From: Agaribacillus aureus
Lineage (GTDB): Bacteria > Bacteroidota > Bacteroidia > Cytophagales > Cyclobacteriaceae
Length of the DNA stretch: 64,000 nucleotides
Assembly: GCA_030442055.1 (NCBI GenBank)
Contig: JAUJEB010000005.1
Span: 558,001-622,000 of the forward strand
Direction of reading: 5' to 3'
The position numbers and the translations under genes were made by a program. A model generated the notes under the pieces. That model searched no databases, was not told where the DNA came from, and saw nothing but the letters and a program-made list of their open reading frames with translations. Below are positions 1-64,000 of this stretch, one piece after another; the stretch's first letter is position 1; every line of letters begins with the position of its first letter.

Positions 1-330
1 TTTATTAATACATTTTTCATATACCTTAAGAAGTATGAAAAGAAAGGTGTTGAAGCTTCAATTTATGCTTTTACAATTGTTCTTATTTTTAATTTTTTAG
101 CTTTTGTAAACTTCTTCACTTTTTTAATGAAAATAGATATTTTAAATTTCATTTGGACAGGCTTAATGGCTTTGGCGTTTGGCTTTTTAATTAATAAATA
201 CTTAGAAAACAGATACTTGAAAGGGGAGGCTTTTAAGGATTTACAATTAGGGAAGTTGTACTACTTTTTTCCACCTATCTACTATCTAGCGTCCATATTT
301 TTGTTTATAATCAGCCTAAGGTATTCTTGA
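1..330 (+). CDS. Membrane protein, C-terminal part (5' end outside window)
   Basis: The reading frame is open from the first base of the window to the TGA at 328-330, so this is the last 109 residues of a longer gene; the internal ATG at 127 is not likely to be the true start. The visible part is strongly hydrophobic, with about three predicted membrane spans (approximately residues 19-43, 47-65 and 91-107) separated by short charged loops. No family motif is recognisable. It converges with the WYL-dioxygenase gene and is probably unrelated to the RNA-repair locus. Confidence 0.6.
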   Translation, partial: FINTFFIYLKKYEKKGVEASIYAFTIVLIFNFLAFVNFFTFLMKIDILNFIWTGLMALAFGFLINKYLENRYLKGEAFKDLQLGKLYYFFPPIYYLASIFLFIISLRYS

Positions 331-369
331 ACCTCCTGAGAGTAGAATATGGAAAAAAAAGATAACACT

Positions 370-400
370 GGGCATGGAATCCTCTATGCCCTTCTATTGT
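370..400 (+). terminator. Weak hairpin terminator candidate
   Basis: GGGCAT (370-375) pairs with ATGCCC (386-391) around a 10-nt loop, followed by a T-rich but interrupted stretch. A second small hairpin (GGCAT/ATGCC, 417-430) follows. Both sit between two convergent genes, where a terminator is expected, but the T-tract is poor. Confidence 0.35.
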
Positions 401-466
401 TTTGAAAACAAGACCAGGCATTTGAATGCCGGCCACTTGACTGTGATCATTCAAAAAACGTGATAC

Positions 467-2212
467 TCAGCCTGGATTTGAAAATTCAAACCTTTCCGCC
501 CACTGCAATCCATTCGGAAGTTCCAGCGAATTAAATTCCAAATGAATGACCCGCCTGTTTTTTCTATTCAAGGTTTTAGACGATGCATGCAATAACAACG
601 GTTTCATCAATTGAATGCCACCAGATCTCACTTCGCAAATAGCCGGGATGCTGTTTTTGGTAATAAGCTTTATTTCGGCGTTACTTAATTTGTTTTTATG
701 TGATCCGGGCAAAACTTGTAATGCACCATTTTCTTCATTGGTATCATCCAAATGTATCCGAACTGTTACTGTGTTATGCAATATTTTTTCAGGCGGGCAT
801 ACGCCATAAGCCTCTCCTTTTTTTGTCCATCCACTGTAGTTTTCTGATGCGACTTTACCGCTGACATTGATAGTAGTATCCTGATGCCAGGTGACATACC
901 AATTGGATTCGGCCGGTTTGTCAAAAAAGATGGCTTTGGTTAAAAATAATTTGGGATCGATGTTATCAAGTATAGTCTTGAGATTTTTATTCAATAAAAA
1001 GCTCTTGAGACCCGGCAATTCATTTAATAAGTTCCTGATGGCATAAACAGATCCCTTTTTCGGTGGATTTTCTGTTTTATAGTGATGCAAAATGGATCCC
1101 ATTTTGGCAACTTCCTTTTTGGTATAAACATAGTTGGCGATGACATGCCCTTTGGACGCAAGACATTTGTCGAAGTACCTGAGCTGCTGTTCATTCAATT
1201 CAGTATTGTAGAGGTCAAAGGCATGGGATAGGCGCTCTTTTATTCTGGATCTCAAGCGGGAGGGGGAAATGACTTTGATGCTGTCGCCAAACCCCAATAT
1301 TTCCCTTTCCAGCTCAAAGTTAAGCTGAACATCAAGGGTTATTTCTATTCCTGTTTTTGATTTAGCAATTACTTGTTGAGATGGATGGAGTGGTTTGGTA
1401 ATTATGTAAGGTGCATTCTTACGGTCTACTTTTAGATGAACTTTTTGAGGGCGTTTTCCTTTGTCAACAGTAACACCAATCACGTGTTGAAAATGTTTAT
1501 CCGGATCAAATTCAAAATTCTCTATGTATTGAATATGAGATGCAAATGAAAGCTCCTTGATCCTGTCGAGGGCCAAGGTCATCAGGGGTTCTTTGGCACT
1601 TTTTCTTCCAAGTACAAACCATCTGTTTCTGTACTCTTTAAGTAAATAGGGATGAAAAAGTATGGTATTAGGTGTTCTGGCTTTAAAGGATTGGTATAAT
1701 AATTCAATTACCTGCTTCCTATGAATGGCTTGATACATTTGGTCTAAATATTCTATTCCTCGCAGGCTTTCATTGGTCTCTAAATGAACAATGGATTTTT
1801 GCTTAGTTTTTGCCGTATATACTTTATCCTCCAACCTCTGGATCATTCCGGTCATTTCCTGAAAGTGGGAAAAGCCTTTGAATTGCCTGAGAATATCCAC
1901 GACTTCATTAAGCTTGTTTAGATCATTTTCTGTCAAAGGGTTATTGGTGATTGAATATTCAGGATCTTCGTAAGTATAGTATTTTTTGTCTGTGACAATA
2001 ATGGGAGCATTATAGCCTAGCTTATCACTTCTCATCATTTGAATGTCAAGCTGAACAGTTCTTTTACTGACCCCCTTATCAATACCTTCATATTCATACA
2101 AGGCCTCTGAACAAGCATCAATCAGGTCTTCAAGCGTCCATTTTCTATACTTGTTTCTTAAGCAGGTATCAATGGTTCTAAAGCGTATTAACGCATTTCT
2201 ATTGACTGGCAT
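467..2212 (-). CDS. WYL-domain regulator fused to a PhyH-type Fe(II)/2OG dioxygenase
   Basis: This 581-residue protein has two parts. Residues 1-340 look like a WYL transcriptional regulator: an N-terminal helical region that resembles a winged HTH, a WYL-type core (around 165-225, with the RNRWFVLG stretch) and a C-terminal WYL extension. Residues 341-575 resemble phytanoyl-CoA dioxygenases: the iron-binding HxD is H443-Q-D445, LPGSH lies at 501-505, the distal histidine is H542 and the 2-oxoglutarate-binding arginine is R553 or R554. All metal and co-substrate positions appear intact, so the enzyme domain should be active. The gene is divergent from the Hen1/Pnkp RNA-repair operon across a 99-bp gap containing inverted repeats, which suggests that it controls that operon. 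The fusion is unusual; the dioxygenase could sense oxygen, iron or 2-oxoglutarate, or act on a nucleic acid (inference). The family assignments are confident, the role is not. Confidence 0.85.
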   Translation of the reverse strand: MPVNRNALIRFRTIDTCLRNKYRKWTLEDLIDACSEALYEYEGIDKGVSKRTVQLDIQMMRSDKLGYNAPIIVTDKKYYTYEDPEYSITNNPLTENDLNKLNEVVDILRQFKGFSHFQEMTGMIQRLEDKVYTAKTKQKSIVHLETNESLRGIEYLDQMYQAIHRKQVIELLYQSFKARTPNTILFHPYLLKEYRNRWFVLGRKSAKEPLMTLALDRIKELSFASHIQYIENFEFDPDKHFQHVIGVTVDKGKRPQKVHLKVDRKNAPYIITKPLHPSQQVIAKSKTGIEITLDVQLNFELEREILGFGDSIKVISPSRLRSRIKERLSHAFDLYNTELNEQQLRYFDKCLASKGHVIANYVYTKKEVAKMGSILHHYKTENPPKKGSVYAIRNLLNELPGLKSFLLNKNLKTILDNIDPKLFLTKAIFFDKPAESNWYVTWHQDTTINVSGKVASENYSGWTKKGEAYGVCPPEKILHNTVTVRIHLDDTNEENGALQVLPGSHKNKLSNAEIKLITKNSIPAICEVRSGGIQLMKPLLLHASSKTLNRKNRRVIHLEFNSLELPNGLQWAERFEFSNPG

Positions 2213-2247
2213 ATAAACTTTTTAACAAAAATCTAAAAATATTTTCT

Positions 2248-2280
2248 ACTACGCAAAAAGATTGCGTAGTGCTTGCGCAA
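2248..2280. promoter_or_regulatory. Inverted-repeat operator cluster in divergent promoter
   Basis: A perfect inverted repeat (ACTACGCAA at 2248-2256 and TTGCGTAGT at 2262-2270, 5-bp spacer) is followed three bases later by the 8-bp palindrome TTGCGCAA (2273-2280). All arms share the half-site TTGCG. The cluster lies between the WYL-dioxygenase start (2212) and the first RNA-repair gene (2312), so it is a natural binding site for the WYL regulator. Assignment to that protein is inference. Confidence 0.6.
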
Positions 2281-2311
2281 CTTTGGGATATAAACAGTTT
2301 ACAACGTTAAA

Positions 2312-2893
2312 ATGGAATTGCTAAAAGAGAAAATTTTTCAGGTTATCGAAGAGCAACTAGGTATCAAGGAATTTGAAGACTGGCTTTATCAACAAAATGA
2401 TCTTGCTGAAATGATGGACCAGGATCTAATACTTGAATTGTTCAGTTTCAACTATAATCAAAATGCCGCTAATTACATATTTAAAAATTCCCTTCTTCCG
2501 TATTTTGATCAGGAAGAATTTGCGAATTGGAAAATAATGGCCAATTTAAATGATTTGGTTATTGGGAGGGGTAATACTGAAAGAATACTTGCGGATTTTA
2601 ATGATATGTCCTTAGAAGAATATCCTTTTCTCACCGACCTGGGTTATTATCGATTTTATTTCGAAGATTGCGAATATACGGGACGCAGCAGAGAGGGATT
2701 ACAAAAGGACCTCCAGATGGAGGCCGAATCATTGCTTGGAGAAATTCAGGAATTTCAAGTTATGGATTCAGCATTCGACCTAAAAAATTTCGTTTCAAAA
2801 CAGCAACTTATTGAAAACTTGAAATATAATAACGCAGTGAATCAAATCATTTCTTCCGGAAATGGAAAAAAATGGTGGGAATTTTGGAAATAA
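2312..2893 (+). CDS. Uncharacterised acidic protein, first gene of RNA-repair operon
   Basis: This 193-residue protein opens the RNA-repair operon and lies 44 bp before Hen1. I do not recognise a family. It is acidic, predicted mostly helical, lacks a signal peptide or membrane segment, and ends in a short basic/aromatic tail (KKWWEFWK) after a Gly/Asn linker. Such terminal Trp/Phe tails often act as docking peptides, so it may bind a partner in the repair complex or RNA (inference). Position directly behind the operator makes it co-regulated with Hen1 and Pnkp. Confidence 0.75.
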   Translation: MELLKEKIFQVIEEQLGIKEFEDWLYQQNDLAEMMDQDLILELFSFNYNQNAANYIFKNSLLPYFDQEEFANWKIMANLNDLVIGRGNTERILADFNDMSLEEYPFLTDLGYYRFYFEDCEYTGRSREGLQKDLQMEAESLLGEIQEFQVMDSAFDLKNFVSKQQLIENLKYNNAVNQIISSGNGKKWWEFWK

Positions 2894-2937
2894 AAATCAA
2901 TACCCAACAAGTTTCTTCATAAAATTAACTAAAAAAA

Positions 2938-4344
2938 ATGCTATTAAATATATCCACCACGCACACTCCAGCAACCGATTTGAGTTTTTTGCTTCATAAG
3001 CATCCCGATAAGCTTCAGTCTGTTGATCTGTCTTCCGGCAAAGCTCATATTTTTTATCCTGAAGCTAATCAGGAAAGGTGTGCTGCCTGCTTGTTACTTG
3101 ACATAAACCCAATTGAATTGGTGAAGAATAGCAGAAACAACAATAATGATTTTGCTCTGGCTCATTATGTAAATGATAGACCTTATGTGGCTTCATCATT
3201 CATGAGTGTGGCAATTTCAAAAGCTTTTTCTACTGCATTAAATGGTAAATGCAGTAAAAGACCAGAGCTTGTTGACCAGGTGATGCCTTTCCAGGTGACA
3301 ATTTCAGTACTTCCGGCTCCCAAAGGCGGTGAGTTTTTGATTCGAAAACTTTTCGAACCACTAGGATATGATGTCAATCTCGAAAGGTACCAGTTGGATT
3401 CAACGTTTCCTGAATGGGGTGAAAGTAAATACTATACCCTTCAATTGAGCGGGAAGTTTAAATTAAAGGATCTGCTCTCTCATCTGTATGTTTTGATCCC
3501 ATCATTAGACAATAATAAACATTATTGGATCAGCCAATCTGAAGTGGAAAAGCTACTTCAAAAGGGTGAGGGGTGGTTGGGAAATCATCCTGAAAAAGAA
3601 CAAATAACCAAACGATATTTAAAAGGTATCGGGGGACTCACACGCAATGCCTTGGATAGATTGTTGGATGGTGATGGAGATGAGAATTCTCCTGAAGCTG
3701 AAGAGTCAAACCCCGAAGTGGATGAAGTAAAAGAAACGTTGCACCAGCAAAGGTTGAGGCAAACATTTCAAGAATTGAAAATATCCGGGGCTAAAAGCGT
3801 AGTTGATCTTGGTTGTGGTGAAGGAAAACTATTGAAGATGTTATTAAAGGAAAAACAATTTGAAAGGATACTGGGAATGGATGTGTCTTACAGGACACTT
3901 GAAAAAGCAGTTGAAAGACTTCATTACGATGAAATGCCCCCGAAACAGAAAGAAAGAATTAACCTGATTCAGGGAGCCTTAACCTATCGGGACAAAAGAT
4001 TGGATGGGTTCGACGCTGCTGCTATCATTGAGGTAATAGAGCATCTTGATCTAAATCGATTAAAGGCATTTGAGAGAGTTATATTTCAATTTTCCAAGCC
4101 AAAGGTCGTGGTGTTGACTACTCCTAACAAAGAGTACAATCAGCTATTTGAAACGATGGCTTTAGATTCTTTCAGACACGCCGATCACAGATTTGAATGG
4201 ACCAGAAAGGAATTCAGAGATTGGGCCGAGAATGCGGCAAATGCTAATGGTTATCAAGTGGAAATTAAATCGGTAGGGGAAGAGGACAAGAATGTTGGTG
4301 CGCCATCACAAATGGCAATATTTAAATTGAATAATCATGAATAA
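2938..4344 (+). CDS. hen1: Hen1, RNA 3'-terminal 2'-O-methyltransferase
   Basis: Bacterial Hen1 methylates the 2'-OH at the 3' end of a broken RNA before ligation, so that the repaired junction resists a second cleavage by the same ribotoxin. The 468-residue protein has the usual two parts: an N-terminal Hen1-specific domain (1 to about 235) and a C-terminal SAM-dependent methyltransferase (about 265-465). The SAM loop is D290-LGCGEG, and the metal-binding cluster of the Hen1 family is visible as E365-V-I-E368-H369 plus H417 (ADHRFEW). Length is normal for the two-domain bacterial form. Its end overlaps the Pnkp start by 8 bp, so the two are translationally coupled, matching the Pnkp/Hen1 heterotetramer known from Clostridium thermocellum and Anabaena. 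Confidence 0.96.
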   Translation: MLLNISTTHTPATDLSFLLHKHPDKLQSVDLSSGKAHIFYPEANQERCAACLLLDINPIELVKNSRNNNNDFALAHYVNDRPYVASSFMSVAISKAFSTALNGKCSKRPELVDQVMPFQVTISVLPAPKGGEFLIRKLFEPLGYDVNLERYQLDSTFPEWGESKYYTLQLSGKFKLKDLLSHLYVLIPSLDNNKHYWISQSEVEKLLQKGEGWLGNHPEKEQITKRYLKGIGGLTRNALDRLLDGDGDENSPEAEESNPEVDEVKETLHQQRLRQTFQELKISGAKSVVDLGCGEGKLLKMLLKEKQFERILGMDVSYRTLEKAVERLHYDEMPPKQKERINLIQGALTYRDKRLDGFDAAAIIEVIEHLDLNRLKAFERVIFQFSKPKVVVLTTPNKEYNQLFETMALDSFRHADHRFEWTRKEFRDWAENAANANGYQVEIKSVGEEDKNVGAPSQMAIFKLNNHE

Positions 4345-6916
4345 GGAAATAAAAATACCTGAGTTATCATTGGTAGTTTTAGTTGGAATTTCAGGCTCTG
4401 GAAAATCGACTTTTGCTAAACGGCTTTTTAAGGAGACAGAGGTTTTATCTTCTGACAGGTGTCGTGCCATTGTTTCTGATGATGAAAATAATCAGGCTGC
4501 CAGTAATGACGCTTTTGAGTTGCTCCACTACATTGCTTCAAAAAGATTAAAGAACGGTTTGGTAACGGTTATCGATGCCACGAATGTTCAAACTGAAGCA
4601 CGAAAACCGCTTATTCAATTGGCGCGGGATCATCACTGCCTTCCAGTTGCTATTGTTTTGGATGTACCAGAAAAAATTTGTCAATCCAGAAATGACCAAA
4701 GACCAGATCGGGATTTTGGAAAGCATGTAATCAGGCAGCAACGGTCTCAGCTTAAAAGAACCATCAGAAATCTTAAAAGAGAAGGATTCAGGCATATTTA
4801 CATTTTAAATTCGCCTGAGGAAATTGATGCCATTCAAGTCATCAAAAGGGATAAACTTTACAATAATAAAAAGGAGATTTCAGGACCATTTGACATTATT
4901 GGAGATGTTCACGGTTGCTTTGATGAGCTCGGGGAGCTTTTAGTTAATCTGGGATATGAAATCGAGCAATGTAAATATGATCACAAAGGTTTTGGATATC
5001 AGGTAACGAATAAGAATGACCGAAAAGCCGTATTCCTTGGGGATCTGGTTGATAGAGGCCCCAATTCGCCAGAGGTTTTGAAATTGGTGATGAGCATGGT
5101 TAACTCAGGAGTTGCTTATTGTGTGCCTGGTAACCACGATATGAAACTTCAAAAGTATTTGAATGGAAAAAATGTACAGATAAAGCATGGTTTGGAAAAA
5201 ACTATTGAACAACTCCAAGGCGAATCTGATGAGTTTTTAAACTTAGCAAAGGAGTTCTTGTATAAATTGGTCAGCCATTATGTTTTTGATAACGGTAAAC
5301 TGGTTGTAGCCCATGCAGGATTAAAGGAAGAAATGCAGGGTCGGGGTAGTGGCGCGGTGAGATCTTTCTGTATGTATGGGGAAACAACCGGCGAAATAGA
5401 TGAATTTGGTTTACCGGTTCGATACAATTGGGCTTCCGAATATAGAGGAAGAGCAATGGTGGTTTATGGACATACGCCTGTCCCGGAAGCGCAGTGGTTA
5501 AACAGAACCATTGATATAGATACTGGGTGTGTTTTTGGTGGGAAACTCACAGCTTTGAGGTACCCAGAGGAAGAACTTGTTGAGGTAAAGGCCAAAAAAA
5601 TTTATACCGAACCGGTAAAACCCCTGGATTCGGAAAATGATTCGCTACTATCTCATCAGCAGGAATTAGATGACCTATTGGATATAGATGATGTAGTTGG
5701 TAAAAGAATAATTAGCACCAAACTGAGAAACAATATCACACTGCGTGAGGAGAATTCAATAGCAGCACTTGAGGTTATGAGCAGATTTGCAATGAATCCG
5801 AAGTGGTTAATTTATCTTCCTCCGACAATGTCACCTTCAGAAACGAGCGATTTGAGTGAATATTTAGAACACCCCAATGAAGCTTTGAAGTATTTCAAAA
5901 GTCAGGGGATAGATAAAGTTGTTTGTGAGGAAAAGCATATGGGTTCGAGAGCAATTATTGTAGTCTGCAAAGATGAGAATACCGTTATTGAAAGATTTGG
6001 AATTGAAAATGAAGGGATTGGCGCCTGCTATACCAGAACGGGTAGAAACTTCTTTAATAATGCAGCACTTGAAAAGGAATTTTTGGATCGTGTGCAGTTA
6101 GCTTTAAAAAAATCTGGATTTTGGGAAAAATTCAATACTAGTTGGGTTTGTCTGGATACCGAATTGATGCCCTGGTCTGCAAAAGCACAGACGCTGTTGA
6201 AAGATCAGTATGCTTCAGTTGGCGCTTCTGCGGCAGTGGCCTTGAAAGATGCAATTACGCAATTAGCAAAGACACATAATCGACAAATAGAGGGTGTAGA
6301 TGAACTAATAGAAAGTTACCAGGCTAAAAATGATATGATTGCCGGCTATTCCACAGCCTACAGAAACTATTGCTGGCCGGTGGAAAAAGTCGATGATTTC
6401 AAATTAGCACCTTTTCATGTTTTGGCTACCGAAGGAGAGGTACATACTGACAAACATCACGAGTGGCACATGAAAACTATTAAATCCGTTTGTAAGTCCG
6501 ATAGTCAATTGATGATGGAGACACCATATAGGTTGGTTGATTTGAATGATGAATCTCAAATAAATGGCGTGATAGACTGGTGGACCGAACTTACGCAGAA
6601 AGGAGGCGAGGGTATGGTAGTAAAGCCATTTGACTATATTTCATATGGCAAAAAGGGACTTATCCAACCGGCCATCAAATGCCGGGGAAAGGAATACTTA
6701 AGGATCATTTATGGGCCTGAATATTCAAGTTCCGAGAATATGAAAGTCTTAAAAAACAGAAGTCTTGGACGAAAAAGATCCTTGGCTTTAAGAGAATTTG
6801 CGCTTGGGGTTGAATCACTTGAGCGATTCGTAAATCAAGAACCATTGAGAAAGGTTCATGAATGTGTATTTGGCGTGTTGGCATTGGAGAGCGAGGCCGT
6901 TGATCCCAGATTATAA
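4337..6916 (+). CDS. pnkp: Pnkp, polynucleotide kinase-phosphatase-ligase
   Basis: Trifunctional RNA end-healing and sealing enzyme of 859 residues. The N-terminal kinase has the P-loop GISGSGKST (17-25) and phosphorylates 5'-OH ends. The central binuclear metallophosphatase (about 185-410) has D190-V-H192, GDLVDRG (235-241), GNHD (265-268), H326 and GHT (378-380), and removes 2',3'-cyclic or 3' phosphates. The C-terminal ligase-like adenylyltransferase (about 470-859) has nucleotidyl lysine K533 (EEKHMGSR), motif IV EGMVVKP (758-764) and motif V around K781-R783-K785. All active sites appear intact. The bacterial Pnkp ligase needs Hen1 for activation, and hen1 overlaps this start by 8 bp. 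Confidence 0.97.
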   Translation: MNKEIKIPELSLVVLVGISGSGKSTFAKRLFKETEVLSSDRCRAIVSDDENNQAASNDAFELLHYIASKRLKNGLVTVIDATNVQTEARKPLIQLARDHHCLPVAIVLDVPEKICQSRNDQRPDRDFGKHVIRQQRSQLKRTIRNLKREGFRHIYILNSPEEIDAIQVIKRDKLYNNKKEISGPFDIIGDVHGCFDELGELLVNLGYEIEQCKYDHKGFGYQVTNKNDRKAVFLGDLVDRGPNSPEVLKLVMSMVNSGVAYCVPGNHDMKLQKYLNGKNVQIKHGLEKTIEQLQGESDEFLNLAKEFLYKLVSHYVFDNGKLVVAHAGLKEEMQGRGSGAVRSFCMYGETTGEIDEFGLPVRYNWASEYRGRAMVVYGHTPVPEAQWLNRTIDIDTGCVFGGKLTALRYPEEELVEVKAKKIYTEPVKPLDSENDSLLSHQQELDDLLDIDDVVGKRIISTKLRNNITLREENSIAALEVMSRFAMNPKWLIYLPPTMSPSETSDLSEYLEHPNEALKYFKSQGIDKVVCEEKHMGSRAIIVVCKDENTVIERFGIENEGIGACYTRTGRNFFNNAALEKEFLDRVQLALKKSGFWEKFNTSWVCLDTELMPWSAKAQTLLKDQYASVGASAAVALKDAITQLAKTHNRQIEGVDELIESYQAKNDMIAGYSTAYRNYCWPVEKVDDFKLAPFHVLATEGEVHTDKHHEWHMKTIKSVCKSDSQLMMETPYRLVDLNDESQINGVIDWWTELTQKGGEGMVVKPFDYISYGKKGLIQPAIKCRGKEYLRIIYGPEYSSSENMKVLKNRSLGRKRSLALREFALGVESLERFVNQEPLRKVHECVFGVLALESEAVDPRL

Positions 6917-6968
6917 ATTGGCAATTGATGGGTTAAGGGACAGATAAATTTTTTTGCATTGAAACTTT

Positions 6969-7739
6969 ATGAAAGAAAAGATAAAAAAAGCGATAAAGGA
7001 AATCGAAAGCAGGCATAATGTTAATGTTCTTTATGCCTGTGAAACCGGCTCCAGAGCCTGGGGTTTTCCTTCGCCTGATAGCGATTATGATGTACGGATG
7101 ATTTATAGGCATGAACCCGATTGGTATTTATCCCTCTCTGAAAAGAAAGACACCATAGAGTTCATGTCAGATGACAGGGAATTGGATGTAACCGGCTGGG
7201 ACATCAAAAAATGCCTTCAATTACTATGGAAATCAAACGGTGCTTTGCTGGAAAGGGTGCAATCACCAATTGTTTATTTAGAAGTTCCTGGTTTTGTATC
7301 TGAACTAAGGCAATTGGCAGCACATTGTTATTCACCTATAGCTACCATGCATCATTATCTGGGATTAGCCAGGAAGAGCTTTGAGGGAATTGACCATAAG
7401 GAAAGCGTCAGGTTGAAGCAACTTTTCTACGCACTAAGAGCCTCCATGGCTTGCAAATGGATTGTGGATCGAGATACCATGCCACCTATAGTTTTTATCA
7501 CAATGTTGAATGAGCTAAGCATCGATGAAGAGCTGAGAAATAAGATCAAAGATCTCATCAGTATAAAAGCTGATAAAAAGGAAAGCTATATACATCCCAA
7601 AGAGCCGGAGTTAAACCACTTTATCAGAAATCAACTGAATGCGGCTAATGAGGTTGTTGATACTTTACCCGGCAGAAGGGAAAAGCATGTGGATCTGGAT
7701 ATTTTCTTTCGGAAGGTGTTAAAAACCAATTGGAAATGA
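6969..7739 (+). CDS. rlaP: RlaP-type nucleotidyltransferase (first copy)
   Basis: A 256-residue predicted nucleotidyltransferase of the DNA polymerase beta superfamily. The signature is GSRAWGF (27-33) followed by the metal-binding acidic pair D39 and D41 in PDSDYD, and a third acidic residue probably in the ELDVTGWD segment. This matches the RlaP family (Pfam YcgL/RlaP), known as an RNA-ligase-associated polymerase-beta enzyme next to bacterial RNA-repair genes. It could add or restore nucleotides at damaged ends, possibly tRNA 3' ends (inference). It follows Pnkp after 52 bp and overlaps the next paralogue by 4 bp. Confidence 0.88.
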   Translation: MKEKIKKAIKEIESRHNVNVLYACETGSRAWGFPSPDSDYDVRMIYRHEPDWYLSLSEKKDTIEFMSDDRELDVTGWDIKKCLQLLWKSNGALLERVQSPIVYLEVPGFVSELRQLAAHCYSPIATMHHYLGLARKSFEGIDHKESVRLKQLFYALRASMACKWIVDRDTMPPIVFITMLNELSIDEELRNKIKDLISIKADKKESYIHPKEPELNHFIRNQLNAANEVVDTLPGRREKHVDLDIFFRKVLKTNWK

Positions 7740-8791
7740 CAATACAACACCTGAAGGACAATAACCTGCTTTTATTTGAGTGCATCAGTGGCAGTAAAGC
7801 TTATGGTCTGGATACGGCTACATCAGATACTGACATTAAGGGAGTATTTGTAATGCCAAAAGACCAGTTTTATGGGTTGCACTGGGTTGATCAGGTTAAT
7901 AACGAGACCAATGATGAAGTGTATTATGAGTTAAGAAAATTCATGGAGTTACTGGCAAAAAACAATCCTAACATACTTGACTTGGTAGCTACACCTAAAG
8001 ATTGTATCCTTTTCCAACATCTTCTATATGAAAAGATCAGGCCGGAATACTTTGTGTCAAAACTATGTAAAAACACTTTTGCCGGTTACGCTATGACACA
8101 AGTCAAGAAAGCCAAAGGACTTAGTAAGAAGATCCTCAATCCGGTGGAAAAAGAGAGAAAATCAGTGCTGGATTTTTGCTATGTCCCGTTTGGGCAAGGC
8201 GCTGTAGCTGTGATGAAATTTCTGGACGAAAAAGGCTTAAAACAAGAATGTTGTGGGTTAACAAGGATACCCCACATGCACGAAGTTTATGGGCTTTATT
8301 ATAGCGAAGAAGGAATCTATAAAGGAATTATTCAAAGCGAACAAGCCAATGAAGTGTCACTCAGTTCCATACCAAAAGACGTTCAGCCCATTACTATTAT
8401 GTCCTTTAATAAAGCAGGGTATTCCAAATATTGCAAGGACTACAAAGAATACTGGAATTGGGTAGAAAAAAGGAATGACACCCGTTATCAAAATACTATT
8501 GAGCACGGGAAAAACTACGACGCCAAAAACATGATGCATACTTTTAGGTTATTGGATATGGCTGCTGAGATCGGAAAAACTGGAATTATCAATGTACGCA
8601 GACCTAACCGGGAATTTTTACTTCAAATCAAAAAGGGAGTCTTTCAATATGATGAACTGGTAAAACAGGCCGAGAAGAAATTAAGTGATATAGAAAGCGT
8701 CTATTCCCAATCGGGATTGCCTGAGGAGCCGGATTCTAAATTTATTGATAAACTGCTGATCGAATTGAGAACGGAATTTTACGGATCTTAG
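7736..8791 (+). CDS. RlaP-type nucleotidyltransferase (second copy)
   Basis: A 351-residue paralogue of the preceding gene. The nucleotidyltransferase signature is SGSKAYGL followed by the acidic pair in SDTDIKG near the N-terminus. It is about 95 residues longer than its neighbour, the excess lying mainly in the central and C-terminal regions, so the two likely have different substrates. I prefer the ATG at 7736, which overlaps the upstream TGA as ATGA, over the TTG at 7730 in the same frame. The tight overlap supports translational coupling and a joint role in RNA end repair. Confidence 0.85.
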   Translation: MTIQHLKDNNLLLFECISGSKAYGLDTATSDTDIKGVFVMPKDQFYGLHWVDQVNNETNDEVYYELRKFMELLAKNNPNILDLVATPKDCILFQHLLYEKIRPEYFVSKLCKNTFAGYAMTQVKKAKGLSKKILNPVEKERKSVLDFCYVPFGQGAVAVMKFLDEKGLKQECCGLTRIPHMHEVYGLYYSEEGIYKGIIQSEQANEVSLSSIPKDVQPITIMSFNKAGYSKYCKDYKEYWNWVEKRNDTRYQNTIEHGKNYDAKNMMHTFRLLDMAAEIGKTGIINVRRPNREFLLQIKKGVFQYDELVKQAEKKLSDIESVYSQSGLPEEPDSKFIDKLLIELRTEFYGS

Positions 8792-8829
8792 ATTTAATTA
8801 TTTAGATATTGACTTAAACATAACCAAAA

Positions 8830-9687
8830 ATGATCACCAGCTATCAACATTATGAGGAAATGTGCAAAATAGCCGTTGAACAAATAATCAGCAAAGCAAC
8901 AATTCAATTCTTTAGAAGGAAAGGGTTAAAAGTAAGCGCTGAAGGTTCCGGCGCCCTGTTTAGTTTTAAAGACAACTATTTTATTGTATCCGCAGCGCAC
9001 CTGTTAAATTTTGAAAGTATATCAAAGTTAGAATTTATAATCGGTGGAAATTTTGGATTGGTTTCGCAACTAAAAACAAAATTAGTTGTATGCAATTCTG
9101 GAGGAAAAGATGTTCAAAATACTGATATCTCTATTTTACAAATTAACAATAATTTGATATCAGAGTTTGAAAAATACTATTCTTTCATTTCAATAGAACA
9201 CGTAGTTCCGAATCATAATTTTACTAGTAAATACTTCTATTTCCTGTATGGATATCCCGCAAGTAAGACTAAAATTATTCCCCATCAAAAAAAGGGATAT
9301 ATTAAAGCTTGCGGATATTGGACATATCCATATTCTTCCGAAAAGTACAGAGAGATAAAATCCATTGAAGATTTTAAGGTTTTATTTTGGTATGATAAAA
9401 AGAGATTTTCCAATTTTTATAGTGTCAACAAAATGCATGGTCCAGATGCGCCGGGTTTTAGTGGCTCAGTAATGTGGCATATAGTTGGGAATGTTATCAG
9501 AAAAAAAGAAATCGAAAAAGTCAACGTCAATCCAGTTGCTATAATGACAGCTTTTGACTACCCTAATAAAATGATAATCGGTACTGAATTTTATGTTGTT
9601 TATGGCTTATTAAGAGAGGCATTTGATTTAAGGGGATTGAATATTAAGCTCAAAAAAAGTGTTTCTTTTAAATATATTGATTCTTAA
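8830..9687 (+). CDS. Trypsin-like (chymotrypsin-fold) serine protease, cytoplasmic
   Basis: A 285-residue protein with the pattern of a chymotrypsin-fold peptidase: SGALF (40-44) at the first beta strand, a histidine in SAAHLL (H57), an aspartate in NTDISIL (D99) and a GFSGS motif with candidate nucleophile S211. The catalytic triad therefore looks complete, although overall similarity to secreted trypsins is low. There is no signal peptide, so it should act in the cytoplasm. It lies 38 bp after the second RlaP gene on the same strand and may be the last gene of the repair operon. Similar trypsin-like modules occur in bacterial conflict systems; a role in cleaving a partner after damage is inference. 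Confidence 0.7.
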   Translation: MITSYQHYEEMCKIAVEQIISKATIQFFRRKGLKVSAEGSGALFSFKDNYFIVSAAHLLNFESISKLEFIIGGNFGLVSQLKTKLVVCNSGGKDVQNTDISILQINNNLISEFEKYYSFISIEHVVPNHNFTSKYFYFLYGYPASKTKIIPHQKKGYIKACGYWTYPYSSEKYREIKSIEDFKVLFWYDKKRFSNFYSVNKMHGPDAPGFSGSVMWHIVGNVIRKKEIEKVNVNPVAIMTAFDYPNKMIIGTEFYVVYGLLREAFDLRGLNIKLKKSVSFKYIDS

Positions 9688-9805
9688 ATTGGCGAGTTCC
9701 GAATTTTCGTAAATCGGAGATATTACACTTAATATGTTCGAAATGCGTAATTCTAAGCAGTTGTTTCCCATCTTCTCCTAGCCATTATAACCAAATTGGT
9801 GCTTT

Positions 9806-11656
9806 TTATTTTTTGATCGCTTTCAATATTCTATCCTCTTGTATTAATACATCTCTCATAAGTAAAACGTGGGGGAAACCTTGACGTTTTGACTTCTTAA
9901 AACCATTAAGGATATTAATAAGAGATGATGCTGTGATGAGAGACAAATTCAATTCCGTTTCCAGTTCAGTATCACTTACAAAGTCATCAGAGAATTCGGG
10001 TGCAACAAGTAGGGACTTGACGATTTTGAACTCATTAGACTTTGCTAGGTTGGTATATGCTTTTAATTGGCGAGATACTGAACTAAATTTATTATAGCCG
10101 CTTTCCTTGACGGTTTTGCACTCTACTAATATTAGGTCATTATTGCCTAGATTAAGGAGAATATCAATTTTATCCCTTTTAGTATTGAGTTTTTTGCGAA
10201 GATTCTCATCAACGTTGAAGCCTAGTTTGCTGAAAATGGATTTGGTCATGTTTTCAAACTTTATTCCTAGTTCACTCTCTTTTAATCTTATGTCATTTTC
10301 TTTGAGGGCCGTAAGGTTCCTAAAGCCAATGTTCTCATAGTTTTCAAGGTAAAGGTTCTCACTGTCCTTATATGCATCCAGGATGTTAGCGATAAGATTG
10401 CCTCTGGTTTTAATTTCTCGTTTCTTACAGAATTTTTCGAGGTCCTTGGTTGAGATAATTTCGAGGACATCTCTTGGTTTTATATTATAGTCGAGTAGCA
10501 AAGCACCACTGAGAACATTTTCCGGTTGTAGCTCGAATTCGTCTTTGATTTGTGCATTCAATTTCAAGAGTGTCCCGGACATATCTAAAAGTAACTTCTC
10601 ATAACCATCAATTGAGATTCCTACTTTCTCGTCTTTTTCCACATCCTCAAAATATTTAATGAGGTTGCCAATTTTGTCTTCAAGTGCAGCACCTTTAAGT
10701 GCGGGAGAAATGCCAAGTCCTTTGTCACAAAGATCATTAATGGCTTTCTTTTTTTCAGTAACTTTAATACCATCTTTGAAAATATCAGTGCTCAAGGCAC
10801 CTGAAAATGAAATACCTTCATTTATAATTTCCTTGATTTTTTGCTCATGAGCTTGTCGCCAATCAATGTTGTGTTTTTTGCAAATGAGATTAATTTGTGG
10901 CTCCCGAAATAATCGAAGCACTCTACGGAAGAATTTGTCCGCAATTTCTTTGCCTCTTACTTTTCTCAGTACCCTAACGACTTCGTCCGCTACATAAACA
11001 GTATTATGTTTCTTGGAGTAGAACAGCACTCCAACATTTTTAAGGTCATTAATAACATTGTCGATAGGCTGTTTTTCAATAGGTACAATAATATAATTGA
11101 TAAGTTTAATTTCTTCTTGAGAAAGCTCAAGTTGACTGGATAGTGTCAATAAGATAGATAATTCGTCATTAGTGATTTTTCTGTCAGATTGTTTTTCGTC
11201 ATCATTTGAATATGCAGTTTGCAGACACTCTTTATAAATTTTGTAGTCTCTTTTTCTCTGTTCATCCTCACTTGATTTATCGCTCTCAAATGACTTTTCT
11301 AAAGCTTTCACATTTTTCTCAATCTTTTTGAGCTCTGTATCATAAAGACGAGAAAACCAGTCTTGTTTCATTATGCAATTACCATCCCTGATTATGATAT
11401 CAGTTAGAATATCAAGTTGCGATGCGGTGTTAACAAATTCCTTTCTTACATATTCAGCAAATTCGTCTTGTATTAGGTTAAATACTTTGGCAATATTAAT
11501 ACTGTCGACATTTTTAAGGTCTGGGTTGGTTTCGGCATCAAGTATTTTGTCTACTTTCTTGACATTCTTTGGGTTTTTCCTGATGTCGTCAATAATATTC
11601 AAAAAGCTGTTCTTTTCGAATGAGTTTAGTTTGTCAAGAATTAATTCAAGTTTCAT
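9806..11656 (-). CDS. SAP-like and PD-(D/E)XK nuclease-domain protein
   Basis: This 616-residue protein has a long helical N-terminal region (1 to about 395) of no family I recognise, then a SAP-like helix-extension-helix (about 402-430), often used to bind DNA, then a C-terminal restriction-endonuclease-like fold (about 463-585). In that domain E468, D498 and E512-x-K514 (VECKTV) form a plausible PD-(D/E)XK active site, and Q530 follows in the expected helix. It lacks a signal peptide or membrane segment. No methyltransferase is adjacent, so it is not a classical type II restriction system; a defence or repair nuclease is more likely. It begins the minus-strand accessory block and converges with the trypsin-like gene. 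Confidence 0.7.
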   Translation of the reverse strand: MKLELILDKLNSFEKNSFLNIIDDIRKNPKNVKKVDKILDAETNPDLKNVDSINIAKVFNLIQDEFAEYVRKEFVNTASQLDILTDIIIRDGNCIMKQDWFSRLYDTELKKIEKNVKALEKSFESDKSSEDEQRKRDYKIYKECLQTAYSNDDEKQSDRKITNDELSILLTLSSQLELSQEEIKLINYIIVPIEKQPIDNVINDLKNVGVLFYSKKHNTVYVADEVVRVLRKVRGKEIADKFFRRVLRLFREPQINLICKKHNIDWRQAHEQKIKEIINEGISFSGALSTDIFKDGIKVTEKKKAINDLCDKGLGISPALKGAALEDKIGNLIKYFEDVEKDEKVGISIDGYEKLLLDMSGTLLKLNAQIKDEFELQPENVLSGALLLDYNIKPRDVLEIISTKDLEKFCKKREIKTRGNLIANILDAYKDSENLYLENYENIGFRNLTALKENDIRLKESELGIKFENMTKSIFSKLGFNVDENLRKKLNTKRDKIDILLNLGNNDLILVECKTVKESGYNKFSSVSRQLKAYTNLAKSNEFKIVKSLLVAPEFSDDFVSDTELETELNLSLITASSLINILNGFKKSKRQGFPHVLLMRDVLIQEDRILKAIKK

Positions 11657-11692
11657 GTTAGTCTATTTTTGAGTTGATGGCAAAAGTTATGG

Positions 11693-11833
11693 CTAATCCA
11701 ACTCTTTAGTAATATTATCAAATAAGTTACTGTTGGGGTTTAAATTTTGAGATGCTGCCAATTGTACTTCAAAGTCAAAAATTAATAAATCTGCCTTATG
11801 CACTTCCTTTTCAGTACACTTTTCTTTTGAGAA
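11693..11833 (-). other. In-frame coding-like extension after the stop of the upstream gene
   Basis: Directly after the TAA of the membrane protein gene (11834-12712) the same frame stays open for 46 codons to a TAG at 11693-11695. The residues have normal protein composition (for example KADLLIFDFEVQLAAS). There is no ATG; a GTG occurs at the eleventh codon. This may be the former C-terminus of the upstream protein cut off by a nonsense change, or a short separate gene. Confidence 0.35.
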
Positions 11834-12712
11834 TTAATCGAAGGTTATGAGATCAGAGTCTTTACCTTCATATATTGTCCAGTAGGTGTATTTATCAGCT
11901 TCTTTATACCATCTGTATCTGGCTTGGCTAAAGCGAAACATTGTCAAAACTTCATGAAGTTGTACATGAAAGTCTTTTTTGTTCTTGTTTGCAGCAAAAA
12001 TTCCTCCGGAGAAGTTGATGTATCTGTTACCAGTTCCACTAGCATATACGTCAATATCATTTTCCCACATTTTTTGGTTGACGACTTTTACATATTCATT
12101 TCTTAGCTTTGGAAATTCCCTTATCTGTAACCTCATTACCTTTAGTCTCAATTGCTTGGCGAGTGATTGAATTTCAAGATCCTTTGAATTTTCACTTTTT
12201 GTTATGATGTCTGCCCAGCTTCCAAAAAGGACAAGCTCAATTTGTAAGGATTGAACCGAACCACGATAGGTTGAAAAGTCAACGCCATGATCTATGGAGG
12301 CTATTTCTCTTTCAAGCTGTTCCCTTTGCTTAAGTTTTTCTTCTTCTTCTGTTCTTTTGGTTTCAGCTTCTTTTCTTTTTCTATTTAAACTGTCAGCCCT
12401 ATGCACCAGTTTTTGGGCTTCTAGAAAAAGTGGATTTTCTTCATCTATTTTTTTCAGATTTGAAATAGCATTTTCATAATTCTCCTCTTCAATGGCAGTT
12501 AGGGCTGTTTTTATAATAGATTTTGCCTTGTCTCCATCATTTTCTATAGCAAATCCTAACATGCCGACAAGAAAAGTTACAAATATCCAATATCCAAAAA
12601 CCTTAAGTCGAGTTGGTTTGTTTGTCCATCTAAGTACAAGTGCGGGATTTATAAGTCCTGCGATAAATACGATGAAAAGTCCGAGGTACAAAAATCCTAA
12701 AATTGCTGTCAT
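11834..12712 (-). CDS. Membrane protein with TPR-like and coiled-coil region, unknown function
   Basis: A 292-residue protein with two N-terminal membrane spans (about 4-28 and 37-56), a helical repeat resembling one or two TPR units (about 65-105: AIEEENYENAI), a charged coiled coil (about 105-140) and an unrecognised C-terminal domain with conserved-looking aromatic residues. Small bacterial membrane proteins of this layout often have the repeat in the cytoplasm or periplasm as a protein-binding arm. The frame continues for 46 codons after its stop. Neighbours are a nuclease downstream and a secreted unknown upstream. I cannot assign a function. Confidence 0.65.
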   Translation of the reverse strand: MTAILGFLYLGLFIVFIAGLINPALVLRWTNKPTRLKVFGYWIFVTFLVGMLGFAIENDGDKAKSIIKTALTAIEEENYENAISNLKKIDEENPLFLEAQKLVHRADSLNRKRKEAETKRTEEEEKLKQREQLEREIASIDHGVDFSTYRGSVQSLQIELVLFGSWADIITKSENSKDLEIQSLAKQLRLKVMRLQIREFPKLRNEYVKVVNQKMWENDIDVYASGTGNRYINFSGGIFAANKNKKDFHVQLHEVLTMFRFSQARYRWYKEADKYTYWTIYEGKDSDLITFD

Positions 12713-12791
12713 TGAATTCTAATTTGGTTATTTTTTGCGTATACCTAACTGTATATTTACCTTATTACATTTATAAGCCATTTGTATTCAA

Positions 12792-13850
12792 TTAATTTCT
12801 CAAATAAGGCTCCTTCCAGGTTTTTACATTAAATTTTCTAATCGACTTCTTACCCCAATTTTCTCTTACCGTAACTGCTGAAATTCTAATATGCACATCA
12901 ATACCCTCCATGAGATTATCATTGAGTAAGCATATATAAAAGGTGCCGGTTTTTGGGCTTTCCATTCTTTTGTAGGATAAAGGGCCATTGCCCTTTTCGA
13001 ACTGGTAAAATGATTGACCTTGCATAAATAATTGGGCATTGTCATAGTCGGTAGCAAACCAGTATTGAACATTGTCGGCTTTATCAGGAAGACCAAGTTC
13101 TGCAAGACCATTTAATGCCACGCTTGCCAGCACTAAAGAACCGGTGGGATCAACAGAAGCTAAGCCCTCTGCCAGTTTAGCTCCAGCCTGCAATTGCCCC
13201 TTTCTTTTAATTGCTTTTTCCTCAGCCTTTTGAAATACTGCTTCTGCATCCTCACCAACCCCGATATAATATGACCAGGAAACCGTTTGCTCAGGCAAAG
13301 TTACTTGCACCATTGACCTATTAGGCCTGCCATTGGTAGCTGTTTGCGAATGTACCCTTTCGACTTTGTGACCCAATACATCCAATATGGTGGTGTCTTG
13401 CGTTACTAGATAGTCCTCTTGTACTGTATAGTAGGTGGTGTCTCTTTTCTTTTCCCAGTAGACCGTGGTATTAAACTTTTGATTTGGGTCTATAGGAATA
13501 CGTGCTAATTTGTATTTACATATTCTGCCACCTATCGCTGAATTTTTTAAGCGCAGCTTATAAATTCCTGTGTTCTGAATTTGAATAGACTTATCTTTGA
13601 CCAAATTGCTTTTGTACTCAAGAAACCTGGATGCCCCAGGCAGTTCAATAATTTCAATCTCTTTGAGCGCTTTCCCTTTTACCTCCCTAAAATTGAATAC
13701 CAGCTCATCTCCTTCTGAAAGACCAAAATATAGCACTTCCTCGGAAACGCCAGCTATCTTTAACGTACCTTCCGAAATGCTAATAGCTTCCTGGGCAGGT
13801 GAAATGTGATTAATAAATAGGCAAGTGACTATAAAAGACAATCTCATCAT
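12792..13850 (-). CDS. Secreted protein of unknown function
   Basis: A 352-residue protein with an N-terminal signal peptide (about 1-20, cleavage probably near PAQ-EA). The mature part appears rich in beta strands in both halves, separated by a small-residue helical segment (about 225-265, rich in Ala, Gly and Leu). I see no catalytic motif and recognise no family. It starts 3 bp after the stop of the small Cys/His-rich gene, so the two form an operon. Confidence 0.65.
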   Translation of the reverse strand: MMRLSFIVTCLFINHISPAQEAISISEGTLKIAGVSEEVLYFGLSEGDELVFNFREVKGKALKEIEIIELPGASRFLEYKSNLVKDKSIQIQNTGIYKLRLKNSAIGGRICKYKLARIPIDPNQKFNTTVYWEKKRDTTYYTVQEDYLVTQDTTILDVLGHKVERVHSQTATNGRPNRSMVQVTLPEQTVSWSYYIGVGEDAEAVFQKAEEKAIKRKGQLQAGAKLAEGLASVDPTGSLVLASVALNGLAELGLPDKADNVQYWFATDYDNAQLFMQGQSFYQFEKGNGPLSYKRMESPKTGTFYICLLNDNLMEGIDVHIRISAVTVRENWGKKSIRKFNVKTWKEPYLRN

Positions 13851-13853
13851 TGC

Positions 13854-14060
13854 TTAGCTGGTATGACACTCAGGGATACATCGAATGCATCCGTCAACTC
13901 TTAAATAGTATTCCCTTGCCTTTTGTACTGCACTTTCGCAATCATTATAAAAGCCAAGGGGTATTTTATCATTTGGCATGACAGGACATCCTTCTTTATG
14001 AACTTCATGGTCATTATGTGGATTAGTATCCGCGTTGTTGTTTACCCAATATTCATCCAT
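13854..14060 (-). CDS. Small Cys/His-rich protein, possibly metal-binding
   Basis: A 68-residue protein with ordered Cys/His residues (HEVHKEGC, then CESA, then GCIRCIPECH at the C-terminus). I recall similar small Bacteroidota proteins with a DxHEVHxxxC ... DGCxxCxxECHxS pattern; the arrangement suggests a zinc-binding fold. It has no signal peptide. It is directly upstream of, and 3 bp from, the secreted 352-residue protein. Function unknown. Confidence 0.6.
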   Translation of the reverse strand: MDEYWVNNNADTNPHNDHEVHKEGCPVMPNDKIPLGFYNDCESAVQKAREYYLRVDGCIRCIPECHTS

Positions 14061-14172
14061 GACTAGTGAAATTGATTATACTGTGGCAAGTTTGCTTTTA
14101 ATTATGAGACGGGCCAATTAGATTTCCAAACGAAAAGATTTGGTTTCCGAAGCAGCGTGAAAGATCAATAAG

Positions 14173-15174
14173 TTATTGATTTAGAAAATTACTCAAAACC
14201 AGATCCAACTCCCTTTCATTTTTAAATCTTTCATATATTTGAAAATTAGAGGGCTTCATTCCTGAATCTTTCAGCCATTTGGCCCAGAATAATTTGATAA
14301 TCTTTGAATCTGGAGGTGAAACGGTAGTAACTCCATTTACTATAGTCCTGTCATCGATTTCAAGTACTAAAAGTTCAATCTCATCTATTAACGGATTTTG
14401 TAACGGTATAAGGCCATATTTTTCCACCGCAAAAAATTCTTCCGGGCTTTGATAAGATGAATTGTTAAAGTTAATTCTGAATTGATTTAGCAATTTGGCA
14501 CTCAGGTATTTTGATTGATTAGGATTCTTTTTGTCAAACATGGTTGGGTCATTAGCATACCTTCCTGCCTCTATGTAACCATCTGTTAGTAGTATCACTT
14601 TGTTTTTTTTCCTGGTAGCATAAGTTTTATTTTGAAAAGTATATCTCTCAGTGGTAGTGTCAATAAGTGTATGATCAAGTTCGTCATTAAAATAATGCCA
14701 GATATCTGCTCCTAGTATTTCACTGCCCATATTGTGATCATAGACCAGATTAATTGAGGTTTTTATATCAGTAATATCGCTATCGTAATCTTGTTCAATT
14801 CTTCCATATAAATAATTGGAGATGTCAAGCTCATTCTTGTTAAACGTAGTCAGGTCAATATTAAAATTTAATCCCATATCATCACTATAAATCCTATCGA
14901 CCGAAACATGATTAACGGAGTAAAAATTGAATTTATCATAGATATTAAGCTCCACAGATTTTTCTATGAGTGGTTTGAGCTTATCGATAACACTAGAAAT
15001 AATGATAGTGTCATGAATACTTTTTTTTCGCAATATCCTGTTACTAAGATCACTTAGAATAACTATGTTATTACCATAGTTGACTTTTTCACTTGTGTCA
15101 TTTTCAATCGAAGATGTTACGGTTGAACAATTGGCGAGCAATGTAACCAGTATGATTAGTAGTTGGGTTTTCAT
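14173..15174 (-). CDS. VWA-like lipoprotein
   Basis: A 333-residue lipoprotein: the signal ends in the lipobox LLANC with acylated Cys16. The mature domain begins with NNIVILSDLSNR (35-46), which resembles the first strand and DxSxx metal site of von Willebrand factor A domains, and later has VILLTDGY, the typical fourth strand with an aspartate. It probably mediates protein contacts on the inner face of the outer membrane. Its ATG overlaps the TGA of the PLD/membrane gene by one base (TGATG), so translation is coupled and the two proteins likely work together. Confidence 0.7.
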   Translation of the reverse strand: MKTQLLIILVTLLANCSTVTSSIENDTSEKVNYGNNIVILSDLSNRILRKKSIHDTIIISSVIDKLKPLIEKSVELNIYDKFNFYSVNHVSVDRIYSDDMGLNFNIDLTTFNKNELDISNYLYGRIEQDYDSDITDIKTSINLVYDHNMGSEILGADIWHYFNDELDHTLIDTTTERYTFQNKTYATRKKNKVILLTDGYIEAGRYANDPTMFDKKNPNQSKYLSAKLLNQFRINFNNSSYQSPEEFFAVEKYGLIPLQNPLIDEIELLVLEIDDRTIVNGVTTVSPPDSKIIKLFWAKWLKDSGMKPSNFQIYERFKNERELDLVLSNFLNQ

Positions 15175-17216
15175 CAGTTATCGACAGCTAATTGTTTAAG
15201 GTTATTGAGCTTCCACAATTTAACTTGCTCATCGGCTTCCCGGGATTTGGTAACCGCTATTTTTACGGCAAATTGCTCATACAAAAAATCTTTCCAGCCC
15301 CTCATAAATACCGAGACTCTATCCTTTACATACACGGCAGAAAATGTGAAATTTTCATTATCTATTTTGGTTAGGTTGATATTAGTAATGTTTTCAAATA
15401 CTAATTTTTGATGTTCCCGGGTGCTTACAATACCGTGTTTCTTTTGCTCTATTTCCACCTGGCCCTCACTGATCTTTATCTCTAGCGCACTTATGTTTTC
15501 TTTTTGAATGCCAAGTTCAGCAAGTTTCAAATTAATTTGATGGTCGACTTCATTTAATTCATCTCGGATAGCTACACTTTTTTCCTTAAGCTGCTCTATT
15601 TCCAATCTGGATTTATCGTATTTTATGTCTTGGTTACGATTATCCAGCACCTTGAATATATGACTTAGGAGTAATTCAAATGTAAGCAAGGCCAATAAGC
15701 CAAAGACGAATATGAGATAAAAATCGGTATCGGTCAAAACCATTCTAAAATCCCATGTTTTATCAGTTTGTCCCTTTATATACTCGATATTATGTATTGA
15801 CTCAGCCACTTTGTAGGCGGTAAAGACATCAATAAAAACAATTGCCAGGAATAAATAAAAATATCTCCATTTTCCAGCCACTTTGTTGATGACGAATATC
15901 AGTCCCATAATAAATATAGGCACCAGAATAATGAATAATAGACTTACTAGTCCTTTATCGTAAGCTTTGAAAATGGCGTTTCCATCAAAAATTTCTGGAC
16001 TTCCGGCAATAACTCCATTGAGCTTTTCTTCTTTAGCGTCGTCTTGAGAATAAATTAAAATATAAGCTGCTGAAGAATAAAAAATTACGCTGTAAACACT
16101 TACCAGGATTAGGAATATGAAATTGGGGATAAAAGTGTAAAGAGGAATTTTCGGACGATAGTTATCACTGATTATCTCTTTAATTCTAATTTCGTTGTCC
16201 TCAAGTTTGGTTTCTAAGCCGATTCGCTTATTGGACTTCAAATTATCAATTTCAGCTTCTTTTGTTACTATTTCACTCTTTAGGTTATTGATTTCATTAT
16301 CTATTGCTCCTCTCCTACAACGATTTTCTTTTTCGAGTAAACTGATATCACTTTGAGATTGGAGTTCTAAACTACCCTTTGATCGCTCTAACTGTTCATA
16401 CAAATTTGATTTTATTAATTCCTTTTTATCATTTGAAACTTTGAGATCTCTCAAAAAACCAGTGTATACATTATCGAGCTCCTGCGATAAATTTTCAGCG
16501 TCGCCTGCGCAACATTTGCATCGCTCATTTCCAAGTTCATGCAGTTCTTCATCATTATAACTATGCACCTGGGAATAAATTAATTCAGTGATTAACTTTT
16601 CATAGTTGGAAATGTTTTCTTCTATTTGACTTACTGGTGCCGAGTCTTCGACATCCTCCTCAATTTCATGGAGATTATAAGGATCGAAATTGATAGCTTC
16701 TTCAAGCAAGGAATTAAATCTGTCAAGAAATTCAACAACTGTTTGCTCATCTTCGGTGTAAATAATGTTTTCGTCGTTATTGGTTCTGGCATTCTTGCTC
16801 CAGTTGTAGGAGCCAGAGATGAGTTTTTCTTCATCTATAATGCAGAATTTATTATGCATGCGACCATATGAACTGGCTTTCTTAATTATTTTCACTATAC
16901 CTCCCTTATCGGTTAATTGTTTAAATGGCAGGTAAAAGTTGTCTTTATTGTTATCCAGAATTACCTTTATATCTATATTGATATGATCATCATATTTCTT
17001 AAGAAGTGCGTCAAGTAAATCTTTATCAGTAAACCACGAGGCAGCTACAAAAATTGCTGATTGAGCTTCGTCTATTTTTCTTAAAACCAAGTTATAAATC
17101 TCTTCTCCGTCGTGAAGAGAATATTGTTTGTTGGATTTAGTTTCAGAGGTGTTTTCATGGTTATCGGTTCTTTTGAATTTGTTTGTGAAGAGATTTAAAA
17201 TTTCCATTGTTTCCAT
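15174..17216 (-). CDS. PLD-family nuclease-like domain with coiled coils and four membrane spans
   Basis: A 680-residue protein. The N-terminal domain (about 33-175) is a phospholipase D-like module: H121-N-K123 with D128 forms the HKD motif, followed by SGSYNWS (134-140) and NDEN (147-150). Only one HKD is present, as in Nuc/BfiL-type nucleases that act as dimers. A CKCC cluster lies at 233-236. Coiled coil (about 265-350) leads to four predicted membrane spans (about 360-385, 421-444, 450-470 and 496-520) and a second coiled coil (about 525-610). The layout suggests a membrane-anchored nuclease or lipase with a cytoplasmic catalytic head. It is coupled to the VWA-like lipoprotein. A role in defence is plausible but not proven. 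Confidence 0.75.
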   Translation of the reverse strand: METMEILNLFTNKFKRTDNHENTSETKSNKQYSLHDGEEIYNLVLRKIDEAQSAIFVAASWFTDKDLLDALLKKYDDHINIDIKVILDNNKDNFYLPFKQLTDKGGIVKIIKKASSYGRMHNKFCIIDEEKLISGSYNWSKNARTNNDENIIYTEDEQTVVEFLDRFNSLLEEAINFDPYNLHEIEEDVEDSAPVSQIEENISNYEKLITELIYSQVHSYNDEELHELGNERCKCCAGDAENLSQELDNVYTGFLRDLKVSNDKKELIKSNLYEQLERSKGSLELQSQSDISLLEKENRCRRGAIDNEINNLKSEIVTKEAEIDNLKSNKRIGLETKLEDNEIRIKEIISDNYRPKIPLYTFIPNFIFLILVSVYSVIFYSSAAYILIYSQDDAKEEKLNGVIAGSPEIFDGNAIFKAYDKGLVSLLFIILVPIFIMGLIFVINKVAGKWRYFYLFLAIVFIDVFTAYKVAESIHNIEYIKGQTDKTWDFRMVLTDTDFYLIFVFGLLALLTFELLLSHIFKVLDNRNQDIKYDKSRLEIEQLKEKSVAIRDELNEVDHQINLKLAELGIQKENISALEIKISEGQVEIEQKKHGIVSTREHQKLVFENITNINLTKIDNENFTFSAVYVKDRVSVFMRGWKDFLYEQFAVKIAVTKSREADEQVKLWKLNNLKQLAVDN

Positions 17217-17230
17217 GATTTAGGGAAACA

Positions 17231-17267
17231 ATAAAAAAACTTAGTTCCGGATCTTAAACTAAGTTTT
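17231..17267 (-). terminator. Rho-independent terminator (minus strand)
   Basis: An 11-bp perfect stem (AAAACTTAGTT at 17236-17246 with AACTAAGTTTT at 17257-17267, 10-nt loop) is followed on the minus strand by a run of seven T. It lies downstream of the small lipoprotein gene and upstream of the PLD gene, separating the two transcripts. Confidence 0.8.
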
Positions 17268-17293
17268 CCCAACAACCTTATTCACTTTCCGAA

Positions 17294-17674
17294 TCACTGA
17301 TGTTGCCAACATTTGCCGTTGGCATTTTTAGTCATGCGTTTGCAGCGACTTCCGGTGGACCTGGTCTTGGCGCTGCATCGCACAGCCTTCACGACCTTTG
17401 GAGGGGTCGGTGAGACAATAATTTTGGTACTATCACTATCCACTTTTGCGCCGGTTGTCTTCGTAGCGGGCTTGCAAACCTTGCAGGCTTCATATCCCCT
17501 TTCTTTTGCTTTGGAAAGCGTTAACGGATACTTGCTATGATTTAGATAGCGGCATGTTTCTTTGTGATATTTTCTCCCTGTCTTGGTAATGTAAACAGTT
17601 TGAGCCTCTGTCTGAATTTGAGCACAGGATATCAGTAGAAATAACAGGAGACAATATTTTACGGAATTTTGCAT
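17294..17674 (-). CDS. Small Cys-rich lipoprotein
   Basis: A 126-residue lipoprotein with lipobox LLISC (Cys17). Residues 28-69 carry the pattern GRKYHKETC ... GYEACKVCKP (Cys41, Cys64, Cys67) that resembles the small metal-binding fold of Ada-type N-termini. The C-terminal tail (about 97-126) has RCSAKTRSTGSRCKR and CWQH (Cys100, Cys111, Cys122, His125), a pattern I recall from short Bacteroidota proteins and phage-like tails (DUF5763-like). Both modules could bind zinc. It is 1 bp from the DUF3892 gene. Function unknown. Confidence 0.65.
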   Translation of the reverse strand: MQNSVKYCLLLFLLISCAQIQTEAQTVYITKTGRKYHKETCRYLNHSKYPLTLSKAKERGYEACKVCKPATKTTGAKVDSDSTKIIVSPTPPKVVKAVRCSAKTRSTGSRCKRMTKNANGKCWQHQ

Positions 17675-17675
17675 A

Positions 17676-17960
17676 TTAAGTGCATTCAGGCAGACTTAAA
17701 AGGTTGTTAGGTTCATAACCATCGGCTTCGGTTTTAAGGTATTTGTTCCCAGCTTTACTTACTGCTACTATCACTTTTACCTCCCTAAAGTTCTTGGTAA
17801 CAAAAAATTCCCATCCATATGCCTCAATTTGTTGAATGGTTTTTGACGTAGTCTGTTTCCAATTTGTTCCATCATTATTTTTTCCTCCAACATGAGTTAT
17901 ACGTTCAACTGGACTATTCCTGTCATTTTTTTTGATGCATTTAATCTCTATTCTTTTCAT
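17676..17960 (-). CDS. DUF3892-like small protein
   Basis: A 94-residue protein of the DUF3892 type: an RIxxIKK start, an ITHVGG motif, a K-to-W loop, a QIEAYGWEFFV helix/strand and a final AVSKAGNKYLKTEAD beta hairpin. Members of this family are short, widely transferred proteins of unknown function often found near mobile or conflict genes. It is transcribed with the Cys-rich lipoprotein, one base apart. Confidence 0.7.
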   Translation of the reverse strand: MKRIEIKCIKKNDRNSPVERITHVGGKNNDGTNWKQTTSKTIQQIEAYGWEFFVTKNFREVKVIVAVSKAGNKYLKTEADGYEPNNLLSLPECT

Positions 17961-18054
17961 GATTTTTATTTTTCAGGAAAGTAATAAATAGATCAGGGGT
18001 ATAGAATTTTTGTTTCCCAAGCTTATTAATTGCTTTCCTGAATAGAAATTTTAA

Positions 18055-19176
18055 TCATTCCAAACCCACAAAAACCCAGTCGTTCTGCTGTTTTTTAAAT
18101 TGATAAGTCTCCACGGGCAGGAATCCTTGAAAAGTAGTTTGTCTATATTTCATTCCGTTTGAACTTTGTTCATAGATAAGAGCCACAGAAAGGTACCTAA
18201 GGTAATTTTGATAACGGATTTCTACAGTATATGTAAAGTCATCCACTTTATCTTCATCCAAAATCTCGTAATCAGAGGGTTGAGTATTGATAAAAACATA
18301 TTTCGCATTCATCGTGTATGGACTTGGTTTAATGTCACTCAAATAAATCTCAGGATCTTTAAAGCCGTACCGGTTAACTGGGCTGAGCAAATCAATTTCC
18401 TTGCCTATCGCCGGTTCTACATTTTTTTTGAAGTTAAACTTATGATAACCGGTAGTAAAATAATATTCATTTCTATAATGTGCTTTCAAAGCATTATAAC
18501 GATCGCTATATGCACTAATTTGATTAATGGTAGCAGTATCGCCTGCCAGTTCTTTCATTTCTAATTGGTGCTCTTCATAAATCTTCTTCTGGAAAGTATT
18601 GATACGGTCTTCAATCGTGGCATTGATGAGGTTATCTGAAGGCACATCCCTAATCATGAAATACCAGGCACCTATTACTACAAACAGCAAAACCAAAAAC
18701 CCACTTGAACGAGCAACGAGCTTGTTTCTTTTATTATTTGCCAGAGGAGTCAATTGTATATTGCCTTTTTTTTCCTCGATGGTTTCAATTATTTTTTTTG
18801 AAACAAAATCAGGTCCGTGGTGAGATTTTATCGCCCATCGGTCCGCAAGAAGGGCGTCGAATGATTTTACCTCTTCATCTGTGACGTTATGCCACACCGG
18901 AATGATAAAGGAGTCACTCCTACCCCAAAGTGCATGGAATTCTCTTTGTGGCCAATCTTTGATAAAATAATTTTTACTCAAAATGGTCACGCCACACCTC
19001 GATTTATTCAGACCTTGTTTAATAATCTCTTCAATGCTACTTCCCACTCTCAATTCTTGTCCCGAATACCACACTTTTACTTGTGCTTTCTCCAGATGAC
19101 TCACAAGTTCTGTTACGAACATCTTATCCTGTACGGCGTAGGAGATAAAAACGTCATATTCGTAATTGGGGGTCAT
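18055..19176 (-). CDS. TIR-domain protein with one membrane span and extracytoplasmic domain
   Basis: A 373-residue protein. Residues 5-135 form a TIR domain: YDVFISYA (7-14), SILSKNYF-like stretch (GVTILSKNY) and the candidate catalytic glutamate E79 in DWPQREFHAL. TIR domains of this kind either cleave NAD+ or scaffold signalling. One membrane span (about 153-175) separates it from a C-terminal domain of about 195 residues that would lie outside the cytoplasm and shows no motif I know. The layout resembles a receptor: an outer sensing domain signalling to an inner TIR effector (inference). It is a separate minus-strand gene next to a two-component system. Confidence 0.8.
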   Translation of the reverse strand: MTPNYEYDVFISYAVQDKMFVTELVSHLEKAQVKVWYSGQELRVGSSIEEIIKQGLNKSRCGVTILSKNYFIKDWPQREFHALWGRSDSFIIPVWHNVTDEEVKSFDALLADRWAIKSHHGPDFVSKKIIETIEEKKGNIQLTPLANNKRNKLVARSSGFLVLLFVVIGAWYFMIRDVPSDNLINATIEDRINTFQKKIYEEHQLEMKELAGDTATINQISAYSDRYNALKAHYRNEYYFTTGYHKFNFKKNVEPAIGKEIDLLSPVNRYGFKDPEIYLSDIKPSPYTMNAKYVFINTQPSDYEILDEDKVDDFTYTVEIRYQNYLRYLSVALIYEQSSNGMKYRQTTFQGFLPVETYQFKKQQNDWVFVGLE

Positions 19177-19262
19177 AAATTATTTTTAGTGTATTAATCT
19201 AGTTTACTTCCTGTCTTTCACCTAAATTAATTTCCTACCATCAATTATCCATTTCCCAAAAT

Positions 19263-19985
19263 TCATTTTACCAGGTTTAGTTTATTTAGAATCATTTCTC
19301 TATTCCTAGGACTCATTTGAACTGAATGCCCTTCTCCCATTTTTATGATGTTGCCTTCAATTCCCGTAATGCTATTGATATTAACAATGTAACTGCGTTG
19401 GATTTTTATGAAATCCGGATTATCAAACTGCTCAAAAACCTTTCGCATGTTATTGGAAAGTATGTAGGTCTTATTTTTAGTTACAATATTGCAATAGGCT
19501 CTGGCTGCTTCGAGATAAAGAATATCCTTATAAAAAATCATTTCAGATTTTTTATTGTCGGTTCTGATAAATACCCTGTCAGAAAGTTTTGAGATAGAAG
19601 GCTTTTTAACCGTTGATGCATTTAAAAATGCTAGCTCTAGCGAACGAAGAACATCCCCTGGCTTAAATGGTTTAGAAAGGTAATTGGCAGGAAAGGTGCT
19701 CTTAGCCCTTTCAAAAGTTGTCTGATCAACATGATCAGATAAATAAATAATAGGAATTTCTACTGTCTCTAATATTTTTTTTGCTGTTTCGATTCCATCC
19801 AGTTTTCCTGCTAAATGAATATCCATAAGTATAAGGTCCGGTGTATCATCCCCGATTCTTTTTAAAACTGCTTCACCTGTATCCAAAATATCGACTACAT
19901 TAAAATGGTGCTCCTCAAGTGTAAACTTTAAATCCTGAGCAACTAACAACTCATCTTCTACAATAAGTACTTTGATTCTATCCAT
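19263..19985 (-). CDS. LytTR-family response regulator
   Basis: A 240-residue response regulator. The receiver domain (1-120) has the acidic pocket E10-D11, phospho-acceptor D55, S83 and K105. The C-terminal LytTR DNA-binding domain (about 135-238) has RTDNK, AARAYCNIVTK and FIKIQRSYIVN. It starts 6 bp after the stop of the sensor kinase, so the pair forms one two-component system. Serine in place of the usual threonine at position 83 is tolerated in the family. LytTR regulators bind direct repeats; the target genes cannot be read from this window. Confidence 0.95.
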   Translation of the reverse strand: MDRIKVLIVEDELLVAQDLKFTLEEHHFNVVDILDTGEAVLKRIGDDTPDLILMDIHLAGKLDGIETAKKILETVEIPIIYLSDHVDQTTFERAKSTFPANYLSKPFKPGDVLRSLELAFLNASTVKKPSISKLSDRVFIRTDNKKSEMIFYKDILYLEAARAYCNIVTKNKTYILSNNMRKVFEQFDNPDFIKIQRSYIVNINSITGIEGNIIKMGEGHSVQMSPRNREMILNKLNLVK

Positions 19986-19991
19986 TTTTAC

Positions 19992-21866
19992 TCAATTTAG
20001 TTTCATAAGCAAATTAAACCTGACTCCAGGGTCAATATCCCATTTTATCGTGGCTCTCAGTTGTCTACTCAATGTTTCAATAATATTAAGACCCATAGAA
20101 TTACTGGAGATGTCTTCGCGGTTAAACCCTCTTCCATTATCCTGAATTTCAATCAGCAAATCCTCTTTGGCTTGTTTTATTCGAATGTATAGTTTCGGAT
20201 TTAACACTTCCGAGAAAGTGTGTTTAAAGCAATTGCTTACAAGTTCGTTTACAATCAGTCCTAAAGAGATTACCTGGTCAAGATCAATCTCAAAGTCACC
20301 AATCTCAACAATAATGTTACCATTATTCAATTCGTAACCAAAACTCTCAGCTAGTTGACTGATTAGATCATGAAAATATTCTCTGCCGTCTATATGACCA
20401 ACTTCAGTTTTTGAATAAAGCTTTTGATGAATAATTGCCATAGCATTTACTCTGTTTTCACTGCTCTTAACCGCTTCCAGGGCGCCACTGTCAGTAATGG
20501 CCCGAGACTGAAGGCTGAAAATACTTGAAAGTAATTGTAGATTATTTTTGACTCGATGATGCAATTCCTGCATTAAAGTTTCTACTTTCCTTTTGTTTCG
20601 TTTTTCAGATTTAAACCTACCATAAATCAAAAGTCCAACGACTATGACCAGGATTACGCTGATCGCCAGGATAGATATCCAAAGCCTGTTTAATTGAATT
20701 TCTGTATTTTGAAGCTCTTTCTGAGTCTCGAGTACAGCTATAAACTGCTCTTTTTTTTCAGTTTCATACTTTGTTTGCATTTCTACAAGGCTTTCAACTT
20801 TTTCCTGATTCAGCAAGCTGTCCTTTACTTCCATAAGTTCCATGGAGATTTTCAGGGCTTCTTTCGTATTGCCTAAAGCCTCATTCGTTTCAATACTAAG
20901 CGCAAGATTATCAGCCATTTCCTCAAGTAAACCTTCCTCCTCGATGATATTGTAGGCCGAATTGAGAAACCGTAATGCTCTGCGGTATTGGCCCATGGCA
21001 TTATGTACTTTTCCTAAATTATTTAGCGTTATCGCCTGTCCGACCAGATCTATATTACCTGTTCTCATTGAAAAGGCTTTCTCAAATTGCTCCTTTGCCT
21101 CAGACAATTTCCCCTGATTAAATAATACTAAGCCTATATTGTTTAAGGTGCTGGCAATACGGGAAGAATTCTGTTCTTCTTGTTTAAGAATTAAAGATTG
21201 ACGCAAATAGAACAACGCGCTGTCATAGTTACCTTGTCTTCGATATATTATTCCTAAATTATTTAAGGAGGAAGCTATAGCCTTTCTTGAGACTAAGCTT
21301 TGTCTAATTGTCAATGCCCTTTTGTGATAAGCAATTGCCTTTTCAAAATCATCTTGTCGGGAATAAATATTGGCGATGGCATTGTAACATGATCCTAATG
21401 TTGAAGTTTCTTTTTTGTTTTCTAAGATTCTTACGGCAAGTAATAAATATTCCAGAGCTGTTGTATATGCACCTATCTCTTTATATGCTATTCCCAGGTT
21501 GAGTTGCGCCGAAGCTTTGCTTAAGGTATCGTTTTGATCTTCGTAGAATTTTAAAGCGCTTTTGTAATAAAAAACGCAACTGTCAATGTGGCCCCTGTGG
21601 TAATAAAAATTGCCTAGATTGTTGTACATCGCCGCTACACCTGCGTGGTGATTCTTGTCTTTGTAACCCTGTAAAGCCTGGTGATAATAATGGGAAGCGC
21701 TATCAACATCTCCGTTTTGCTTATGCGCATCAGCGATATAGTAAAATAGAGGTTCGGGATTGTGCGGCTCCATCATAAGTGAATCTTTAAGCACTTTAAT
21801 GATACTATCCGGATTTTGCGCGAAAACAGCAAAATTTATTAATAGAAAAAGGGGGAGCCAGCGCAT
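19992..21866 (-). CDS. TPR-containing HisKA_2 sensor histidine kinase
   Basis: A 624-residue sensor kinase with a signal peptide (1-16), periplasmic TPR repeats (about 38-350; units end in FYYHRG, YKEIGAY and similar), a coiled coil, one membrane span (about 395-416), a HisKA_2 dimerisation domain with phospho-acceptor H436 (ELHHRVKNN, 434-442) and a HATPase domain (N box NELVSNCFKH 540-549; DNGRGF 576-581; GLNII 592-596). The TPR array senses an unknown periplasmic partner. It forms an operon with the LytTR regulator 6 bp downstream. This architecture is typical of Bacteroidota. Confidence 0.95.
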   Translation of the reverse strand: MRWLPLFLLINFAVFAQNPDSIIKVLKDSLMMEPHNPEPLFYYIADAHKQNGDVDSASHYYHQALQGYKDKNHHAGVAAMYNNLGNFYYHRGHIDSCVFYYKSALKFYEDQNDTLSKASAQLNLGIAYKEIGAYTTALEYLLLAVRILENKKETSTLGSCYNAIANIYSRQDDFEKAIAYHKRALTIRQSLVSRKAIASSLNNLGIIYRRQGNYDSALFYLRQSLILKQEEQNSSRIASTLNNIGLVLFNQGKLSEAKEQFEKAFSMRTGNIDLVGQAITLNNLGKVHNAMGQYRRALRFLNSAYNIIEEEGLLEEMADNLALSIETNEALGNTKEALKISMELMEVKDSLLNQEKVESLVEMQTKYETEKKEQFIAVLETQKELQNTEIQLNRLWISILAISVILVIVVGLLIYGRFKSEKRNKRKVETLMQELHHRVKNNLQLLSSIFSLQSRAITDSGALEAVKSSENRVNAMAIIHQKLYSKTEVGHIDGREYFHDLISQLAESFGYELNNGNIIVEIGDFEIDLDQVISLGLIVNELVSNCFKHTFSEVLNPKLYIRIKQAKEDLLIEIQDNGRGFNREDISSNSMGLNIIETLSRQLRATIKWDIDPGVRFNLLMKLN

Positions 21867-21909
21867 GACTTAAAAAATAAATATTCTTTGAAATTAAAAT
21901 TTATATAAG

Positions 21910-21937
21910 AAAAAACCACCCTTTCAAGTGGTTTTTT
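21910..21937 (-). terminator. Bidirectional Rho-independent terminator
   Basis: A 10-bp perfect stem (AAAAAACCAC at 21910-21919, GTGGTTTTTT at 21928-21937, 8-nt loop) has T-runs on both strands. It separates the small proline-rich lipoprotein gene from the sensor kinase gene. Confidence 0.85.
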
Positions 21938-21949
21938 ACCTGTTCCGGC

Positions 21950-22135
21950 CTATATACTAAGTGAATCGAGCACCATTGTATTTGGACCTGGAGGAGGTGG
22001 TGGGGGCGGCGGAATTTCCACCGGATCCTCATCTTCATCGTCCCCACCCCCATAGCGGGGATTTATCTCTTCCTCATTACATGAAAATGCCCCAAAAATT
22101 AATGTTAATATTGAAATATACTTTACAATTTTCAT
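21950..22135 (-). CDS. Small acidic, polyproline lipoprotein
   Basis: A 61-residue lipoprotein: lipobox FGAFSC with Cys19, followed by an acidic stretch (DDEDED) and eight consecutive prolines, ending in a short hydrophobic tail. It has its own terminator just downstream, which supports a real gene. Polyproline and acidic composition suggest an extended, surface-exposed linker peptide, perhaps interacting with the TPR sensor next door (speculative). I recognise no family. Confidence 0.55.
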   Translation of the reverse strand: MKIVKYISILTLIFGAFSCNEEEINPRYGGGDDEDEDPVEIPPPPPPPPGPNTMVLDSLSI

Positions 22136-22505
22136 CTTATTGAATTTTTAAGTTGGACATGGGCTGAGGCAAGACTGAAAAGGCAAGAGGATTCCTATTT
22201 TGGAAATCAAATGAATTCCAAACGACTAGATATCAACATGTTACAATTAGATCAGTTGCACTCAACCAGTTAGTGTGAGAGGGGTCTTACTTTCCGGATG
22301 GCTTCCATCAACTCTCACAATTGAGCTTTAGCTATCCAATCAGTGAAGACTTGCGAGTGAAGCATTTTCGCGAACAATGCTTCGATGTGAATGATCAATC
22401 AACATTACAAATTTGGTAAGAGTAATGAGGTTTATTATACCCATGATGTACTTGTAATTGCAGAAAGATTACCTTTAATTACATAAGATTTACTTTTTAG
22501 TGACT
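22136..22505. other. 370-bp intergenic region with two inverted repeats
   Basis: No gene is visible. An 8-bp inverted repeat TGTGAGAG (22274-22281) / CTCTCACA (22312-22319) encloses a small GATGG-CTT-CCATC hairpin. A second perfect repeat, GAAGCATT (22359-22366) / AATGCTTC (22376-22383), surrounds the palindrome TTCGCGAA. The region separates divergent genes, so these could be operators or a structured leader; chance is not excluded. Confidence 0.3.
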
Positions 22506-23285
22506 ATGCCTACTTCCTATAAAAAAGTTGATGTAAAGCGTCTATTAGAGTGTTTATGTAGTAAAACCGGAGAATCTTTAGATTACTATGGACTTGGGCA
22601 AATAAGTGAGATTGTAAGTGGTTCCATCAGCCATAAATACCTTTATGATAACCTTTATCGCAAGACTCAAACCGGATCTGGCGATGATGAAATAAGGCTT
22701 GCCCCCAATAAAGTTGATGAGTTGACTAGGTTCTTAGGATACCAAAATTTTAGCTCTTTCTTGACTAGTATCAAAATGCCCTTAGATCCTGTACTTAAAT
22801 CTTTAGAAGGATCCTACTATTCCTATGTTAGAAAAAGCGACAATATAGGCACTTTGCTTTGTTCGCCTGTTTGCATAGAAGAAATTGAAAATCAGGTAAT
22901 TTTAAAGTTGCGAGGGCCAAACTGGGAGTATGTAGGAAAGTTGAAGTTGGTGGATGGTTGCCTTTTTTGCACCATGAGGTCAGAGGAGTCTAAAAAATCC
23001 TTTCATCACGTATACAAGGTGGGTAAGGGTGGATTTCCTGAGGTATTAATGGGGTTGTTTACAGGCGTTTCTACAGCAAATAATCCCATTGCCGGAAGGT
23101 GTGTTTTGATAAAGCAGGCGGAGCAATTTGATAAACTTCAAAATCAAAAAATGTCAATTGCAGAAATGGATGGATCTCAAAATCAAGAATATAAAAAATT
23201 AGCCACATACTTCAAGACATTCGAGGACAATAATTTGCAAATCAATAAGCCGGTTGGTTTTGATATAGACGATTTAATTCCATAA
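22506..23285 (+). CDS. Uncharacterised protein
   Basis: A 259-residue protein without signal peptide or membrane segments. The N-terminal 90 residues are helical and resemble the short domain, often annotated as HTH-like, at the front of some Bacteroidota regulators (KRLLECLCSKTGE, then SHKYLYDNL, then VDELTRFLGYQNFSSFL). The C-terminal half looks beta-rich. I prefer the ATG at 22506 over the GTG at 22500 in the same frame. A DNA-binding or ligand-sensing role is possible, but I cannot name a family. It is alone on the plus strand at the edge of the biosynthetic cluster. Confidence 0.6.
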   Translation: MPTSYKKVDVKRLLECLCSKTGESLDYYGLGQISEIVSGSISHKYLYDNLYRKTQTGSGDDEIRLAPNKVDELTRFLGYQNFSSFLTSIKMPLDPVLKSLEGSYYSYVRKSDNIGTLLCSPVCIEEIENQVILKLRGPNWEYVGKLKLVDGCLFCTMRSEESKKSFHHVYKVGKGGFPEVLMGLFTGVSTANNPIAGRCVLIKQAEQFDKLQNQKMSIAEMDGSQNQEYKKLATYFKTFEDNNLQINKPVGFDIDDLIP

Positions 23286-23399
23286 TCAATTTTAATCCTA
23301 CATCCGGTTCGTTACAATTAGCAAGGAGTATAAAAAATCTATAAGAAATGAACAACCAAATATATAAAAAGAAATCACGGTCATTTTTACCTACAAAAC

Positions 23400-24308
23400 T
23401 CACTCACCATGAGAAGGCTGTCTCTCAGCAGTTTTGGCACCATCATGATTTATGCAATCATATTGATGATACCATAAGTCATAAATAAGTCTCATCATAT
23501 CTTCATTGGAAACAGGTGAGGCATTTGTATGTGAGCGCTCGGAAAAACTGTTGAGCTTTTCAAGTTGACAAAAAAGTTCGAACTCCTCTGTAGAATAGTG
23601 TTCCACAATGCTCCGCAGGTGTTTAGGATTTATATTTCCCTGATTAAAATGATTTTTGTCAAAAAGCTCCGACACTTTTGTTTTTAGCTTAAATTCAAAT
23701 TTTGTGTTTATCATTTCCAACACCTTTCCGGGATTGGCAATAAAGTCATCGATATTGATCAGCAAAGATTTGTCCGGGTTTCTTAAAGAAAATTTTAACA
23801 GGTTTTTGTTGTAGAACTTCCATGTCTTGAGGGCAAGCGTTGGGCTACTCACAAAGATTTCATCGGTGTGTCTTCTGAAAAGAGAATCTACCACTTCCCA
23901 GGGTGCGCGATAAATAAACAGATAGCAGGCATCGGGCAATAAAGCCTGCCAGAAATCGAGAAAGAGCGTGGTCCGTGGATCCTTCCATCCCCAGTATAAA
24001 TGGCTGTTTGCAGCAATAATTTTCCTGGCAATGTCTGCGTATTGTTCTTGGTAAAGTATGGTTTGTAGATCCCACCCATCAGGGTGAAGTTTGTTTTCCT
24101 CAAGGACATTTCGGTGAAATTCCAGAAAATCCATATTTTCAAAATGTCCTTTTAAATTACCAACCGTCTCTCCCAGCAGTTGATTGCCGATAGATAACCC
24201 TGCAGCCTGTAGCAACGAAGCGCCAAGCGAAGTTCCGGAGCGGTGCATGCCGGTAATAATAAGACATTTGTTGTTCGGGATATCCATTTCATGAGGGTTA
24301 TAATCCAT
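23400..24308 (-). CDS. Sulfotransferase-family protein
   Basis: A 302-residue protein of the PAPS-dependent sulfotransferase superfamily. The 5'-phosphosulfate loop is visible as ITGMHRSGTS (18-27), and the middle part has WGWKDPRTTLF and LFIYRAPWEV, the strand pattern in which these enzymes bind the 3'-phosphate. It would transfer a sulfate group to a hydroxyl of a sugar or small molecule. It lies 18 bp behind a GT2 gene, at the end of a minus-strand operon with an FtsX permease, so the acceptor is probably the glycoconjugate made by this cluster (inference). Confidence 0.8.
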   Translation of the reverse strand: MDYNPHEMDIPNNKCLIITGMHRSGTSLGASLLQAAGLSIGNQLLGETVGNLKGHFENMDFLEFHRNVLEENKLHPDGWDLQTILYQEQYADIARKIIAANSHLYWGWKDPRTTLFLDFWQALLPDACYLFIYRAPWEVVDSLFRRHTDEIFVSSPTLALKTWKFYNKNLLKFSLRNPDKSLLINIDDFIANPGKVLEMINTKFEFKLKTKVSELFDKNHFNQGNINPKHLRSIVEHYSTEEFELFCQLEKLNSFSERSHTNASPVSNEDMMRLIYDLWYHQYDCINHDGAKTAERQPSHGE

Positions 24309-24326
24309 AAGATAATAGCGTTTGAT

Positions 24327-25238
24327 CTACGGAATATCCTGTAACAATTTTAAGATGATTTCATTTAAATCCACCAACCCATTGTCATAGTTTTCCACGC
24401 ACAGCTTGGTTTCCAGCATATTAAATTTATGGTGAAGGTAAAGCAAATTCCGGTAACCTTCCCTTTTCCGTTGCTCCTGATCTTTAAAGTGAGGGTAATG
24501 AATGGACAGGGCAGTTCTCAGGAGGCAGATCTGAACATCGTCCTGGTACAATCGGATACCAAGATCGTTGTCTTCCACCCCCCACCTGCCATCGTAGGCT
24601 TCATCAAATAAACCGATCTTCACTATGTCTTCAGTCGAAACAGATACGTGGCATGTCCAGAAATAATACCAGGGAGCGGGCAAATTTTCAATCTTGTAAT
24701 TATACTTCCTGTAATGTTTGTCCCTGACATCCCGAAACTGAGGACTTTTTTCCAGCTGCCTGATGGAGTAAACAGGATCGGAAGGAACAATCAGATCCTT
24801 CAATAAAGTATTTGACTTTTGGTGATGATCAAATCCATAAACATAACCAATAGCTGATTTCCTGTAAATTTTAGTCCTGTGAAACCGGATGTGTTCCGCC
24901 ACACAATCCACATGCAGAATTACCCCTGCATCAATGAACAAGCAAACATTGCCTGCTGATCGCCTTATGGCATTATTTCTGGCGGAAGCCACGCGATAAC
25001 CTCTATCTTCCTGATATACGTATTTTAAATTCAGCATGTGCTCATATCTGCTTATCATGCCCCGGGTATGGTCGGATGAACCGTCGTCACTGACAATTAC
25101 TTCAAACCGCCATGGTTCTATTTGCTGAAGACACAACGAATCGAGCGTGTACTGAAGCAACTGGCTTCGGTTGTAGGTGGGGATAATCACTGAGATCTCA
25201 TATTTATTTGATGAACCGCTCATGTGTTTATCAAGCAT
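24327..25238 (-). CDS. GT2-family glycosyltransferase
   Basis: A 303-residue GT-A enzyme. The N-terminal nucleotide-sugar fold starts with ISVIIPTYNR (15-24) and carries VSDDGSSDHT, then FIDAGV in the place of the DxD metal site. The C-terminal part has WGVEDNDLG, the acidic motif typical of galactosyltransferase-like C-terminal domains. It is closely similar in layout to the glycosyltransferase at 30863-31753, so the two may be paralogues. It lies 34 bp after the FtsX permease and 18 bp before the sulfotransferase. Confidence 0.88.
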   Translation of the reverse strand: MLDKHMSGSSNKYEISVIIPTYNRSQLLQYTLDSLCLQQIEPWRFEVIVSDDGSSDHTRGMISRYEHMLNLKYVYQEDRGYRVASARNNAIRRSAGNVCLFIDAGVILHVDCVAEHIRFHRTKIYRKSAIGYVYGFDHHQKSNTLLKDLIVPSDPVYSIRQLEKSPQFRDVRDKHYRKYNYKIENLPAPWYYFWTCHVSVSTEDIVKIGLFDEAYDGRWGVEDNDLGIRLYQDDVQICLLRTALSIHYPHFKDQEQRKREGYRNLLYLHHKFNMLETKLCVENYDNGLVDLNEIILKLLQDIP

Positions 25239-25271
25239 GGATCCAAAAAAACATCAATACATAGCCGGAAT

Positions 25272-27689
25272 TCATTCATGTCGCAAAGAGGATATCGGAT
25301 TTGTAACTACCTCTTTTAAGGTTACAGAACCCGTGGTTAAAAGGATAATGGGTATCAAAATAAACATTGGCGTTAAAAATACCAGCAGGTTTAAGTCGGT
25401 CCGGAAATTATAGTTTTGCAGCCAATTCTCTAGTATCAAATAGGAAATGGGGGTGGCTACCACAAATGAGATTAAGATCAGATATACATAATTTCTGGAA
25501 AAATGCCCAAGAAGACTGCCGGTAGAAGCACCCAATACACGCCTGATCCCGATTTCCCTGCGCTTCAGAACAATCAGGTAATAAGTTAAGCCAAACAGGC
25601 CAAGACATGAAATAAAAATTGCAAATAAAGAGGAGAAAATAAACACCTTTCCGTATGACTCTTCCTTGGCATATTGACGGCCAAAAAATTCATCCAGGAA
25701 ATAATAATCCATAGGTGATTGGGGAAAATATTGCTCCCAGACATCTTCAATCTGTGCAATGACTCCTGAAATATCATTACCGTGTAACTTTATCGACACA
25801 TATTTATATGGTATCCAACTGAAATCAGGCGAAATAAAAACCATGATTGGGGTAAAGGGATTTTCAAGGGAGGTTTGGTGGAAATTTTCCAGAACCCCGA
25901 TAATGGAGAATTTTTTATTGCTGGTTTCAAGGTAAACGTGCCTTTGCATAGCTTCGTCAACGCTTTCAAACCCCAATGACTCCATACTTTCCTGATTGAT
26001 CAGAATGGCCGTTTCATCGGCTGGAAAGTCTCTGGAGAAATTCCGGCCTTTTAAAATTTTCAGACCATAGGTATCAAGATAATCGTAATCTGTCCTAAGC
26101 ATTTCATACAGCCTATTTTTATCCTCGCCTACCCTTTTGTTGGAAAGAAACATTCCTACCTCTTGCCCGGGTACGGAACTGGAATATGTCAATGTCTTTA
26201 CCTGAGAATTGCGAAGTACACTATGCTTAAAATTTAGCAGGTCATCAGCATAATTTTTGGTCGAGACCGGCGCATTGATGATTATTGTTTGATCTGTGGC
26301 AATACCTGTTTCATGTGTTTTCATAAACTGGACCTGCTTATAAATCAGAAAAGTTACGCTGATCAGGATCATCGAGCCTGTCAATTGAAAAGTTATAAGC
26401 GTTCTCCTTAGCATGTTCCCCCTTAAGGAATTTTTCACATCACCTTTTAAGCCCTCTACCGGCTTAATGGAAGAAAGCACCAGGGCCGGATAAAGCCCCG
26501 ATATAAGTATTCCAGCGCCCAACATCAGCAATAAAATCAAAACAGACTCAAGCGAAAAATTCAGTGGAATTATAAGACCAGGTAAGTAATCCCCAAGCCA
26601 TAATTCTGCCACAAGTACTATGAATACCGAGATAACCGCTGCCAGCAAGCTTAGTAGCAGTGACTCAAACAAGAACTGTAGTATCAAACGTGATTTTTCG
26701 ACGCCGGCAATTTTTCTCAAACCCACCTCTTTTATCCTTTCAATACTTTTAATGGTACTGAGGTTAGTATAATTAATCCAGGCGATAATCATTATCAGCA
26801 ATGCCATGGCCCTCATAAACCAGACAGCCCTATAACTTCCTTTCACCTCTACCTCCTTTCCTTTCCAGGCATTTAAGTGAATATCCTTTATAGGGGTTAG
26901 CTCCACACCCCAGGTAAGGTCTTTTAGCGCCTCAAGTGTTTTATATTTTTCCGCCAAAGCAGGGAAATCCTTTTCGATGTAGTCTGCATTAGCCGGTGAT
27001 GGTAACGCGATATAGGTATAGGCAGCATGCTTGTACCAGAACTGATCCATAGCTTTCCAATGACTGGCAACAGTGGCCCATGAATAAATGATGTCATAGT
27101 GCAGGTGGGAATTCACCGGGAAATCCTGAAAGACGCCTGTAATCTCACAAATATAAGTGCGGCTGACATCGCTCAGTTTAAGCGTCTTTCCAATAGGATC
27201 AGTATTCGCAAAATACTTTTTTCTGTAAGATTCGGAAATTACTACCGTATTGGGTTCTTGCAAGGCATGCACAGGATCACCTTGCAACAGGGGAAAAGAA
27301 AACATTTGAAAAAATGAGGCATCGGCGGCTACCACATTTTTCTCGCGATATTTTATATCCTCGTACTGCACCACTTTTTCGCTATTCCATAGCCATATTC
27401 TCGTCATATCCAGTATTTCAGGGTATGCATCTTTCATAGCCATACCATACCCGGTGGAACTTGTAGCCCAATCATCTGTAAGCTCATTATTTTTGAAAAA
27501 CTGGCTTTCTACCCGGTAAATCTGGTCTCCCTGACTGTGAAAGTCATCATAACTCAATTCAAAGCTTACAAATTGCGAGATAATCAGAAATACGGCCAGA
27601 CTAAGGCTTAAACCAAAAATATTGATCAGTGAAAAACTTAAATTCTTGGTCAATGCACGGTAGGCAATAATCAGATGGTGTTTAATCAT
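25272..27689 (-). CDS. FtsX/MacB-type ABC transporter permease
   Basis: An 805-residue permease of the MacB/FtsX type common in Bacteroidota: an N-terminal membrane span (about 18-42), a periplasmic MacB-like domain, a core of three spans, then a second periplasmic domain and a final FtsX core of three spans (RRREIGIRRVLGAS-type signature KRREIGIRRVLGAS). It couples ATP hydrolysis to mechanical work in the envelope, but no ATP-binding partner gene is adjacent, so it is an orphan that would borrow an ATPase encoded elsewhere. It heads the operon with GT2 and sulfotransferase genes. Confidence 0.92.
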   Translation of the reverse strand: MIKHHLIIAYRALTKNLSFSLINIFGLSLSLAVFLIISQFVSFELSYDDFHSQGDQIYRVESQFFKNNELTDDWATSSTGYGMAMKDAYPEILDMTRIWLWNSEKVVQYEDIKYREKNVVAADASFFQMFSFPLLQGDPVHALQEPNTVVISESYRKKYFANTDPIGKTLKLSDVSRTYICEITGVFQDFPVNSHLHYDIIYSWATVASHWKAMDQFWYKHAAYTYIALPSPANADYIEKDFPALAEKYKTLEALKDLTWGVELTPIKDIHLNAWKGKEVEVKGSYRAVWFMRAMALLIMIIAWINYTNLSTIKSIERIKEVGLRKIAGVEKSRLILQFLFESLLLSLLAAVISVFIVLVAELWLGDYLPGLIIPLNFSLESVLILLLMLGAGILISGLYPALVLSSIKPVEGLKGDVKNSLRGNMLRRTLITFQLTGSMILISVTFLIYKQVQFMKTHETGIATDQTIIINAPVSTKNYADDLLNFKHSVLRNSQVKTLTYSSSVPGQEVGMFLSNKRVGEDKNRLYEMLRTDYDYLDTYGLKILKGRNFSRDFPADETAILINQESMESLGFESVDEAMQRHVYLETSNKKFSIIGVLENFHQTSLENPFTPIMVFISPDFSWIPYKYVSIKLHGNDISGVIAQIEDVWEQYFPQSPMDYYFLDEFFGRQYAKEESYGKVFIFSSLFAIFISCLGLFGLTYYLIVLKRREIGIRRVLGASTGSLLGHFSRNYVYLILISFVVATPISYLILENWLQNYNFRTDLNLLVFLTPMFILIPIILLTTGSVTLKEVVTNPISSLRHE

Positions 27690-27916
27690 GGGGTAGCGCT
27701 GTTGATAAATGTATAAATATGGAAAATACCAATAGTGATTTTGTGCTTAACCAGATTGGGACATTTAATTTTACCCGTCAACCACAATAACCAGATTTAT
27801 ATCAAGAAAAAATTAATATGAAATATAACCGTTTGCTGGGATTATTTTTTATTTGTAAATGAAAATATTTTCAGCCGGAAGCATTTTAGGCATTTACTTT
27901 CCAAATTAAAACCCCC

Positions 27917-29317
27917 ATGAAGCAAAAGACTTCATTTGACAACCTTTTGTTTGCATGGTTTTACGATCATGTCACCCGCAATCAGGAAGAGCCTTATTTG
28001 ACTTATAAGGGTACAACCCTATCATACGGTGACGCTTTCAACATAATCAGGAAAGTTATACATATCATCTTAACCAATACCGCTGCTCACGGCCATCCCA
28101 GTGTTGCTCTGTACTTTCAGGATCAGCAAAAACTCTTATTATCTTTTTGGGCATGTATGGCGCTGGAGGTAGACGTGATACTGGTTCCGGAAAGGCCTGT
28201 TGCGTTGGAAGGCTTAAGATATAAAGACCAGAAACTGGAGATCGACCTGGTACTTTCCGACCTGTTGCAGGGTTCGAATTGCTACGATATCGATACCAGG
28301 CCTGAAAACTCGCCGGCATCATTGCAATTGGATAGCCCGGCAAGGTCAGGGTCAAAAAATATTTACTTTTTTACCAGTGGCACCACCGGGAAAGCCCAGC
28401 TTGTCCGAACCACCGGCCATCAGTGGCTTCGAGCTATTACCTGCTTACGGGAAAATTCCCTGATGCCATATACCGTCGGTCAAAAAGCGCTAATAACCGT
28501 GCCATTATTCCATTCCTACGGACTCAGTGCCGCAGTGGAATATACTGTTGGGGGAAGTCATATTTTTTTGCCTGGCCATAGAGAAAGCATCGGCCCGGTT
28601 CAGTGTTTATTCGACAAATCGATAGGTCATCAGATCACAGCCATAGAAGGGGTCCCCTATTTTTATCAACAGATGTCCCTTTTCTTAAATCGATTGTCAC
28701 TGCCGGCATTAAAGCATATAGGCATGGGAGGAGATTGTGTCACCGATAAGCTGATCAGTAAATTTGAGCAAAAAATAGCAAGCCCTACTTTTTCAATTCG
28801 ATACGGCATAACAGAAATTCCTTCTGCAGTGAGTATTCATTATTTTGACTATAACCCCGGGATTTGCTTGCGCTCCCTGGGTAAGATCCTTCCTATTTAT
28901 CAGGTAAAATTGTTAAATGAAAAGCAGGGCACAGGTGAAACCAGTGGAGAAATGTTGGTGGGGTGCCAATATCTGCCGGATCAATTCATTGACATTCACA
29001 CACATGATATAATAGAAATGATCCAGGGGGAGATAAAATTTGAGGGGAGAAAAATATTCATCAAATACAAGGGATACAAAATAAACCCCCAGGAAATTGA
29101 ATATCACCTCAACAATCTCAATAATGTTTTTGAATCAAAAGTACATTTATCTAATGGTGTGCTGAGGGCCGAAATTGTACCGGTTGCGAATACTATTCCG
29201 GAGTTAAAGGTTCTCAGGACTTCTCTTGCCCAAAAACTACCCAAAGAATTTTTGCCTGAACGCATTGAATTAGTTGAAAGTATCCAACGCAATACCGTCG
29301 GTAAAATAATCAGATAA
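27917..29317 (+). CDS. Free-standing AMP-forming ligase (adenylation-domain-like)
   Basis: A 466-residue enzyme of the ANL (acyl-CoA synthetase / NRPS adenylation) superfamily. The phosphate-binding motif A3 is FFTSGTTGKA (151-160), A5 is YGITE (296-300), the usual TGD is changed to HTHD (361-364), and the C-terminal catalytic lysine lies in NTVGKIIR (K463). The hinge GRKIFIKYKGYKINPQEIE is present. It would activate a carboxylic acid as an acyl-adenylate and load it on the acyl carrier protein at 39536-39790 (inference). It is short for this superfamily but has both subdomains. An acyltransferase gene follows on the same strand. Confidence 0.88.
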   Translation: MKQKTSFDNLLFAWFYDHVTRNQEEPYLTYKGTTLSYGDAFNIIRKVIHIILTNTAAHGHPSVALYFQDQQKLLLSFWACMALEVDVILVPERPVALEGLRYKDQKLEIDLVLSDLLQGSNCYDIDTRPENSPASLQLDSPARSGSKNIYFFTSGTTGKAQLVRTTGHQWLRAITCLRENSLMPYTVGQKALITVPLFHSYGLSAAVEYTVGGSHIFLPGHRESIGPVQCLFDKSIGHQITAIEGVPYFYQQMSLFLNRLSLPALKHIGMGGDCVTDKLISKFEQKIASPTFSIRYGITEIPSAVSIHYFDYNPGICLRSLGKILPIYQVKLLNEKQGTGETSGEMLVGCQYLPDQFIDIHTHDIIEMIQGEIKFEGRKIFIKYKGYKINPQEIEYHLNNLNNVFESKVHLSNGVLRAEIVPVANTIPELKVLRTSLAQKLPKEFLPERIELVESIQRNTVGKIIR

Positions 29318-29412
29318 CCACTTTTTTTCTTTTGCAAAAATTGATACTTTGATGCTGCCGATATTGAAGATAATCCCTGTGCTGCGCGCGAGTTGGTATA
29401 AAACCTTAAGCT

Positions 29413-30087
29413 TTGAATATATTTACCATTTTTTCCCGGCTGAATTTCAACACTCTGTACTTTAATTTCAAATATTTTCCTTTTCGCAAGGCTATCTTGT
29501 TGCCGGTATGGGTCAGCAAACGTTGCCACCTCGCCAAATGTGAGGGACAGATAGCTATTGAAGCACCACTAAAGACTGGCCTTATTCAAATTGGATTTGA
29601 GAATATTGGGATTTTTGACAGAAAAAGATCGCGAAGCATTTGGAAGGTAAGTGGCAGTATCGTCTTTCACGGTGCCGTAAAAATAGGACATGGGTGTAAA
29701 GTAAATGTTGGCAGGCAAGGCCATCTGTCCATCGGGAAAAATTTTTATATGCCTTCGGAATCTACTATTGTTTGCCATAAAGAAATCGAGATTGGAAATG
29801 ACTGTGCGTTTTCATGGGACATGCTGATGATGGATACAGATATGCACGACATCACCGATGAGCACCAGCAAGTAATCAATACACCTGCCAAAATCACGAT
29901 AGGTAACAATGTATGGGTGGGATGCAGAGTGATGATTTTGAAGGGAGTGATCATCCCGGCTAATAATATTGTGGCCGCAAACGCGCTGGTAACCAAGCCT
30001 TTTACAGGAGAAAAACAGATTATAGGGGGAAATCCGGCAAAGGTGATCAAGCAACACGTTTCCTGGAATCATGATTTTCTACATTGA
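29413..30087 (+). CDS. Hexapeptide-repeat acyltransferase
   Basis: A 224-residue left-handed beta-helix acyltransferase, related to serine/sugar O-acetyltransferases. Hexapeptide turns are visible (IGHGCKVNVG, LSIGKNF, IEIGNDCAFS), with the catalytic-type histidine in DMHDI and the C-terminal VIIPANNIVAANALVTK and GGNPAKVIK. There is no ATG in a suitable place: a stop lies just upstream and the frame begins at TTG 29413, which gives the typical family start (LYFNFKYFPFRKA). It probably acetylates or acylates a sugar of the cluster's product. It follows the ligase gene by 95 bp. Confidence 0.82.
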   Translation: MNIFTIFSRLNFNTLYFNFKYFPFRKAILLPVWVSKRCHLAKCEGQIAIEAPLKTGLIQIGFENIGIFDRKRSRSIWKVSGSIVFHGAVKIGHGCKVNVGRQGHLSIGKNFYMPSESTIVCHKEIEIGNDCAFSWDMLMMDTDMHDITDEHQQVINTPAKITIGNNVWVGCRVMILKGVIIPANNIVAANALVTKPFTGEKQIIGGNPAKVIKQHVSWNHDFLH

Positions 30088-30143
30088 TAAAACGGTCCGG
30101 CAACCCGTATCGGCAGTAATCTTCCGGCCTGCTCAGGTCAAAA

Positions 30144-30857
30144 TTATTTTAGGAATTTGGCTTTAGGAAAATCTTCATCGTTCATCGTAATTTTTTGATC
30201 AAAACGTTGATTAAATGTATCCAACTCGTCTTTGGTGTATCGTTTGTAAAGATTATCCTCAAGTCCAATAAGCGTACGACTACCACCACCAATATGATCA
30301 ACTACACTGGAAGTCACCAGCATATGCTTTTCGCCCAGGCATTTTAACTGTTCAACTACCACATTATCGGAACACCAAAAGGTAAAGCTCTCATCCATTT
30401 TACCGATTTGTTCATAAAGTGATCTTTCCCATAGAAAAGCCCACCCACAAAATAATTTGTAAACTTCATAACCAATGATTACTCCTGAATTACGCGTTAT
30501 TTCATAATGCTTGGGGTGTGTATTCGGACAGAGAGGGGAGGCAGATCTGATTTTATGTTTCCGCATTGCGGCTATCAACGTCCGGTCCCAGCCCTCCTCA
30601 AAGAGGATATCATTATTTCCGAAAAAGATATAATCTGACTCACAATATCTTGCGCCGATATTCAGATAACGGTTGTAATTAAATGGGACCTCCGGGTGTA
30701 ATGTAGTAGCCCCCTCGTATTCAACATCCAGATTTGACTCTAAAACTATCACACGGTGAGGAGTGGCCGATCGCACCGCCCCCATGGTAAGTTTCATTAA
30801 ATCATCGCATTTGGCATCTGAAATAAGAATAATGTCAATGGTATGGTTCATGTACAA
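30144..30857 (-). CDS. GT2-like glycosyltransferase
   Basis: A 237-residue protein of the GT-A type. The start (IDIILISDAK, then VIVLESN) is a degenerate nucleotide-sugar fold, FGNNDILFEEGWD supplies the acidic metal site and FWCSDNVVVEQL resembles the catalytic-base helix of GT2 enzymes. It lies 5 bp behind another glycosyltransferase on the same strand and ends an operon that begins with the condensation-domain gene. A sugar or small acceptor cannot be named from sequence. Confidence 0.75.
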   Translation of the reverse strand: MYMNHTIDIILISDAKCDDLMKLTMGAVRSATPHRVIVLESNLDVEYEGATTLHPEVPFNYNRYLNIGARYCESDYIFFGNNDILFEEGWDRTLIAAMRKHKIRSASPLCPNTHPKHYEITRNSGVIIGYEVYKLFCGWAFLWERSLYEQIGKMDESFTFWCSDNVVVEQLKCLGEKHMLVTSSVVDHIGGGSRTLIGLEDNLYKRYTKDELDTFNQRFDQKITMNDEDFPKAKFLK

Positions 30858-30862
30858 TTTAA

Positions 30863-31753
30863 TTAGCTGATAGTGGTAGAATATAAATTGTTCAACTCTG
30901 AAGTATTCATTGCCAACAAAGATTCGTTAAATCCGAATGTGCCGACTTCCGCAAATAATTCTGTGACTTTGTTTTTATATTTTCCGTGAAAAACCTGCTT
31001 GTTCACGTCCAAAAACTCCCTGTACTTTTCCATTTTCTTATGAGGGTAATGGAATGATCTTGCATTCATATGCAGAAAAATTTTAATATCCCGCTGAAAA
31101 AGCCGGTATCCTAGATCAATATCTTCATAGCCATAATTAGGCTCATATACCAAGTCAAAGTAATCTTCATCTTCAGCAAGGCAATACTTATGGATAGAAA
31201 CATGATTGGTCCAAAAATAGGCCCAGGGAGCAGGAAGGTGATCGATACGATAACCATGTGCTTTGTACTCTGTTTCCCTTATGTCCTTTGTTTCATCATC
31301 TTTCCCCAGCCAATCAAAAAGCCCCGGGATATCATCCAGTTCCCGCAAATGAACAGGAATACTCAATTCAGTATCGTGGGTAGAAAAGCCGTATACCAAC
31401 CCTATCACAGCAGCATTTTTTCTCTGACCGTGGTGGAAAGAAACATGGGAGGCCACCGCGTCGGGATGTAAAATGACACCGCTGTCGATCATCAGCAGGA
31501 TATTGAACGTAGATTTGTTAATGCCAAGATTCCGGGCACTCGCCACCCGATACCCTTTATCCTCCTGGTAAAAATATTTAAGGTTTAAATAAGGCCGAAA
31601 CTCGTCAATCACCTGGCGGGTGTGGTCGGCCGAACCGTCGTCGACAACAATTACCTCCATATCATTTTTGCTGAAATTTTGCTCTACCACAGATTTTAAG
31701 GTATAATGCAATAGTAATTTTCGATTGTAAGTGGGAATTACTATACTAATCAT
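30863..31753 (-). CDS. GT2-family glycosyltransferase
   Basis: A GT-A glycosyltransferase of about 296 residues. It starts with ISIVIPTYNR, has VVDDGSADHT and MIDSGV (DxD equivalent), and the C-terminal acidic motif YGYEDIDLG. The frame is open upstream, but the ATG at 31753 puts the conserved strand at the N-terminus and leaves only one base after the stop of the condensation gene, so I choose it. Layout and spacing of motifs match the glycosyltransferase at 24327-25238, indicating duplication within the cluster. Confidence 0.88.
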   Translation of the reverse strand: MISIVIPTYNRKLLLHYTLKSVVEQNFSKNDMEVIVVDDGSADHTRQVIDEFRPYLNLKYFYQEDKGYRVASARNLGINKSTFNILLMIDSGVILHPDAVASHVSFHHGQRKNAAVIGLVYGFSTHDTELSIPVHLRELDDIPGLFDWLGKDDETKDIRETEYKAHGYRIDHLPAPWAYFWTNHVSIHKYCLAEDEDYFDLVYEPNYGYEDIDLGYRLFQRDIKIFLHMNARSFHYPHKKMEKYREFLDVNKQVFHGKYKNKVTELFAEVGTFGFNESLLAMNTSELNNLYSTTIS

Positions 31754-31754
31754 A

Positions 31755-33122
31755 TTAAAAAAATCGGTTAAGAGATTTAATGGTGGCGTTCGGATTATCA
31801 ATAAATTCCTGCAAGATCAGCGAATGAACATGGCCGATGCGCTCAATAATATCACGGGTATAAATCTCGTGATGATAACAGTACCGAAAAGCAAAACCAT
31901 TTTTGTATTCACAAACCGTATGCGCAAAAGAGTAATATCCTTTATGCGGCTTATGAAGATAATTATCGATAGAAGTGCTTATATCTTTGTTTTTATCAAA
32001 CTCGAGGTAATTATAGTAAAACTCACATTTCCTTCGCAGGTCAAAAGGGCCGATGCGGCGAAAATCAAATATTGGATAACGGCATGACTGAAGAAATCCC
32101 AGATAAATGGGCATTAGCACATCCTTTAGCGTCATATCAGGGTTTATTTGTCCCTTTATAAAAACGTTGCACGCCAGATTGCCGATGATTTGTCTGGTGG
32201 CCGATTTGTTCCTTCCATTTACCGTACATATCATCAACATCTTTTCAAGGCCAAAGCACCTGTTGACACTTAGCATAAAACACGACAACAGAATGGAGGG
32301 CAAGCTGACCCCGTGTGTTTCTGCCGCCTCGTACAATGCCTGTTTATCTTCAAATACGGTGGTATACTTCAACCACGTGGCCAGGTCCATGGTATCTTTG
32401 GCGCGGGCGATAGCTTCTTTGGTCGGGACCAGCCCGGTGTTTGATCGTGAAAAATTGCTGTAAAGCTTTGAGTGTTCAACAGGAGATAAATACTCACCCA
32501 AAATTTTGTTCCAATAGCCATATAGTTTATCCCCATAACGCCCATTTAACTGGTCATTTTCCTGCAGCAGATATTCTTTCAAATGCATTTCCAACGGGGA
32601 CAAAGGAATTGGCAAACCCTCTTTTAAAGCCTCATAAGCCATCTCCAATTCCTCGCTGAAAATTGTTAGAGAAAAAGCATCGGAATTAATGTGATGGCAG
32701 GCAAATAAAAAAGTATATCGATCCGCTGACCTTTGAAACAAAAAGCCCTGGGCAAGTGTCCCACTGGTGAGGTCTGTAAAATCTGTCATGATCCGATCCT
32801 GAGCCTGCTCAATAGCTTTTTCCTGATTCCGTGGATCGAGATGCGAGATGTCTTGAAAGGGTAAATAAAACTTTTCGGAAGAAAATGGCTGTATCTTTTG
32901 TTTTACGCTTCCGTCTATCAGCGTAAAAATGGTTCTTAGGCTCTCATGCCGCTGAAAAAGAAAAGCATAAGCTTCTTTAAAATGAGCAATCGACAGATCG
33001 GTATATTCTTCGACATATTGGTTGACCTCCAGTTTGGCCTTCTTTTTTAATAACTCCCGTTGAAATATCCAATCAGATTGCTGCCTGCTGAACGCATCAA
33101 AAATAATCGGTTCCCTTATCAT
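31755..33122 (-). CDS. Free-standing NRPS condensation-domain protein
   Basis: A 455-residue stand-alone condensation domain. The family layout is clear: RHESLRT (58-64) early, then the active-site motif in ACHHINSDAFS (HH 143-144, D148), and a C-terminal WLKY-type latch region. The canonical HHxxxDG has alanine at 149 in place of glycine; the catalytic second histidine is kept. It would form an amide or ester between a carrier-bound acyl group and an acceptor. It lacks fused adenylation and carrier domains, which are encoded separately in the same cluster (ligase at 27917, ACP at 39536). It heads an operon with two glycosyltransferases. Alternative: a related acyltransferase of the same fold. 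Confidence 0.85.
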   Translation of the reverse strand: MIREPIIFDAFSRQQSDWIFQRELLKKKAKLEVNQYVEEYTDLSIAHFKEAYAFLFQRHESLRTIFTLIDGSVKQKIQPFSSEKFYLPFQDISHLDPRNQEKAIEQAQDRIMTDFTDLTSGTLAQGFLFQRSADRYTFLFACHHINSDAFSLTIFSEELEMAYEALKEGLPIPLSPLEMHLKEYLLQENDQLNGRYGDKLYGYWNKILGEYLSPVEHSKLYSNFSRSNTGLVPTKEAIARAKDTMDLATWLKYTTVFEDKQALYEAAETHGVSLPSILLSCFMLSVNRCFGLEKMLMICTVNGRNKSATRQIIGNLACNVFIKGQINPDMTLKDVLMPIYLGFLQSCRYPIFDFRRIGPFDLRRKCEFYYNYLEFDKNKDISTSIDNYLHKPHKGYYSFAHTVCEYKNGFAFRYCYHHEIYTRDIIERIGHVHSLILQEFIDNPNATIKSLNRFF

Positions 33123-33262
33123 ATCTGGTGGCTGTTTCCAATGGACTAAAAACTAAAAATAACATTTATCGGCATATGTTGATAGTGCATTTGGTAAAAT
33201 TTAATCGCCAGCTTTACACTTTTTTCCGTGGCATTCTTTCTGTACATTAGAAGCTCGGCTTT

Positions 33263-33296
33263 TTTGAATAAGAAGATATGAATATTTTTAAGTTTG
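33263..33296 (+). promoter_or_regulatory. Bacteroidota-type promoter candidate
   Basis: TTTG (33263-33266) and TAAGTTTG (33289-33296) match the -33 TTTG and -7 TAnnTTTG elements of Bacteroidota housekeeping promoters, with slightly long spacing (22 bases). The site lies 19 bp before the ATG of the pyruvyl-transferase-like gene and would give a very short leader. Confidence 0.4.
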
Positions 33297-33315
33297 CGGC
33301 AAAAAATGAACAATA

Positions 33316-34368
33316 ATGATCGGAATTTTAACATTTTTTCAATGCTACAACTATGGTGCCTACCTGCAGGCATACGCTTTACACAAATATTTAAAACAAA
33401 AGGGTTATGATAATGAATTTATCAACTACAGAAGCAAATTGAGTGAAAAAAATGAATACCGTCATTTGGTCACCGTCGATGGTAAAAAAAGTGGTGCCTA
33501 CTTTCGCATCCTGCTAAAAATGCTCAGGTTTAAAATTTATCACAGAAAGCTTAAAAAAACCAAAAGATTTTATCATTCCGAAGATCTTAATACAATTCAT
33601 TACCAAACGGTGTTGGTGGGTAGCGACCAGGTGTGGTGTTATACCAGGGAGTGGGGAGGATTTGACCCGGTATACTTTTCTTACGGCATAAATGCCCGTA
33701 AGATCATTGCCTATGCCGCCAGCATGGGACCGGACAATTACGACCGGGAGCATCCTGAAGTGATTAATTCACTAATGAAAAATTTTGACAGCATTGGCGT
33801 AAGAGATACCAACACCTTCCAATTTGCCAGGCTCTTTTCCGGCAAAGATCCTCAAATCGTTTTGGACCCGGTTTGTTTGTATGACTTTGAAAAAGAATGT
33901 AAAGAAACCACACTGGAACCGTATATATTATTTTATTCAGACGCATTAACTCCTTCAGAGACAGTTATTGATGAATTACAGCGGACGGCAAAAGAACAAG
34001 GCTTAATGCTGGTCTCTCTGGGGAAAAAATTTTCCTGGTGTGATACCAACATCCTGTCGGCCTCCCCCTTTGAATGGCTAGGTTACATTAAAAATGCGCA
34101 ATTTATAATGACCTGCATGTACCACGGCCTGCTCTTCTCAATCAAATACAGGAGGAATTTCGCTGTATTTCTGAATGAACATCGCAAAAATAAATGCCTG
34201 GATTTTTTAGAAAATGCCGGGCTGACAGACAGGGTGATAGATCGTGAAACAAAATTTGCAGCTATTTTTGCTTCGCCTATAGATTATACCCGGGTACAAA
34301 AATTTCTGGACAAGAAAAGAAAAGCTTCGGAGGTTTTCCTGGACAACTGCCTGAAAGATCATGGTTAA
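33316..34368 (+). CDS. Polysaccharide pyruvyl transferase-family protein
   Basis: A 350-residue protein of the polysaccharide pyruvyl transferase family (CsaB/WcaK-like fold, GT-B-related). It begins with IGILTFFQCYNYGAYLQAYAL, carries VGSDQVW (about 98-104), a DPVC loop and TCMYHGLLF, the family's active-site histidine region. Members attach pyruvate ketals to sugars of surface polysaccharides, using phosphoenolpyruvate; the substrate here is not known. Its end overlaps the ABC exporter start by 8 bp, so both are translated together, suggesting decoration before export. Confidence 0.85.
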   Translation: MIGILTFFQCYNYGAYLQAYALHKYLKQKGYDNEFINYRSKLSEKNEYRHLVTVDGKKSGAYFRILLKMLRFKIYHRKLKKTKRFYHSEDLNTIHYQTVLVGSDQVWCYTREWGGFDPVYFSYGINARKIIAYAASMGPDNYDREHPEVINSLMKNFDSIGVRDTNTFQFARLFSGKDPQIVLDPVCLYDFEKECKETTLEPYILFYSDALTPSETVIDELQRTAKEQGLMLVSLGKKFSWCDTNILSASPFEWLGYIKNAQFIMTCMYHGLLFSIKYRRNFAVFLNEHRKNKCLDFLENAGLTDRVIDRETKFAAIFASPIDYTRVQKFLDKKRKASEVFLDNCLKDHG

Positions 34369-36115
34369 TCCCTATCTCCACATGTTTCGGACCGCTCGTT
34401 ACTATGCCGGTTCCAAGCGCAACAAACATCTGGTGGTACTCATAATGTTCGTTGCAGCGAATGTTATAGCAACTGTGAATCCGCTGTTGTACGGTTGGTT
34501 TATTAACAAACTGCAATTGGAGGGCACAGCCATTATCTATCATGCATGGTTGTATGCCCTGGCTTATCTCGGCCTGAACTTACTACAGTGGTCACTTTAT
34601 GGTCCGGCCAGGATCATGGGCCGCCATTTGGCGTTTGAGGTAAGCAAAAATTATTTATGCGAACTCCACCACCACGTGATACGGCTTCCGCTTAAGTGGC
34701 ACACCAACAATCATAGCGGGGCAACTATTAGCCGGATTACAAAGGGGTATGAGGCATTGAAAAACTATTATCAAAATGACTGGCTTTATGTAAAGGCCAT
34801 CTGCAATTTTCTTTTCTCTGTGATAGCCATGGTCTACTTCTCTCCCCTTTTCGGAAGCATTGGTGTTTTGCTGGGGTTTCTGGCCATGTTTGTCATTTTC
34901 AAGTTTGACGCTGCCTACTTCAAGGCAATGAAAGATACCAACGAGCGGGAAAACGAAGTGTCTTCATCATTGCTCGACAGCATCTCCAACATCATTACAG
35001 TGGTGTCCTTGCGCATTGAAAAACAAATGGAAAATAATGTTTTGCAAAAGGTGATGTTGGTTTTACCGGCCTTTAAAAGAAAAGTTAAAATAAACGCCTT
35101 GAAATGGTTTTTGGCAGATATACTGATAACACTGATCTATATTTCAATCGTAGTCGGCTATGTTTACCAAAACTACCAGGTAGGTCAGACTTTTTTAATT
35201 GGCGGTCTGGTCACGCTCCTTGTTTATGTAAACAGATTCACCGGTGTATTTAACGACATGGCCTGGTTGTTTTCAATGATACTTGAGCAGAGTGCTAACG
35301 TAAAAAACGCTGAGGTTATTCAGCAAGCGGCAAAACAATCACCTTTTTCGGAACATGAGATGCCTAAGGTGAAGGAATGGAAAACCATTAACCTGAAAAA
35401 TATCAACTTTTCATATCATGGCAACACTGTCAACGGTAAAAATATCAGGAACCTACAGTCAATAAACCTGACAATTCATAGCGGCCAGAGGATCGCCCTG
35501 ATAGGGAAAAGCGGAAGCGGAAAGAGTACTTTATTGGCTTTGTTCAGGGGGCTGTTTGGCGGCGGCTACAGCCTTGATATCAAAATCGATGATAAAGACT
35601 TTGGGGATCACCTAAAAATTCTTGCGGACCAGACAACCTTTCTTCCACAGGAACCTGAAATATTTGAGAATACTATCCTATACAATCTTACCCTGGGATT
35701 ACCATTCGAAAAGGAAGATATCGACCTGGCCTGTAAACTGGCCAGGATAGATGAAGAAATTAATGTACTTCCGAAGGGTATCCATTCAAACCTGAAAGAA
35801 AAAGGAGTGAACCTCTCCGGCGGGCAAAAACAACGGCTGGCGCTGGCCCGCGGATTGCTTATGATGCAAAATAGCCGGATCGTGTTGATGGATGAACCCA
35901 CCAGCAGCGTGGATCTGAAAACCGAAAATACGATTTTCGATAGTATTTTCAATAAGCTGAAAGGGAAAACCATAATCGCCAGTATTCATCGGCTGCACTT
36001 GCTGGAGAAGTTCGATTATGTTTATATTTTGCAAGAAGGCCAGCTGGTCGATGAAGGTACGCCACATCATTTGACAAACCACAGCAGCATATTTAAGGAA
36101 CACAGCGCCAAATAG
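34361..36115 (+). CDS. ABC exporter, fused membrane and ATPase domains
   Basis: A 584-residue half transporter. The membrane domain (about 20-310) has about six spans; the ATPase (about 340-575) has Walker A GKSGSGKST (382-390), a Q-loop near LPQEPEIF, signature LSGGQ (485-489), Walker B IVLMDEP (507-513) and switch histidine H543. All catalytic elements are intact. It would work as a homodimer exporting a lipid-linked or small-molecule product. There is no C39 peptidase domain, so it is not a double-glycine peptide maturation exporter. Overlap with the pyruvyl-transferase-like gene shows coexpression. Confidence 0.94.
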   Translation: MVNPYLHMFRTARYYAGSKRNKHLVVLIMFVAANVIATVNPLLYGWFINKLQLEGTAIIYHAWLYALAYLGLNLLQWSLYGPARIMGRHLAFEVSKNYLCELHHHVIRLPLKWHTNNHSGATISRITKGYEALKNYYQNDWLYVKAICNFLFSVIAMVYFSPLFGSIGVLLGFLAMFVIFKFDAAYFKAMKDTNERENEVSSSLLDSISNIITVVSLRIEKQMENNVLQKVMLVLPAFKRKVKINALKWFLADILITLIYISIVVGYVYQNYQVGQTFLIGGLVTLLVYVNRFTGVFNDMAWLFSMILEQSANVKNAEVIQQAAKQSPFSEHEMPKVKEWKTINLKNINFSYHGNTVNGKNIRNLQSINLTIHSGQRIALIGKSGSGKSTLLALFRGLFGGGYSLDIKIDDKDFGDHLKILADQTTFLPQEPEIFENTILYNLTLGLPFEKEDIDLACKLARIDEEINVLPKGIHSNLKEKGVNLSGGQKQRLALARGLLMMQNSRIVLMDEPTSSVDLKTENTIFDSIFNKLKGKTIIASIHRLHLLEKFDYVYILQEGQLVDEGTPHHLTNHSSIFKEHSAK

Positions 36116-36156
36116 ACCTATCTCTAAAACTTGCAGTCCTATAAAGATCCCGCCCT

Positions 36157-37203
36157 CTATTTCATATTAGCTGGAACTTGTTCCTGTAAATCAGACAAAT
36201 GAGCAAACACCTGTCCAATGTGATAAAACTCATTTGCTCCGGTCAACGGAATTTCCAACACCATAAGATCCAGGCCATGCTGTAAAAAATCGTGTATGGT
36301 TTTAGCCACCTCTTTGTAACTGCCTACCAGGTACGGGACGTCGCTGTATCCACTGGCGAAGGGGATCAGATTGTAGGTTCCGGCAACCATATTTTTCGAT
36401 TTTTCCAGTAACTCTTTTTTCCATACAACCGCCGATTTCCTGGTAGTTAATTGTTGCAGACTCTTTTTTTGTTGATCTTCAGGGCAATACACTGATAAAG
36501 CTTCGGTTGCTGTCTCCGTATCTGCCCTGCCGAGGATTCCAAAATGAAATCCGAGACGGTAGGTTTTCATGAGGTTCAGGGCCTTTAAATCATCCAGCGG
36601 CATAGCCATGGCAAGGCGGGTTGCACCGGTATTATTGATGACGTCCAAAGCGGCTTCAGAGTTACCGGCAATAAAGTTTCGGGGAAGCAAAGACGCTTCC
36701 AGTCTTTGAGGAAGTGACAGGTTTTTAACCTGATAAAATTTACCTTCATAAGTTACGTCATCCTCTCCCAAAAGCCTGTTAACAATTTGAAGGTATTCCA
36801 GCAATCTCAGATATTTGGCATCATGCGTCTCCGTATCGCCCAAACTCCTGGCATCAAAGAGCCCTGTTCCGGTGATGTAATTAAGATATAAGGGTTTACC
36901 CGAGAAAAGAGAAATATTGGCAATGTACTTGGCCGTATAAAACGGATGTGCATATACCGGGTTGACCGCAATAAATGGGTGAAGCTTTCTTGCCTGATGC
37001 GACACCATATCAGCAAAAAACCAGGGATTTAGCAGACCTTCATTGGATTCTGGAAGCAAGATACCATGGTATCCATAGGCTTCGGAATTTGCAATAAACT
37101 CCTCAACGCTTCTGTAAATAGCATTATCCGGGTCCTGGTGTTCTCTTTTGATCCCCAACAGGTTAAATACAGGAATGAATTTTCCGTTAAAAGTAATATT
37201 CAT
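36157..37203 (-). CDS. Luciferase-like flavin-dependent monooxygenase
   Basis: A 348-residue TIM-barrel enzyme of the bacterial-luciferase (LLM) class, similar in outline to alkanesulfonate monooxygenase and to LLM oxidases in peptide clusters. Recognisable parts are EAYGYHGILLPE (near residues 40-52), KLHPFIAVNP, YLNYITGTG, the EGKFYQVKNL segment (about 143-152) and ARLAMAM-type flavin contact near 195. It likely hydroxylates or oxidises a carrier-bound intermediate using FMNH2 from a separate reductase. It is the last gene of the minus-strand operon that begins with the ACP. Confidence 0.85.
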   Translation of the reverse strand: MNITFNGKFIPVFNLLGIKREHQDPDNAIYRSVEEFIANSEAYGYHGILLPESNEGLLNPWFFADMVSHQARKLHPFIAVNPVYAHPFYTAKYIANISLFSGKPLYLNYITGTGLFDARSLGDTETHDAKYLRLLEYLQIVNRLLGEDDVTYEGKFYQVKNLSLPQRLEASLLPRNFIAGNSEAALDVINNTGATRLAMAMPLDDLKALNLMKTYRLGFHFGILGRADTETATEALSVYCPEDQQKKSLQQLTTRKSAVVWKKELLEKSKNMVAGTYNLIPFASGYSDVPYLVGSYKEVAKTIHDFLQHGLDLMVLEIPLTGANEFYHIGQVFAHLSDLQEQVPANMK

Positions 37204-37274
37204 GTTAGTTTGAGCTCTGATGGTTGATGCTGAAATACAATTAATTCCGGTTATAAATTATCTGGTAGTTCTGC

Positions 37275-38450
37275 CTACACGCCGTTGGAATATAACAATT
37301 CACATTTGGAGCAGATAGGCATAAGGGTATTATTATGTGTGGCTCTGAACTTTTTGAAATCTTCTCCATGCCAGACCGACTTGAGAGATTGCCCTTTCAT
37401 GTTACCTACCACAAATTCAGGGAATTTTTTGCAGGGAACTACGTTTCCGTTGGGCATTAAATCGATCCTGTTGGATATACTCAAACATCTTGACCGCTTT
37501 TCGCAAGGTGCATTGGCGCCTTCGATAAATCCTTTGATTTCCGAATCCTCCAGATCTGGCTGAAAGCGGATGCGTATGTTCCACTTTCTGTCTTTTATTT
37601 TGGCCATTTGCTCCAGAAGGTCATTTCTTAAGGTGGGATTTAAATGGAAGTCAAATGAATGCCACGAATTTTTGGCTCCTTGACCCGTATTCATCCAGCT
37701 AAAATGATTATTGAAGAATCGGTCCATATCACAGGCCGTTTCATGATCGATAAACCATGGAAAATTAAAATACAACGTGTCGATACCCAATTCCTCAAAA
37801 TAGAGACAGGTTTCATACAATTCGGGAATCAAGTCGTCACTCAACACGCCTGCTACCGAAATAAATCCTTTGTAAATTCCAGCTTTTTGCAGATCTATCA
37901 AGGCCTGAATGTTGTCGATTGTTTTGCGAAAAGTGTTTTTTCCTCGCAATTTATCATGGATCTCATCCAATCCTTCGATACTGACAAGCATGGTTAGGCA
38001 GTCTGAAATGCGAATCAAGGAATCGAGCTCTCTTTTAATAAGTAACCCATTCGTACAGATTACCGTTTGCCTTGGATCATTAGCCAATAATTCGATAAAT
38101 TCCTCCCAGTAGCCGTAGATCATTGGTTCCCCTCCCCACACATATAAGTGAGACTTTACTTCCGAGGTTTCAGCAAGTAGTCTCCTGACAATTTCTATGT
38201 CCAGATCCCCGGCTTTTGCCAGCTCTCCTTTGCCCAAATGATTATGATAGCCTTCTTCATTCCATTGAAAACAATGTGTACATCTGAGGTTGCAACGATT
38301 GGAGAGCTTTAGTCCAATTTCCTGCGGAATATCCATAGCATAAGCCGGATCTTTATCTCGTTCGCTATTACAAATCTTTGTAATATTCAATTTCTTTTGT
38401 AAACGTAATAGGGCTTCACTCCTGTAGGAAAGAGTAGTTTGTGGCTGCAT
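37275..38450 (-). CDS. Radical SAM / SPASM-domain enzyme
   Basis: A 391-residue radical SAM enzyme. The cluster-binding CxxxCxxC is C53-NLR-C57-TH-C60, and the C-terminal SPASM-type region has CEKRSRC, PCKKF and PICSKCELL, which would hold auxiliary Fe-S clusters. The GGEP-like motif is WGGEPMI. SPASM enzymes modify peptides or activate C-H bonds of small substrates; no obvious precursor peptide gene is adjacent, so a carrier-bound or sugar substrate is possible here. It lies between the MurG-like glycosyltransferase (10 bp away) and the LLM monooxygenase (71 bp away). Confidence 0.92.
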   Translation of the reverse strand: MQPQTTLSYRSEALLRLQKKLNITKICNSERDKDPAYAMDIPQEIGLKLSNRCNLRCTHCFQWNEEGYHNHLGKGELAKAGDLDIEIVRRLLAETSEVKSHLYVWGGEPMIYGYWEEFIELLANDPRQTVICTNGLLIKRELDSLIRISDCLTMLVSIEGLDEIHDKLRGKNTFRKTIDNIQALIDLQKAGIYKGFISVAGVLSDDLIPELYETCLYFEELGIDTLYFNFPWFIDHETACDMDRFFNNHFSWMNTGQGAKNSWHSFDFHLNPTLRNDLLEQMAKIKDRKWNIRIRFQPDLEDSEIKGFIEGANAPCEKRSRCLSISNRIDLMPNGNVVPCKKFPEFVVGNMKGQSLKSVWHGEDFKKFRATHNNTLMPICSKCELLYSNGV

Positions 38451-38460
38451 GAGTCAAGTA

Positions 38461-39546
38461 TTAAAAATCGGCAATAAAGGTTAAAACAAAATCAGGAAGA
38501 TTATTCCTTAAGATAGTGATATTCTTATGGAATCTTATCAATAGTTCGGAACTAAAATCATTTTTTTTCCAAGTCTCAAAAGAGGCACCAATTTTCAATT
38601 CATCGATTAATTTCTGATTACCCGCCTCGTTAGATCCCATCGGTTCCAGGTAAATGAAGGGGGTCGCAGTAATAACGGCGTCCAGAAGAGTCATACCTCC
38701 CGGCTTTGAAATCACCGCCTTGCAATCACTCATTAGTTTTAAGGGGACGTGATGATCGGCAAATTGCATATATTCTTTTATATGGCCGGACCTGATTTTA
38801 GCCAACGGCGGAAATGCTGGGGCGTCATCTTTGTTTTCCAGTGGATCCCAGCGGGCGTCACTTACATAAAACTCAGTGCGATTATCACGTGGATCGTAGC
38901 CGGACATATCCTTTAAAATAACTTTTCGCTGATATCCCTTGGTGGTAACCTCCTGTGTCTTTGTTATATAATCTCCCAATCCCCAACCACCTCCATGTAT
39001 GAGCAACTTATTTGGCCGATTCATAAAATCTGTCGGACTCAAAGAAGGTATATTCAGCGTATAGTTGACCTTGCCGGCTTCAAGGTCAAAAAAATAATAG
39101 GTTTTCCCTATGGCAATGTCATTTCTATTGAGCCAGGTGGGTGCATGCCCGGCATCCATCCGGCAGCACCGGATATTTTTATGGCCGGATAGCGTTTGGT
39201 AATCTTTTAAAACGTCAAACCACAAGCCGGAGAGACAAAGGAAATTCGACACCTGCTTCCTATCCCACTCCTGATATAAAGTCTGCACTGCGGCAGGATC
39301 GAGGCCAGGTGCATAATCAATGGGCATTTTAGTCGCTAACTGGGCTAATCTAAAGTTGCCTGCAAAAGCGCTTTTTGTTTCTTGAAAAATCTTCCTTTTG
39401 TCTTGATTTAGCAAACCCTCGATAATATAGCAATCAGAGGGTACTCCCATTGCTGTCAACTGGCTCTGAACAATTTTAGCCGGTACATATACGCCGTATC
39501 CAAGAGCGGAGGTTAAAATACTTATGGGACCTGGTTTAGATGACAT
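38461..39546 (-). CDS. MurG-like GT-B glycosyltransferase
   Basis: A GT-B glycosyltransferase of about 361 residues. The N-terminal half begins with ISILTSALGYGVY, the C-terminal half has SKPGGMTLLDAVITATPFIYLEP, which is the nucleotide-sugar binding loop of the MurG/GT28 type. The frame is open to 39591, but the ATG at 39546 gives a normal start and an 11-base overlap with the ACP stop instead of 56. It probably transfers a sugar to the carrier-bound or lipid-linked product. It sits between the ACP and the radical SAM gene. Confidence 0.82.
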   Translation of the reverse strand: MSSKPGPISILTSALGYGVYVPAKIVQSQLTAMGVPSDCYIIEGLLNQDKRKIFQETKSAFAGNFRLAQLATKMPIDYAPGLDPAAVQTLYQEWDRKQVSNFLCLSGLWFDVLKDYQTLSGHKNIRCCRMDAGHAPTWLNRNDIAIGKTYYFFDLEAGKVNYTLNIPSLSPTDFMNRPNKLLIHGGGWGLGDYITKTQEVTTKGYQRKVILKDMSGYDPRDNRTEFYVSDARWDPLENKDDAPAFPPLAKIRSGHIKEYMQFADHHVPLKLMSDCKAVISKPGGMTLLDAVITATPFIYLEPMGSNEAGNQKLIDELKIGASFETWKKNDFSSELLIRFHKNITILRNNLPDFVLTFIADF

Positions 39547-39790
39547 CCTTGTTCCCCTGCATTTCGAGAATAAAAGACTGTAATAATTCAAGCTTGTTGA
39601 AATATTTCAGATCCAGGGATTCTATGTTGATTTCTATATCAAAAGCTTCTTCAATTTTTACGATAAATTGCAAGAGGTCCAATGAGTTCAGGCCTAAATC
39701 AGTCATCAGGTCGCTCTGTTCATTCAAGGCGTCCGGAGAAACTTCCCTGGAAAGGACATCGCTTAAAATTTCTGCCAGTGTGTGTTTCAT
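39536..39790 (-). CDS. Acyl carrier protein
   Basis: An 84-residue carrier protein. The phosphopantetheine attachment site is S36 in the motif DLGLNSLDLLQF (31-42), and the acidic second helix (VKIEEAFDIEI) is typical. It is the first gene of a minus-strand operon with a MurG-like glycosyltransferase, a radical SAM enzyme and an LLM monooxygenase, so it likely carries the acyl or aminoacyl intermediate activated by the free-standing ligase at 27917-29317. No phosphopantetheinyl transferase is in the window. Confidence 0.93.
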   Translation of the reverse strand: MKHTLAEILSDVLSREVSPDALNEQSDLMTDLGLNSLDLLQFIVKIEEAFDIEINIESLDLKYFNKLELLQSFILEMQGNKDVI

Positions 39791-39972
39791 ATGCTTCGGA
39801 TTGATTCGATGTGGTTGATTACTCTTTCTACTAATTACAAGATTTAAAGTCGCAAAAAAATAAACCTGACAATATTTACTAATTTCGCATTAACTTGGAC
39901 TTCGTATTAAAAGTAGATATAAAAAATCGACATTTAATTATTACGGATATTTTTGTTTAAAATTTTTGCGTT

Positions 39973-41196
39973 ATGAAATTCTTCAATCACATGCTGTTTT
40001 TATTGTTGTTGGCACTTAGTCTCACGGGTTGTAACCGATCTGGTGCCGAAAGCCACCGGGTTATATCCGAAATAAAAATCTTACCCGGGGCGGATCAGTT
40101 GGATGAATATCTGCCTTATTTGAAAAACAAAAAAATCGGAATGGTCGTCAATCAGACTTCCCTGATCGGTCAACGCCCAAGCGTCGACAGCCTGTTGGCC
40201 CATCATGTCGATATCGCGATCATCTTTGGCCCGGAACACGGTTTTCGTGGCAATGCCAGCAACGGCGCCAAGGTAAGTGATGAAGTAGATTCGCAAACAG
40301 GTATCCCGATAATTTCATTATATGGTAAAAAAAGGCAACCATCCAAAGAAGATCTCGCGCAGCTGGACTTGGTGGTTTTTGACATACAGGATGTGGGGTG
40401 CCGCTTTTATACGATAATCAATACGCTTTCATACGTCATGGATGCCTGCGCGAAAAACGACAAAGAGCTCCTCATTCTTGATCGCCCCAACCCCAACGGT
40501 TACGTCGATGGTCCAGTATTGGATATGGCGTTAAAATCAGGCATCGGTAAATTTCCCATACCCATCACACACGGAATGACCATCGGAGAATTTGCGCAAA
40601 TGATCAACGGTGAGGGCTGGCTTCCCGATAAGAAACAATGCCGCATCAAGGTTATTCCGGTAAAGAATTATGCCCACGATATGATTTACCAACTGCCCGT
40701 GCTTCCGTCACCAAACCTGAATACCCAGCAATCTGTCTTGTTGTATCCTTCATTGTGCCTGTTTGAAGGTACCTATGTGAGCCAGGGTAGAGGTACCTAC
40801 ATGCCTTTTACCGTACTGGGCAGCCCGGAACTAAAAGGAATTTATGAATTCTCCTTTACCCCTGAGAGCATTCCCGGTATGAGTGAAACACCACTGCATC
40901 AAAATACAACCTGCTATGGTCTCGATCTGCGGAATTTTGATGTGCAAAAACTGCACGCCTCCGGGAAAATTGATTTGAAGTGGCTCCGGGAAATGTATCT
41001 GGCCTATCCTGCCAAAGAAAAGTTTTTCGATTTTTCGTTGAGCAGACAAATGGGCAACTTTGACAAATTGGCCGGCTCCAGAGATTTAAAAAAACAAATC
41101 ATAGCTGGCGTGCCCGAAGAAGAAATAAGGAATAGCTGGGAACCGGCGCTGAGCGATTATAAAACCAGGCGAAAAAAGTATGTGTTGTATCGTTGA
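39973..41196 (+). CDS. namZ: NamZ-type exo-beta-N-acetylmuramidase lipoprotein (DUF1343)
   Basis: A 407-residue lipoprotein (lipobox LTGC, Cys20) of the DUF1343/GH171 family, whose characterised members (NamZ) cleave non-reducing MurNAc from peptidoglycan fragments. The conserved FGPEHGFRG (85-93), FDIQDVGCRFYT, LDRPNPNG and EGTYVSQGRGT motifs are all present and the length is normal. It therefore probably recycles muropeptide sugars in the periplasm. A TAnnTTTG-like element (TATTTTTG, 39948-39955) lies 17 bp before the ATG. It is divergent from the ACP operon and probably not part of the biosynthetic cluster. Confidence 0.9.
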   Translation: MKFFNHMLFLLLLALSLTGCNRSGAESHRVISEIKILPGADQLDEYLPYLKNKKIGMVVNQTSLIGQRPSVDSLLAHHVDIAIIFGPEHGFRGNASNGAKVSDEVDSQTGIPIISLYGKKRQPSKEDLAQLDLVVFDIQDVGCRFYTIINTLSYVMDACAKNDKELLILDRPNPNGYVDGPVLDMALKSGIGKFPIPITHGMTIGEFAQMINGEGWLPDKKQCRIKVIPVKNYAHDMIYQLPVLPSPNLNTQQSVLLYPSLCLFEGTYVSQGRGTYMPFTVLGSPELKGIYEFSFTPESIPGMSETPLHQNTTCYGLDLRNFDVQKLHASGKIDLKWLREMYLAYPAKEKFFDFSLSRQMGNFDKLAGSRDLKKQIIAGVPEEEIRNSWEPALSDYKTRRKKYVLYR

Positions 41197-41619
41197 ATTA
41201 CGCCCGGGATAGCGTATACCTTGTGATTTATAATAGTCTCTACTTGTCAAAATTTTTTTAACTCATATCCTGAGACTTTTCGCAAATGGTCTGTCCGTTT
41301 ATTGCTGAATATGATTTTGGAGAATACATTACAAAGCGTAGAGTGAATCCGACCGATTTTTTATGATATTGTTGCACCTGCCCCAAACTGTTTAAAGACC
41401 TGCTCAAAACCAAGAAAAAACGCAACTACTTTTGTTTAACTTCCTGATTGTCAGTGTGGAAAAATCGCTAGGCTTTTTAAGGTGCTTTGACGCCATACAA
41501 AAGGCTGATCCAAATAATATTATTAGCTCGGTTGCCATATTCTGGAAGTGGCATGATTGCCATTTTCATAAGACTTTGTGGTTCCACCATACGAAGAATC
41601 CAAAATAGGCCACAAATTG
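41197..41619. other. 423-bp intergenic region, nothing recognised
   Basis: Between the NamZ gene and the end of the GH2 gene I find no credible gene, RNA or strong terminator. Several short open stretches have no recognisable similarity. It may be decayed coding sequence, but I cannot show this. Confidence 0.4.
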
Positions 41620-44600
41620 CTACCTTTCAACAAGTATAATCTGGCTAATCATTAGATTAGGTCCTGATAGGGTATTGGCTTTTAACACAAGTTTACCATC
41701 ATTACTATCTTCTCTCATAACATGAAATTTGACCCATTTTCCATCTCCGGCATGTTTTCCGAGTTTTACTTTTCTTCCCTCAAACTCAAGAATGCCCTTG
41801 CGATCCTGATCATCCCAATCTCGAAAATGGACAAATAACTCTCCTAAGATCCCATCATTGCACTCAATGTCGAGTTGTAGCGCTTTGCCATGCCAGGCAG
41901 TGCCATTTTCATCCTTCCAGATCCCATCGCATACTACCTTGTAATCTGTCCCTTTTTCTTGGTTTATAATTTGATCAAATTTTCTTTCCCATTTCAGACT
42001 TTTATTCATGGTCTTCAAGCCATGGGCGGCTTTCACGTTTATTACCGAATTGCTGAAATTATCCGTTGTCTTCGCCTCATTCACCTGAACAATCGAGGCA
42101 AACATCTCGCTCAATTTTTCCATTGGCATGGTTTGATTGGGGTTGAAAGCGGAAGATTGCATATAACTGATCAGGCTGTTCCGTAATTGTCTTGCCACAG
42201 GAGAACTTTGATTGTTTACATTAAATCCACAGACCAGCAGCTTTCCTTTTCCCACTTTCAACTCAAAAATTGACCCTTCTTTATTGTTTCGGTGAAAATC
42301 GTCAACAGTCTGAGCTATGGGTTTATAATCCTCTGGCGTGTCATTAAGTAAAAATGCCCTGGCATCACCGCTGATTGGTTCCCACTGCCAATCGCTGTGG
42401 TAGGAGGTTGGGAACTCCTGAAAAGCCGGATGGCGCTCCTGTAATAACATGCCAATCCCGGTTTTCCCCTGACCTGGGAAAAAGGTCAATGACCAATACA
42501 ATGGGTAAAAATTCATCTTTACACTGTTTTCCTCGGTACCTAGATTGTTTGCGACCAATAACACCTTTTCTCCCGAAAGTAGTGCATCAGTTGTGACGTC
42601 ATCCCATTTGTCACGAATCAAGATATCATTTGGTTCCTCAAATTCGGTACTGTGCTTAGGGAAAACCCAAATATTCCATTCATTTTTAAAACGGGTGTTC
42701 TTTACCTGCAGTGAGACTGTAAGTTTTTGAGCTTTCGGCAGGTCTTTCAGGGGCATGGAAATGCTGCCTACCTCAACCAGGCTACCTGATATCACCTTAT
42801 CGTGAGGCCACTGGTCCTCCAGCAGTATTTTTCCATCCTCTGACAGGATCTGACAGGAAATCTCTGTATTGATAAGGTCATGCTCTCCGTAATGGAACAA
42901 CTGTGCTTCAGCTTCGAGTGTTTCGTCTTCGGTCCAGACAAATTTTCCCATTCTGAGCAACGGAACGGTCTCGTCAAAGTGTTTCCTGAATTTTTCAGGA
43001 GTTGTAATTCCTTTATTTTCCCAATGTGCGTCAAGCCAGCCTATCAAAGCTTCTCCTTGTCCCTGGTAATCCTGCATACTGAGAAGTTGCACACCAGCAC
43101 AGCTTTTTGTGCGTAGAAATGATTCTATTTCATATTTATACATGATCTGGTTGAGTGCTCCGGATGCCTGCCTAAGATCTTCGTGTTGGTCGGCAATGCC
43201 GTTTTTCTCAGCTATTGCTTTCAATTCTTCAAGGTTTCTTGCTTTCAGCACGCCTTTGTACTTATCTATTTCATTCCATGAGGGGTAAACAGGCCACTGC
43301 CCTATTTCGTGGGCTATAACTGGAATATTCATTTTTGAATATACATTTTCAAAATCCCAATCAGTTCGGGAACCGTTCAATCCTCTGGTGTTGCCAATGC
43401 CCTGGATATGATGAGTTACCAAATAATCATCTGCCGCAGTTAGTTTTCTGGCTGTGGAAGCTGCGTAGAGTCTGCGCGGATCTTTGCTTTTTAGATCTGA
43501 AATCCAGCTTTCCATCGCGTCAAAATTGGAATTTCCCAGTTCATTGCCTATACAAAACATGGTAAAAGAAGGGTGATTACCATAATAGTCTACCACCCGG
43601 TTCATCTCGGCAACCACGAATTTGTCCCGTTGAGTGTCATGTCCGAGGCCACTGGGATGACCTTTTGTATCCATCTCCGGTCTGCCTCTTGCAACCATGT
43701 CGGTACTCATCCACCAATCTATCCAGATCGAAGCTTCTGCCTGGATGTAGATACCAAGTCTGTTTGCGGCTTTAAAGGCGGCTTCAGGAGGACACCATGA
43801 GTGAAAACGTACATGATTCAACCCGTGATCCTTGTATATTTTGAAGATCCTTTCCCAGTCTTCCAATTTTGTAGAAGGGTATCCGGTCAATGGAAAATGC
43901 ACGCAATCCAAATTACCTCGTAAAAACACGGGTCGATCATTGATAAGTATATTGGTTCCATTATGCGCAATCTTGACAAAACCAAACTCTGTCTCTTTGC
44001 TGTCACTGTATTTGTCAGCCTTCAGCACAGCCTCGATGGTATACACCACAGGATCAAATTCACTCCATTTTTTTAACTTTTGGTTCAGATCAAGTGTCAC
44101 TTCAACCACATTTTTACCTGGTACCAGTGCCTGGTTTATTTCTGCTTCAATAATCCGGGACTCACCACTTAATTCCGATATTTTCAATTGTATCGCAGCT
44201 TCTCCCATTTCCGGTGTGTTGATCTCCAATTCAGTTTTCAGTTGATCCTGATCGACCAACGGGAAAGTTCTGATTTTGGAGATATAAGCTGGGTTGCAGG
44301 CCCGTAGTTCCATTTTCCCTGTAATACCATGCCAGATGCTTTGCGTATAGTCTCCGTAAGCATGACCTTTGTCGCCAATATTATGAATCATCGAGTTATC
44401 GACTTTTACCAGCAGTTGGTGTTTCCCTGCGGCCAGTCTTCCAATTTCATGAACATGTGGCGTGCCCAGGGCATCTTTTACACTCAATTCTTCTCCATCT
44501 ACAAATATTGTTGATTCCCAAAGTACTCTTTCAAGAAAGATCACAAGGTTTTTGTTTTCCCAGCCGCTTGGCACATCAATTTCCCGGTAATACCAGGCGG

Positions 44601-44847
44601 TACCTACATACTTATAGGTTGGGGTCAACATGCCAAAATCCGATCCTTGTGTTTTATTGCCATAACCTGCCTCGGCTAGCGAACCGGGAAGGGTTATCGG
44701 CTTTCCCTTGGCCGGTTTAAACCCTTCGTCTAAAGTGTCTAGCTGTACGAGCCAGTCTCCTTCCAGATCGATCACATTTGTTTCGAGGTGACATGAAACA
44801 ACCGGTAAAACAATGAATAGGAATAATCTTGCGATATTATGAGTCAT
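41620..44847 (-). CDS. GH2-family glycoside hydrolase lipoprotein
   Basis: A 1075-residue lipoprotein (lipobox PVVSC, Cys19) of glycoside hydrolase family 2. The sugar-binding domain (about 28-185), Ig-like domain (about 187-292) and TIM barrel (about 295-600) are in the usual order. The acid/base is E436 in CIGNELGNS and the nucleophile E514 in IAHEIGQW. The long C-terminal part (from about 620) has further beta-sandwich domains, including a region resembling a galactose-binding fold (about 945-1075). Family activities include beta-galactosidase and beta-glucuronidase; the exact substrate is not readable. It is the last gene of the fucoside operon and probably removes other sugars from a fucosylated glycan. 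Confidence 0.9.
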   Translation of the reverse strand: MTHNIARLFLFIVLPVVSCHLETNVIDLEGDWLVQLDTLDEGFKPAKGKPITLPGSLAEAGYGNKTQGSDFGMLTPTYKYVGTAWYYREIDVPSGWENKNLVIFLERVLWESTIFVDGEELSVKDALGTPHVHEIGRLAAGKHQLLVKVDNSMIHNIGDKGHAYGDYTQSIWHGITGKMELRACNPAYISKIRTFPLVDQDQLKTELEINTPEMGEAAIQLKISELSGESRIIEAEINQALVPGKNVVEVTLDLNQKLKKWSEFDPVVYTIEAVLKADKYSDSKETEFGFVKIAHNGTNILINDRPVFLRGNLDCVHFPLTGYPSTKLEDWERIFKIYKDHGLNHVRFHSWCPPEAAFKAANRLGIYIQAEASIWIDWWMSTDMVARGRPEMDTKGHPSGLGHDTQRDKFVVAEMNRVVDYYGNHPSFTMFCIGNELGNSNFDAMESWISDLKSKDPRRLYAASTARKLTAADDYLVTHHIQGIGNTRGLNGSRTDWDFENVYSKMNIPVIAHEIGQWPVYPSWNEIDKYKGVLKARNLEELKAIAEKNGIADQHEDLRQASGALNQIMYKYEIESFLRTKSCAGVQLLSMQDYQGQGEALIGWLDAHWENKGITTPEKFRKHFDETVPLLRMGKFVWTEDETLEAEAQLFHYGEHDLINTEISCQILSEDGKILLEDQWPHDKVISGSLVEVGSISMPLKDLPKAQKLTVSLQVKNTRFKNEWNIWVFPKHSTEFEEPNDILIRDKWDDVTTDALLSGEKVLLVANNLGTEENSVKMNFYPLYWSLTFFPGQGKTGIGMLLQERHPAFQEFPTSYHSDWQWEPISGDARAFLLNDTPEDYKPIAQTVDDFHRNNKEGSIFELKVGKGKLLVCGFNVNNQSSPVARQLRNSLISYMQSSAFNPNQTMPMEKLSEMFASIVQVNEAKTTDNFSNSVINVKAAHGLKTMNKSLKWERKFDQIINQEKGTDYKVVCDGIWKDENGTAWHGKALQLDIECNDGILGELFVHFRDWDDQDRKGILEFEGRKVKLGKHAGDGKWVKFHVMREDSNDGKLVLKANTLSGPNLMISQIILVER

Positions 44848-44931
44848 TTTTTTTTAAGCTTAAGGTAATCAATTGGCAATGTGGCTATTGTCCGGTCCGA
44901 TGGTTTTCTTAGACAATACCTGGATTGTTGG

Positions 44932-45984
44932 TCAAATTTCTTGTTCACTGGATTGATAACATTTTTCTACTACGTCCATCGTATGGATCGCGTCTTCTAC
45001 CGTATTGATATATTCATAGGTTGGGTCCTCCATTTTACACATAAGCCCCGACATGGGGCCGATAAAGGCATCCGGAAACCAGGTGCCATCCAAATTTATT
45101 TGCTGCCAGTTTTCACTGACGTTCAAAGAGATAAATTCAAATTTATCCGGTAAACCTTTTGGATAATCCAGATAAACGCCTACCCTGATTTTGATCGCGC
45201 CTTCGGTGCCTTCAAATTTAAAATATGATTCCTGGTGCTTTGGCCCGAAATTGTGACCATGATTGGTGTTAATGTTTGCCCTGATCAGATCTCCATAATC
45301 CAAAATAATAGACGACCGCGATGAGGAAAGCGCTTTCATGTTTGGGTGCTTGGTGGTTTTGGCCATAACTCTTTTCGGATTCCCAAAGAAATACCGGATC
45401 ATGTCTATATAATGAATGCTATGGTATAGTATTTCCACCCTGGGTAACTTGTAAAGAAAATCCCAGAGAAGCCAGGGAGTGTAAACGTTCATACGCACAT
45501 CTATATCATGTAATTCCCCGATCACTCCGTTATCTATTATGTTTTTTGCCGCTTTGACATAAGGGGCATGGCGTAGCTGGAAGTTGACTCCTGCTAAGAA
45601 TTGTTTTTCTCTGCATAGGTCCAATATGGCCTTCGCTTGTCCCAAATCATTTCCCATCGGCTTTTGGATAAGTACACCCGAACCCTCAGGTATTTGATCG
45701 ATTACCGGTATGATAGCGGATGCTGGCAATGCCACGTCATATACGCAATCGTTTGTTATTGCCAGCTTTATCAATGCATCCAGGCTTTGGCAAACGGTAT
45801 CTATCCCAAAGTCGCTGGCCAGCTGTTCAGCTTTTTTAACATCCAGGTCATACAAGGCTTTGACTTCAAAACCCGCTTTTTTGTAAGCCGGCAGGTGAGC
45901 ATCTTTTACGATACCCCCCGCTCCAATGATAACTATGGGTTTTTTGGTTTTTGGAAGAACCGGAGAAGTATCAATTTTCATCAC
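44932..45984 (-). CDS. Gfo/Idh/MocA-family oxidoreductase
   Basis: A 350-residue NAD(P)-dependent sugar oxidoreductase. The Rossmann loop is IIGAGGIVKDAHLPAY (residues about 19-34), the catalytic lysine region is LIQKPMGND (the usual EKP reads QKP) and the active-site histidine motif is HSIHYIDMIRYF. Glutamine in place of the usual glutamate before the catalytic lysine is uncommon but tolerated. Its ATG overlaps the GH95 stop by 4 bp (ATGA), so it is coexpressed with the fucosidase. It might oxidise L-fucose or another released sugar, filling the dehydrogenase step not otherwise seen in the operon (inference). Confidence 0.9.
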   Translation of the reverse strand: MMKIDTSPVLPKTKKPIVIIGAGGIVKDAHLPAYKKAGFEVKALYDLDVKKAEQLASDFGIDTVCQSLDALIKLAITNDCVYDVALPASAIIPVIDQIPEGSGVLIQKPMGNDLGQAKAILDLCREKQFLAGVNFQLRHAPYVKAAKNIIDNGVIGELHDIDVRMNVYTPWLLWDFLYKLPRVEILYHSIHYIDMIRYFFGNPKRVMAKTTKHPNMKALSSSRSSIILDYGDLIRANINTNHGHNFGPKHQESYFKFEGTEGAIKIRVGVYLDYPKGLPDKFEFISLNVSENWQQINLDGTWFPDAFIGPMSGLMCKMEDPTYEYINTVEDAIHTMDVVEKCYQSSEQEI

Positions 45985-48290
45985 TTATTTTCGATTTTCA
46001 TTTGCAAAACAGTACTGGGATCAGTGGGGATATGGATGGTATTTTGATCGTCAATTTCGTAATTGTGTGAACAAATAAACTCTTTAGTCTCAAAGGGGTT
46101 TTTCAGTTTCAAAATACCTCCTTGCAGTGATTTGATCTCAACATTGGTAACTAATCCGTTTTCTTTTTTGGCAGTTACCAAAAATGCCCCTTCAGTACGT
46201 AACTGATCAAAACGGATATCAGACCAGTCGGAAGGAACGGCAGGAAATATTCGTATAATACCAGAATGGCTTTGTATGAGCATCTCTTGCAACCCGGCCG
46301 CGAAAGCAAAGTTTCCCTCAAGGGTAAATGGCCGGTATTTGAAATTCGAATATCCCTTTCCGGATTGATCGCCATTGACATGAAAGCTGTTAGGAAGACA
46401 GAAACTGGTAGCAAATATCCGCAAAGCCTCAGCAGCACCTTCTCCGTCAAATGCCCGGGCCTTTAGGTTGCCTAACCAGCTGAAAGAGTACCCAGTCCAG
46501 CTACCTGAACCGGTTTCATCAAGTGTAGCTATGGTGTTTTTTATAATATCCCGGTGCGCTTCTCCTTTGGAAAAATCTATTAAGCCTAAAGGGTGATATC
46601 CCAGTTGATGGGAGAAGTGGCGGTGTGATTCCGTATATGGCTTGCCCGGTGCCACCATCAATCCACTTTTTTCATCGATAGCAAGGTCAGGCCACTCGGA
46701 AAGTATGGTTTCCCAGCGACTAGCTTCATCGGGAAGGTCCATTTCCCGGGCAAGTTCAGTAGCCTTTTCAAATGTCCACCGTGCCAGGGCCAGATCAAAA
46801 TTGGTGGTTTGGGTAAACCAGGCATCCCGGCTGTTGTCATGAAATTCGGGGCTTGAGCTTATGGGCAATTGCCTCTGGCCTTTATCGTTAAATCTTGAAA
46901 TGCCCTCCAGATACAATGCTACATCTTTTACCCAGGGATAGGCCCTTTGCTCCAGAAACTCCCTGTCCATCGAATATCTCCAATGTAAATAGAAATGCTG
47001 AGCCAGCCACGCCGACACGGTAGGGCCGAAAGCATATTGTATCCACCCGCCCATCGGTTCCCCGGTGAGGGTGGTTACTCCAGGTACGTTCAATCCTTCA
47101 GTCTCATAATATTCCCTGGTATATTTTTTGAATGTATCCCTGTATTTCCACAACCAATCGATGAAGCCGATTTCCTGCTCCAGATGATTTCCACTGTATG
47201 CGGGCCAATAACTTAACTGTGTATTCAGATCGTGATGAAAATCACCTTTCCATGGCGGGAGTTTTCCATTATCTGCCGTCCAGACCGCCTGTAATGAAAT
47301 AGGAGGTGCACCTGCTCGGGCTGCCGACCCGAACTTGTACTGTTCGAGATGCCATTGTTTTTGTAAGATCTCGTCAGGCACTTCGATGGAAGATTTGGCC
47401 CAAAAATTATTCCACCAATCCTTGTGAGAATTAAAAGCTTTATCCTTTCCGTAGGCCAAGTTGGTTGCAACTGTCTGCTGAGCAGATGCTTTTTTCCCCC
47501 ATCCGGGAAATTCCGAGCTGACGCCCCAACATCCTTCCACGGCATCATTGTGGTCACTGCCGGATACGTGTACCTGATATTTGAAGCCACCCCAACCTTC
47601 CTGACTGTAAGTAATTGAATTTTGTTGTCTGGCTACTTTCCCCTCCTTATATCCCAGTCTCCTCAAATCCTGGCCGGTTACAGGGCTTTCTGCTTCACTT
47701 TGTCCCTTCAGGTTGTAAGCCGGCGGAATGAGCGTGTACGATAAGGGTTTTTCCAATCCTTCAAAGCGATACCAACCCACCGGCTCAGTGGCATGAACAA
47801 ATGTCAAAAGCTTCGTGCCATTTTTCCATTTCACCTCACATATTGCCTCTTTCAAATGTAAACGGACGGACGCTATATCGCCCAGGGAGGAAATGTCAAA
47901 TTCGACGGCGGCGGCCGGAATCTTGGAAGGGGCAGGGCTTCTATCGTATGGCACGTCAAATTTCTTCTGGACCGGTCCGTAGTCATTTTTTTTCCATTGC
48001 TCATATACCCAGCTATATTTCCACTCCGGTGTTTTAAGGTTTTCCATCGGGCGCAAGTCCCACAGATCAGCCCGGTCAAGAGAGAACCTTAGTTTACCCT
48101 CTTTCTCCCAGATAAGTGCTCCAACCATTCCATTGCCAAGCGGAATCCCTTCATCCCAGACGGTAGGCAATTGATTGAAATGAAGGTCGTAAGGCGATTT
48201 ACCGGGGCTTACCGGAGGTTTTTCTTTTTTGCAGGCAGCCAATACAAGTAATATCAGAATAAGGCCTGTATTTTTCATTAGTAAGTTCAT
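45981..48290 (-). CDS. GH95-family alpha-L-fucosidase lipoprotein
   Basis: A 769-residue lipoprotein (lipobox VLAAC, Cys20). The N-terminal beta domain (WDEGIPLGNGMVGALIW) and the central alpha/alpha barrel match glycoside hydrolase family 95. The conserved PPWKGDFHHDLNTQLSYWP segment (345-363) supplies the active-site Asn356, and SSSPEFHDN (478-486) the presumed general acid E482. Family 95 enzymes are inverting alpha-1,2-L-fucosidases or L-galactosidases. It lies between L-fuconate dehydratase and the Gfo/Idh gene, which it overlaps by 4 bp. Membrane anchoring places it in the periplasm or on the cell surface. Confidence 0.92.
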   Translation of the reverse strand: MNLLMKNTGLILILLVLAACKKEKPPVSPGKSPYDLHFNQLPTVWDEGIPLGNGMVGALIWEKEGKLRFSLDRADLWDLRPMENLKTPEWKYSWVYEQWKKNDYGPVQKKFDVPYDRSPAPSKIPAAAVEFDISSLGDIASVRLHLKEAICEVKWKNGTKLLTFVHATEPVGWYRFEGLEKPLSYTLIPPAYNLKGQSEAESPVTGQDLRRLGYKEGKVARQQNSITYSQEGWGGFKYQVHVSGSDHNDAVEGCWGVSSEFPGWGKKASAQQTVATNLAYGKDKAFNSHKDWWNNFWAKSSIEVPDEILQKQWHLEQYKFGSAARAGAPPISLQAVWTADNGKLPPWKGDFHHDLNTQLSYWPAYSGNHLEQEIGFIDWLWKYRDTFKKYTREYYETEGLNVPGVTTLTGEPMGGWIQYAFGPTVSAWLAQHFYLHWRYSMDREFLEQRAYPWVKDVALYLEGISRFNDKGQRQLPISSSPEFHDNSRDAWFTQTTNFDLALARWTFEKATELAREMDLPDEASRWETILSEWPDLAIDEKSGLMVAPGKPYTESHRHFSHQLGYHPLGLIDFSKGEAHRDIIKNTIATLDETGSGSWTGYSFSWLGNLKARAFDGEGAAEALRIFATSFCLPNSFHVNGDQSGKGYSNFKYRPFTLEGNFAFAAGLQEMLIQSHSGIIRIFPAVPSDWSDIRFDQLRTEGAFLVTAKKENGLVTNVEIKSLQGGILKLKNPFETKEFICSHNYEIDDQNTIHIPTDPSTVLQMKIENK

Positions 48291-48301
48291 ATTCTATATC
48301 G

Positions 48302-49543
48302 TTAATAATTCTTTAAATCCGTACTCATTCCTGGCTGTTGAGGGACTTTATAATAACCTTCAGCGATTTGTACGGGATATTTAAAATATTCCTTTAGGTG
48401 AGGGATATACTCTAAAAAGATAGCTTCATGTCCGATAGCAATATGGTTGAAAAGCACCAGGTGCTGGTGAATCTGCCCCATATCACCTACATGTGGTACA
48501 ACCGGGATTCCAAATTTTTTGGACATTAAGCTAATGGCGATAAACTCGGAAACGCCACCTACTCTGACCGCATCTACCTGGTTGAAATGCATTGCCCCGG
48601 ATTGCAGGTAGTTTTTAAAAATTATCCTGTTGGGCACATGTTCGCCCAGTGCCAGTTTCAATGGCGCAATTTTCTCAGCCAGGGTAACATGGGCTGCAAT
48701 ATCATCCGGATGAGTGGGTTCCTCTATCCAGTAAGGATCTATACTTTTTAATTCACTGCATACCTCTATGGCTTTCGGAAGGTTCCATTGTTGATTGGCA
48801 TCCAGCATGATAATGGCCTTATCGCCGGCCGTACCCCGTACCAACTGCGCTCTGCGAACATCTCTTTTCGGATTTTCGGAACCCACTTTCAGCTTCATGG
48901 CCGTAAAACCTCTGTCCAGGGCCTTTTTAATATTATCTGCTACTTTGTCATCACTGTAATTAAACCAACCTATGGAAGTATCATAACCACGATAACCTGT
49001 TCCCAATATGCTGTTCCTTTCATTTTTAGTAGAGGCGGCTTCCTGCAATATTGAGACAGCTTCCGCTGCTGTCATCACATCTTCAAGGTAAGATAAGTCC
49101 AGGGTATCAACAATGGTCTTTGGCGGCAGATCGATCAATAGCTTCCAAAGAGGCACTTCATTAGCCTTTGCCCAAAGGTCAAAACAGGCATTGGTCACAC
49201 TTGCCAGTGCCAGTTGCACGATGCCTTTATGGGGGCCAAGCCATCTAAAGTTAGGATCGTCGGCCATGGTCTTTGCAACCTGTCCGAAGTTACTCATCAA
49301 CTCGTTTATCTCCCGGCCTTCAATGTGTTTGACCAGGTAGTCAATCGCCTGACAAACGAGGTTGTTCCCCGTCCCCAAAGTAAAAGCCAACCCGGTTCCC
49401 TCTATGTTCATGTCAGTTGCCAACTTGCAAACTGCATAAGCATAAATGGGGGTAGTATGGATAGCATCGGATCCGGCGCCATCCTTTAGCTTGTATTGGA
49501 TATCCGATGAAAAAGCTTTTTTTATGAGGATAGTTTTGCCCAT
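48302..49543 (-). CDS. L-fuconate dehydratase (enolase superfamily)
   Basis: An enolase-superfamily enzyme resembling L-fuconate dehydratase (ENOSF1/FucD type), which turns L-fuconate into 2-keto-3-deoxy-L-fuconate. Recognisable parts: VPLWKLL, YSD segment, MKLKVG (catalytic lysine K219), MLDANQQW (D248), WIEEPTHPDD (E274), LGEHVPNR (E301) and VPHVGD (H351), numbered from the preferred start. The frame is open to 49576, but the ATG at 49543 gives the family's usual N-terminus and leaves 10 bp after the upstream stop. It is the key step of the non-phosphorylative fucose pathway and explains the neighbouring fucosidases. Confidence 0.93.
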   Translation of the reverse strand: MGKTILIKKAFSSDIQYKLKDGAGSDAIHTTPIYAYAVCKLATDMNIEGTGLAFTLGTGNNLVCQAIDYLVKHIEGREINELMSNFGQVAKTMADDPNFRWLGPHKGIVQLALASVTNACFDLWAKANEVPLWKLLIDLPPKTIVDTLDLSYLEDVMTAAEAVSILQEAASTKNERNSILGTGYRGYDTSIGWFNYSDDKVADNIKKALDRGFTAMKLKVGSENPKRDVRRAQLVRGTAGDKAIIMLDANQQWNLPKAIEVCSELKSIDPYWIEEPTHPDDIAAHVTLAEKIAPLKLALGEHVPNRIIFKNYLQSGAMHFNQVDAVRVGGVSEFIAISLMSKKFGIPVVPHVGDMGQIHQHLVLFNHIAIGHEAIFLEYIPHLKEYFKYPVQIAEGYYKVPQQPGMSTDLKNY

Positions 49544-49553
49544 TCGAATATAA

Positions 49554-49757
49554 TTAAGTTCTTGTTTTCTCGCCACCAGGTGTTAAAGGCTCCCAATGGA
49601 TAAATAGGCCAAAGCGATTGCTCTGAAAAGCTTTCAGGGCCTTTTGATGGGTAAATAAATTGGGGTTTGCTTCACCACCACCCACTTGTTGCGCCCTGGA
49701 GGTCACAGTCAGTAGCAGGATAGCTATCACTGAAATGTGAATTTTGATTTGTTTCAT
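49554..49757 (-). pseudogene. Truncated GH29 alpha-L-fucosidase remnant
   Basis: A 67-residue frame with a signal peptide (about 1-22) followed by a stretch (KALKAFQSNRFGLFIHWEP) that matches the very start of the GH29 catalytic domain. It then ends in a stop after EKTRT, so almost the whole barrel is missing. It lies 15 bp after the intact GH29 gene, and the fuconate dehydratase start follows 10 bp later. It is best read as the surviving front of a deleted second fucosidase; a functional short secreted peptide is unlikely. Confidence 0.75.
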
Positions 49758-49772
49758 GGTTTCAATCAGGCA

Positions 49773-51308
49773 TTAGTTTTTAATAAGAACAGACTTAAAA
49801 AGCCCGAATTCTGCCAAGGCCGGATTTGCCCGGGATTGCAGGATGATTACACGCACCTTGTTTGTTTTTACTTCCGGAAACCGAAGCAATCGTTTATAGC
49901 CGATCGTAGTGCCATTTGCAATCTCTTTCCAGGTTCCGTTAATTTTTGCCTCGATTTTAAATTTTTCGACGCGTTGACCGATAGTAATTTTTTCCTGTAA
50001 AAGCAATCGGTCAAAGTTTTTTTCGCCCTCCAGTGTGATTTCAAGGGTTGGCTTTTCTCCATTTGCCTGCCAAAATGTGTCATAATCTCCATCGGTCAGG
50101 ACGCCGGTCTCCAATTCCGATTGATGTTTCGCGAGCCTGATATCGGCATTGGCGGCCAGGTTTAGCTCAAAAGCCCTGTCAATGATCTCTTTCCATTTTT
50201 TCAGCGTGTTTGCATCTTTTTCATGGATCAGTCCTCTTTTGTCGGGAGGGATATTCAGGAGCAGCACCGAGTTTTTTCCCACTGAGCTATAATATATATC
50301 AAGCAGCTTTTCGACGCTCTTTACTTTTTCATCCTGATCTTTATGATAAAACCATCCCGGCCTGATAGAAACATCTACCTCAGAAGGATACCATACCAGT
50401 TTATTAGCGCTGAATAGCTTTTCTCTGCTACCAAGGTCTTTGGCCATAGCATCTACCTGGGGCCTGAATGTTCCGGCCTTTTGTTGCGAGCTGGCAGCTA
50501 TTTTGTCCTCATCGTGAACATTGGCCGGCACCACACTCCATTCTGTGTCCCGGCCATATCCGGATTCAGTACCTACCCAACGCACGTCCGGTCCTACAAT
50601 GGCAATCACCGCATCCGGTTGTAAGCGCCTGATAGTTTTATAATATCTTTGCCAGTCGTAGACTTGTTTTTTGCCATTCGGTCCTTCGCCGTTGGCACCG
50701 TCAAACCATACCTCGGCCACCTCTCCATAACCAGTCAACAATTCGGTCAGTTGATTGACAAAATAGTTGTTGTATTCATCTGTTCCATAAATAGCACTAT
50801 TCCTATCCCATGGTGACAGGTATATGCCCAGTTTCATGTCATATAGCCTGCATGCCTCTGCCAGCTCCTTCACTACATCGCCTTTCCCATTTTTCCACGG
50901 ACTGCTCTTCACTGAATGACTAGTGTATTTACTGGGCCAAAGGCAGAATCCATCGTGATGTTTAGCAGTGAGAATTATGAGCTTCATGCCTGCCTCCTTA
51001 CAAGTTTTTACCCATTGTGTGGCATCCAGTTCTTCGGGATTAAAAAGCCTGGGATCTTCTTTTCCGTCGCCCCATTCCCTATTTGTAAAAGTGTTGATGC
51101 CAAAATGGAGAAAAGCGGTCAATTCCATTTTCTGCCAGGCCAGTTGTTTAGCACTTGGTACAACATTCGCGGCCTTACGGATGATATCAGCCTGTGAGTC
51201 CGTCGGCAGTATCTCAACAACATTTCCGGATCCGGTGGTTTGAGCGATTGACGATATATTGATGATCGCCGTGAAAAATATCATATTGATTATTGTTCTT
51301 TTAATCAT
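49773..51308 (-). CDS. GH29-family alpha-L-fucosidase
   Basis: A 511-residue secreted enzyme (signal peptide about 1-22). The catalytic GH29 barrel (about 50-380) has FLHFGINTF, KHHDGF (116-121), GIYLSPWDRN and the nucleophile D203 in EVWFDGANG. The C-terminal 125 residues resemble an F5/8-type carbohydrate-binding beta sandwich (DGDYDTFWQ, then RLLRFPEVKTNKVRV). It removes alpha-linked L-fucose and feeds the fuconate pathway downstream. An inverted repeat lies in the promoter region upstream, and the truncated paralogue follows in the same operon. Confidence 0.95.
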   Translation of the reverse strand: MIKRTIINMIFFTAIINISSIAQTTGSGNVVEILPTDSQADIIRKAANVVPSAKQLAWQKMELTAFLHFGINTFTNREWGDGKEDPRLFNPEELDATQWVKTCKEAGMKLIILTAKHHDGFCLWPSKYTSHSVKSSPWKNGKGDVVKELAEACRLYDMKLGIYLSPWDRNSAIYGTDEYNNYFVNQLTELLTGYGEVAEVWFDGANGEGPNGKKQVYDWQRYYKTIRRLQPDAVIAIVGPDVRWVGTESGYGRDTEWSVVPANVHDEDKIAASSQQKAGTFRPQVDAMAKDLGSREKLFSANKLVWYPSEVDVSIRPGWFYHKDQDEKVKSVEKLLDIYYSSVGKNSVLLLNIPPDKRGLIHEKDANTLKKWKEIIDRAFELNLAANADIRLAKHQSELETGVLTDGDYDTFWQANGEKPTLEITLEGEKNFDRLLLQEKITIGQRVEKFKIEAKINGTWKEIANGTTIGYKRLLRFPEVKTNKVRVIILQSRANPALAEFGLFKSVLIKN

Positions 51309-51345
51309 TTGCGCTTATTCCTTTGGTTTGATATTTATTTAATAA

Positions 51346-51362
51346 ATCCGACTTGTTCGGAT
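51346..51362. promoter_or_regulatory. Inverted repeat upstream of GH29 gene
   Basis: ATCCGA (51346-51351) and TCGGAT (51357-51362) form a perfect inverted repeat with a 5-bp spacer, 37 bp upstream of the GH29 start within a 123-bp gap. It may be an operator for a local promoter; the regulator is not identified, and it does not match the TetR-gene palindrome. Confidence 0.35.
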
Positions 51363-51431
51363 AATTATTTTGTTGCTTGCAAAAAAGTTAATAGTGACGG
51401 CGGCAATAAAGAATAGTGCTTCATTATGATG

Positions 51432-51884
51432 TCAATCATGATGGAATACTTCTTCCATCATGGCCCACCACTCACCTTCGGCACGGTTTTCCAATGGTTC
51501 CTGACAAGGATCGGTCTGTTTCCACCATTCAAGGGTAATAGAATCCTTGGCCATTTTTGCCATGTCACTTTCAAAGTCATTCCCAACGTATTCAAAATAG
51601 CTGAAGAGGTAATTGTCTTTCAGGTAAATGGAGTAGTTGCGGATGTTACTTTTGCTGAGCTGTTCCAAAACCCCAGGCCATGGGTTGGCATGGAGCTGCT
51701 TGTACCGATCGAGCATTTCGGGTTTTACCTTAATCACAGACCCATACCGTCTTACCTGATCACTCTCAGAAATTTTTTCGCCTGAAGCTTTGGAACTTTT
51801 ATGTTCATTTTGCTGCCTGCAACCGGTTATACTAAAAACCAGAACAAGCATCAACATCGTTTTATCAATTGAATTTATAGCCAT
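51432..51884 (-). CDS. RhaM/FucU-like sugar mutarotase with lipoprotein signal
   Basis: A 150-residue protein. The C-terminal 105 residues match the L-rhamnose mutarotase family: YGSVIKVKPEMLDRYKQLH with catalytic-type H65, WPGVLEQL, IRNYSIYL, LFSYFEYV and EWW. The N-terminal 22 residues form a lipoprotein signal with lipobox SITGC (Cys22), followed by a polar linker. Mutarotases of this family are normally cytoplasmic, so anchoring in the periplasm is unusual. It would convert alpha and beta forms of released fucose for the symporter, whose gene ends 4 bp upstream. Confidence 0.85.
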   Translation of the reverse strand: MAINSIDKTMLMLVLVFSITGCRQQNEHKSSKASGEKISESDQVRRYGSVIKVKPEMLDRYKQLHANPWPGVLEQLSKSNIRNYSIYLKDNYLFSYFEYVGNDFESDMAKMAKDSITLEWWKQTDPCQEPLENRAEGEWWAMMEEVFHHD

Positions 51885-51888
51885 AGTT

Positions 51889-53502
51889 TTATCCCAACAT
51901 GGTGTAAAGTAAGATCATGATCAGAATTAAAATCCCTGAAATCATCAGGGGCAGATTGTTACTGTTGCCTTCTTCTGTCGTCAAAAAGGCTAGTGGAGCG
52001 CTTAATGTGCAGCTTTGGATCTTCTCATAATCGGGAGCGGGTGTCAACAAGCTGGTAACTACATAGATTACAGAGCAGCATACAAATAGCCACCAGGCCT
52101 GCATCATAAAAGAAATTCCCAAGGTCTCTGAGATAACTTTGGTATTTCCTACAATCGGAAAATCGATCAGGAAGGTAAGCAAGCCTAAAAGGAAGCCTCC
52201 TATAAAAGTAGCTATTGCCCCTTGGTAGTTACCTCTTCGCCAAAAGATACCCCAAACGAATACAGTAGTAATGGGCGGAGATATTACCGTTAGCAAGATA
52301 TTGATTGCCTCAAAAATACTATTGAATCTGGCTATCAAAGGTGACCAGGAAATAGCAATAATCATCACAACCACAGCCGTTACCCTTCCAATTTGCACTT
52401 GCTTTCGATCACTGATTTCAGGTTTATATCTTTTAACGATATCTATTGATACCAATGTGCCGGCACTGTTCAATGCGGCTGCAATAGTACTCATCAGCGC
52501 CGCCAGCAATGCGGCAGCCATCAATCCTTTTAGTCCGGTAGGAAGTAATTCAGTAATAAGAACAGGGAAAGTGTCGTTGGCATCCGTAATGATATCCTTA
52601 AACAATACATAGGCCAAAACACCTGGGAGCACCAATATAAATACTGGCAAAATTTTTATGAGACCCGCAAACAAAGGACCTATTTTAGCATCCCTCAATG
52701 ATTGTGCCCCAAGCACTCGCTGCACGATCGTCTGGTCGGCGCACCAGTACCAGATACCCAGTACCGGATATCCCAGCACGATTGCCTGCCAGGTAAGCCC
52801 CGATGAGTTGGATGTTGTTGGTATGATGCTCAATTGCTCGGGCTTTACAACTTCTTTTAGAGCTGCCCAACTGTCTATTCCATGTTCCGGTAATGCCATC
52901 AATCCATAGGCAGTTAATATTACTGTGCCCAACACCAGTATCACCGTTTGTATTGTTTCGGTGATCACCACCGACCGGAGACCTCCTATAACGGTGTACA
53001 GGGTGGTGATAAAAGATATGGTCAGAATAGAGAAGTAGATATTCACATTAAAAAAGTGCTCAAACACCACAGCTCCTGCATAAAGGCTCACCCCAATATG
53101 CATAAAAAGGGCACCTAGCAGTGCCAGAAAAGCAAGACACATTCTTGCGGTGGTGTCGTATCGCATTTCCAGGAATTCAGGCAGCGTGGCTATTTTGTTT
53201 TTGTAGTAAAAAGGAGCAAAAACCAATCCCAGTATGATTAACATAAAAACAGCCATCCATTCGAAATTCCCCCAAACCAGGCCGTCATTAAACCCTGATG
53301 CAGCCAGGCCAACGAGATGTACCGTAGAAATGTTGGAAGCGAATAACGCAGCTCCTATTACCGGCCACCGTAGAGAGTGACTGGCTAAGAAATAACCATC
53401 GGCACTCATAGACCGGCGACGTACCACCCATAACCCCGCACCGACAATCACTATAATGTAGGCTATGATAACAATGATATCTACTATTGAAACACCCCTC
53501 AT
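51889..53502 (-). CDS. SSS-family sodium/solute symporter
   Basis: A 537-residue membrane protein of the solute:sodium symporter family (SglT/PutP type) with about 13-14 predicted spans. Family segments include the first spans with GYFLASHSLRWP, ASNISTVHLVGLAASG, GGLRSVVITETIQ and AALMSTIAAALNSAGTLVSID, the latter holding the conserved sodium-site serines. It probably imports L-fucose or a related monosaccharide, given the operon (inference). Its start overlaps the TetR stop by 4 bp, and the mutarotase follows 4 bp after its end. Confidence 0.93.
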   Translation of the reverse strand: MRGVSIVDIIVIIAYIIVIVGAGLWVVRRRSMSADGYFLASHSLRWPVIGAALFASNISTVHLVGLAASGFNDGLVWGNFEWMAVFMLIILGLVFAPFYYKNKIATLPEFLEMRYDTTARMCLAFLALLGALFMHIGVSLYAGAVVFEHFFNVNIYFSILTISFITTLYTVIGGLRSVVITETIQTVILVLGTVILTAYGLMALPEHGIDSWAALKEVVKPEQLSIIPTTSNSSGLTWQAIVLGYPVLGIWYWCADQTIVQRVLGAQSLRDAKIGPLFAGLIKILPVFILVLPGVLAYVLFKDIITDANDTFPVLITELLPTGLKGLMAAALLAALMSTIAAALNSAGTLVSIDIVKRYKPEISDRKQVQIGRVTAVVVMIIAISWSPLIARFNSIFEAINILLTVISPPITTVFVWGIFWRRGNYQGAIATFIGGFLLGLLTFLIDFPIVGNTKVISETLGISFMMQAWWLFVCCSVIYVVTSLLTPAPDYEKIQSCTLSAPLAFLTTEEGNSNNLPLMISGILILIMILLYTMLG

Positions 53503-54146
53503 TTTTTTACTGCCAGATGGTTATTGTGAGAATTTTCGATGACGGATTGATATTGAGCTTTGCCTTTCCCGGTAAAATGAGGGATAAGTAATTCCCAAAC
53601 ATGCTTGACCATTTCACCTTTACGGCTAAAGTCAAAGTTGGTCAAAACGGCCTCCTGCGATTTCCAAAAAGTGATCAATATCCTTATCGTATGCTGAAGT
53701 CTCGCATAATAACCCGGAGCGGGCTCCGGTTCCATATAGTTCAATTCGACAAACTTTTGGAATAACTTTCCGATTTGGACCTTTCTGATTTGAAGCGTAT
53801 CTTTCAATAACACATTCACTTTGTCATATTTTCTGGATATCTCCAGTACGTCCAGATTAAAAAACATATACTTACTCTGAAATTCTTCCAGCTGTACCAG
53901 GATCTTATGCAAGTACTCAACCGGATTAGAAATGTCGTTTGCCTGGTCTTGATAAAAACCAGATACCTCTTCCCTCATTTGTTGATAAATAGCAAGCAGC
54001 AAAGCCTCTTTGTTGGGAAAGTGGTATTCCAGATTGCCGTGACTAATATTAATATCAGCGGCAATATGACGGCTTGTAACATTTGAGAGCCCTTTTTCAT
54101 TATATAGCCGAATGGCAGCTTCGATAATTTTGTTTTTTGTTTTCAT
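53499..54146 (-). CDS. TetR-family transcriptional regulator
   Basis: A 215-residue TetR-type regulator. The N-terminal helix-turn-helix (about 5-50) has IIEAAIRLYNEKGLSNVTSRHIAADINISHGNLEYHFPNKEALL, shown here in segments IIEAAIRLYNEKGLSN and GNLEYHFPNKEALL. The C-terminal helical domain is the ligand-binding and dimer part and shows no specific family. It is the first gene of the fucoside operon and overlaps the symporter by 4 bp. A perfect 16-bp palindrome lies 11 bp upstream, so autoregulation is likely; the inducer may be fucose or a pathway intermediate (inference). Confidence 0.92.
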   Translation of the reverse strand: MKTKNKIIEAAIRLYNEKGLSNVTSRHIAADINISHGNLEYHFPNKEALLLAIYQQMREEVSGFYQDQANDISNPVEYLHKILVQLEEFQSKYMFFNLDVLEISRKYDKVNVLLKDTLQIRKVQIGKLFQKFVELNYMEPEPAPGYYARLQHTIRILITFWKSQEAVLTNFDFSRKGEMVKHVWELLIPHFTGKGKAQYQSVIENSHNNHLAVKK

Positions 54147-54157
54147 ATTTATTAAAT

Positions 54158-54173
54158 TAGGGCAATTGCCCTA
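54158..54173. promoter_or_regulatory. Perfect 16-bp palindrome, likely TetR operator
   Basis: TAGGGCAATTGCCCTA is self-complementary over all 16 bases and lies 11 bp upstream of the TetR start. TetR-type regulators commonly bind such palindromes next to their own genes. Binding by this protein is inference. Confidence 0.65.
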
Positions 54174-54523
54174 GGCTGTAATTATAAAAGATTTTGATGA
54201 ACATTAAAAATAAAGGGGCATATATTTTAATTGGGGCCTTAAATGTTATTCGTCTTGCTAATGGATTTAATGAGGTTTATTCTGAAAATTTTGAATATTG
54301 CCAATTGGGCTCCCTGCGTGGGGAGGATAGTGACAAAAGGCTCGCATTTATGCATCCATAATAACAAAGCATTATGACATTAATTGGAAGAAGATATAGT
54401 TGGGATTTATCCGGAATGGTGAAGCCTTTAGAATTAAGTGAATATTTACTAATGGTTGGTTTTAGTTTTTTTTATTTTAAATTGGATTTTGTTCGATAGT
54501 TCCGGACAAAAGATCGTATCACA
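54174..54523. other. 350-bp intergenic region between divergent operons
   Basis: No gene or RNA is recognised. The stretch must hold the promoters of the minus-strand fucoside operon and of the plus-strand ECF sigma gene. One small hairpin (CTCCC/GGGAG near 54310-54326) is too weak to interpret. Confidence 0.4.
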
Positions 54524-55129
54524 ATGATTAAGAAGAAAAATCATATCAGTGAATTTGAATTGCTTTCTGAAGTTCAACAAGGAGACGAGAAGGCCTTTGA
54601 AGCACTGTTTGATATCTACAAAGACAAAATATATGCTTTCAGCTATAAAATACTAAAATCCAAGGATTTGGCTGATGATATAGTAATAGAAGTGTTTGCG
54701 AAAATATGGAAGGGCAGAGAGTTTATTCAACCTGGCCTCACATTTCAGGCTTATTTGTTCAAGATCACCAAAAATCACATTGTTAACTTTTTGAATAAGG
54801 CTTCCAGCGACTCGAGAGTTCGGGAACAGTTGCTCATATCTGTTAATTACTACCGTTCCTCCACGGAAGAAGAAATTATTTACAATGAATACCTCACCAT
54901 AGCCGAACAGGTGATCAATCAAATGCCAAAACGGAGAAGACAGGTTTTTAAACTTAAAACAGAGCAAGGCATGTCTTACGAACAAATCGCTTCTCATCTT
55001 GGCGTATCCAAAAACACTGTAAAGAGCCATCTGACTGCAGCCACCACACATTTGCGCAGTGTATTCAACATGTACCCCGACAAGACAGCCATGCTGCTGC
55101 TGGTATTTTTATATAACCTGGGTCTTTAA
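54524..55129 (+). CDS. ECF-type RNA polymerase sigma factor
   Basis: A 201-residue sigma-70 factor of the ECF group. Region 2 (about 18-90) has EALFDIYKDKIYAFSYKILK and DDIVIEVFAKIW; region 4 (about 135-190) has the recognition helix-turn-helix MSYEQIASHLGVSKNTVKSHL, given here as MSYEQIASHLG and KNTVKSHL. It lies 68 bp before the FecR-type anti-sigma gene and a SusC/SusD pair, the standard Bacteroidota arrangement in which outer-membrane ligand binding releases the sigma factor to transcribe the uptake genes. Confidence 0.96.
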   Translation: MIKKKNHISEFELLSEVQQGDEKAFEALFDIYKDKIYAFSYKILKSKDLADDIVIEVFAKIWKGREFIQPGLTFQAYLFKITKNHIVNFLNKASSDSRVREQLLISVNYYRSSTEEEIIYNEYLTIAEQVINQMPKRRRQVFKLKTEQGMSYEQIASHLGVSKNTVKSHLTAATTHLRSVFNMYPDKTAMLLLVFLYNLGL

Positions 55130-55197
55130 AAAAAATCTTCGCGACTCACCCTTTTAGGTATTGAGAACTGTATTGTCTATGAGCTGTAAAATATCCT

Positions 55198-56211
55198 ATG
55201 AACAATACAACAAGATTAAAGACACTTTTTGAGCGTTTTTTGAAAGATCAATGCTCGCCGGAAGAAGTAAAAGAGCTATATGCTTATATCAAAGAAAAAT
55301 CGGTTTCCAGCGAGCTGGATCCACTTTTGGAGGATGTTTGGAGTAAGATAGAGACCTATCCCACGCTTGATGATGACCATCGGCGATACTTGCTTAAAAA
55401 AATAAAAAGCAGAACGGAGAAAGAAAAATCGGGGCGGCGATGGCGGTTGCCATTGAAAATTGCTGCCGTTGCATCTGTCGTTGTCGTAGCAGTGATTTTA
55501 AGTATGCCAAAAGCAGTACGCCAGGCAAAGACAGATACAGACACCATTACCAAAACCACTCAGCCTGGTCAAAGAGCCTTATATATATTACCGGATGGTT
55601 CCAGCGTTAGCCTGAATGCCGGTAGCGCTATTACCTTCCCTAAAAAATTTGATAATAATAATCGTGCAGTGGTGTTAGAGGGGGAGGCATTTTTTGATAT
55701 AGTAAGGAATCCGAAACAACCATTTATCGTAGCATCCGCGGGAATAAAAACGAAAGTTCTTGGAACTTCCTTTAATATACGGGCCTATCAGGGAGAAAAC
55801 ATTGAAGTAACGGTGGCCACCGGTAAAGTCGAGGTCGAGTCATTGGATAAATCGGCTGCTGACGATAGCGAAAGCGTGCTGCTTTCTGCAAATGAGCAAG
55901 CTGTTTATAATCACGCAAACGGTAGTATTACCCAATCGACTGTAGATATTAGAAAGTACCTTGCCTGGCATTCAAAAGAACTTATTCTGGAAAATATTTC
56001 AGTGAAGGATGCTATCCTGATGCTGGAAAAACGATTTGATCAAAAGATTATACTCTCAGACCGTGAGGTTGGCAATTGTATTATTAGAAGAGCCAGGTAT
56101 GAGAAAGAAAGTCTTGAAACCATTCTGAAAGGCCTGCAATCGTTTCTCGATTTGGAGTATGAGTTTAATGGATATAACCAATGGATAATTACCGGTCAGG
56201 GTTGCAAATAA
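55198..56211 (+). CDS. FecR-family anti-sigma factor
   Basis: A 337-residue anti-sigma protein. A cytoplasmic N-terminal part (1-85), one membrane span (about 86-103), a FecR domain (about 122-215; LPDGSSVSLNAGSAITFP, VVLEGEAFFDI, VLGTSFNIRAY) and a DUF4974-like C-terminal domain (about 265-335) are in the normal order. It receives the signal from the SusC-type receptor's N-terminal domain and controls the ECF sigma factor encoded upstream. Confidence 0.96.
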   Translation: MNNTTRLKTLFERFLKDQCSPEEVKELYAYIKEKSVSSELDPLLEDVWSKIETYPTLDDDHRRYLLKKIKSRTEKEKSGRRWRLPLKIAAVASVVVVAVILSMPKAVRQAKTDTDTITKTTQPGQRALYILPDGSSVSLNAGSAITFPKKFDNNNRAVVLEGEAFFDIVRNPKQPFIVASAGIKTKVLGTSFNIRAYQGENIEVTVATGKVEVESLDKSAADDSESVLLSANEQAVYNHANGSITQSTVDIRKYLAWHSKELILENISVKDAILMLEKRFDQKIILSDREVGNCIIRRARYEKESLETILKGLQSFLDLEYEFNGYNQWIITGQGCK

Positions 56212-56285
56212 AGGAAGGAGCGCCTATGATATGATTTAACATACAATGTTCTTATAACATTTTTTATTCAATAAAAAATGAAAAA

Positions 56286-56312
56286 CCCCAGGCTATTAAG
56301 AATAACCTGAGG
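56286..56312 (+). terminator. Imperfect terminator hairpin after FecR gene
   Basis: CCCCAGGCTATT and AATAACCTGAGG form a 12-bp stem with two mismatches around a 3-nt loop, preceded by an A-tract but followed by only a partial T-run. It could end or attenuate the sigma/anti-sigma transcript before the SusC gene. Confidence 0.5.
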
Positions 56313-56318
56313 TTCCAT

Positions 56319-56341
56319 TTCCCGAACCGTGAATTCGGGAA
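56319..56341 (+). promoter_or_regulatory. Perfect hairpin in SusC leader
   Basis: TTCCCGAA (56319-56326) and TTCGGGAA (56334-56341) pair perfectly around a 7-nt loop, 36 bp before the SusC ATG and right after the terminator-like hairpin. It may be an operator or a leader structure affecting mRNA stability or translation. Confidence 0.4.
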
Positions 56342-56377
56342 GTAATCAAATTTAATTAATTACCTAAATGTAAAAGT

Positions 56378-59300
56378 ATGAAACCAAACTTACTTAAGCT
56401 AATTATGGATGTATCAAAACGTTCGCTTTATATATTGATCGTACAAATTGTATCGATGCAATTTGTACTGGCGAATGAAATACTAGGGCAGTCTTTAGCA
56501 AAAGTGGAGGTGTCAATTTCCACAAAGAATGCATCACTTGAGGAGATTATCAGCCTTATTGAAAATCAGACAGATTTTGTTTTTGTTGCCGAAGGACCAG
56601 TTGTTAACAGCAACACCCGGATTGACCTGAAGCTTAAAAAGACTAATTTGAAATATGTCCTTGAAGAGCTTTCACGGGAATTTCGCTATAATTTTAAACG
56701 GATTAACAACAACATTTATGTACGAAAGCGGGGAAAGGATGAGCATAATTTAGAGGAGCGCACAGAACATCAATTATGGGATCGTGATATTTCAGGCAAG
56801 GTGACAGATGAAAACGGCAATGAACTTCCTGGGGTAAATGTACTGGTAAAAGACACAAACATCGGGACAATCACAGATTTAAATGGAAATTATGTTTTAA
56901 ATGTGCCTGATGATGCAACAATATTGGTTTTTTCCTATGTCGGTTACATCACAGAAGAAGTCGATATAGCTGGCAGATCAACGGTGGATTTTGTGCTTAC
57001 GCCGGACATCGAGACACTGTCCGAAGTGGTGGTCATAGGATATGGCACGCAAAAGAGAAAAGAGGTGTCAGGGGCGGTAGCCCAGGTAGATGGTAAGGAA
57101 TTGACCCGAGCGCCTATTTCCACATTGACTAATGCCTTGTCCGGGCGTCTGCCAGGCCTTACCATAGACCAGCGGTCTTCGGAGCCCGGAAGGGAGAGCA
57201 CTGCCATTCTTGTTCGGGGACAAGGAACTATTGGTAATAATGCTGCTTTAATTGTCATTGACGGAGTTGCTAATGTCGATGGACTGGCAAGGTTGGATCC
57301 TAATGATATCGAAAGTGTAACGGTTCTGAAAGATGCTTCGGCAGCAATTTATGGAGCACAAGCGGCCAATGGGGTAATCCTGGTCACTACAAAAAGGGGA
57401 GAATCAGGAAAACCCAGTTTTAACTATAGCTTTAATGCAGGGTTCAATTCTCCCGTTAGTTTGGTCGATGTAGCCGATGGGTTAGAGTATGCCACCTATA
57501 TCAACAGGGTTGATTTTTATAACACTGACTGGGATCCAGGTTACATACCTCTGTATAGCGATGCTGACATAGAAAATATTAGAACCGGTACAACCCCTAC
57601 GACAGAATGGCATAAATCGTCTTACAAAGATTTTTTTTCGCAAACCTCACATAATTTTTCTGTGAGAGGAGGGAGTGAAAAAGTAAGGTATTTTTTATCA
57701 GCTAGATATTTTCAACAAGGTACCATATTTGTCGGGGATAACAACGGGGAAAATAAACAATATAACATAAGGAGTAATACCGATTTTACATTTGGTAAAG
57801 GGCTGGATATAGGGTTAAATATAGCATTAAGGCAACAAGATGTTGAAACTTCCGCGGCCCGTGGGCCTGGTATTTTGGTTAATGGAGTAAAAAGTTCACC
57901 ATTAATAGAGAAATTTGTAAATGGAGATACCAGATATCCGGCTACTGGTAGATCTTTCCAAAACCCGGTGGCCATGTTAAGAGCCGGGGGATATTTGAGA
58001 AACGAAAGAAGAAATCAAAGTGCCATGCTTAAGTTCAATTATGAGATCCCCAAAATAAATGGTTTGGCCATTGGAGGATTTTTTTCTGTTGGTATGGACA
58101 CCGATATGGCAAAAAACTTTTTAAAACCCTGGCTATATTATGTGGAAAATGCTTCAGATCCTAATGGAATTCCGGAAGCTAGTACATCAGGGATCTCACA
58201 ATTAGATCAACGTCATGACAGAACCAGGATTTTAACTTCTAACTTTCGTACTACTTACAAAAAAACCATAGGCGAAAAGCACAACCTGGATGCTTTGCTA
58301 CAGGTAGAAAAACAGGAAATACGAACCGATTGGTTCAGTGCGGGAAATGACAACTTTTTGTCCACGGCTTCCGATTTCCTGGGATCGGGAAGTGATGCCC
58401 GTGAAGATTCATATGTTAATGGTGCAGCATCCGAACTTGCCCGGATTGGATATTCGGGAAGGCTGAATTATAATTACGAAGGCAAATATATTGCCCAATT
58501 TTTGTTTAGGTATGATGGGTCTGAGCGCTTCGCCAAAGGACAGCGTTTTGGTTTTTTCCCCGGGGCATCATTGGCCTGGGTGATATCGGATGAGGATTTT
58601 CTGAATAATAGTGAATTGGTTAGTAATTTGAAATTGAGGGCCTCGTGGGGGCAATTGGGTAACGACCGGATTGGCGCTTTTAATTATTTGTCAAGGTTTA
58701 GGTTGGGTAATAGTACGGTAGTAGATGGGGCTACGGTACCCGGGATCGTAGAAACCGGTAGCGCAAATCCTGATGTGACCTGGGAAACTACAGAAACTAT
58801 CAATATAGGACTTGAAGCGGCGTTTTTTGATAATAAGTTAAACCTGGAATTAGATGTATTCGACATGCAGACCACAGGGATATTAACATCCCCACAATTG
58901 ACATTACCACAGTATACGGGGATTACTCCTCCACAACAAAACATTGGTCGACACCAGAACAGAGGATTCGAGGTTGCAGCCTCATATAGACAACAAAAAG
59001 GGGAATTAAGCTTTAGCATTGGCGGTAATGCATCTTATACACGCAATAAGGTGAAATTCTTTGATGAACCGCCTTTTGATGAAGCCTATCAGAGCCAAAC
59101 AGGTAAAGCCTGGGGCTCGCCACTTCAGTACCGTGCCATAGGGGTATTTAGAACACAAGATGAATTAGATAACCTCCCGACCCGTCCAGGAGATAGATTG
59201 GGTAAGGTAATGATTCAAGATACGAATGGAGATGGAGAAATTACCCTGGCAGACCGGGTCCGAACAAAACCCGGAAATCATGACTTCTATTATGGAATTA

Positions 59301-59737
59301 CTACTCAAGTGACATTCAGGAATTTTGATTTGAATATGCTTTGGCAGGGAGCGACCGGAGGACTAAAAACATTTCAATCGTTTTTTAGCGCAGGAAATAA
59401 TGGGTTGGCTATTGTAGCCGAGGAATCATGGGGTCCGGACAACTTCAACGGCACCTGGCCTACAGCACCTCGAGATGCTCATGATACTGACTTTTTTAGG
59501 CTTAAAGCTGACTATATAAGGTTGAAAACTTTAGAGATTGGTTATACACTCCCGGAGAACGTTGTCAGTACTATTGGTCTCAATAATGTAAGGGTTTATG
59601 CAAGTGCATATAATTTGTTAACATTCAGTAAAATACTTTCAAAATATGGGTTTACTGATCCAGAGCAATTAAACGCAGAAGCACAGGATTTTCCTACCTT
59701 AAAAACAATAAATTTAGGCGTGAATGTGTCATTCTAA
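56378..59737 (+). CDS. SusC/RagA-type TonB-dependent outer-membrane transporter
   Basis: A 1119-residue receptor. A signal segment (about 13-34) is followed by an STN signalling domain (about 45-115), a carboxypeptidase-like regulatory domain (about 137-210; ISGKVTDENGNELPGVNV), a TonB box region, the plug (about 225-335; VVVIGYGTQKRKEVSGAV, LSGRLPGLTI, VLKDASAAIYGAQAANGVILVTTK shown in parts) and a beta barrel ending in a terminal Phe strand (NLGVNVSF). It imports large ligands with its SusD partner 10 bp downstream. The STN domain links it to the FecR/sigma pair upstream. Confidence 0.96.
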   Translation: MKPNLLKLIMDVSKRSLYILIVQIVSMQFVLANEILGQSLAKVEVSISTKNASLEEIISLIENQTDFVFVAEGPVVNSNTRIDLKLKKTNLKYVLEELSREFRYNFKRINNNIYVRKRGKDEHNLEERTEHQLWDRDISGKVTDENGNELPGVNVLVKDTNIGTITDLNGNYVLNVPDDATILVFSYVGYITEEVDIAGRSTVDFVLTPDIETLSEVVVIGYGTQKRKEVSGAVAQVDGKELTRAPISTLTNALSGRLPGLTIDQRSSEPGRESTAILVRGQGTIGNNAALIVIDGVANVDGLARLDPNDIESVTVLKDASAAIYGAQAANGVILVTTKRGESGKPSFNYSFNAGFNSPVSLVDVADGLEYATYINRVDFYNTDWDPGYIPLYSDADIENIRTGTTPTTEWHKSSYKDFFSQTSHNFSVRGGSEKVRYFLSARYFQQGTIFVGDNNGENKQYNIRSNTDFTFGKGLDIGLNIALRQQDVETSAARGPGILVNGVKSSPLIEKFVNGDTRYPATGRSFQNPVAMLRAGGYLRNERRNQSAMLKFNYEIPKINGLAIGGFFSVGMDTDMAKNFLKPWLYYVENASDPNGIPEASTSGISQLDQRHDRTRILTSNFRTTYKKTIGEKHNLDALLQVEKQEIRTDWFSAGNDNFLSTASDFLGSGSDAREDSYVNGAASELARIGYSGRLNYNYEGKYIAQFLFRYDGSERFAKGQRFGFFPGASLAWVISDEDFLNNSELVSNLKLRASWGQLGNDRIGAFNYLSRFRLGNSTVVDGATVPGIVETGSANPDVTWETTETINIGLEAAFFDNKLNLELDVFDMQTTGILTSPQLTLPQYTGITPPQQNIGRHQNRGFEVAASYRQQKGELSFSIGGNASYTRNKVKFFDEPPFDEAYQSQTGKAWGSPLQYRAIGVFRTQDELDNLPTRPGDRLGKVMIQDTNGDGEITLADRVRTKPGNHDFYYGITTQVTFRNFDLNMLWQGATGGLKTFQSFFSAGNNGLAIVAEESWGPDNFNGTWPTAPRDAHDTDFFRLKADYIRLKTLEIGYTLPENVVSTIGLNNVRVYASAYNLLTFSKILSKYGFTDPEQLNAEAQDFPTLKTINLGVNVSF

Positions 59738-59747
59738 ATAAAATATC

Positions 59748-61475
59748 ATGAAGAAAATTATCACATTAAAATTAATTATAGGCATAATGATATTGGTTTC
59801 GTCTTGTTCGGAAGAGTCGTTAGATTTAAAACCATTAGATGCCATATCCGAAGTGGATGTCTTTAATGATGTTAACTTATTACAGGCGTATGTGGATGCC
59901 GGATATGCCAGTATACCTAACAATTTTAGCGGGAATCAACGTATGGGTACGGATCCTCTTGCAGATCTTGCTTACTTGAAGAATAACAGAGGAGAAGGGG
60001 TTCCTGAATACGGACAAAACACGGTTGATGCTCTAAATGTTGAAACCATTACCAAAAATGCATGGACCAGAAACTATTTTGGTATAAGACATGTCAATTC
60101 TTATTTTTCTGGTACCGAAAATAGCTCAATATCCCAGAATGACCTTGATCCCTTGACCGGCCAAATGCTATTTTTAAGAGCCTATTTTCATTTTGACTTG
60201 ATGTCTTACTACGGCGGGATTCCTATCATTACCAAAAGATTTAAGATTAATGAGGAAAATTTTGATGTTCCCAGGAATTCTATTGAAGAAGTTGTAGACT
60301 TTATAGTATCTGAATTGGATAAGGCCATACCACTTCTTGACGAAAATGCGCCAAAGGCAAGAGCTAGTAAAGCCGCTGCGATGGCGCTCAAGGGGAGAGT
60401 ACTTCTATATGCAGCAAGTCCACTGCTTAATCCTTCCGTGGATATGTCTAAGTGGACGGCTGCTGCTGCTGCCAATAAAGCAGTAATGGATTTGGCGTCA
60501 TATCCGATGACAGAGGATTATCGCAGCATTTTTTTAAGTAGACCATCAATAGCGGATGAGGTGATTTTTACAAGAGAATACAATTTGGAAGTGAATCAGG
60601 GTACCTGGTCTGGGGCCAATACCATGTATTGGCCTAATGGCTATCAGGGATGGCATTCTGTCAGTCCCAATCAGAAATTTATAGATTTATTTGAAATGAC
60701 AAATGGGGAAACGCCTTATTTGCCTGACGGTGTTACGGTTAATCCTGCATCAGGCTATGATCCTCAAAACCCGTATGTAAACAGAGATCCAAGATTATCC
60801 GATATTGCATTGTACAATGGCGTTATGTTTAAAGACAGAGATGTTCAGTACTGGATTGAATATGAAGATGATGGTGACGGTAATCCCTCAGATCGTACAG
60901 AAGTAGCAGGAGGGCTGGATACACATTTGTCACCTATTTATTCTTGGGAGCCTTCTTTGACCAATTATGCCTTCCGTAAATTTACAGATCCTACTGAACT
61001 TCCGGCTTTAAGTGGAGCACCCACGGAAGAATTTACTCCCGATATAAAATTCAGAAAAACAGAATTTTATTTAAACTATGCAGAAACGCAGATTGCCCTG
61101 GGCAATGAGCAAGCTGCCAGAGAGGCTATTAATGCGGTCAGAGCAAGGGCGAGTGTCAATATGCCGCCTGTTACTGCATCAGGAAACGACCTTATTGAAG
61201 CTTATCGCAGGGAGAGAGCGATAGAATTATCGTTGGAAGGGCATCGTTTTTTTGACATAAGAAGATGGAAAATTGCCGGAGAAGTTATGGGTAAACCTAT
61301 GTATGGTATCGATGTTGAAAAATTGAGTACTGGAGACATCGTCTATAGTTATGGGACCAAAATCGCTGAGGCGACCGAACTAAGGACTTGGGATGACAGA
61401 TTATACTGGTTACCGATCCCTGACAGGGAAGTGAAAGCCAGTAACAATGCACTAGAGCAAAATCCGGGTTATTGA
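59748..61475 (+). CDS. SusD/RagB-type surface lipoprotein
   Basis: A 575-residue lipoprotein (lipobox LVSSC, Cys20) of the SusD/RagB family. The N-terminal TPR-like half has NYFGIRHVNSYF and LFLRAYFHFDLMSYYGGIPI, and the C-terminal half has NYAETQIALGN, AREAINAVRARA and LEGHRFFDIRRW, all typical family landmarks. It forms the lid over the SusC transporter and binds the substrate at the cell surface. The ligand cannot be predicted; the nearby fucoside operon is suggestive but belongs to another transcript. A strong terminator follows. Confidence 0.96.
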   Translation: MKKIITLKLIIGIMILVSSCSEESLDLKPLDAISEVDVFNDVNLLQAYVDAGYASIPNNFSGNQRMGTDPLADLAYLKNNRGEGVPEYGQNTVDALNVETITKNAWTRNYFGIRHVNSYFSGTENSSISQNDLDPLTGQMLFLRAYFHFDLMSYYGGIPIITKRFKINEENFDVPRNSIEEVVDFIVSELDKAIPLLDENAPKARASKAAAMALKGRVLLYAASPLLNPSVDMSKWTAAAAANKAVMDLASYPMTEDYRSIFLSRPSIADEVIFTREYNLEVNQGTWSGANTMYWPNGYQGWHSVSPNQKFIDLFEMTNGETPYLPDGVTVNPASGYDPQNPYVNRDPRLSDIALYNGVMFKDRDVQYWIEYEDDGDGNPSDRTEVAGGLDTHLSPIYSWEPSLTNYAFRKFTDPTELPALSGAPTEEFTPDIKFRKTEFYLNYAETQIALGNEQAAREAINAVRARASVNMPPVTASGNDLIEAYRRERAIELSLEGHRFFDIRRWKIAGEVMGKPMYGIDVEKLSTGDIVYSYGTKIAEATELRTWDDRLYWLPIPDREVKASNNALEQNPGY

Positions 61476-61504
61476 TTTTAAAGTTTAGTTTATTCAAATA
61501 ATTG

Positions 61505-61538
61505 AAAGTAAAGCAAGGCATTATCCTTGCTTTACTTT
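61505..61538 (+). terminator. Strong Rho-independent terminator after SusD
   Basis: A 14-bp perfect stem (AAAGTAAAGCAAGG at 61505-61518, CCTTGCTTTACTTT at 61525-61538) with a 6-nt loop and T-rich 3' arm lies 30 bp after the SusD stop. It probably ends the sigma/SusC/SusD transcript and separates the FG-GAP genes. Confidence 0.85.
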
Positions 61539-61548
61539 TCACCTTGAT

Positions 61549-62118
61549 ATGAATGAAAGGCTAATCGCGATACTATTCCTTACTTTTTGTCTTTCCTGCC
61601 GGGAAAAGGCCGATACTGAAACCCCAACTGATGAGCCATTACCCTCCAGCGTATCGAGGTCTCATAAAGATACGGAACCGGTTTTGTTTTCGATGATGAG
61701 CCCACTTCGCACAGGCATCAAATTTATCAACCATTTGACAGAGACTCCTGACATGAACGGCTTTTTACAATCACGTATATTACCAAACCTGGCTCAAACC
61801 ACCTCAGTTAATGACATCGGTGTAGACGACTTTGAACAGGATGGTAATTTAGACCTTGTATAGGCAGGTAATCTTTATGGCGCTGAGGTAGAAACTCCAA
61901 GAAACGATGCCGGGATAGGACTGTTTCTACAAGGTGGCGCAGATGGAAATTTTCATCCTAAGCCAATGTATGAAACAGGTTTACGCATTGGGGGAGAAGT
62001 CAGACATATGGCAAAACTCAGACTTGCAGATGGGAGAACTACCGTAATAATAGCTGTAAATGATAAAAAGCCAATTTTTGTGAGTCCTGTAAAAATGACG
62101 CAAGATGAGATTAACTAA
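61549..62118 (+). pseudogene. Decayed FG-GAP/ASPIC lipoprotein gene
   Basis: The frame begins with a lipoprotein signal (Cys17) and the typical family start (LFSMMSPLRTGIKFINHLTET), then jumps to the late-family stretch NDIGVDDFEQDGNLDLV, with the long FG-GAP middle missing. A TAG at 61861-61863 then interrupts the frame, which continues in phase with AGNLYGAEVETPRNDAGIGL to TAA at 62118. So it has both an internal deletion of several hundred codons and a nonsense codon. It looks like a worn-out tandem copy of the next gene and overlaps that gene's start by 14 bases. Confidence 0.85.
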
Positions 62119-64000
62119 AGGAAATATTATAATACTGGTATTTTTTCAACTCTTAATAGCGAGTTGTGAGTTAAAGAAGGGGAAAAAACTATTTACCCTT
62201 CTTACTCCTTCTCAAAGCGGGGTGGAATTTTCTAATGAGCTTATAGAAACCGATTCAGCCAACTACTTTTTATATAAGAGCTTTTACATGGGTGGAGGAG
62301 TGGCTATCGGAGATGTAAATAATGACGGGCTTCAGGATATCTACCTGACAGGTAACATGGTGGAAAACAAGCTTTATCTCAACAATGGAGACTTAAAGTT
62401 TACAGATATTACCGATCAGGCAGGAGTGGGCGGTGACAATCGCTGGATGACAGGTGTTACGATGGCCGATGTAAATAATGACGGTTGGCTGGATATTTAT
62501 GTTTGTGCAGCAGGCCCATGGCCATGGGCCACCAGAAGGAATTTATTGTACATCAATGACGGAAAGCCTGGAGATAAGCCAACATTTACAGAATCCGCCG
62601 GAATTTATGGTATTGCCGACCCGGGAAACAGTACGCAAGCAGTATTTTTTGATTATGATCTGGATAACGACCTGGATTTGTATGTGATAAATTATCCTAT
62701 CGTAGATACCAAAACAGGTATCATGAATTATGGGGAGTTAATGCGATTGGTCCATCCGGGGGTAAGCAATCATTTGTATGAGTACGAAGACGGTAAATTT
62801 AAAGATGTTACTGCAAAAGCCGGGGTAATGCGATTTGGCTTGTCATTGGGAGTATCTGTTGCAGATTTCGATAGTGATGGCTGGCCGGATTTTTACGTGT
62901 CCAATGATTTTGCAACGCCGGATTATTTTTTCTTTAACAATGGAGACGGGACATTTACCAACAAGATAGAAGAAGCGACGAACCATACAAGTTTTTATGG
63001 CATGGGCGTTGACGCGGCAGATGTCACCAATAACGGCTTGTTAGACATACTGCAGGTCGATATGTCCCCGGAGGACAATTTCAGGTCTAAATCCAATATG
63101 GCCAGTATGGACACTGAAGTGTTCTGGGCTATGGTAAACAACGGGATGTATTACCAGTATATGATAAACTCCCTGCAAATAAATATGGGATTAAACGATA
63201 ATGGCGTACCGCAGTTTGGAGAGATATCTCAATTGGCTAATGTTTCCCTTACCGACTGGAGCTGGGCTCCGCTTATTGCAGATTTTGACAACGATGGCTG
63301 GAAAGATCTTTTTGTGACCAATGGCACCAGGCGTGAGATTAACAACAAAGATTTTTTTATTGAAATGAATAAGGACAAGCAAATGGCATCACATTATGTC
63401 GATTGGGTTAATAAGATGCCCGAAGCAAAAGTTGAAAATTATGCATTAAAAAATTTTGGTGGTCTGACGCTTGAGAAGGTGGCAGCGAATTGGGGACTCA
63501 ATTTGAACGGTTGGTCCAATGGAGCCTCTTATGCAGATCTGGACAATGATGGCGACCTGGATCTGGTTGTCAACAATATTGATGATTATAGTGCGGTATA
63601 TGAAAATAATGCAACAAGAAAAGAAAAAAGCAATTACTTACGACTGGAAATGAACGGTCCGTTGGGAAATAAGTTTGGCCTGGGTGTGAAGATAACTTTG
63701 ATCCACGGATCACAAAGGCAATTTCAGGAGCTTACTTTGACAAGAGGTTTTCAGTCATCCGTTGAGCCTGTTCTACATTTTGGCGTTGGAGATCAGCACC
63801 TGGTTGAAAAGGTTATTGTTCAATGGCCGGACAAGAAGCAACAGATCCTGGAGCATGTTAAAGCCAATCAAAAACTGGTTATAGATTACAAAAATGCTTC
63901 CGGTAAGCAACATGCTGCTGCTGCCGCGTCGCCTCAAAAAGTATTTAAGAATATTACACGTGAGCTTGGGTTATCTTATAGACATACCGAAAACAGTTTT
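62105..64000 (+). CDS. FG-GAP/VCBS repeat and ASPIC (CRTAC1-like) lipoprotein, 3' end outside window
   Basis: The frame from ATG 62105 is open to the end of the window (632 codons seen). It starts with a lipoprotein signal (LLIASC, Cys21), followed by repeated FG-GAP/VCBS calcium loops of the D-x-N-N-D-G type (GDVNNDGLQD, ADVNNDGWLD, ADFDSDGWPD, ADFDNDGWKD, ADLDNDGDLD) that form a beta propeller, then the ASPIC/UnbV-type region (LRLEMNG, GLGVKITL, RGFQSSVEPVLHFG, VQWPDKKQQ). Genes of this type commonly follow SusC/SusD pairs and probably act as surface binding proteins. It follows a decayed copy and lies behind the SusD terminator. Confidence 0.92.
   Translation, partial: MRLTKGNIIILVFFQLLIASCELKKGKKLFTLLTPSQSGVEFSNELIETDSANYFLYKSFYMGGGVAIGDVNNDGLQDIYLTGNMVENKLYLNNGDLKFTDITDQAGVGGDNRWMTGVTMADVNNDGWLDIYVCAAGPWPWATRRNLLYINDGKPGDKPTFTESAGIYGIADPGNSTQAVFFDYDLDNDLDLYVINYPIVDTKTGIMNYGELMRLVHPGVSNHLYEYEDGKFKDVTAKAGVMRFGLSLGVSVADFDSDGWPDFYVSNDFATPDYFFFNNGDGTFTNKIEEATNHTSFYGMGVDAADVTNNGLLDILQVDMSPEDNFRSKSNMASMDTEVFWAMVNNGMYYQYMINSLQINMGLNDNGVPQFGEISQLANVSLTDWSWAPLIADFDNDGWKDLFVTNGTRREINNKDFFIEMNKDKQMASHYVDWVNKMPEAKVENYALKNFGGLTLEKVAANWGLNLNGWSNGASYADLDNDGDLDLVVNNIDDYSAVYENNATRKEKSNYLRLEMNGPLGNKFGLGVKITLIHGSQRQFQELTLTRGFQSSVEPVLHFGVGDQHLVEKVIVQWPDKKQQILEHVKANQKLVIDYKNASGKQHAAAAASPQKVFKNITRELGLSYRHTENSF

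Follow-up and report, generated by a model that had tools for sequence, protein, structure and literature searches.

Conserved association of an acyl carrier protein, a GT-B glycosyltransferase and a radical SAM enzyme in a putative carrier-protein pathway of Agaribacillus aureus

The region from position 23400 to 39790 of the 64,000-nt stretch of Agaribacillus aureus DNA analysed here (the window) contains 14 genes. Pfam searches with each family's gathering cut-off showed that the inventory in the preliminary description was largely right, and matches were obtained for the following separate genes listed there: acyl carrier protein (ACP), ligase, condensation (C) domain, radical SAM (rSAM) enzyme, luciferase-like (LLM) monooxygenase, sulfotransferase, pyruvyl-transferase-like protein, hexapeptide protein and ABC exporter. 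The reported lack of a megasynthase also holds for the window among the listed ORFs (ORFs running off the ends are unlisted): only two exceed 1000 aa, encoding a GH2 and a SusC-like protein, no fused NRPS module is present among them, and the adenylation (A), condensation and carrier functions are all found on separate proteins. Of 22 Condensation matches in the whole genome, a single one falls in the window, and 13 of the 21 others sit in open frames of more than 1000 aa. The cluster genes alternate in strand, forming five strand blocks, and scans for sigma-70-type promoters (41 sites versus 50.2 in shuffles) and terminators (14 versus 18.8 in shuffles) yielded no excess. A 75-aa ORF (33146–33373) was treated as spurious, because it has no Pfam match and overlaps the start of the pyruvyltransferase gene.

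The discrete ACP (39536–39790, minus strand; PF00550, 41.9 bits) carries its phosphopantetheine site in the sequence DLGLNSLDLL, and its aligned identity is 51% to the ACP of Sphingobacterium paludis and 47% to that of genome G096. The next gene on the same strand (38461–39546) lies in an ORF opening at TTG 39591, but its likely start is ATG 39546, which overlaps the end of the ACP gene. Profile searches assigned its product to no Pfam family and gave only a trace NCBIfam match, and the best Foldseek hits of the predicted fold (mean pLDDT 88.4; best E value 9.2e-9) were to macrolide glycosyltransferases and MurG. Judging from this model, the ORF at 38461–39591 encodes a GT-B protein of an unnamed family, for which we use "GT28-like" as a working label. 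The cluster had been credited with four glycosyltransferases. Two are supported by Pfam, namely the family-2 enzymes GT2a (24327–25238, minus strand; PF00535, Glycos_transf_2, and PF02709) and GT2c (30863–31753, minus strand; PF00535), whereas GT2b (30144–30857, minus strand) falls below the PF00535 cut-off (19.8 versus 23.3 bits), and the fourth is the GT-B protein, recognised by its fold.

The rSAM enzyme (37275–38450, minus strand; PF04055 and PF13186) has residues C53, C57 and C60 and residues C322, C340, C380 and C383 invariant in an alignment of 15 sequences. SPASM proteins have a seven-Cys double-cluster domain, and rSAM enzymes of the twitch (BtrN) type have a four-Cys auxiliary pattern. 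The earlier designation radical SAM/SPASM agrees with the Radical_SAM and SPASM matches in Pfam, but only four auxiliary Cys are invariant, a BtrN-like rather than a seven-Cys arrangement, and BtrN (PDB 4m7t/4m7s) is among the PDB matches of the protein, via its auxiliary part. On this four-Cys criterion, and despite the PF13186 match, the enzyme appears to be twitch/BtrN-like. A viperin-like defence role was rejected: the best PADLOC match (E value 2.3e-13) covers only residues 47–186, corresponding to the radical SAM core. Relatives of the protein were also found in four plasmid records, two from Streptomyces (at 39%) and two from Serratia (at 26%).

Comparison of sequences across genomes indicates that ACP, GT-B and rSAM, with an ATP-grasp ligase in most relatives, constitute a conserved cassette, the key feature missed in the preliminary description. 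At 62 loci with close rSAM relatives, which are not independent, as 44 are from Paenibacillus and some share a genome, single queries with window or G620 proteins detected GT-B at 60, ACP at 57 and ATP-grasp at 56. Profile searches found them at 60/62, 61/62 and 56/62 close loci, respectively, and each at only 1/18 distant rSAM control loci (the same one, L098, which has the full cassette), the profiles containing some of the loci tested. Pairwise distances co-varied between rSAM and GT (r 0.88, n 63), rSAM and ACP (0.84, n 60) and GT and ATP-grasp (0.72, n 58), and none of 999 permutations gave a value as high. The cassette extends over four phyla, or five when Chlorobiota is taken as a phylum of its own. 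GT-B and ATP-grasp were absent from the stretches examined at L047 and L049, and no AMP ligase was seen there either.

On sequence grounds, the window represents a subtype of the cassette with an AMP-dependent acyl/aryl-type ligase (27917–29317, plus strand; PF00501), its genome having given no ATP-grasp match in a search without a positive control. We propose that this ligase takes the place that an ATP-grasp enzyme has in most relatives. Its homologues lie in the cassettes of S. paludis (40%) and G096 (33%). Amino-acid-type adenylation domains are marked by an FDxS-type Asp. In the motif alignment, the ligases of the window and S. paludis have PLFHSYG where FDxS would stand, and the best PDB matches of the window enzyme are 2-succinylbenzoate-CoA ligases. 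It therefore lends no support to the "aminoacyl" part of the product suggested earlier, and the ligase looks to be of the acyl/aryl rather than the alpha-amino-acid type.

Three genomes share larger parts of the window cluster. In G096, ACP, GT, rSAM (61%), AMP ligase and LLM (48%) form a consecutive run in which the LLM gene directly follows the ligase gene, and C-domain and GT2 genes are neighbours on another contig. In S. paludis, about 27 kb of sequence holds the genes for ACP, GT, rSAM, AMP ligase and pyruvyltransferase, the last (53% identical) directly after the ligase, and NamZ is also shared with the window; neither a C domain nor LLM was present in the stretches examined. In G620, ACP, GT-B, rSAM, C domain and ABC exporter lie beside one another; an AMP ligase was not found anywhere in that genome, nor LLM in the vicinity of the core. 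The run in G096, together with the C-domain and exporter relatives beside the core of G620, bears out the idea of a non-modular carrier-protein pathway joining acyl and sugar chemistry. The gene combination of the window is nevertheless not fixed, given the genes missing from S. paludis and G620 and the separate location of the C domain in G096. Co-conservation of at least eight genes, which had been put forward as support for a single system, was not observed in any single genome: the counts are six for S. paludis including NamZ, five for G096 (excluding the C domain and GT2, which are on the other contig) and five for G620.

Membership of the remaining genes is graded. The stand-alone C domain (31755–33122, minus strand; PF00668, 139 bits) has an intact HHxxxD motif (HHINSDA; FACHHINSDAFSL), and a stand-alone homologue with 31% identity is the one beside the core in G620. 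The likely ATG of GT2c, at 31753 (the ORF extends to 31801), comes directly after the C-domain stop. GT2c is a paralogue of GT2a (43% identical), and contig L010 of G096 carries a GT2a homologue (44% identical) that adjoins a stand-alone C domain. The PS_pyruv_trans-family gene (33316–34368, plus strand; PF04230) overlaps by 8 bases the gene for the ABC exporter (34361–36115, plus strand; PF00664/PF00005), a protein with fused membrane and ATPase domains that is the best match in its genome for the G620 cluster exporter (524 bits; the next, 135). The LLM flavin monooxygenase (36157–37203, minus strand; PF00296, Bac_luciferase) has relatives near other cores. The sulfotransferase-family protein (23400–24308, minus strand; PF13469, Sulfotransfer_3), the hexapeptide-repeat acyltransferase-like protein (29413–30087, plus strand; PF00132, 28.1 bits versus a cut-off of 27, with WbbJ/WcaF-like matches below cut-off) and GT2b, separated from the GT2c ORF by a gap of 5, had no relative in the compared loci, so that these three, previously taken to belong to the system, are placed there by position only. 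The MacB/FtsX-like permease (25272–27689, minus strand; PF12704/PF02687) was dropped, since it is only the seventh of 100 matches of the G620 permease in the genome, with six better ones elsewhere, and it is probably unrelated to the system. NamZ, an exo-N-acetylmuramidase-type protein (39973–41196, plus strand; PF07075/PF20732), may be associated: a 60% identical copy directly follows the pyruvyltransferase gene in S. paludis, and there are three copies in the window's genome and two in S. paludis.

Candidate offloading partners are found repeatedly among the genes accompanying the cassette. C-domain profile matches were found in 7 of the 62 loci and LLM in 3, Streptomyces locus L083 having both a stand-alone C domain and LLM; KAS III-like proteins occur in nine loci (one checked), and G641 has PKS/NRPS genes near the core, read by eye. 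In many Paenibacillus relatives, the core is followed by genes for ABC-2 exporters (cluster 4 in 37, cluster 5 in 34 and cluster 6 in 32 of 62 loci). BtrH-like acyltransferases were rejected as general Paenibacillus offloaders: one family, of 20 loci, was named so by eye, but Pfam gave no match for L046, which represents it. Of the five Paenibacillus proteins taken for BtrH-like, three from other families gave BtrH_N matches, all below cut-off, and two, including that representative, gave none, so BtrH-like offloading is only a hint.

From the genes, domains, motifs, predicted folds and co-conservation we infer a pathway, to which we give about an even chance, in which an acyl group would be glycosylated and radically remodelled on the ACP, then offloaded by the C domain and exported. 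The AMP ligase would activate an acyl or aryl acid and load it onto the ACP, a step carried out by the ATP-grasp enzyme in most relatives. The GT-B enzyme would then glycosylate the ACP-bound acyl group, although it might use a different acceptor from acyl-ACP. The twitch rSAM enzyme would oxidise the ACP-bound glycoside, form a C-C bond in it or rearrange a ring, the auxiliary Fe-S cluster of the enzyme accepting the electron, and LLM would oxygenate the ACP-bound intermediate. The C domain may transfer the finished unit from the ACP to an acceptor with an amine, which might be a sugar chain made by the GT2 enzymes. Decoration of the product may fall to the pyruvyltransferase, sulfotransferase and hexapeptide enzymes, and the ABC protein would export it.

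This reasoning follows by analogy the early mitomycin pathway (MitE, MmcB, MitB, MitD), which has the same enzyme types, an AMP-dependent acyl/aryl ligase, a discrete ACP, a glycosyltransferase and an rSAM enzyme. There, MitE loads AHBA onto the ACP, MitB glycosylates ACP-bound AHBA and MitD is proposed to form a C-C bond; His-tagged MitB is about 33 kDa (PMC8621148), and the GT-B protein of the window is about 361 residues long. The pactamycin cluster (PtmI, PtmK, PtmS, PtmJ, PtmC and others) combines PKS genes, a glycosyltransferase and several rSAM genes, and a title cited in the same article concerns modifications of ACP-bound glycosylated polyketides (PMC13402214). The likeness, again by enzyme type, lies in the glycosyltransferase and rSAM and in the KAS III-like genes of some relatives, but no ketosynthase is present among the 23400–39790 genes according to Pfam. 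In butirosin side-chain synthesis (BtrI, BtrJ, BtrK, BtrO, BtrH), ACP-bound chemistry involves the flavin monooxygenase BtrO (PMC2922099). A flavin monooxygenase with an ACP and a twitch rSAM (BtrN in butirosin) is common to both systems; BtrK-type PLP decarboxylase and BtrH are absent among the 14 genes, which include a C domain instead. Modular NRPS systems share the Condensation domain with HHxxxD, but here A, C and carrier are separate and the adenylation FDxS Asp is absent.

The carrier-protein pathway has to be weighed against a less likely alternative, in which the cassette would provide acyl or aryl decoration of a capsule or exopolysaccharide. The unit carried by the ACP would pass to a lipid-linked glycan that the GT2 enzymes assemble and that is further decorated with pyruvate and sulfate. 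Loci of this kind commonly contain PS_pyruv_trans, hexapeptide and sulfotransferase families. S. paludis and G641 have the same glycan block next to the core, with flippase-like proteins 48% identical to each other and GT4-like proteins 32, 36 and 44% identical (roles assigned by eye); S. paludis also has an initiating sugar-transferase-like protein near the core (by eye). However, unlike a Wzx/Wzy polysaccharide locus, the 14 genes include no flippase, polymerase or initiating transferase by Pfam and have an ABC exporter instead, and the ABC-2 exporters of the Paenibacillus relatives also argue against this explanation. It is improbable that two neighbouring systems are present, a core (ACP, GT-B, rSAM, LLM, AMP ligase) and an unrelated set for modifying glycans or lipids (sulfotransferase, GT2s, C domain, pyruvyltransferase, ABC exporter). 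The strand alternation would fit, as would the distribution of GT2a, with relatives at E ≤ 1e-50 in 3 other genomes among 380 searched, two of which (G698 and G735) gave no match in the family-wide GT-B search; but G620 has C domain and exporter next to its core, S. paludis has pyruvyltransferase next to its AMP ligase, and C domain and GT2 adjoin in G096. Most doubtful is the original proposal of an aminoacyl-sugar conjugate, with an amino-acid-activating ligase and all listed genes acting together, which is consistent with a C domain, ACP and separate ligase and with the peptide-ligase-type fold of the relatives' ATP-grasp enzymes (8ynd from Streptomyces, 3wvq/3wvr, BesA), so that amino acids may be used there, but is opposed by the acyl/aryl appearance of the window ligase and by the sulfotransferase, hexapeptide protein and GT2b showing no co-conservation and MacB none that is convincing.

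We know of no link between ATP-grasp peptide ligases and an ACP-GT-rSAM cassette. Literature searches of open-licence papers, judged in part by title, retrieved no published account of the cassette but works on RiPPs, mitomycin, the aminoshikimate pathway and DNA-alkylating products, and the suggestion that no described cluster has this combination of genes survives them. A broader reading, which we hold with a little less than even confidence, is that ACP, ligase, GT-B and twitch rSAM constitute a portable, undescribed module that makes, on a carrier protein, an acyl unit both glycosylated and rearranged by radical chemistry; its loading enzyme would be exchangeable (ATP-grasp or AMP ligase), and it would be joined to downstream machines as varied as a C domain, KAS III, PKS/NRPS, glycan loci and perhaps BtrH-like acyltransferases. 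To our knowledge, glycosylation on an ACP followed by radical chemistry has been described for no more than a few antibiotics of actinobacteria, mitomycin and pactamycin among them. If our interpretation is correct, it would be a general route in Paenibacillus, actinomycetes, clostridia, a cyanobacterium and Bacteroidota, the succession of ACP, GT-B family and rSAM genes would provide a sequence handle for a class of products, and the cassette would offer a small set of enzymes in which the rSAM step could be studied in vitro.

The Agaribacillus aureus genome comprises 9.39 Mb in 36 contigs, and the window covers contig positions 558001–622000. The gene list of the preliminary description, a glycoconjugate cluster at 23400–39790 built from separate NRPS-like genes, was recovered by Pfam, except for the protein encoded at 38461–39591, which fell into no Pfam family, and that at 30144–30857, a family-2 glycosyltransferase (GT2) below threshold. 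Its statement that there is no megasynthase also held: a fused NRPS or PKS was not found within the window. Outside the window, the same genome contains 21 condensation-domain matches, and the open frames that hold 13 of these exceed 1000 aa. The cluster genes form five strand blocks. The genes for the luciferase-like monooxygenase (LLM), the radical SAM enzyme (rSAM, 37275–38450), the 38461–39591 protein and the acyl carrier protein (ACP) are consecutive on the minus strand (ORF gaps of 71, 10 and −56), as are GT2b, GT2c and the stand-alone condensation protein (C domain, 31755–33122; gaps of 5 and −47). The sulfotransferase (23400–24308), GT2a and MacB genes also lie on the minus strand; on the plus strand, the pyruvyltransferase and ABC exporter genes overlap by 8, and the AMP ligase gene is followed by the hexapeptide gene.

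The region directly right of the cluster (39973–61475), with NamZ, GH2, GH95-like, fucosidase and SusC/SusD genes, is a polysaccharide utilisation locus. Elsewhere in the window, a Hen1-type methyltransferase with a ligase-associating region and the following Pnkp (kinase, phosphatase, ligase) at 2938–6916 are a bacterial RNA repair pair, and the start of the protein encoded at 18055–19176 reads by eye like a TIR domain and a transmembrane segment; a LytTR response regulator and a TPR histidine kinase (19263–21866) come after it.

In single-protein searches (E ≤ 1e-20), the C domain was found in 5 of 194 genomes of the order, the window's own included; in G096 it was a stand-alone domain (25% identity) adjoining a GT2 gene, and in the other three genomes the matches lay inside frames of more than 1600 aa. 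At 1e-25, three of 390 genomes of the family had matches, namely the window's own, G620 (476-aa frame) and G826 (3840-aa frame). The rSAM protein was recovered from 7 of 196 family genomes including the window's (G620, 42%; G641, 40%; the remaining four, 23–35% identity), and a single search with the 38461–39591 protein across 395 genomes of the phylum recovered it from two, the window's own and G501. The neighbourhoods in G620, G641 and G501 are alike, with an ACP, an ATP-grasp-like protein, the 38461 family, rSAM and a Gfo/Idh/MocA oxidoreductase (MocA, Pfam-checked on G620). The profile of the 38461 family matched only 3 of 390 family genomes (G000, G620 and G641), and the cassette is therefore rare in the family of A. 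aureus.

A structure search with the predicted fold of the 38461–39591 protein (mean pLDDT 88.4) gave 280 PDB matches at E ≤ 0.001, with macrolide glycosyltransferases and MurG at the top (TM about 0.4–0.6), and the C-terminal part of the protein had a profile match to processive diacylglycerol glucosyltransferase; the family is thus a predicted GT-B glycosyltransferase. The ATP-grasp family has a predicted fold like that of peptide ligases (mean pLDDT 91.2; best structure match E 1.7e-20), and the G620 member had no Pfam match at 0.01. In rSAM, C53, C57, C60 and four auxiliary cysteines are kept in 15 sequences, a pattern that we take to be a twitch domain as in BtrN, itself one of the PDB matches. 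The LLM is similar to alkanesulfonate monooxygenases. The AMP ligase is closest, within the PDB, to 2-succinylbenzoate-CoA ligase, and carries PLFHSYG in the position taken by FDxS in amino-acid A domains.

A profile of four rSAM proteins was searched against one genome per species (84,980 species); the best 80 of at least 466 relatives were kept and divided into 62 close (35–54% identity) and 18 distant loci. Among these best 80, 44 close loci are Paenibacillus by title, several sharing one genome, and the other 18 belong to Thermoflavimicrobium, two Clostridium, a Lachnospiraceae MAG, Nostoc, a Chlorobiaceae MAG, Sphingobacterium paludis, four Streptomyces, S. lycii, Streptantibioticus, Micromonospora, two Kibdelosporangium, Kribbella and Rhodococcus. 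When window or G620 proteins served as single BLAST queries (E ≤ 1e-6), 60 of the 62 close loci within the best 80 of at least 466 gave GT-B, 57 gave ACP and 56 ATP-grasp; MocA relatives and matches to the window's ABC exporter were found in 34 of these loci each. Profile searches of the same 80 gave 60, 61 and 56 of 62 close loci for GT-B, ACP and ATP-grasp, and 1 of 18 distant loci for each, always L098; since the profiles include some of the tested loci, the single-query counts are cleaner. L098, from a Clostridia MAG, has the full cassette, with GT-B, ATP-grasp and ACP around an rSAM 27% identical to the window's, and is a deeper branch of the same cassette. The core proteins co-vary strongly in their pairwise distances (rSAM–GT, r 0.88, n = 63; rSAM–ACP, 0.84, n = 60; GT–ACP, 0.81, n = 58; three ATP-grasp pairs, 0.61–0.72, n = 54–58), with 0 of 999 permutations as high and with a contribution from species relatedness; L073, the Chlorobiaceae MAG locus whose contig is that of G501 and also of L033, was left out.

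Several accessory genes were observed near the core. In 18 Paenibacillus loci and that of the Chlorobiaceae MAG, 19 of 62 close loci in all (including L047, L050, L053, L073, L079 and L087; best 80 of at least 466), it is adjoined by a second radical SAM gene (22–26% identical), often together with a MocA-type oxidoreductase. NAD-dependent epimerase/dehydratase genes, two of them checked, occur in 14 of 62 (including L039, L061, L069, L075, L079 and L083; same best 80) and hint that a nucleotide sugar may be made for the GT-B step. Actinobacterial loci L071, L072, L075 and L083 have a common gene near GT-B, which in L083 encodes an APH-family phosphotransferase, possibly for self-protection or tailoring.

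The window belongs to a subtype with an AMP ligase, located 10 kb from the ACP; the ATP-grasp profile had no match in its genome at E 0.01, in a search run without a positive control. The AMP ligase family was present in 3 of 6 genomes searched (the window's own, S. paludis and G096) and was not found in G620, G641 and G501 at 1e-10. G096 has five consecutive genes for ACP (51%), GT-B (37%), rSAM (61%), AMP ligase (33%) and LLM (48%), followed, as judged by eye, by a reductase-like SDR, a ketosynthase, a second ACP and a PPTase-like protein; its C domain and GT2 are on a separate contig. S. paludis has, within about 27 kb and with other genes interspersed, ACP (56%), GT-B (43%), rSAM (54%), AMP ligase (40%), PS_pyruv_trans (53%) and two NamZ genes (60 and 50%), both NamZ genes sitting among those of the cassette. 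Aligned identities of the window's proteins were 47–51% (ACP), 54–61% (rSAM) and 37–42% (GT) with G096 and S. paludis, and lower with G620, G641 and G501 (25–33%, 39–45% and 27–31%). The rSAM tree, built without G096, paired the window with S. paludis (support 100/100), both being listed as long branches.

Six close loci within the best 80 of at least 466 lack an ATP-grasp gene (L039, L047, L049, L088, L091 and L104); in L047 and L049, the GT-B gene is also missing within the stretch and an AMP ligase was not seen. The AMP ligase profile matched 8 of 62 close loci (same best 80), two of them weakly; Nostoc L091 and the Paenibacillus loci L088 and L104 have this ligase but lack ATP-grasp, and L087, L089 and L095 have both. 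We read this distribution as the replacement of one probable loading enzyme by another; the loci that have both show that other readings are possible.

The proteins able to release the product from the ACP could, judging from gene content, vary between loci. Stand-alone C domains were found in G620 (31%) and Streptomyces L083 (PF00668, 133 bits), the latter together with an LLM (141 bits). The C-domain profile, which includes L083, matched 7 of 62 close loci, all within the 11 actinobacterial ones (weakest E 6e-8; Pfam check on L083 only), and LLMs were found in 3 of 62 (L069, L079 and L083; best 80 of at least 466). KAS III-like proteins occur in nine loci among the same best 80 (one checked), and PKS/NRPS genes lie, by eye, downstream of the core in G641. 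BtrH-like acyltransferases were suspected in Paenibacillus loci: of five candidate proteins, three matched BtrH_N with scores under the cut-off (18.7, 21.1 and 29.4 vs 29.7 bits), and two, one of which represents the largest family (20 loci), gave no match. The G620 cluster also has an ABC exporter, for which the window's was the best match by far (524 vs 135 bits for the next); for its MacB-like permease, the window's copy was only seventh of 100 matches, and this permease was set aside as probably not part of the system.

The main rival explanation is that the cassette decorates a surface glycan, because the core adjoins a shared glycan block in S. paludis and G641, in which a flippase-like protein is 48% and GT4-like proteins are 32, 36 and 44% identical between the two genomes (roles assigned by eye). 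In the pathway proposed by analogy, in which an acyl or aryl acid is processed on the ACP, the ligase would load the acid, GT-B would glycosylate the ACP-bound unit, rSAM would remodel it by radical chemistry, LLM would then oxygenate it and the C domain would offload it, with decoration and export to follow. The early mitomycin pathway (PMC8621148) likewise combines an acid-activating ligase, an ACP, a glycosyltransferase and a radical SAM enzyme: AHBA is activated by MitE, then carried by MmcB and glycosylated on this ACP by MitB, and a role in C–C bond formation is proposed for MitD. Pactamycin clusters (PMC13402214) likewise pair a glycosyltransferase with radical SAM genes, alongside PKS genes. 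These comparisons concern arrangement and gene content, respectively. No published account of the cassette set was found in the open-licence literature. The proposed logic of the set, ACP glycosylation and radical chemistry, has precedents in these pathways.
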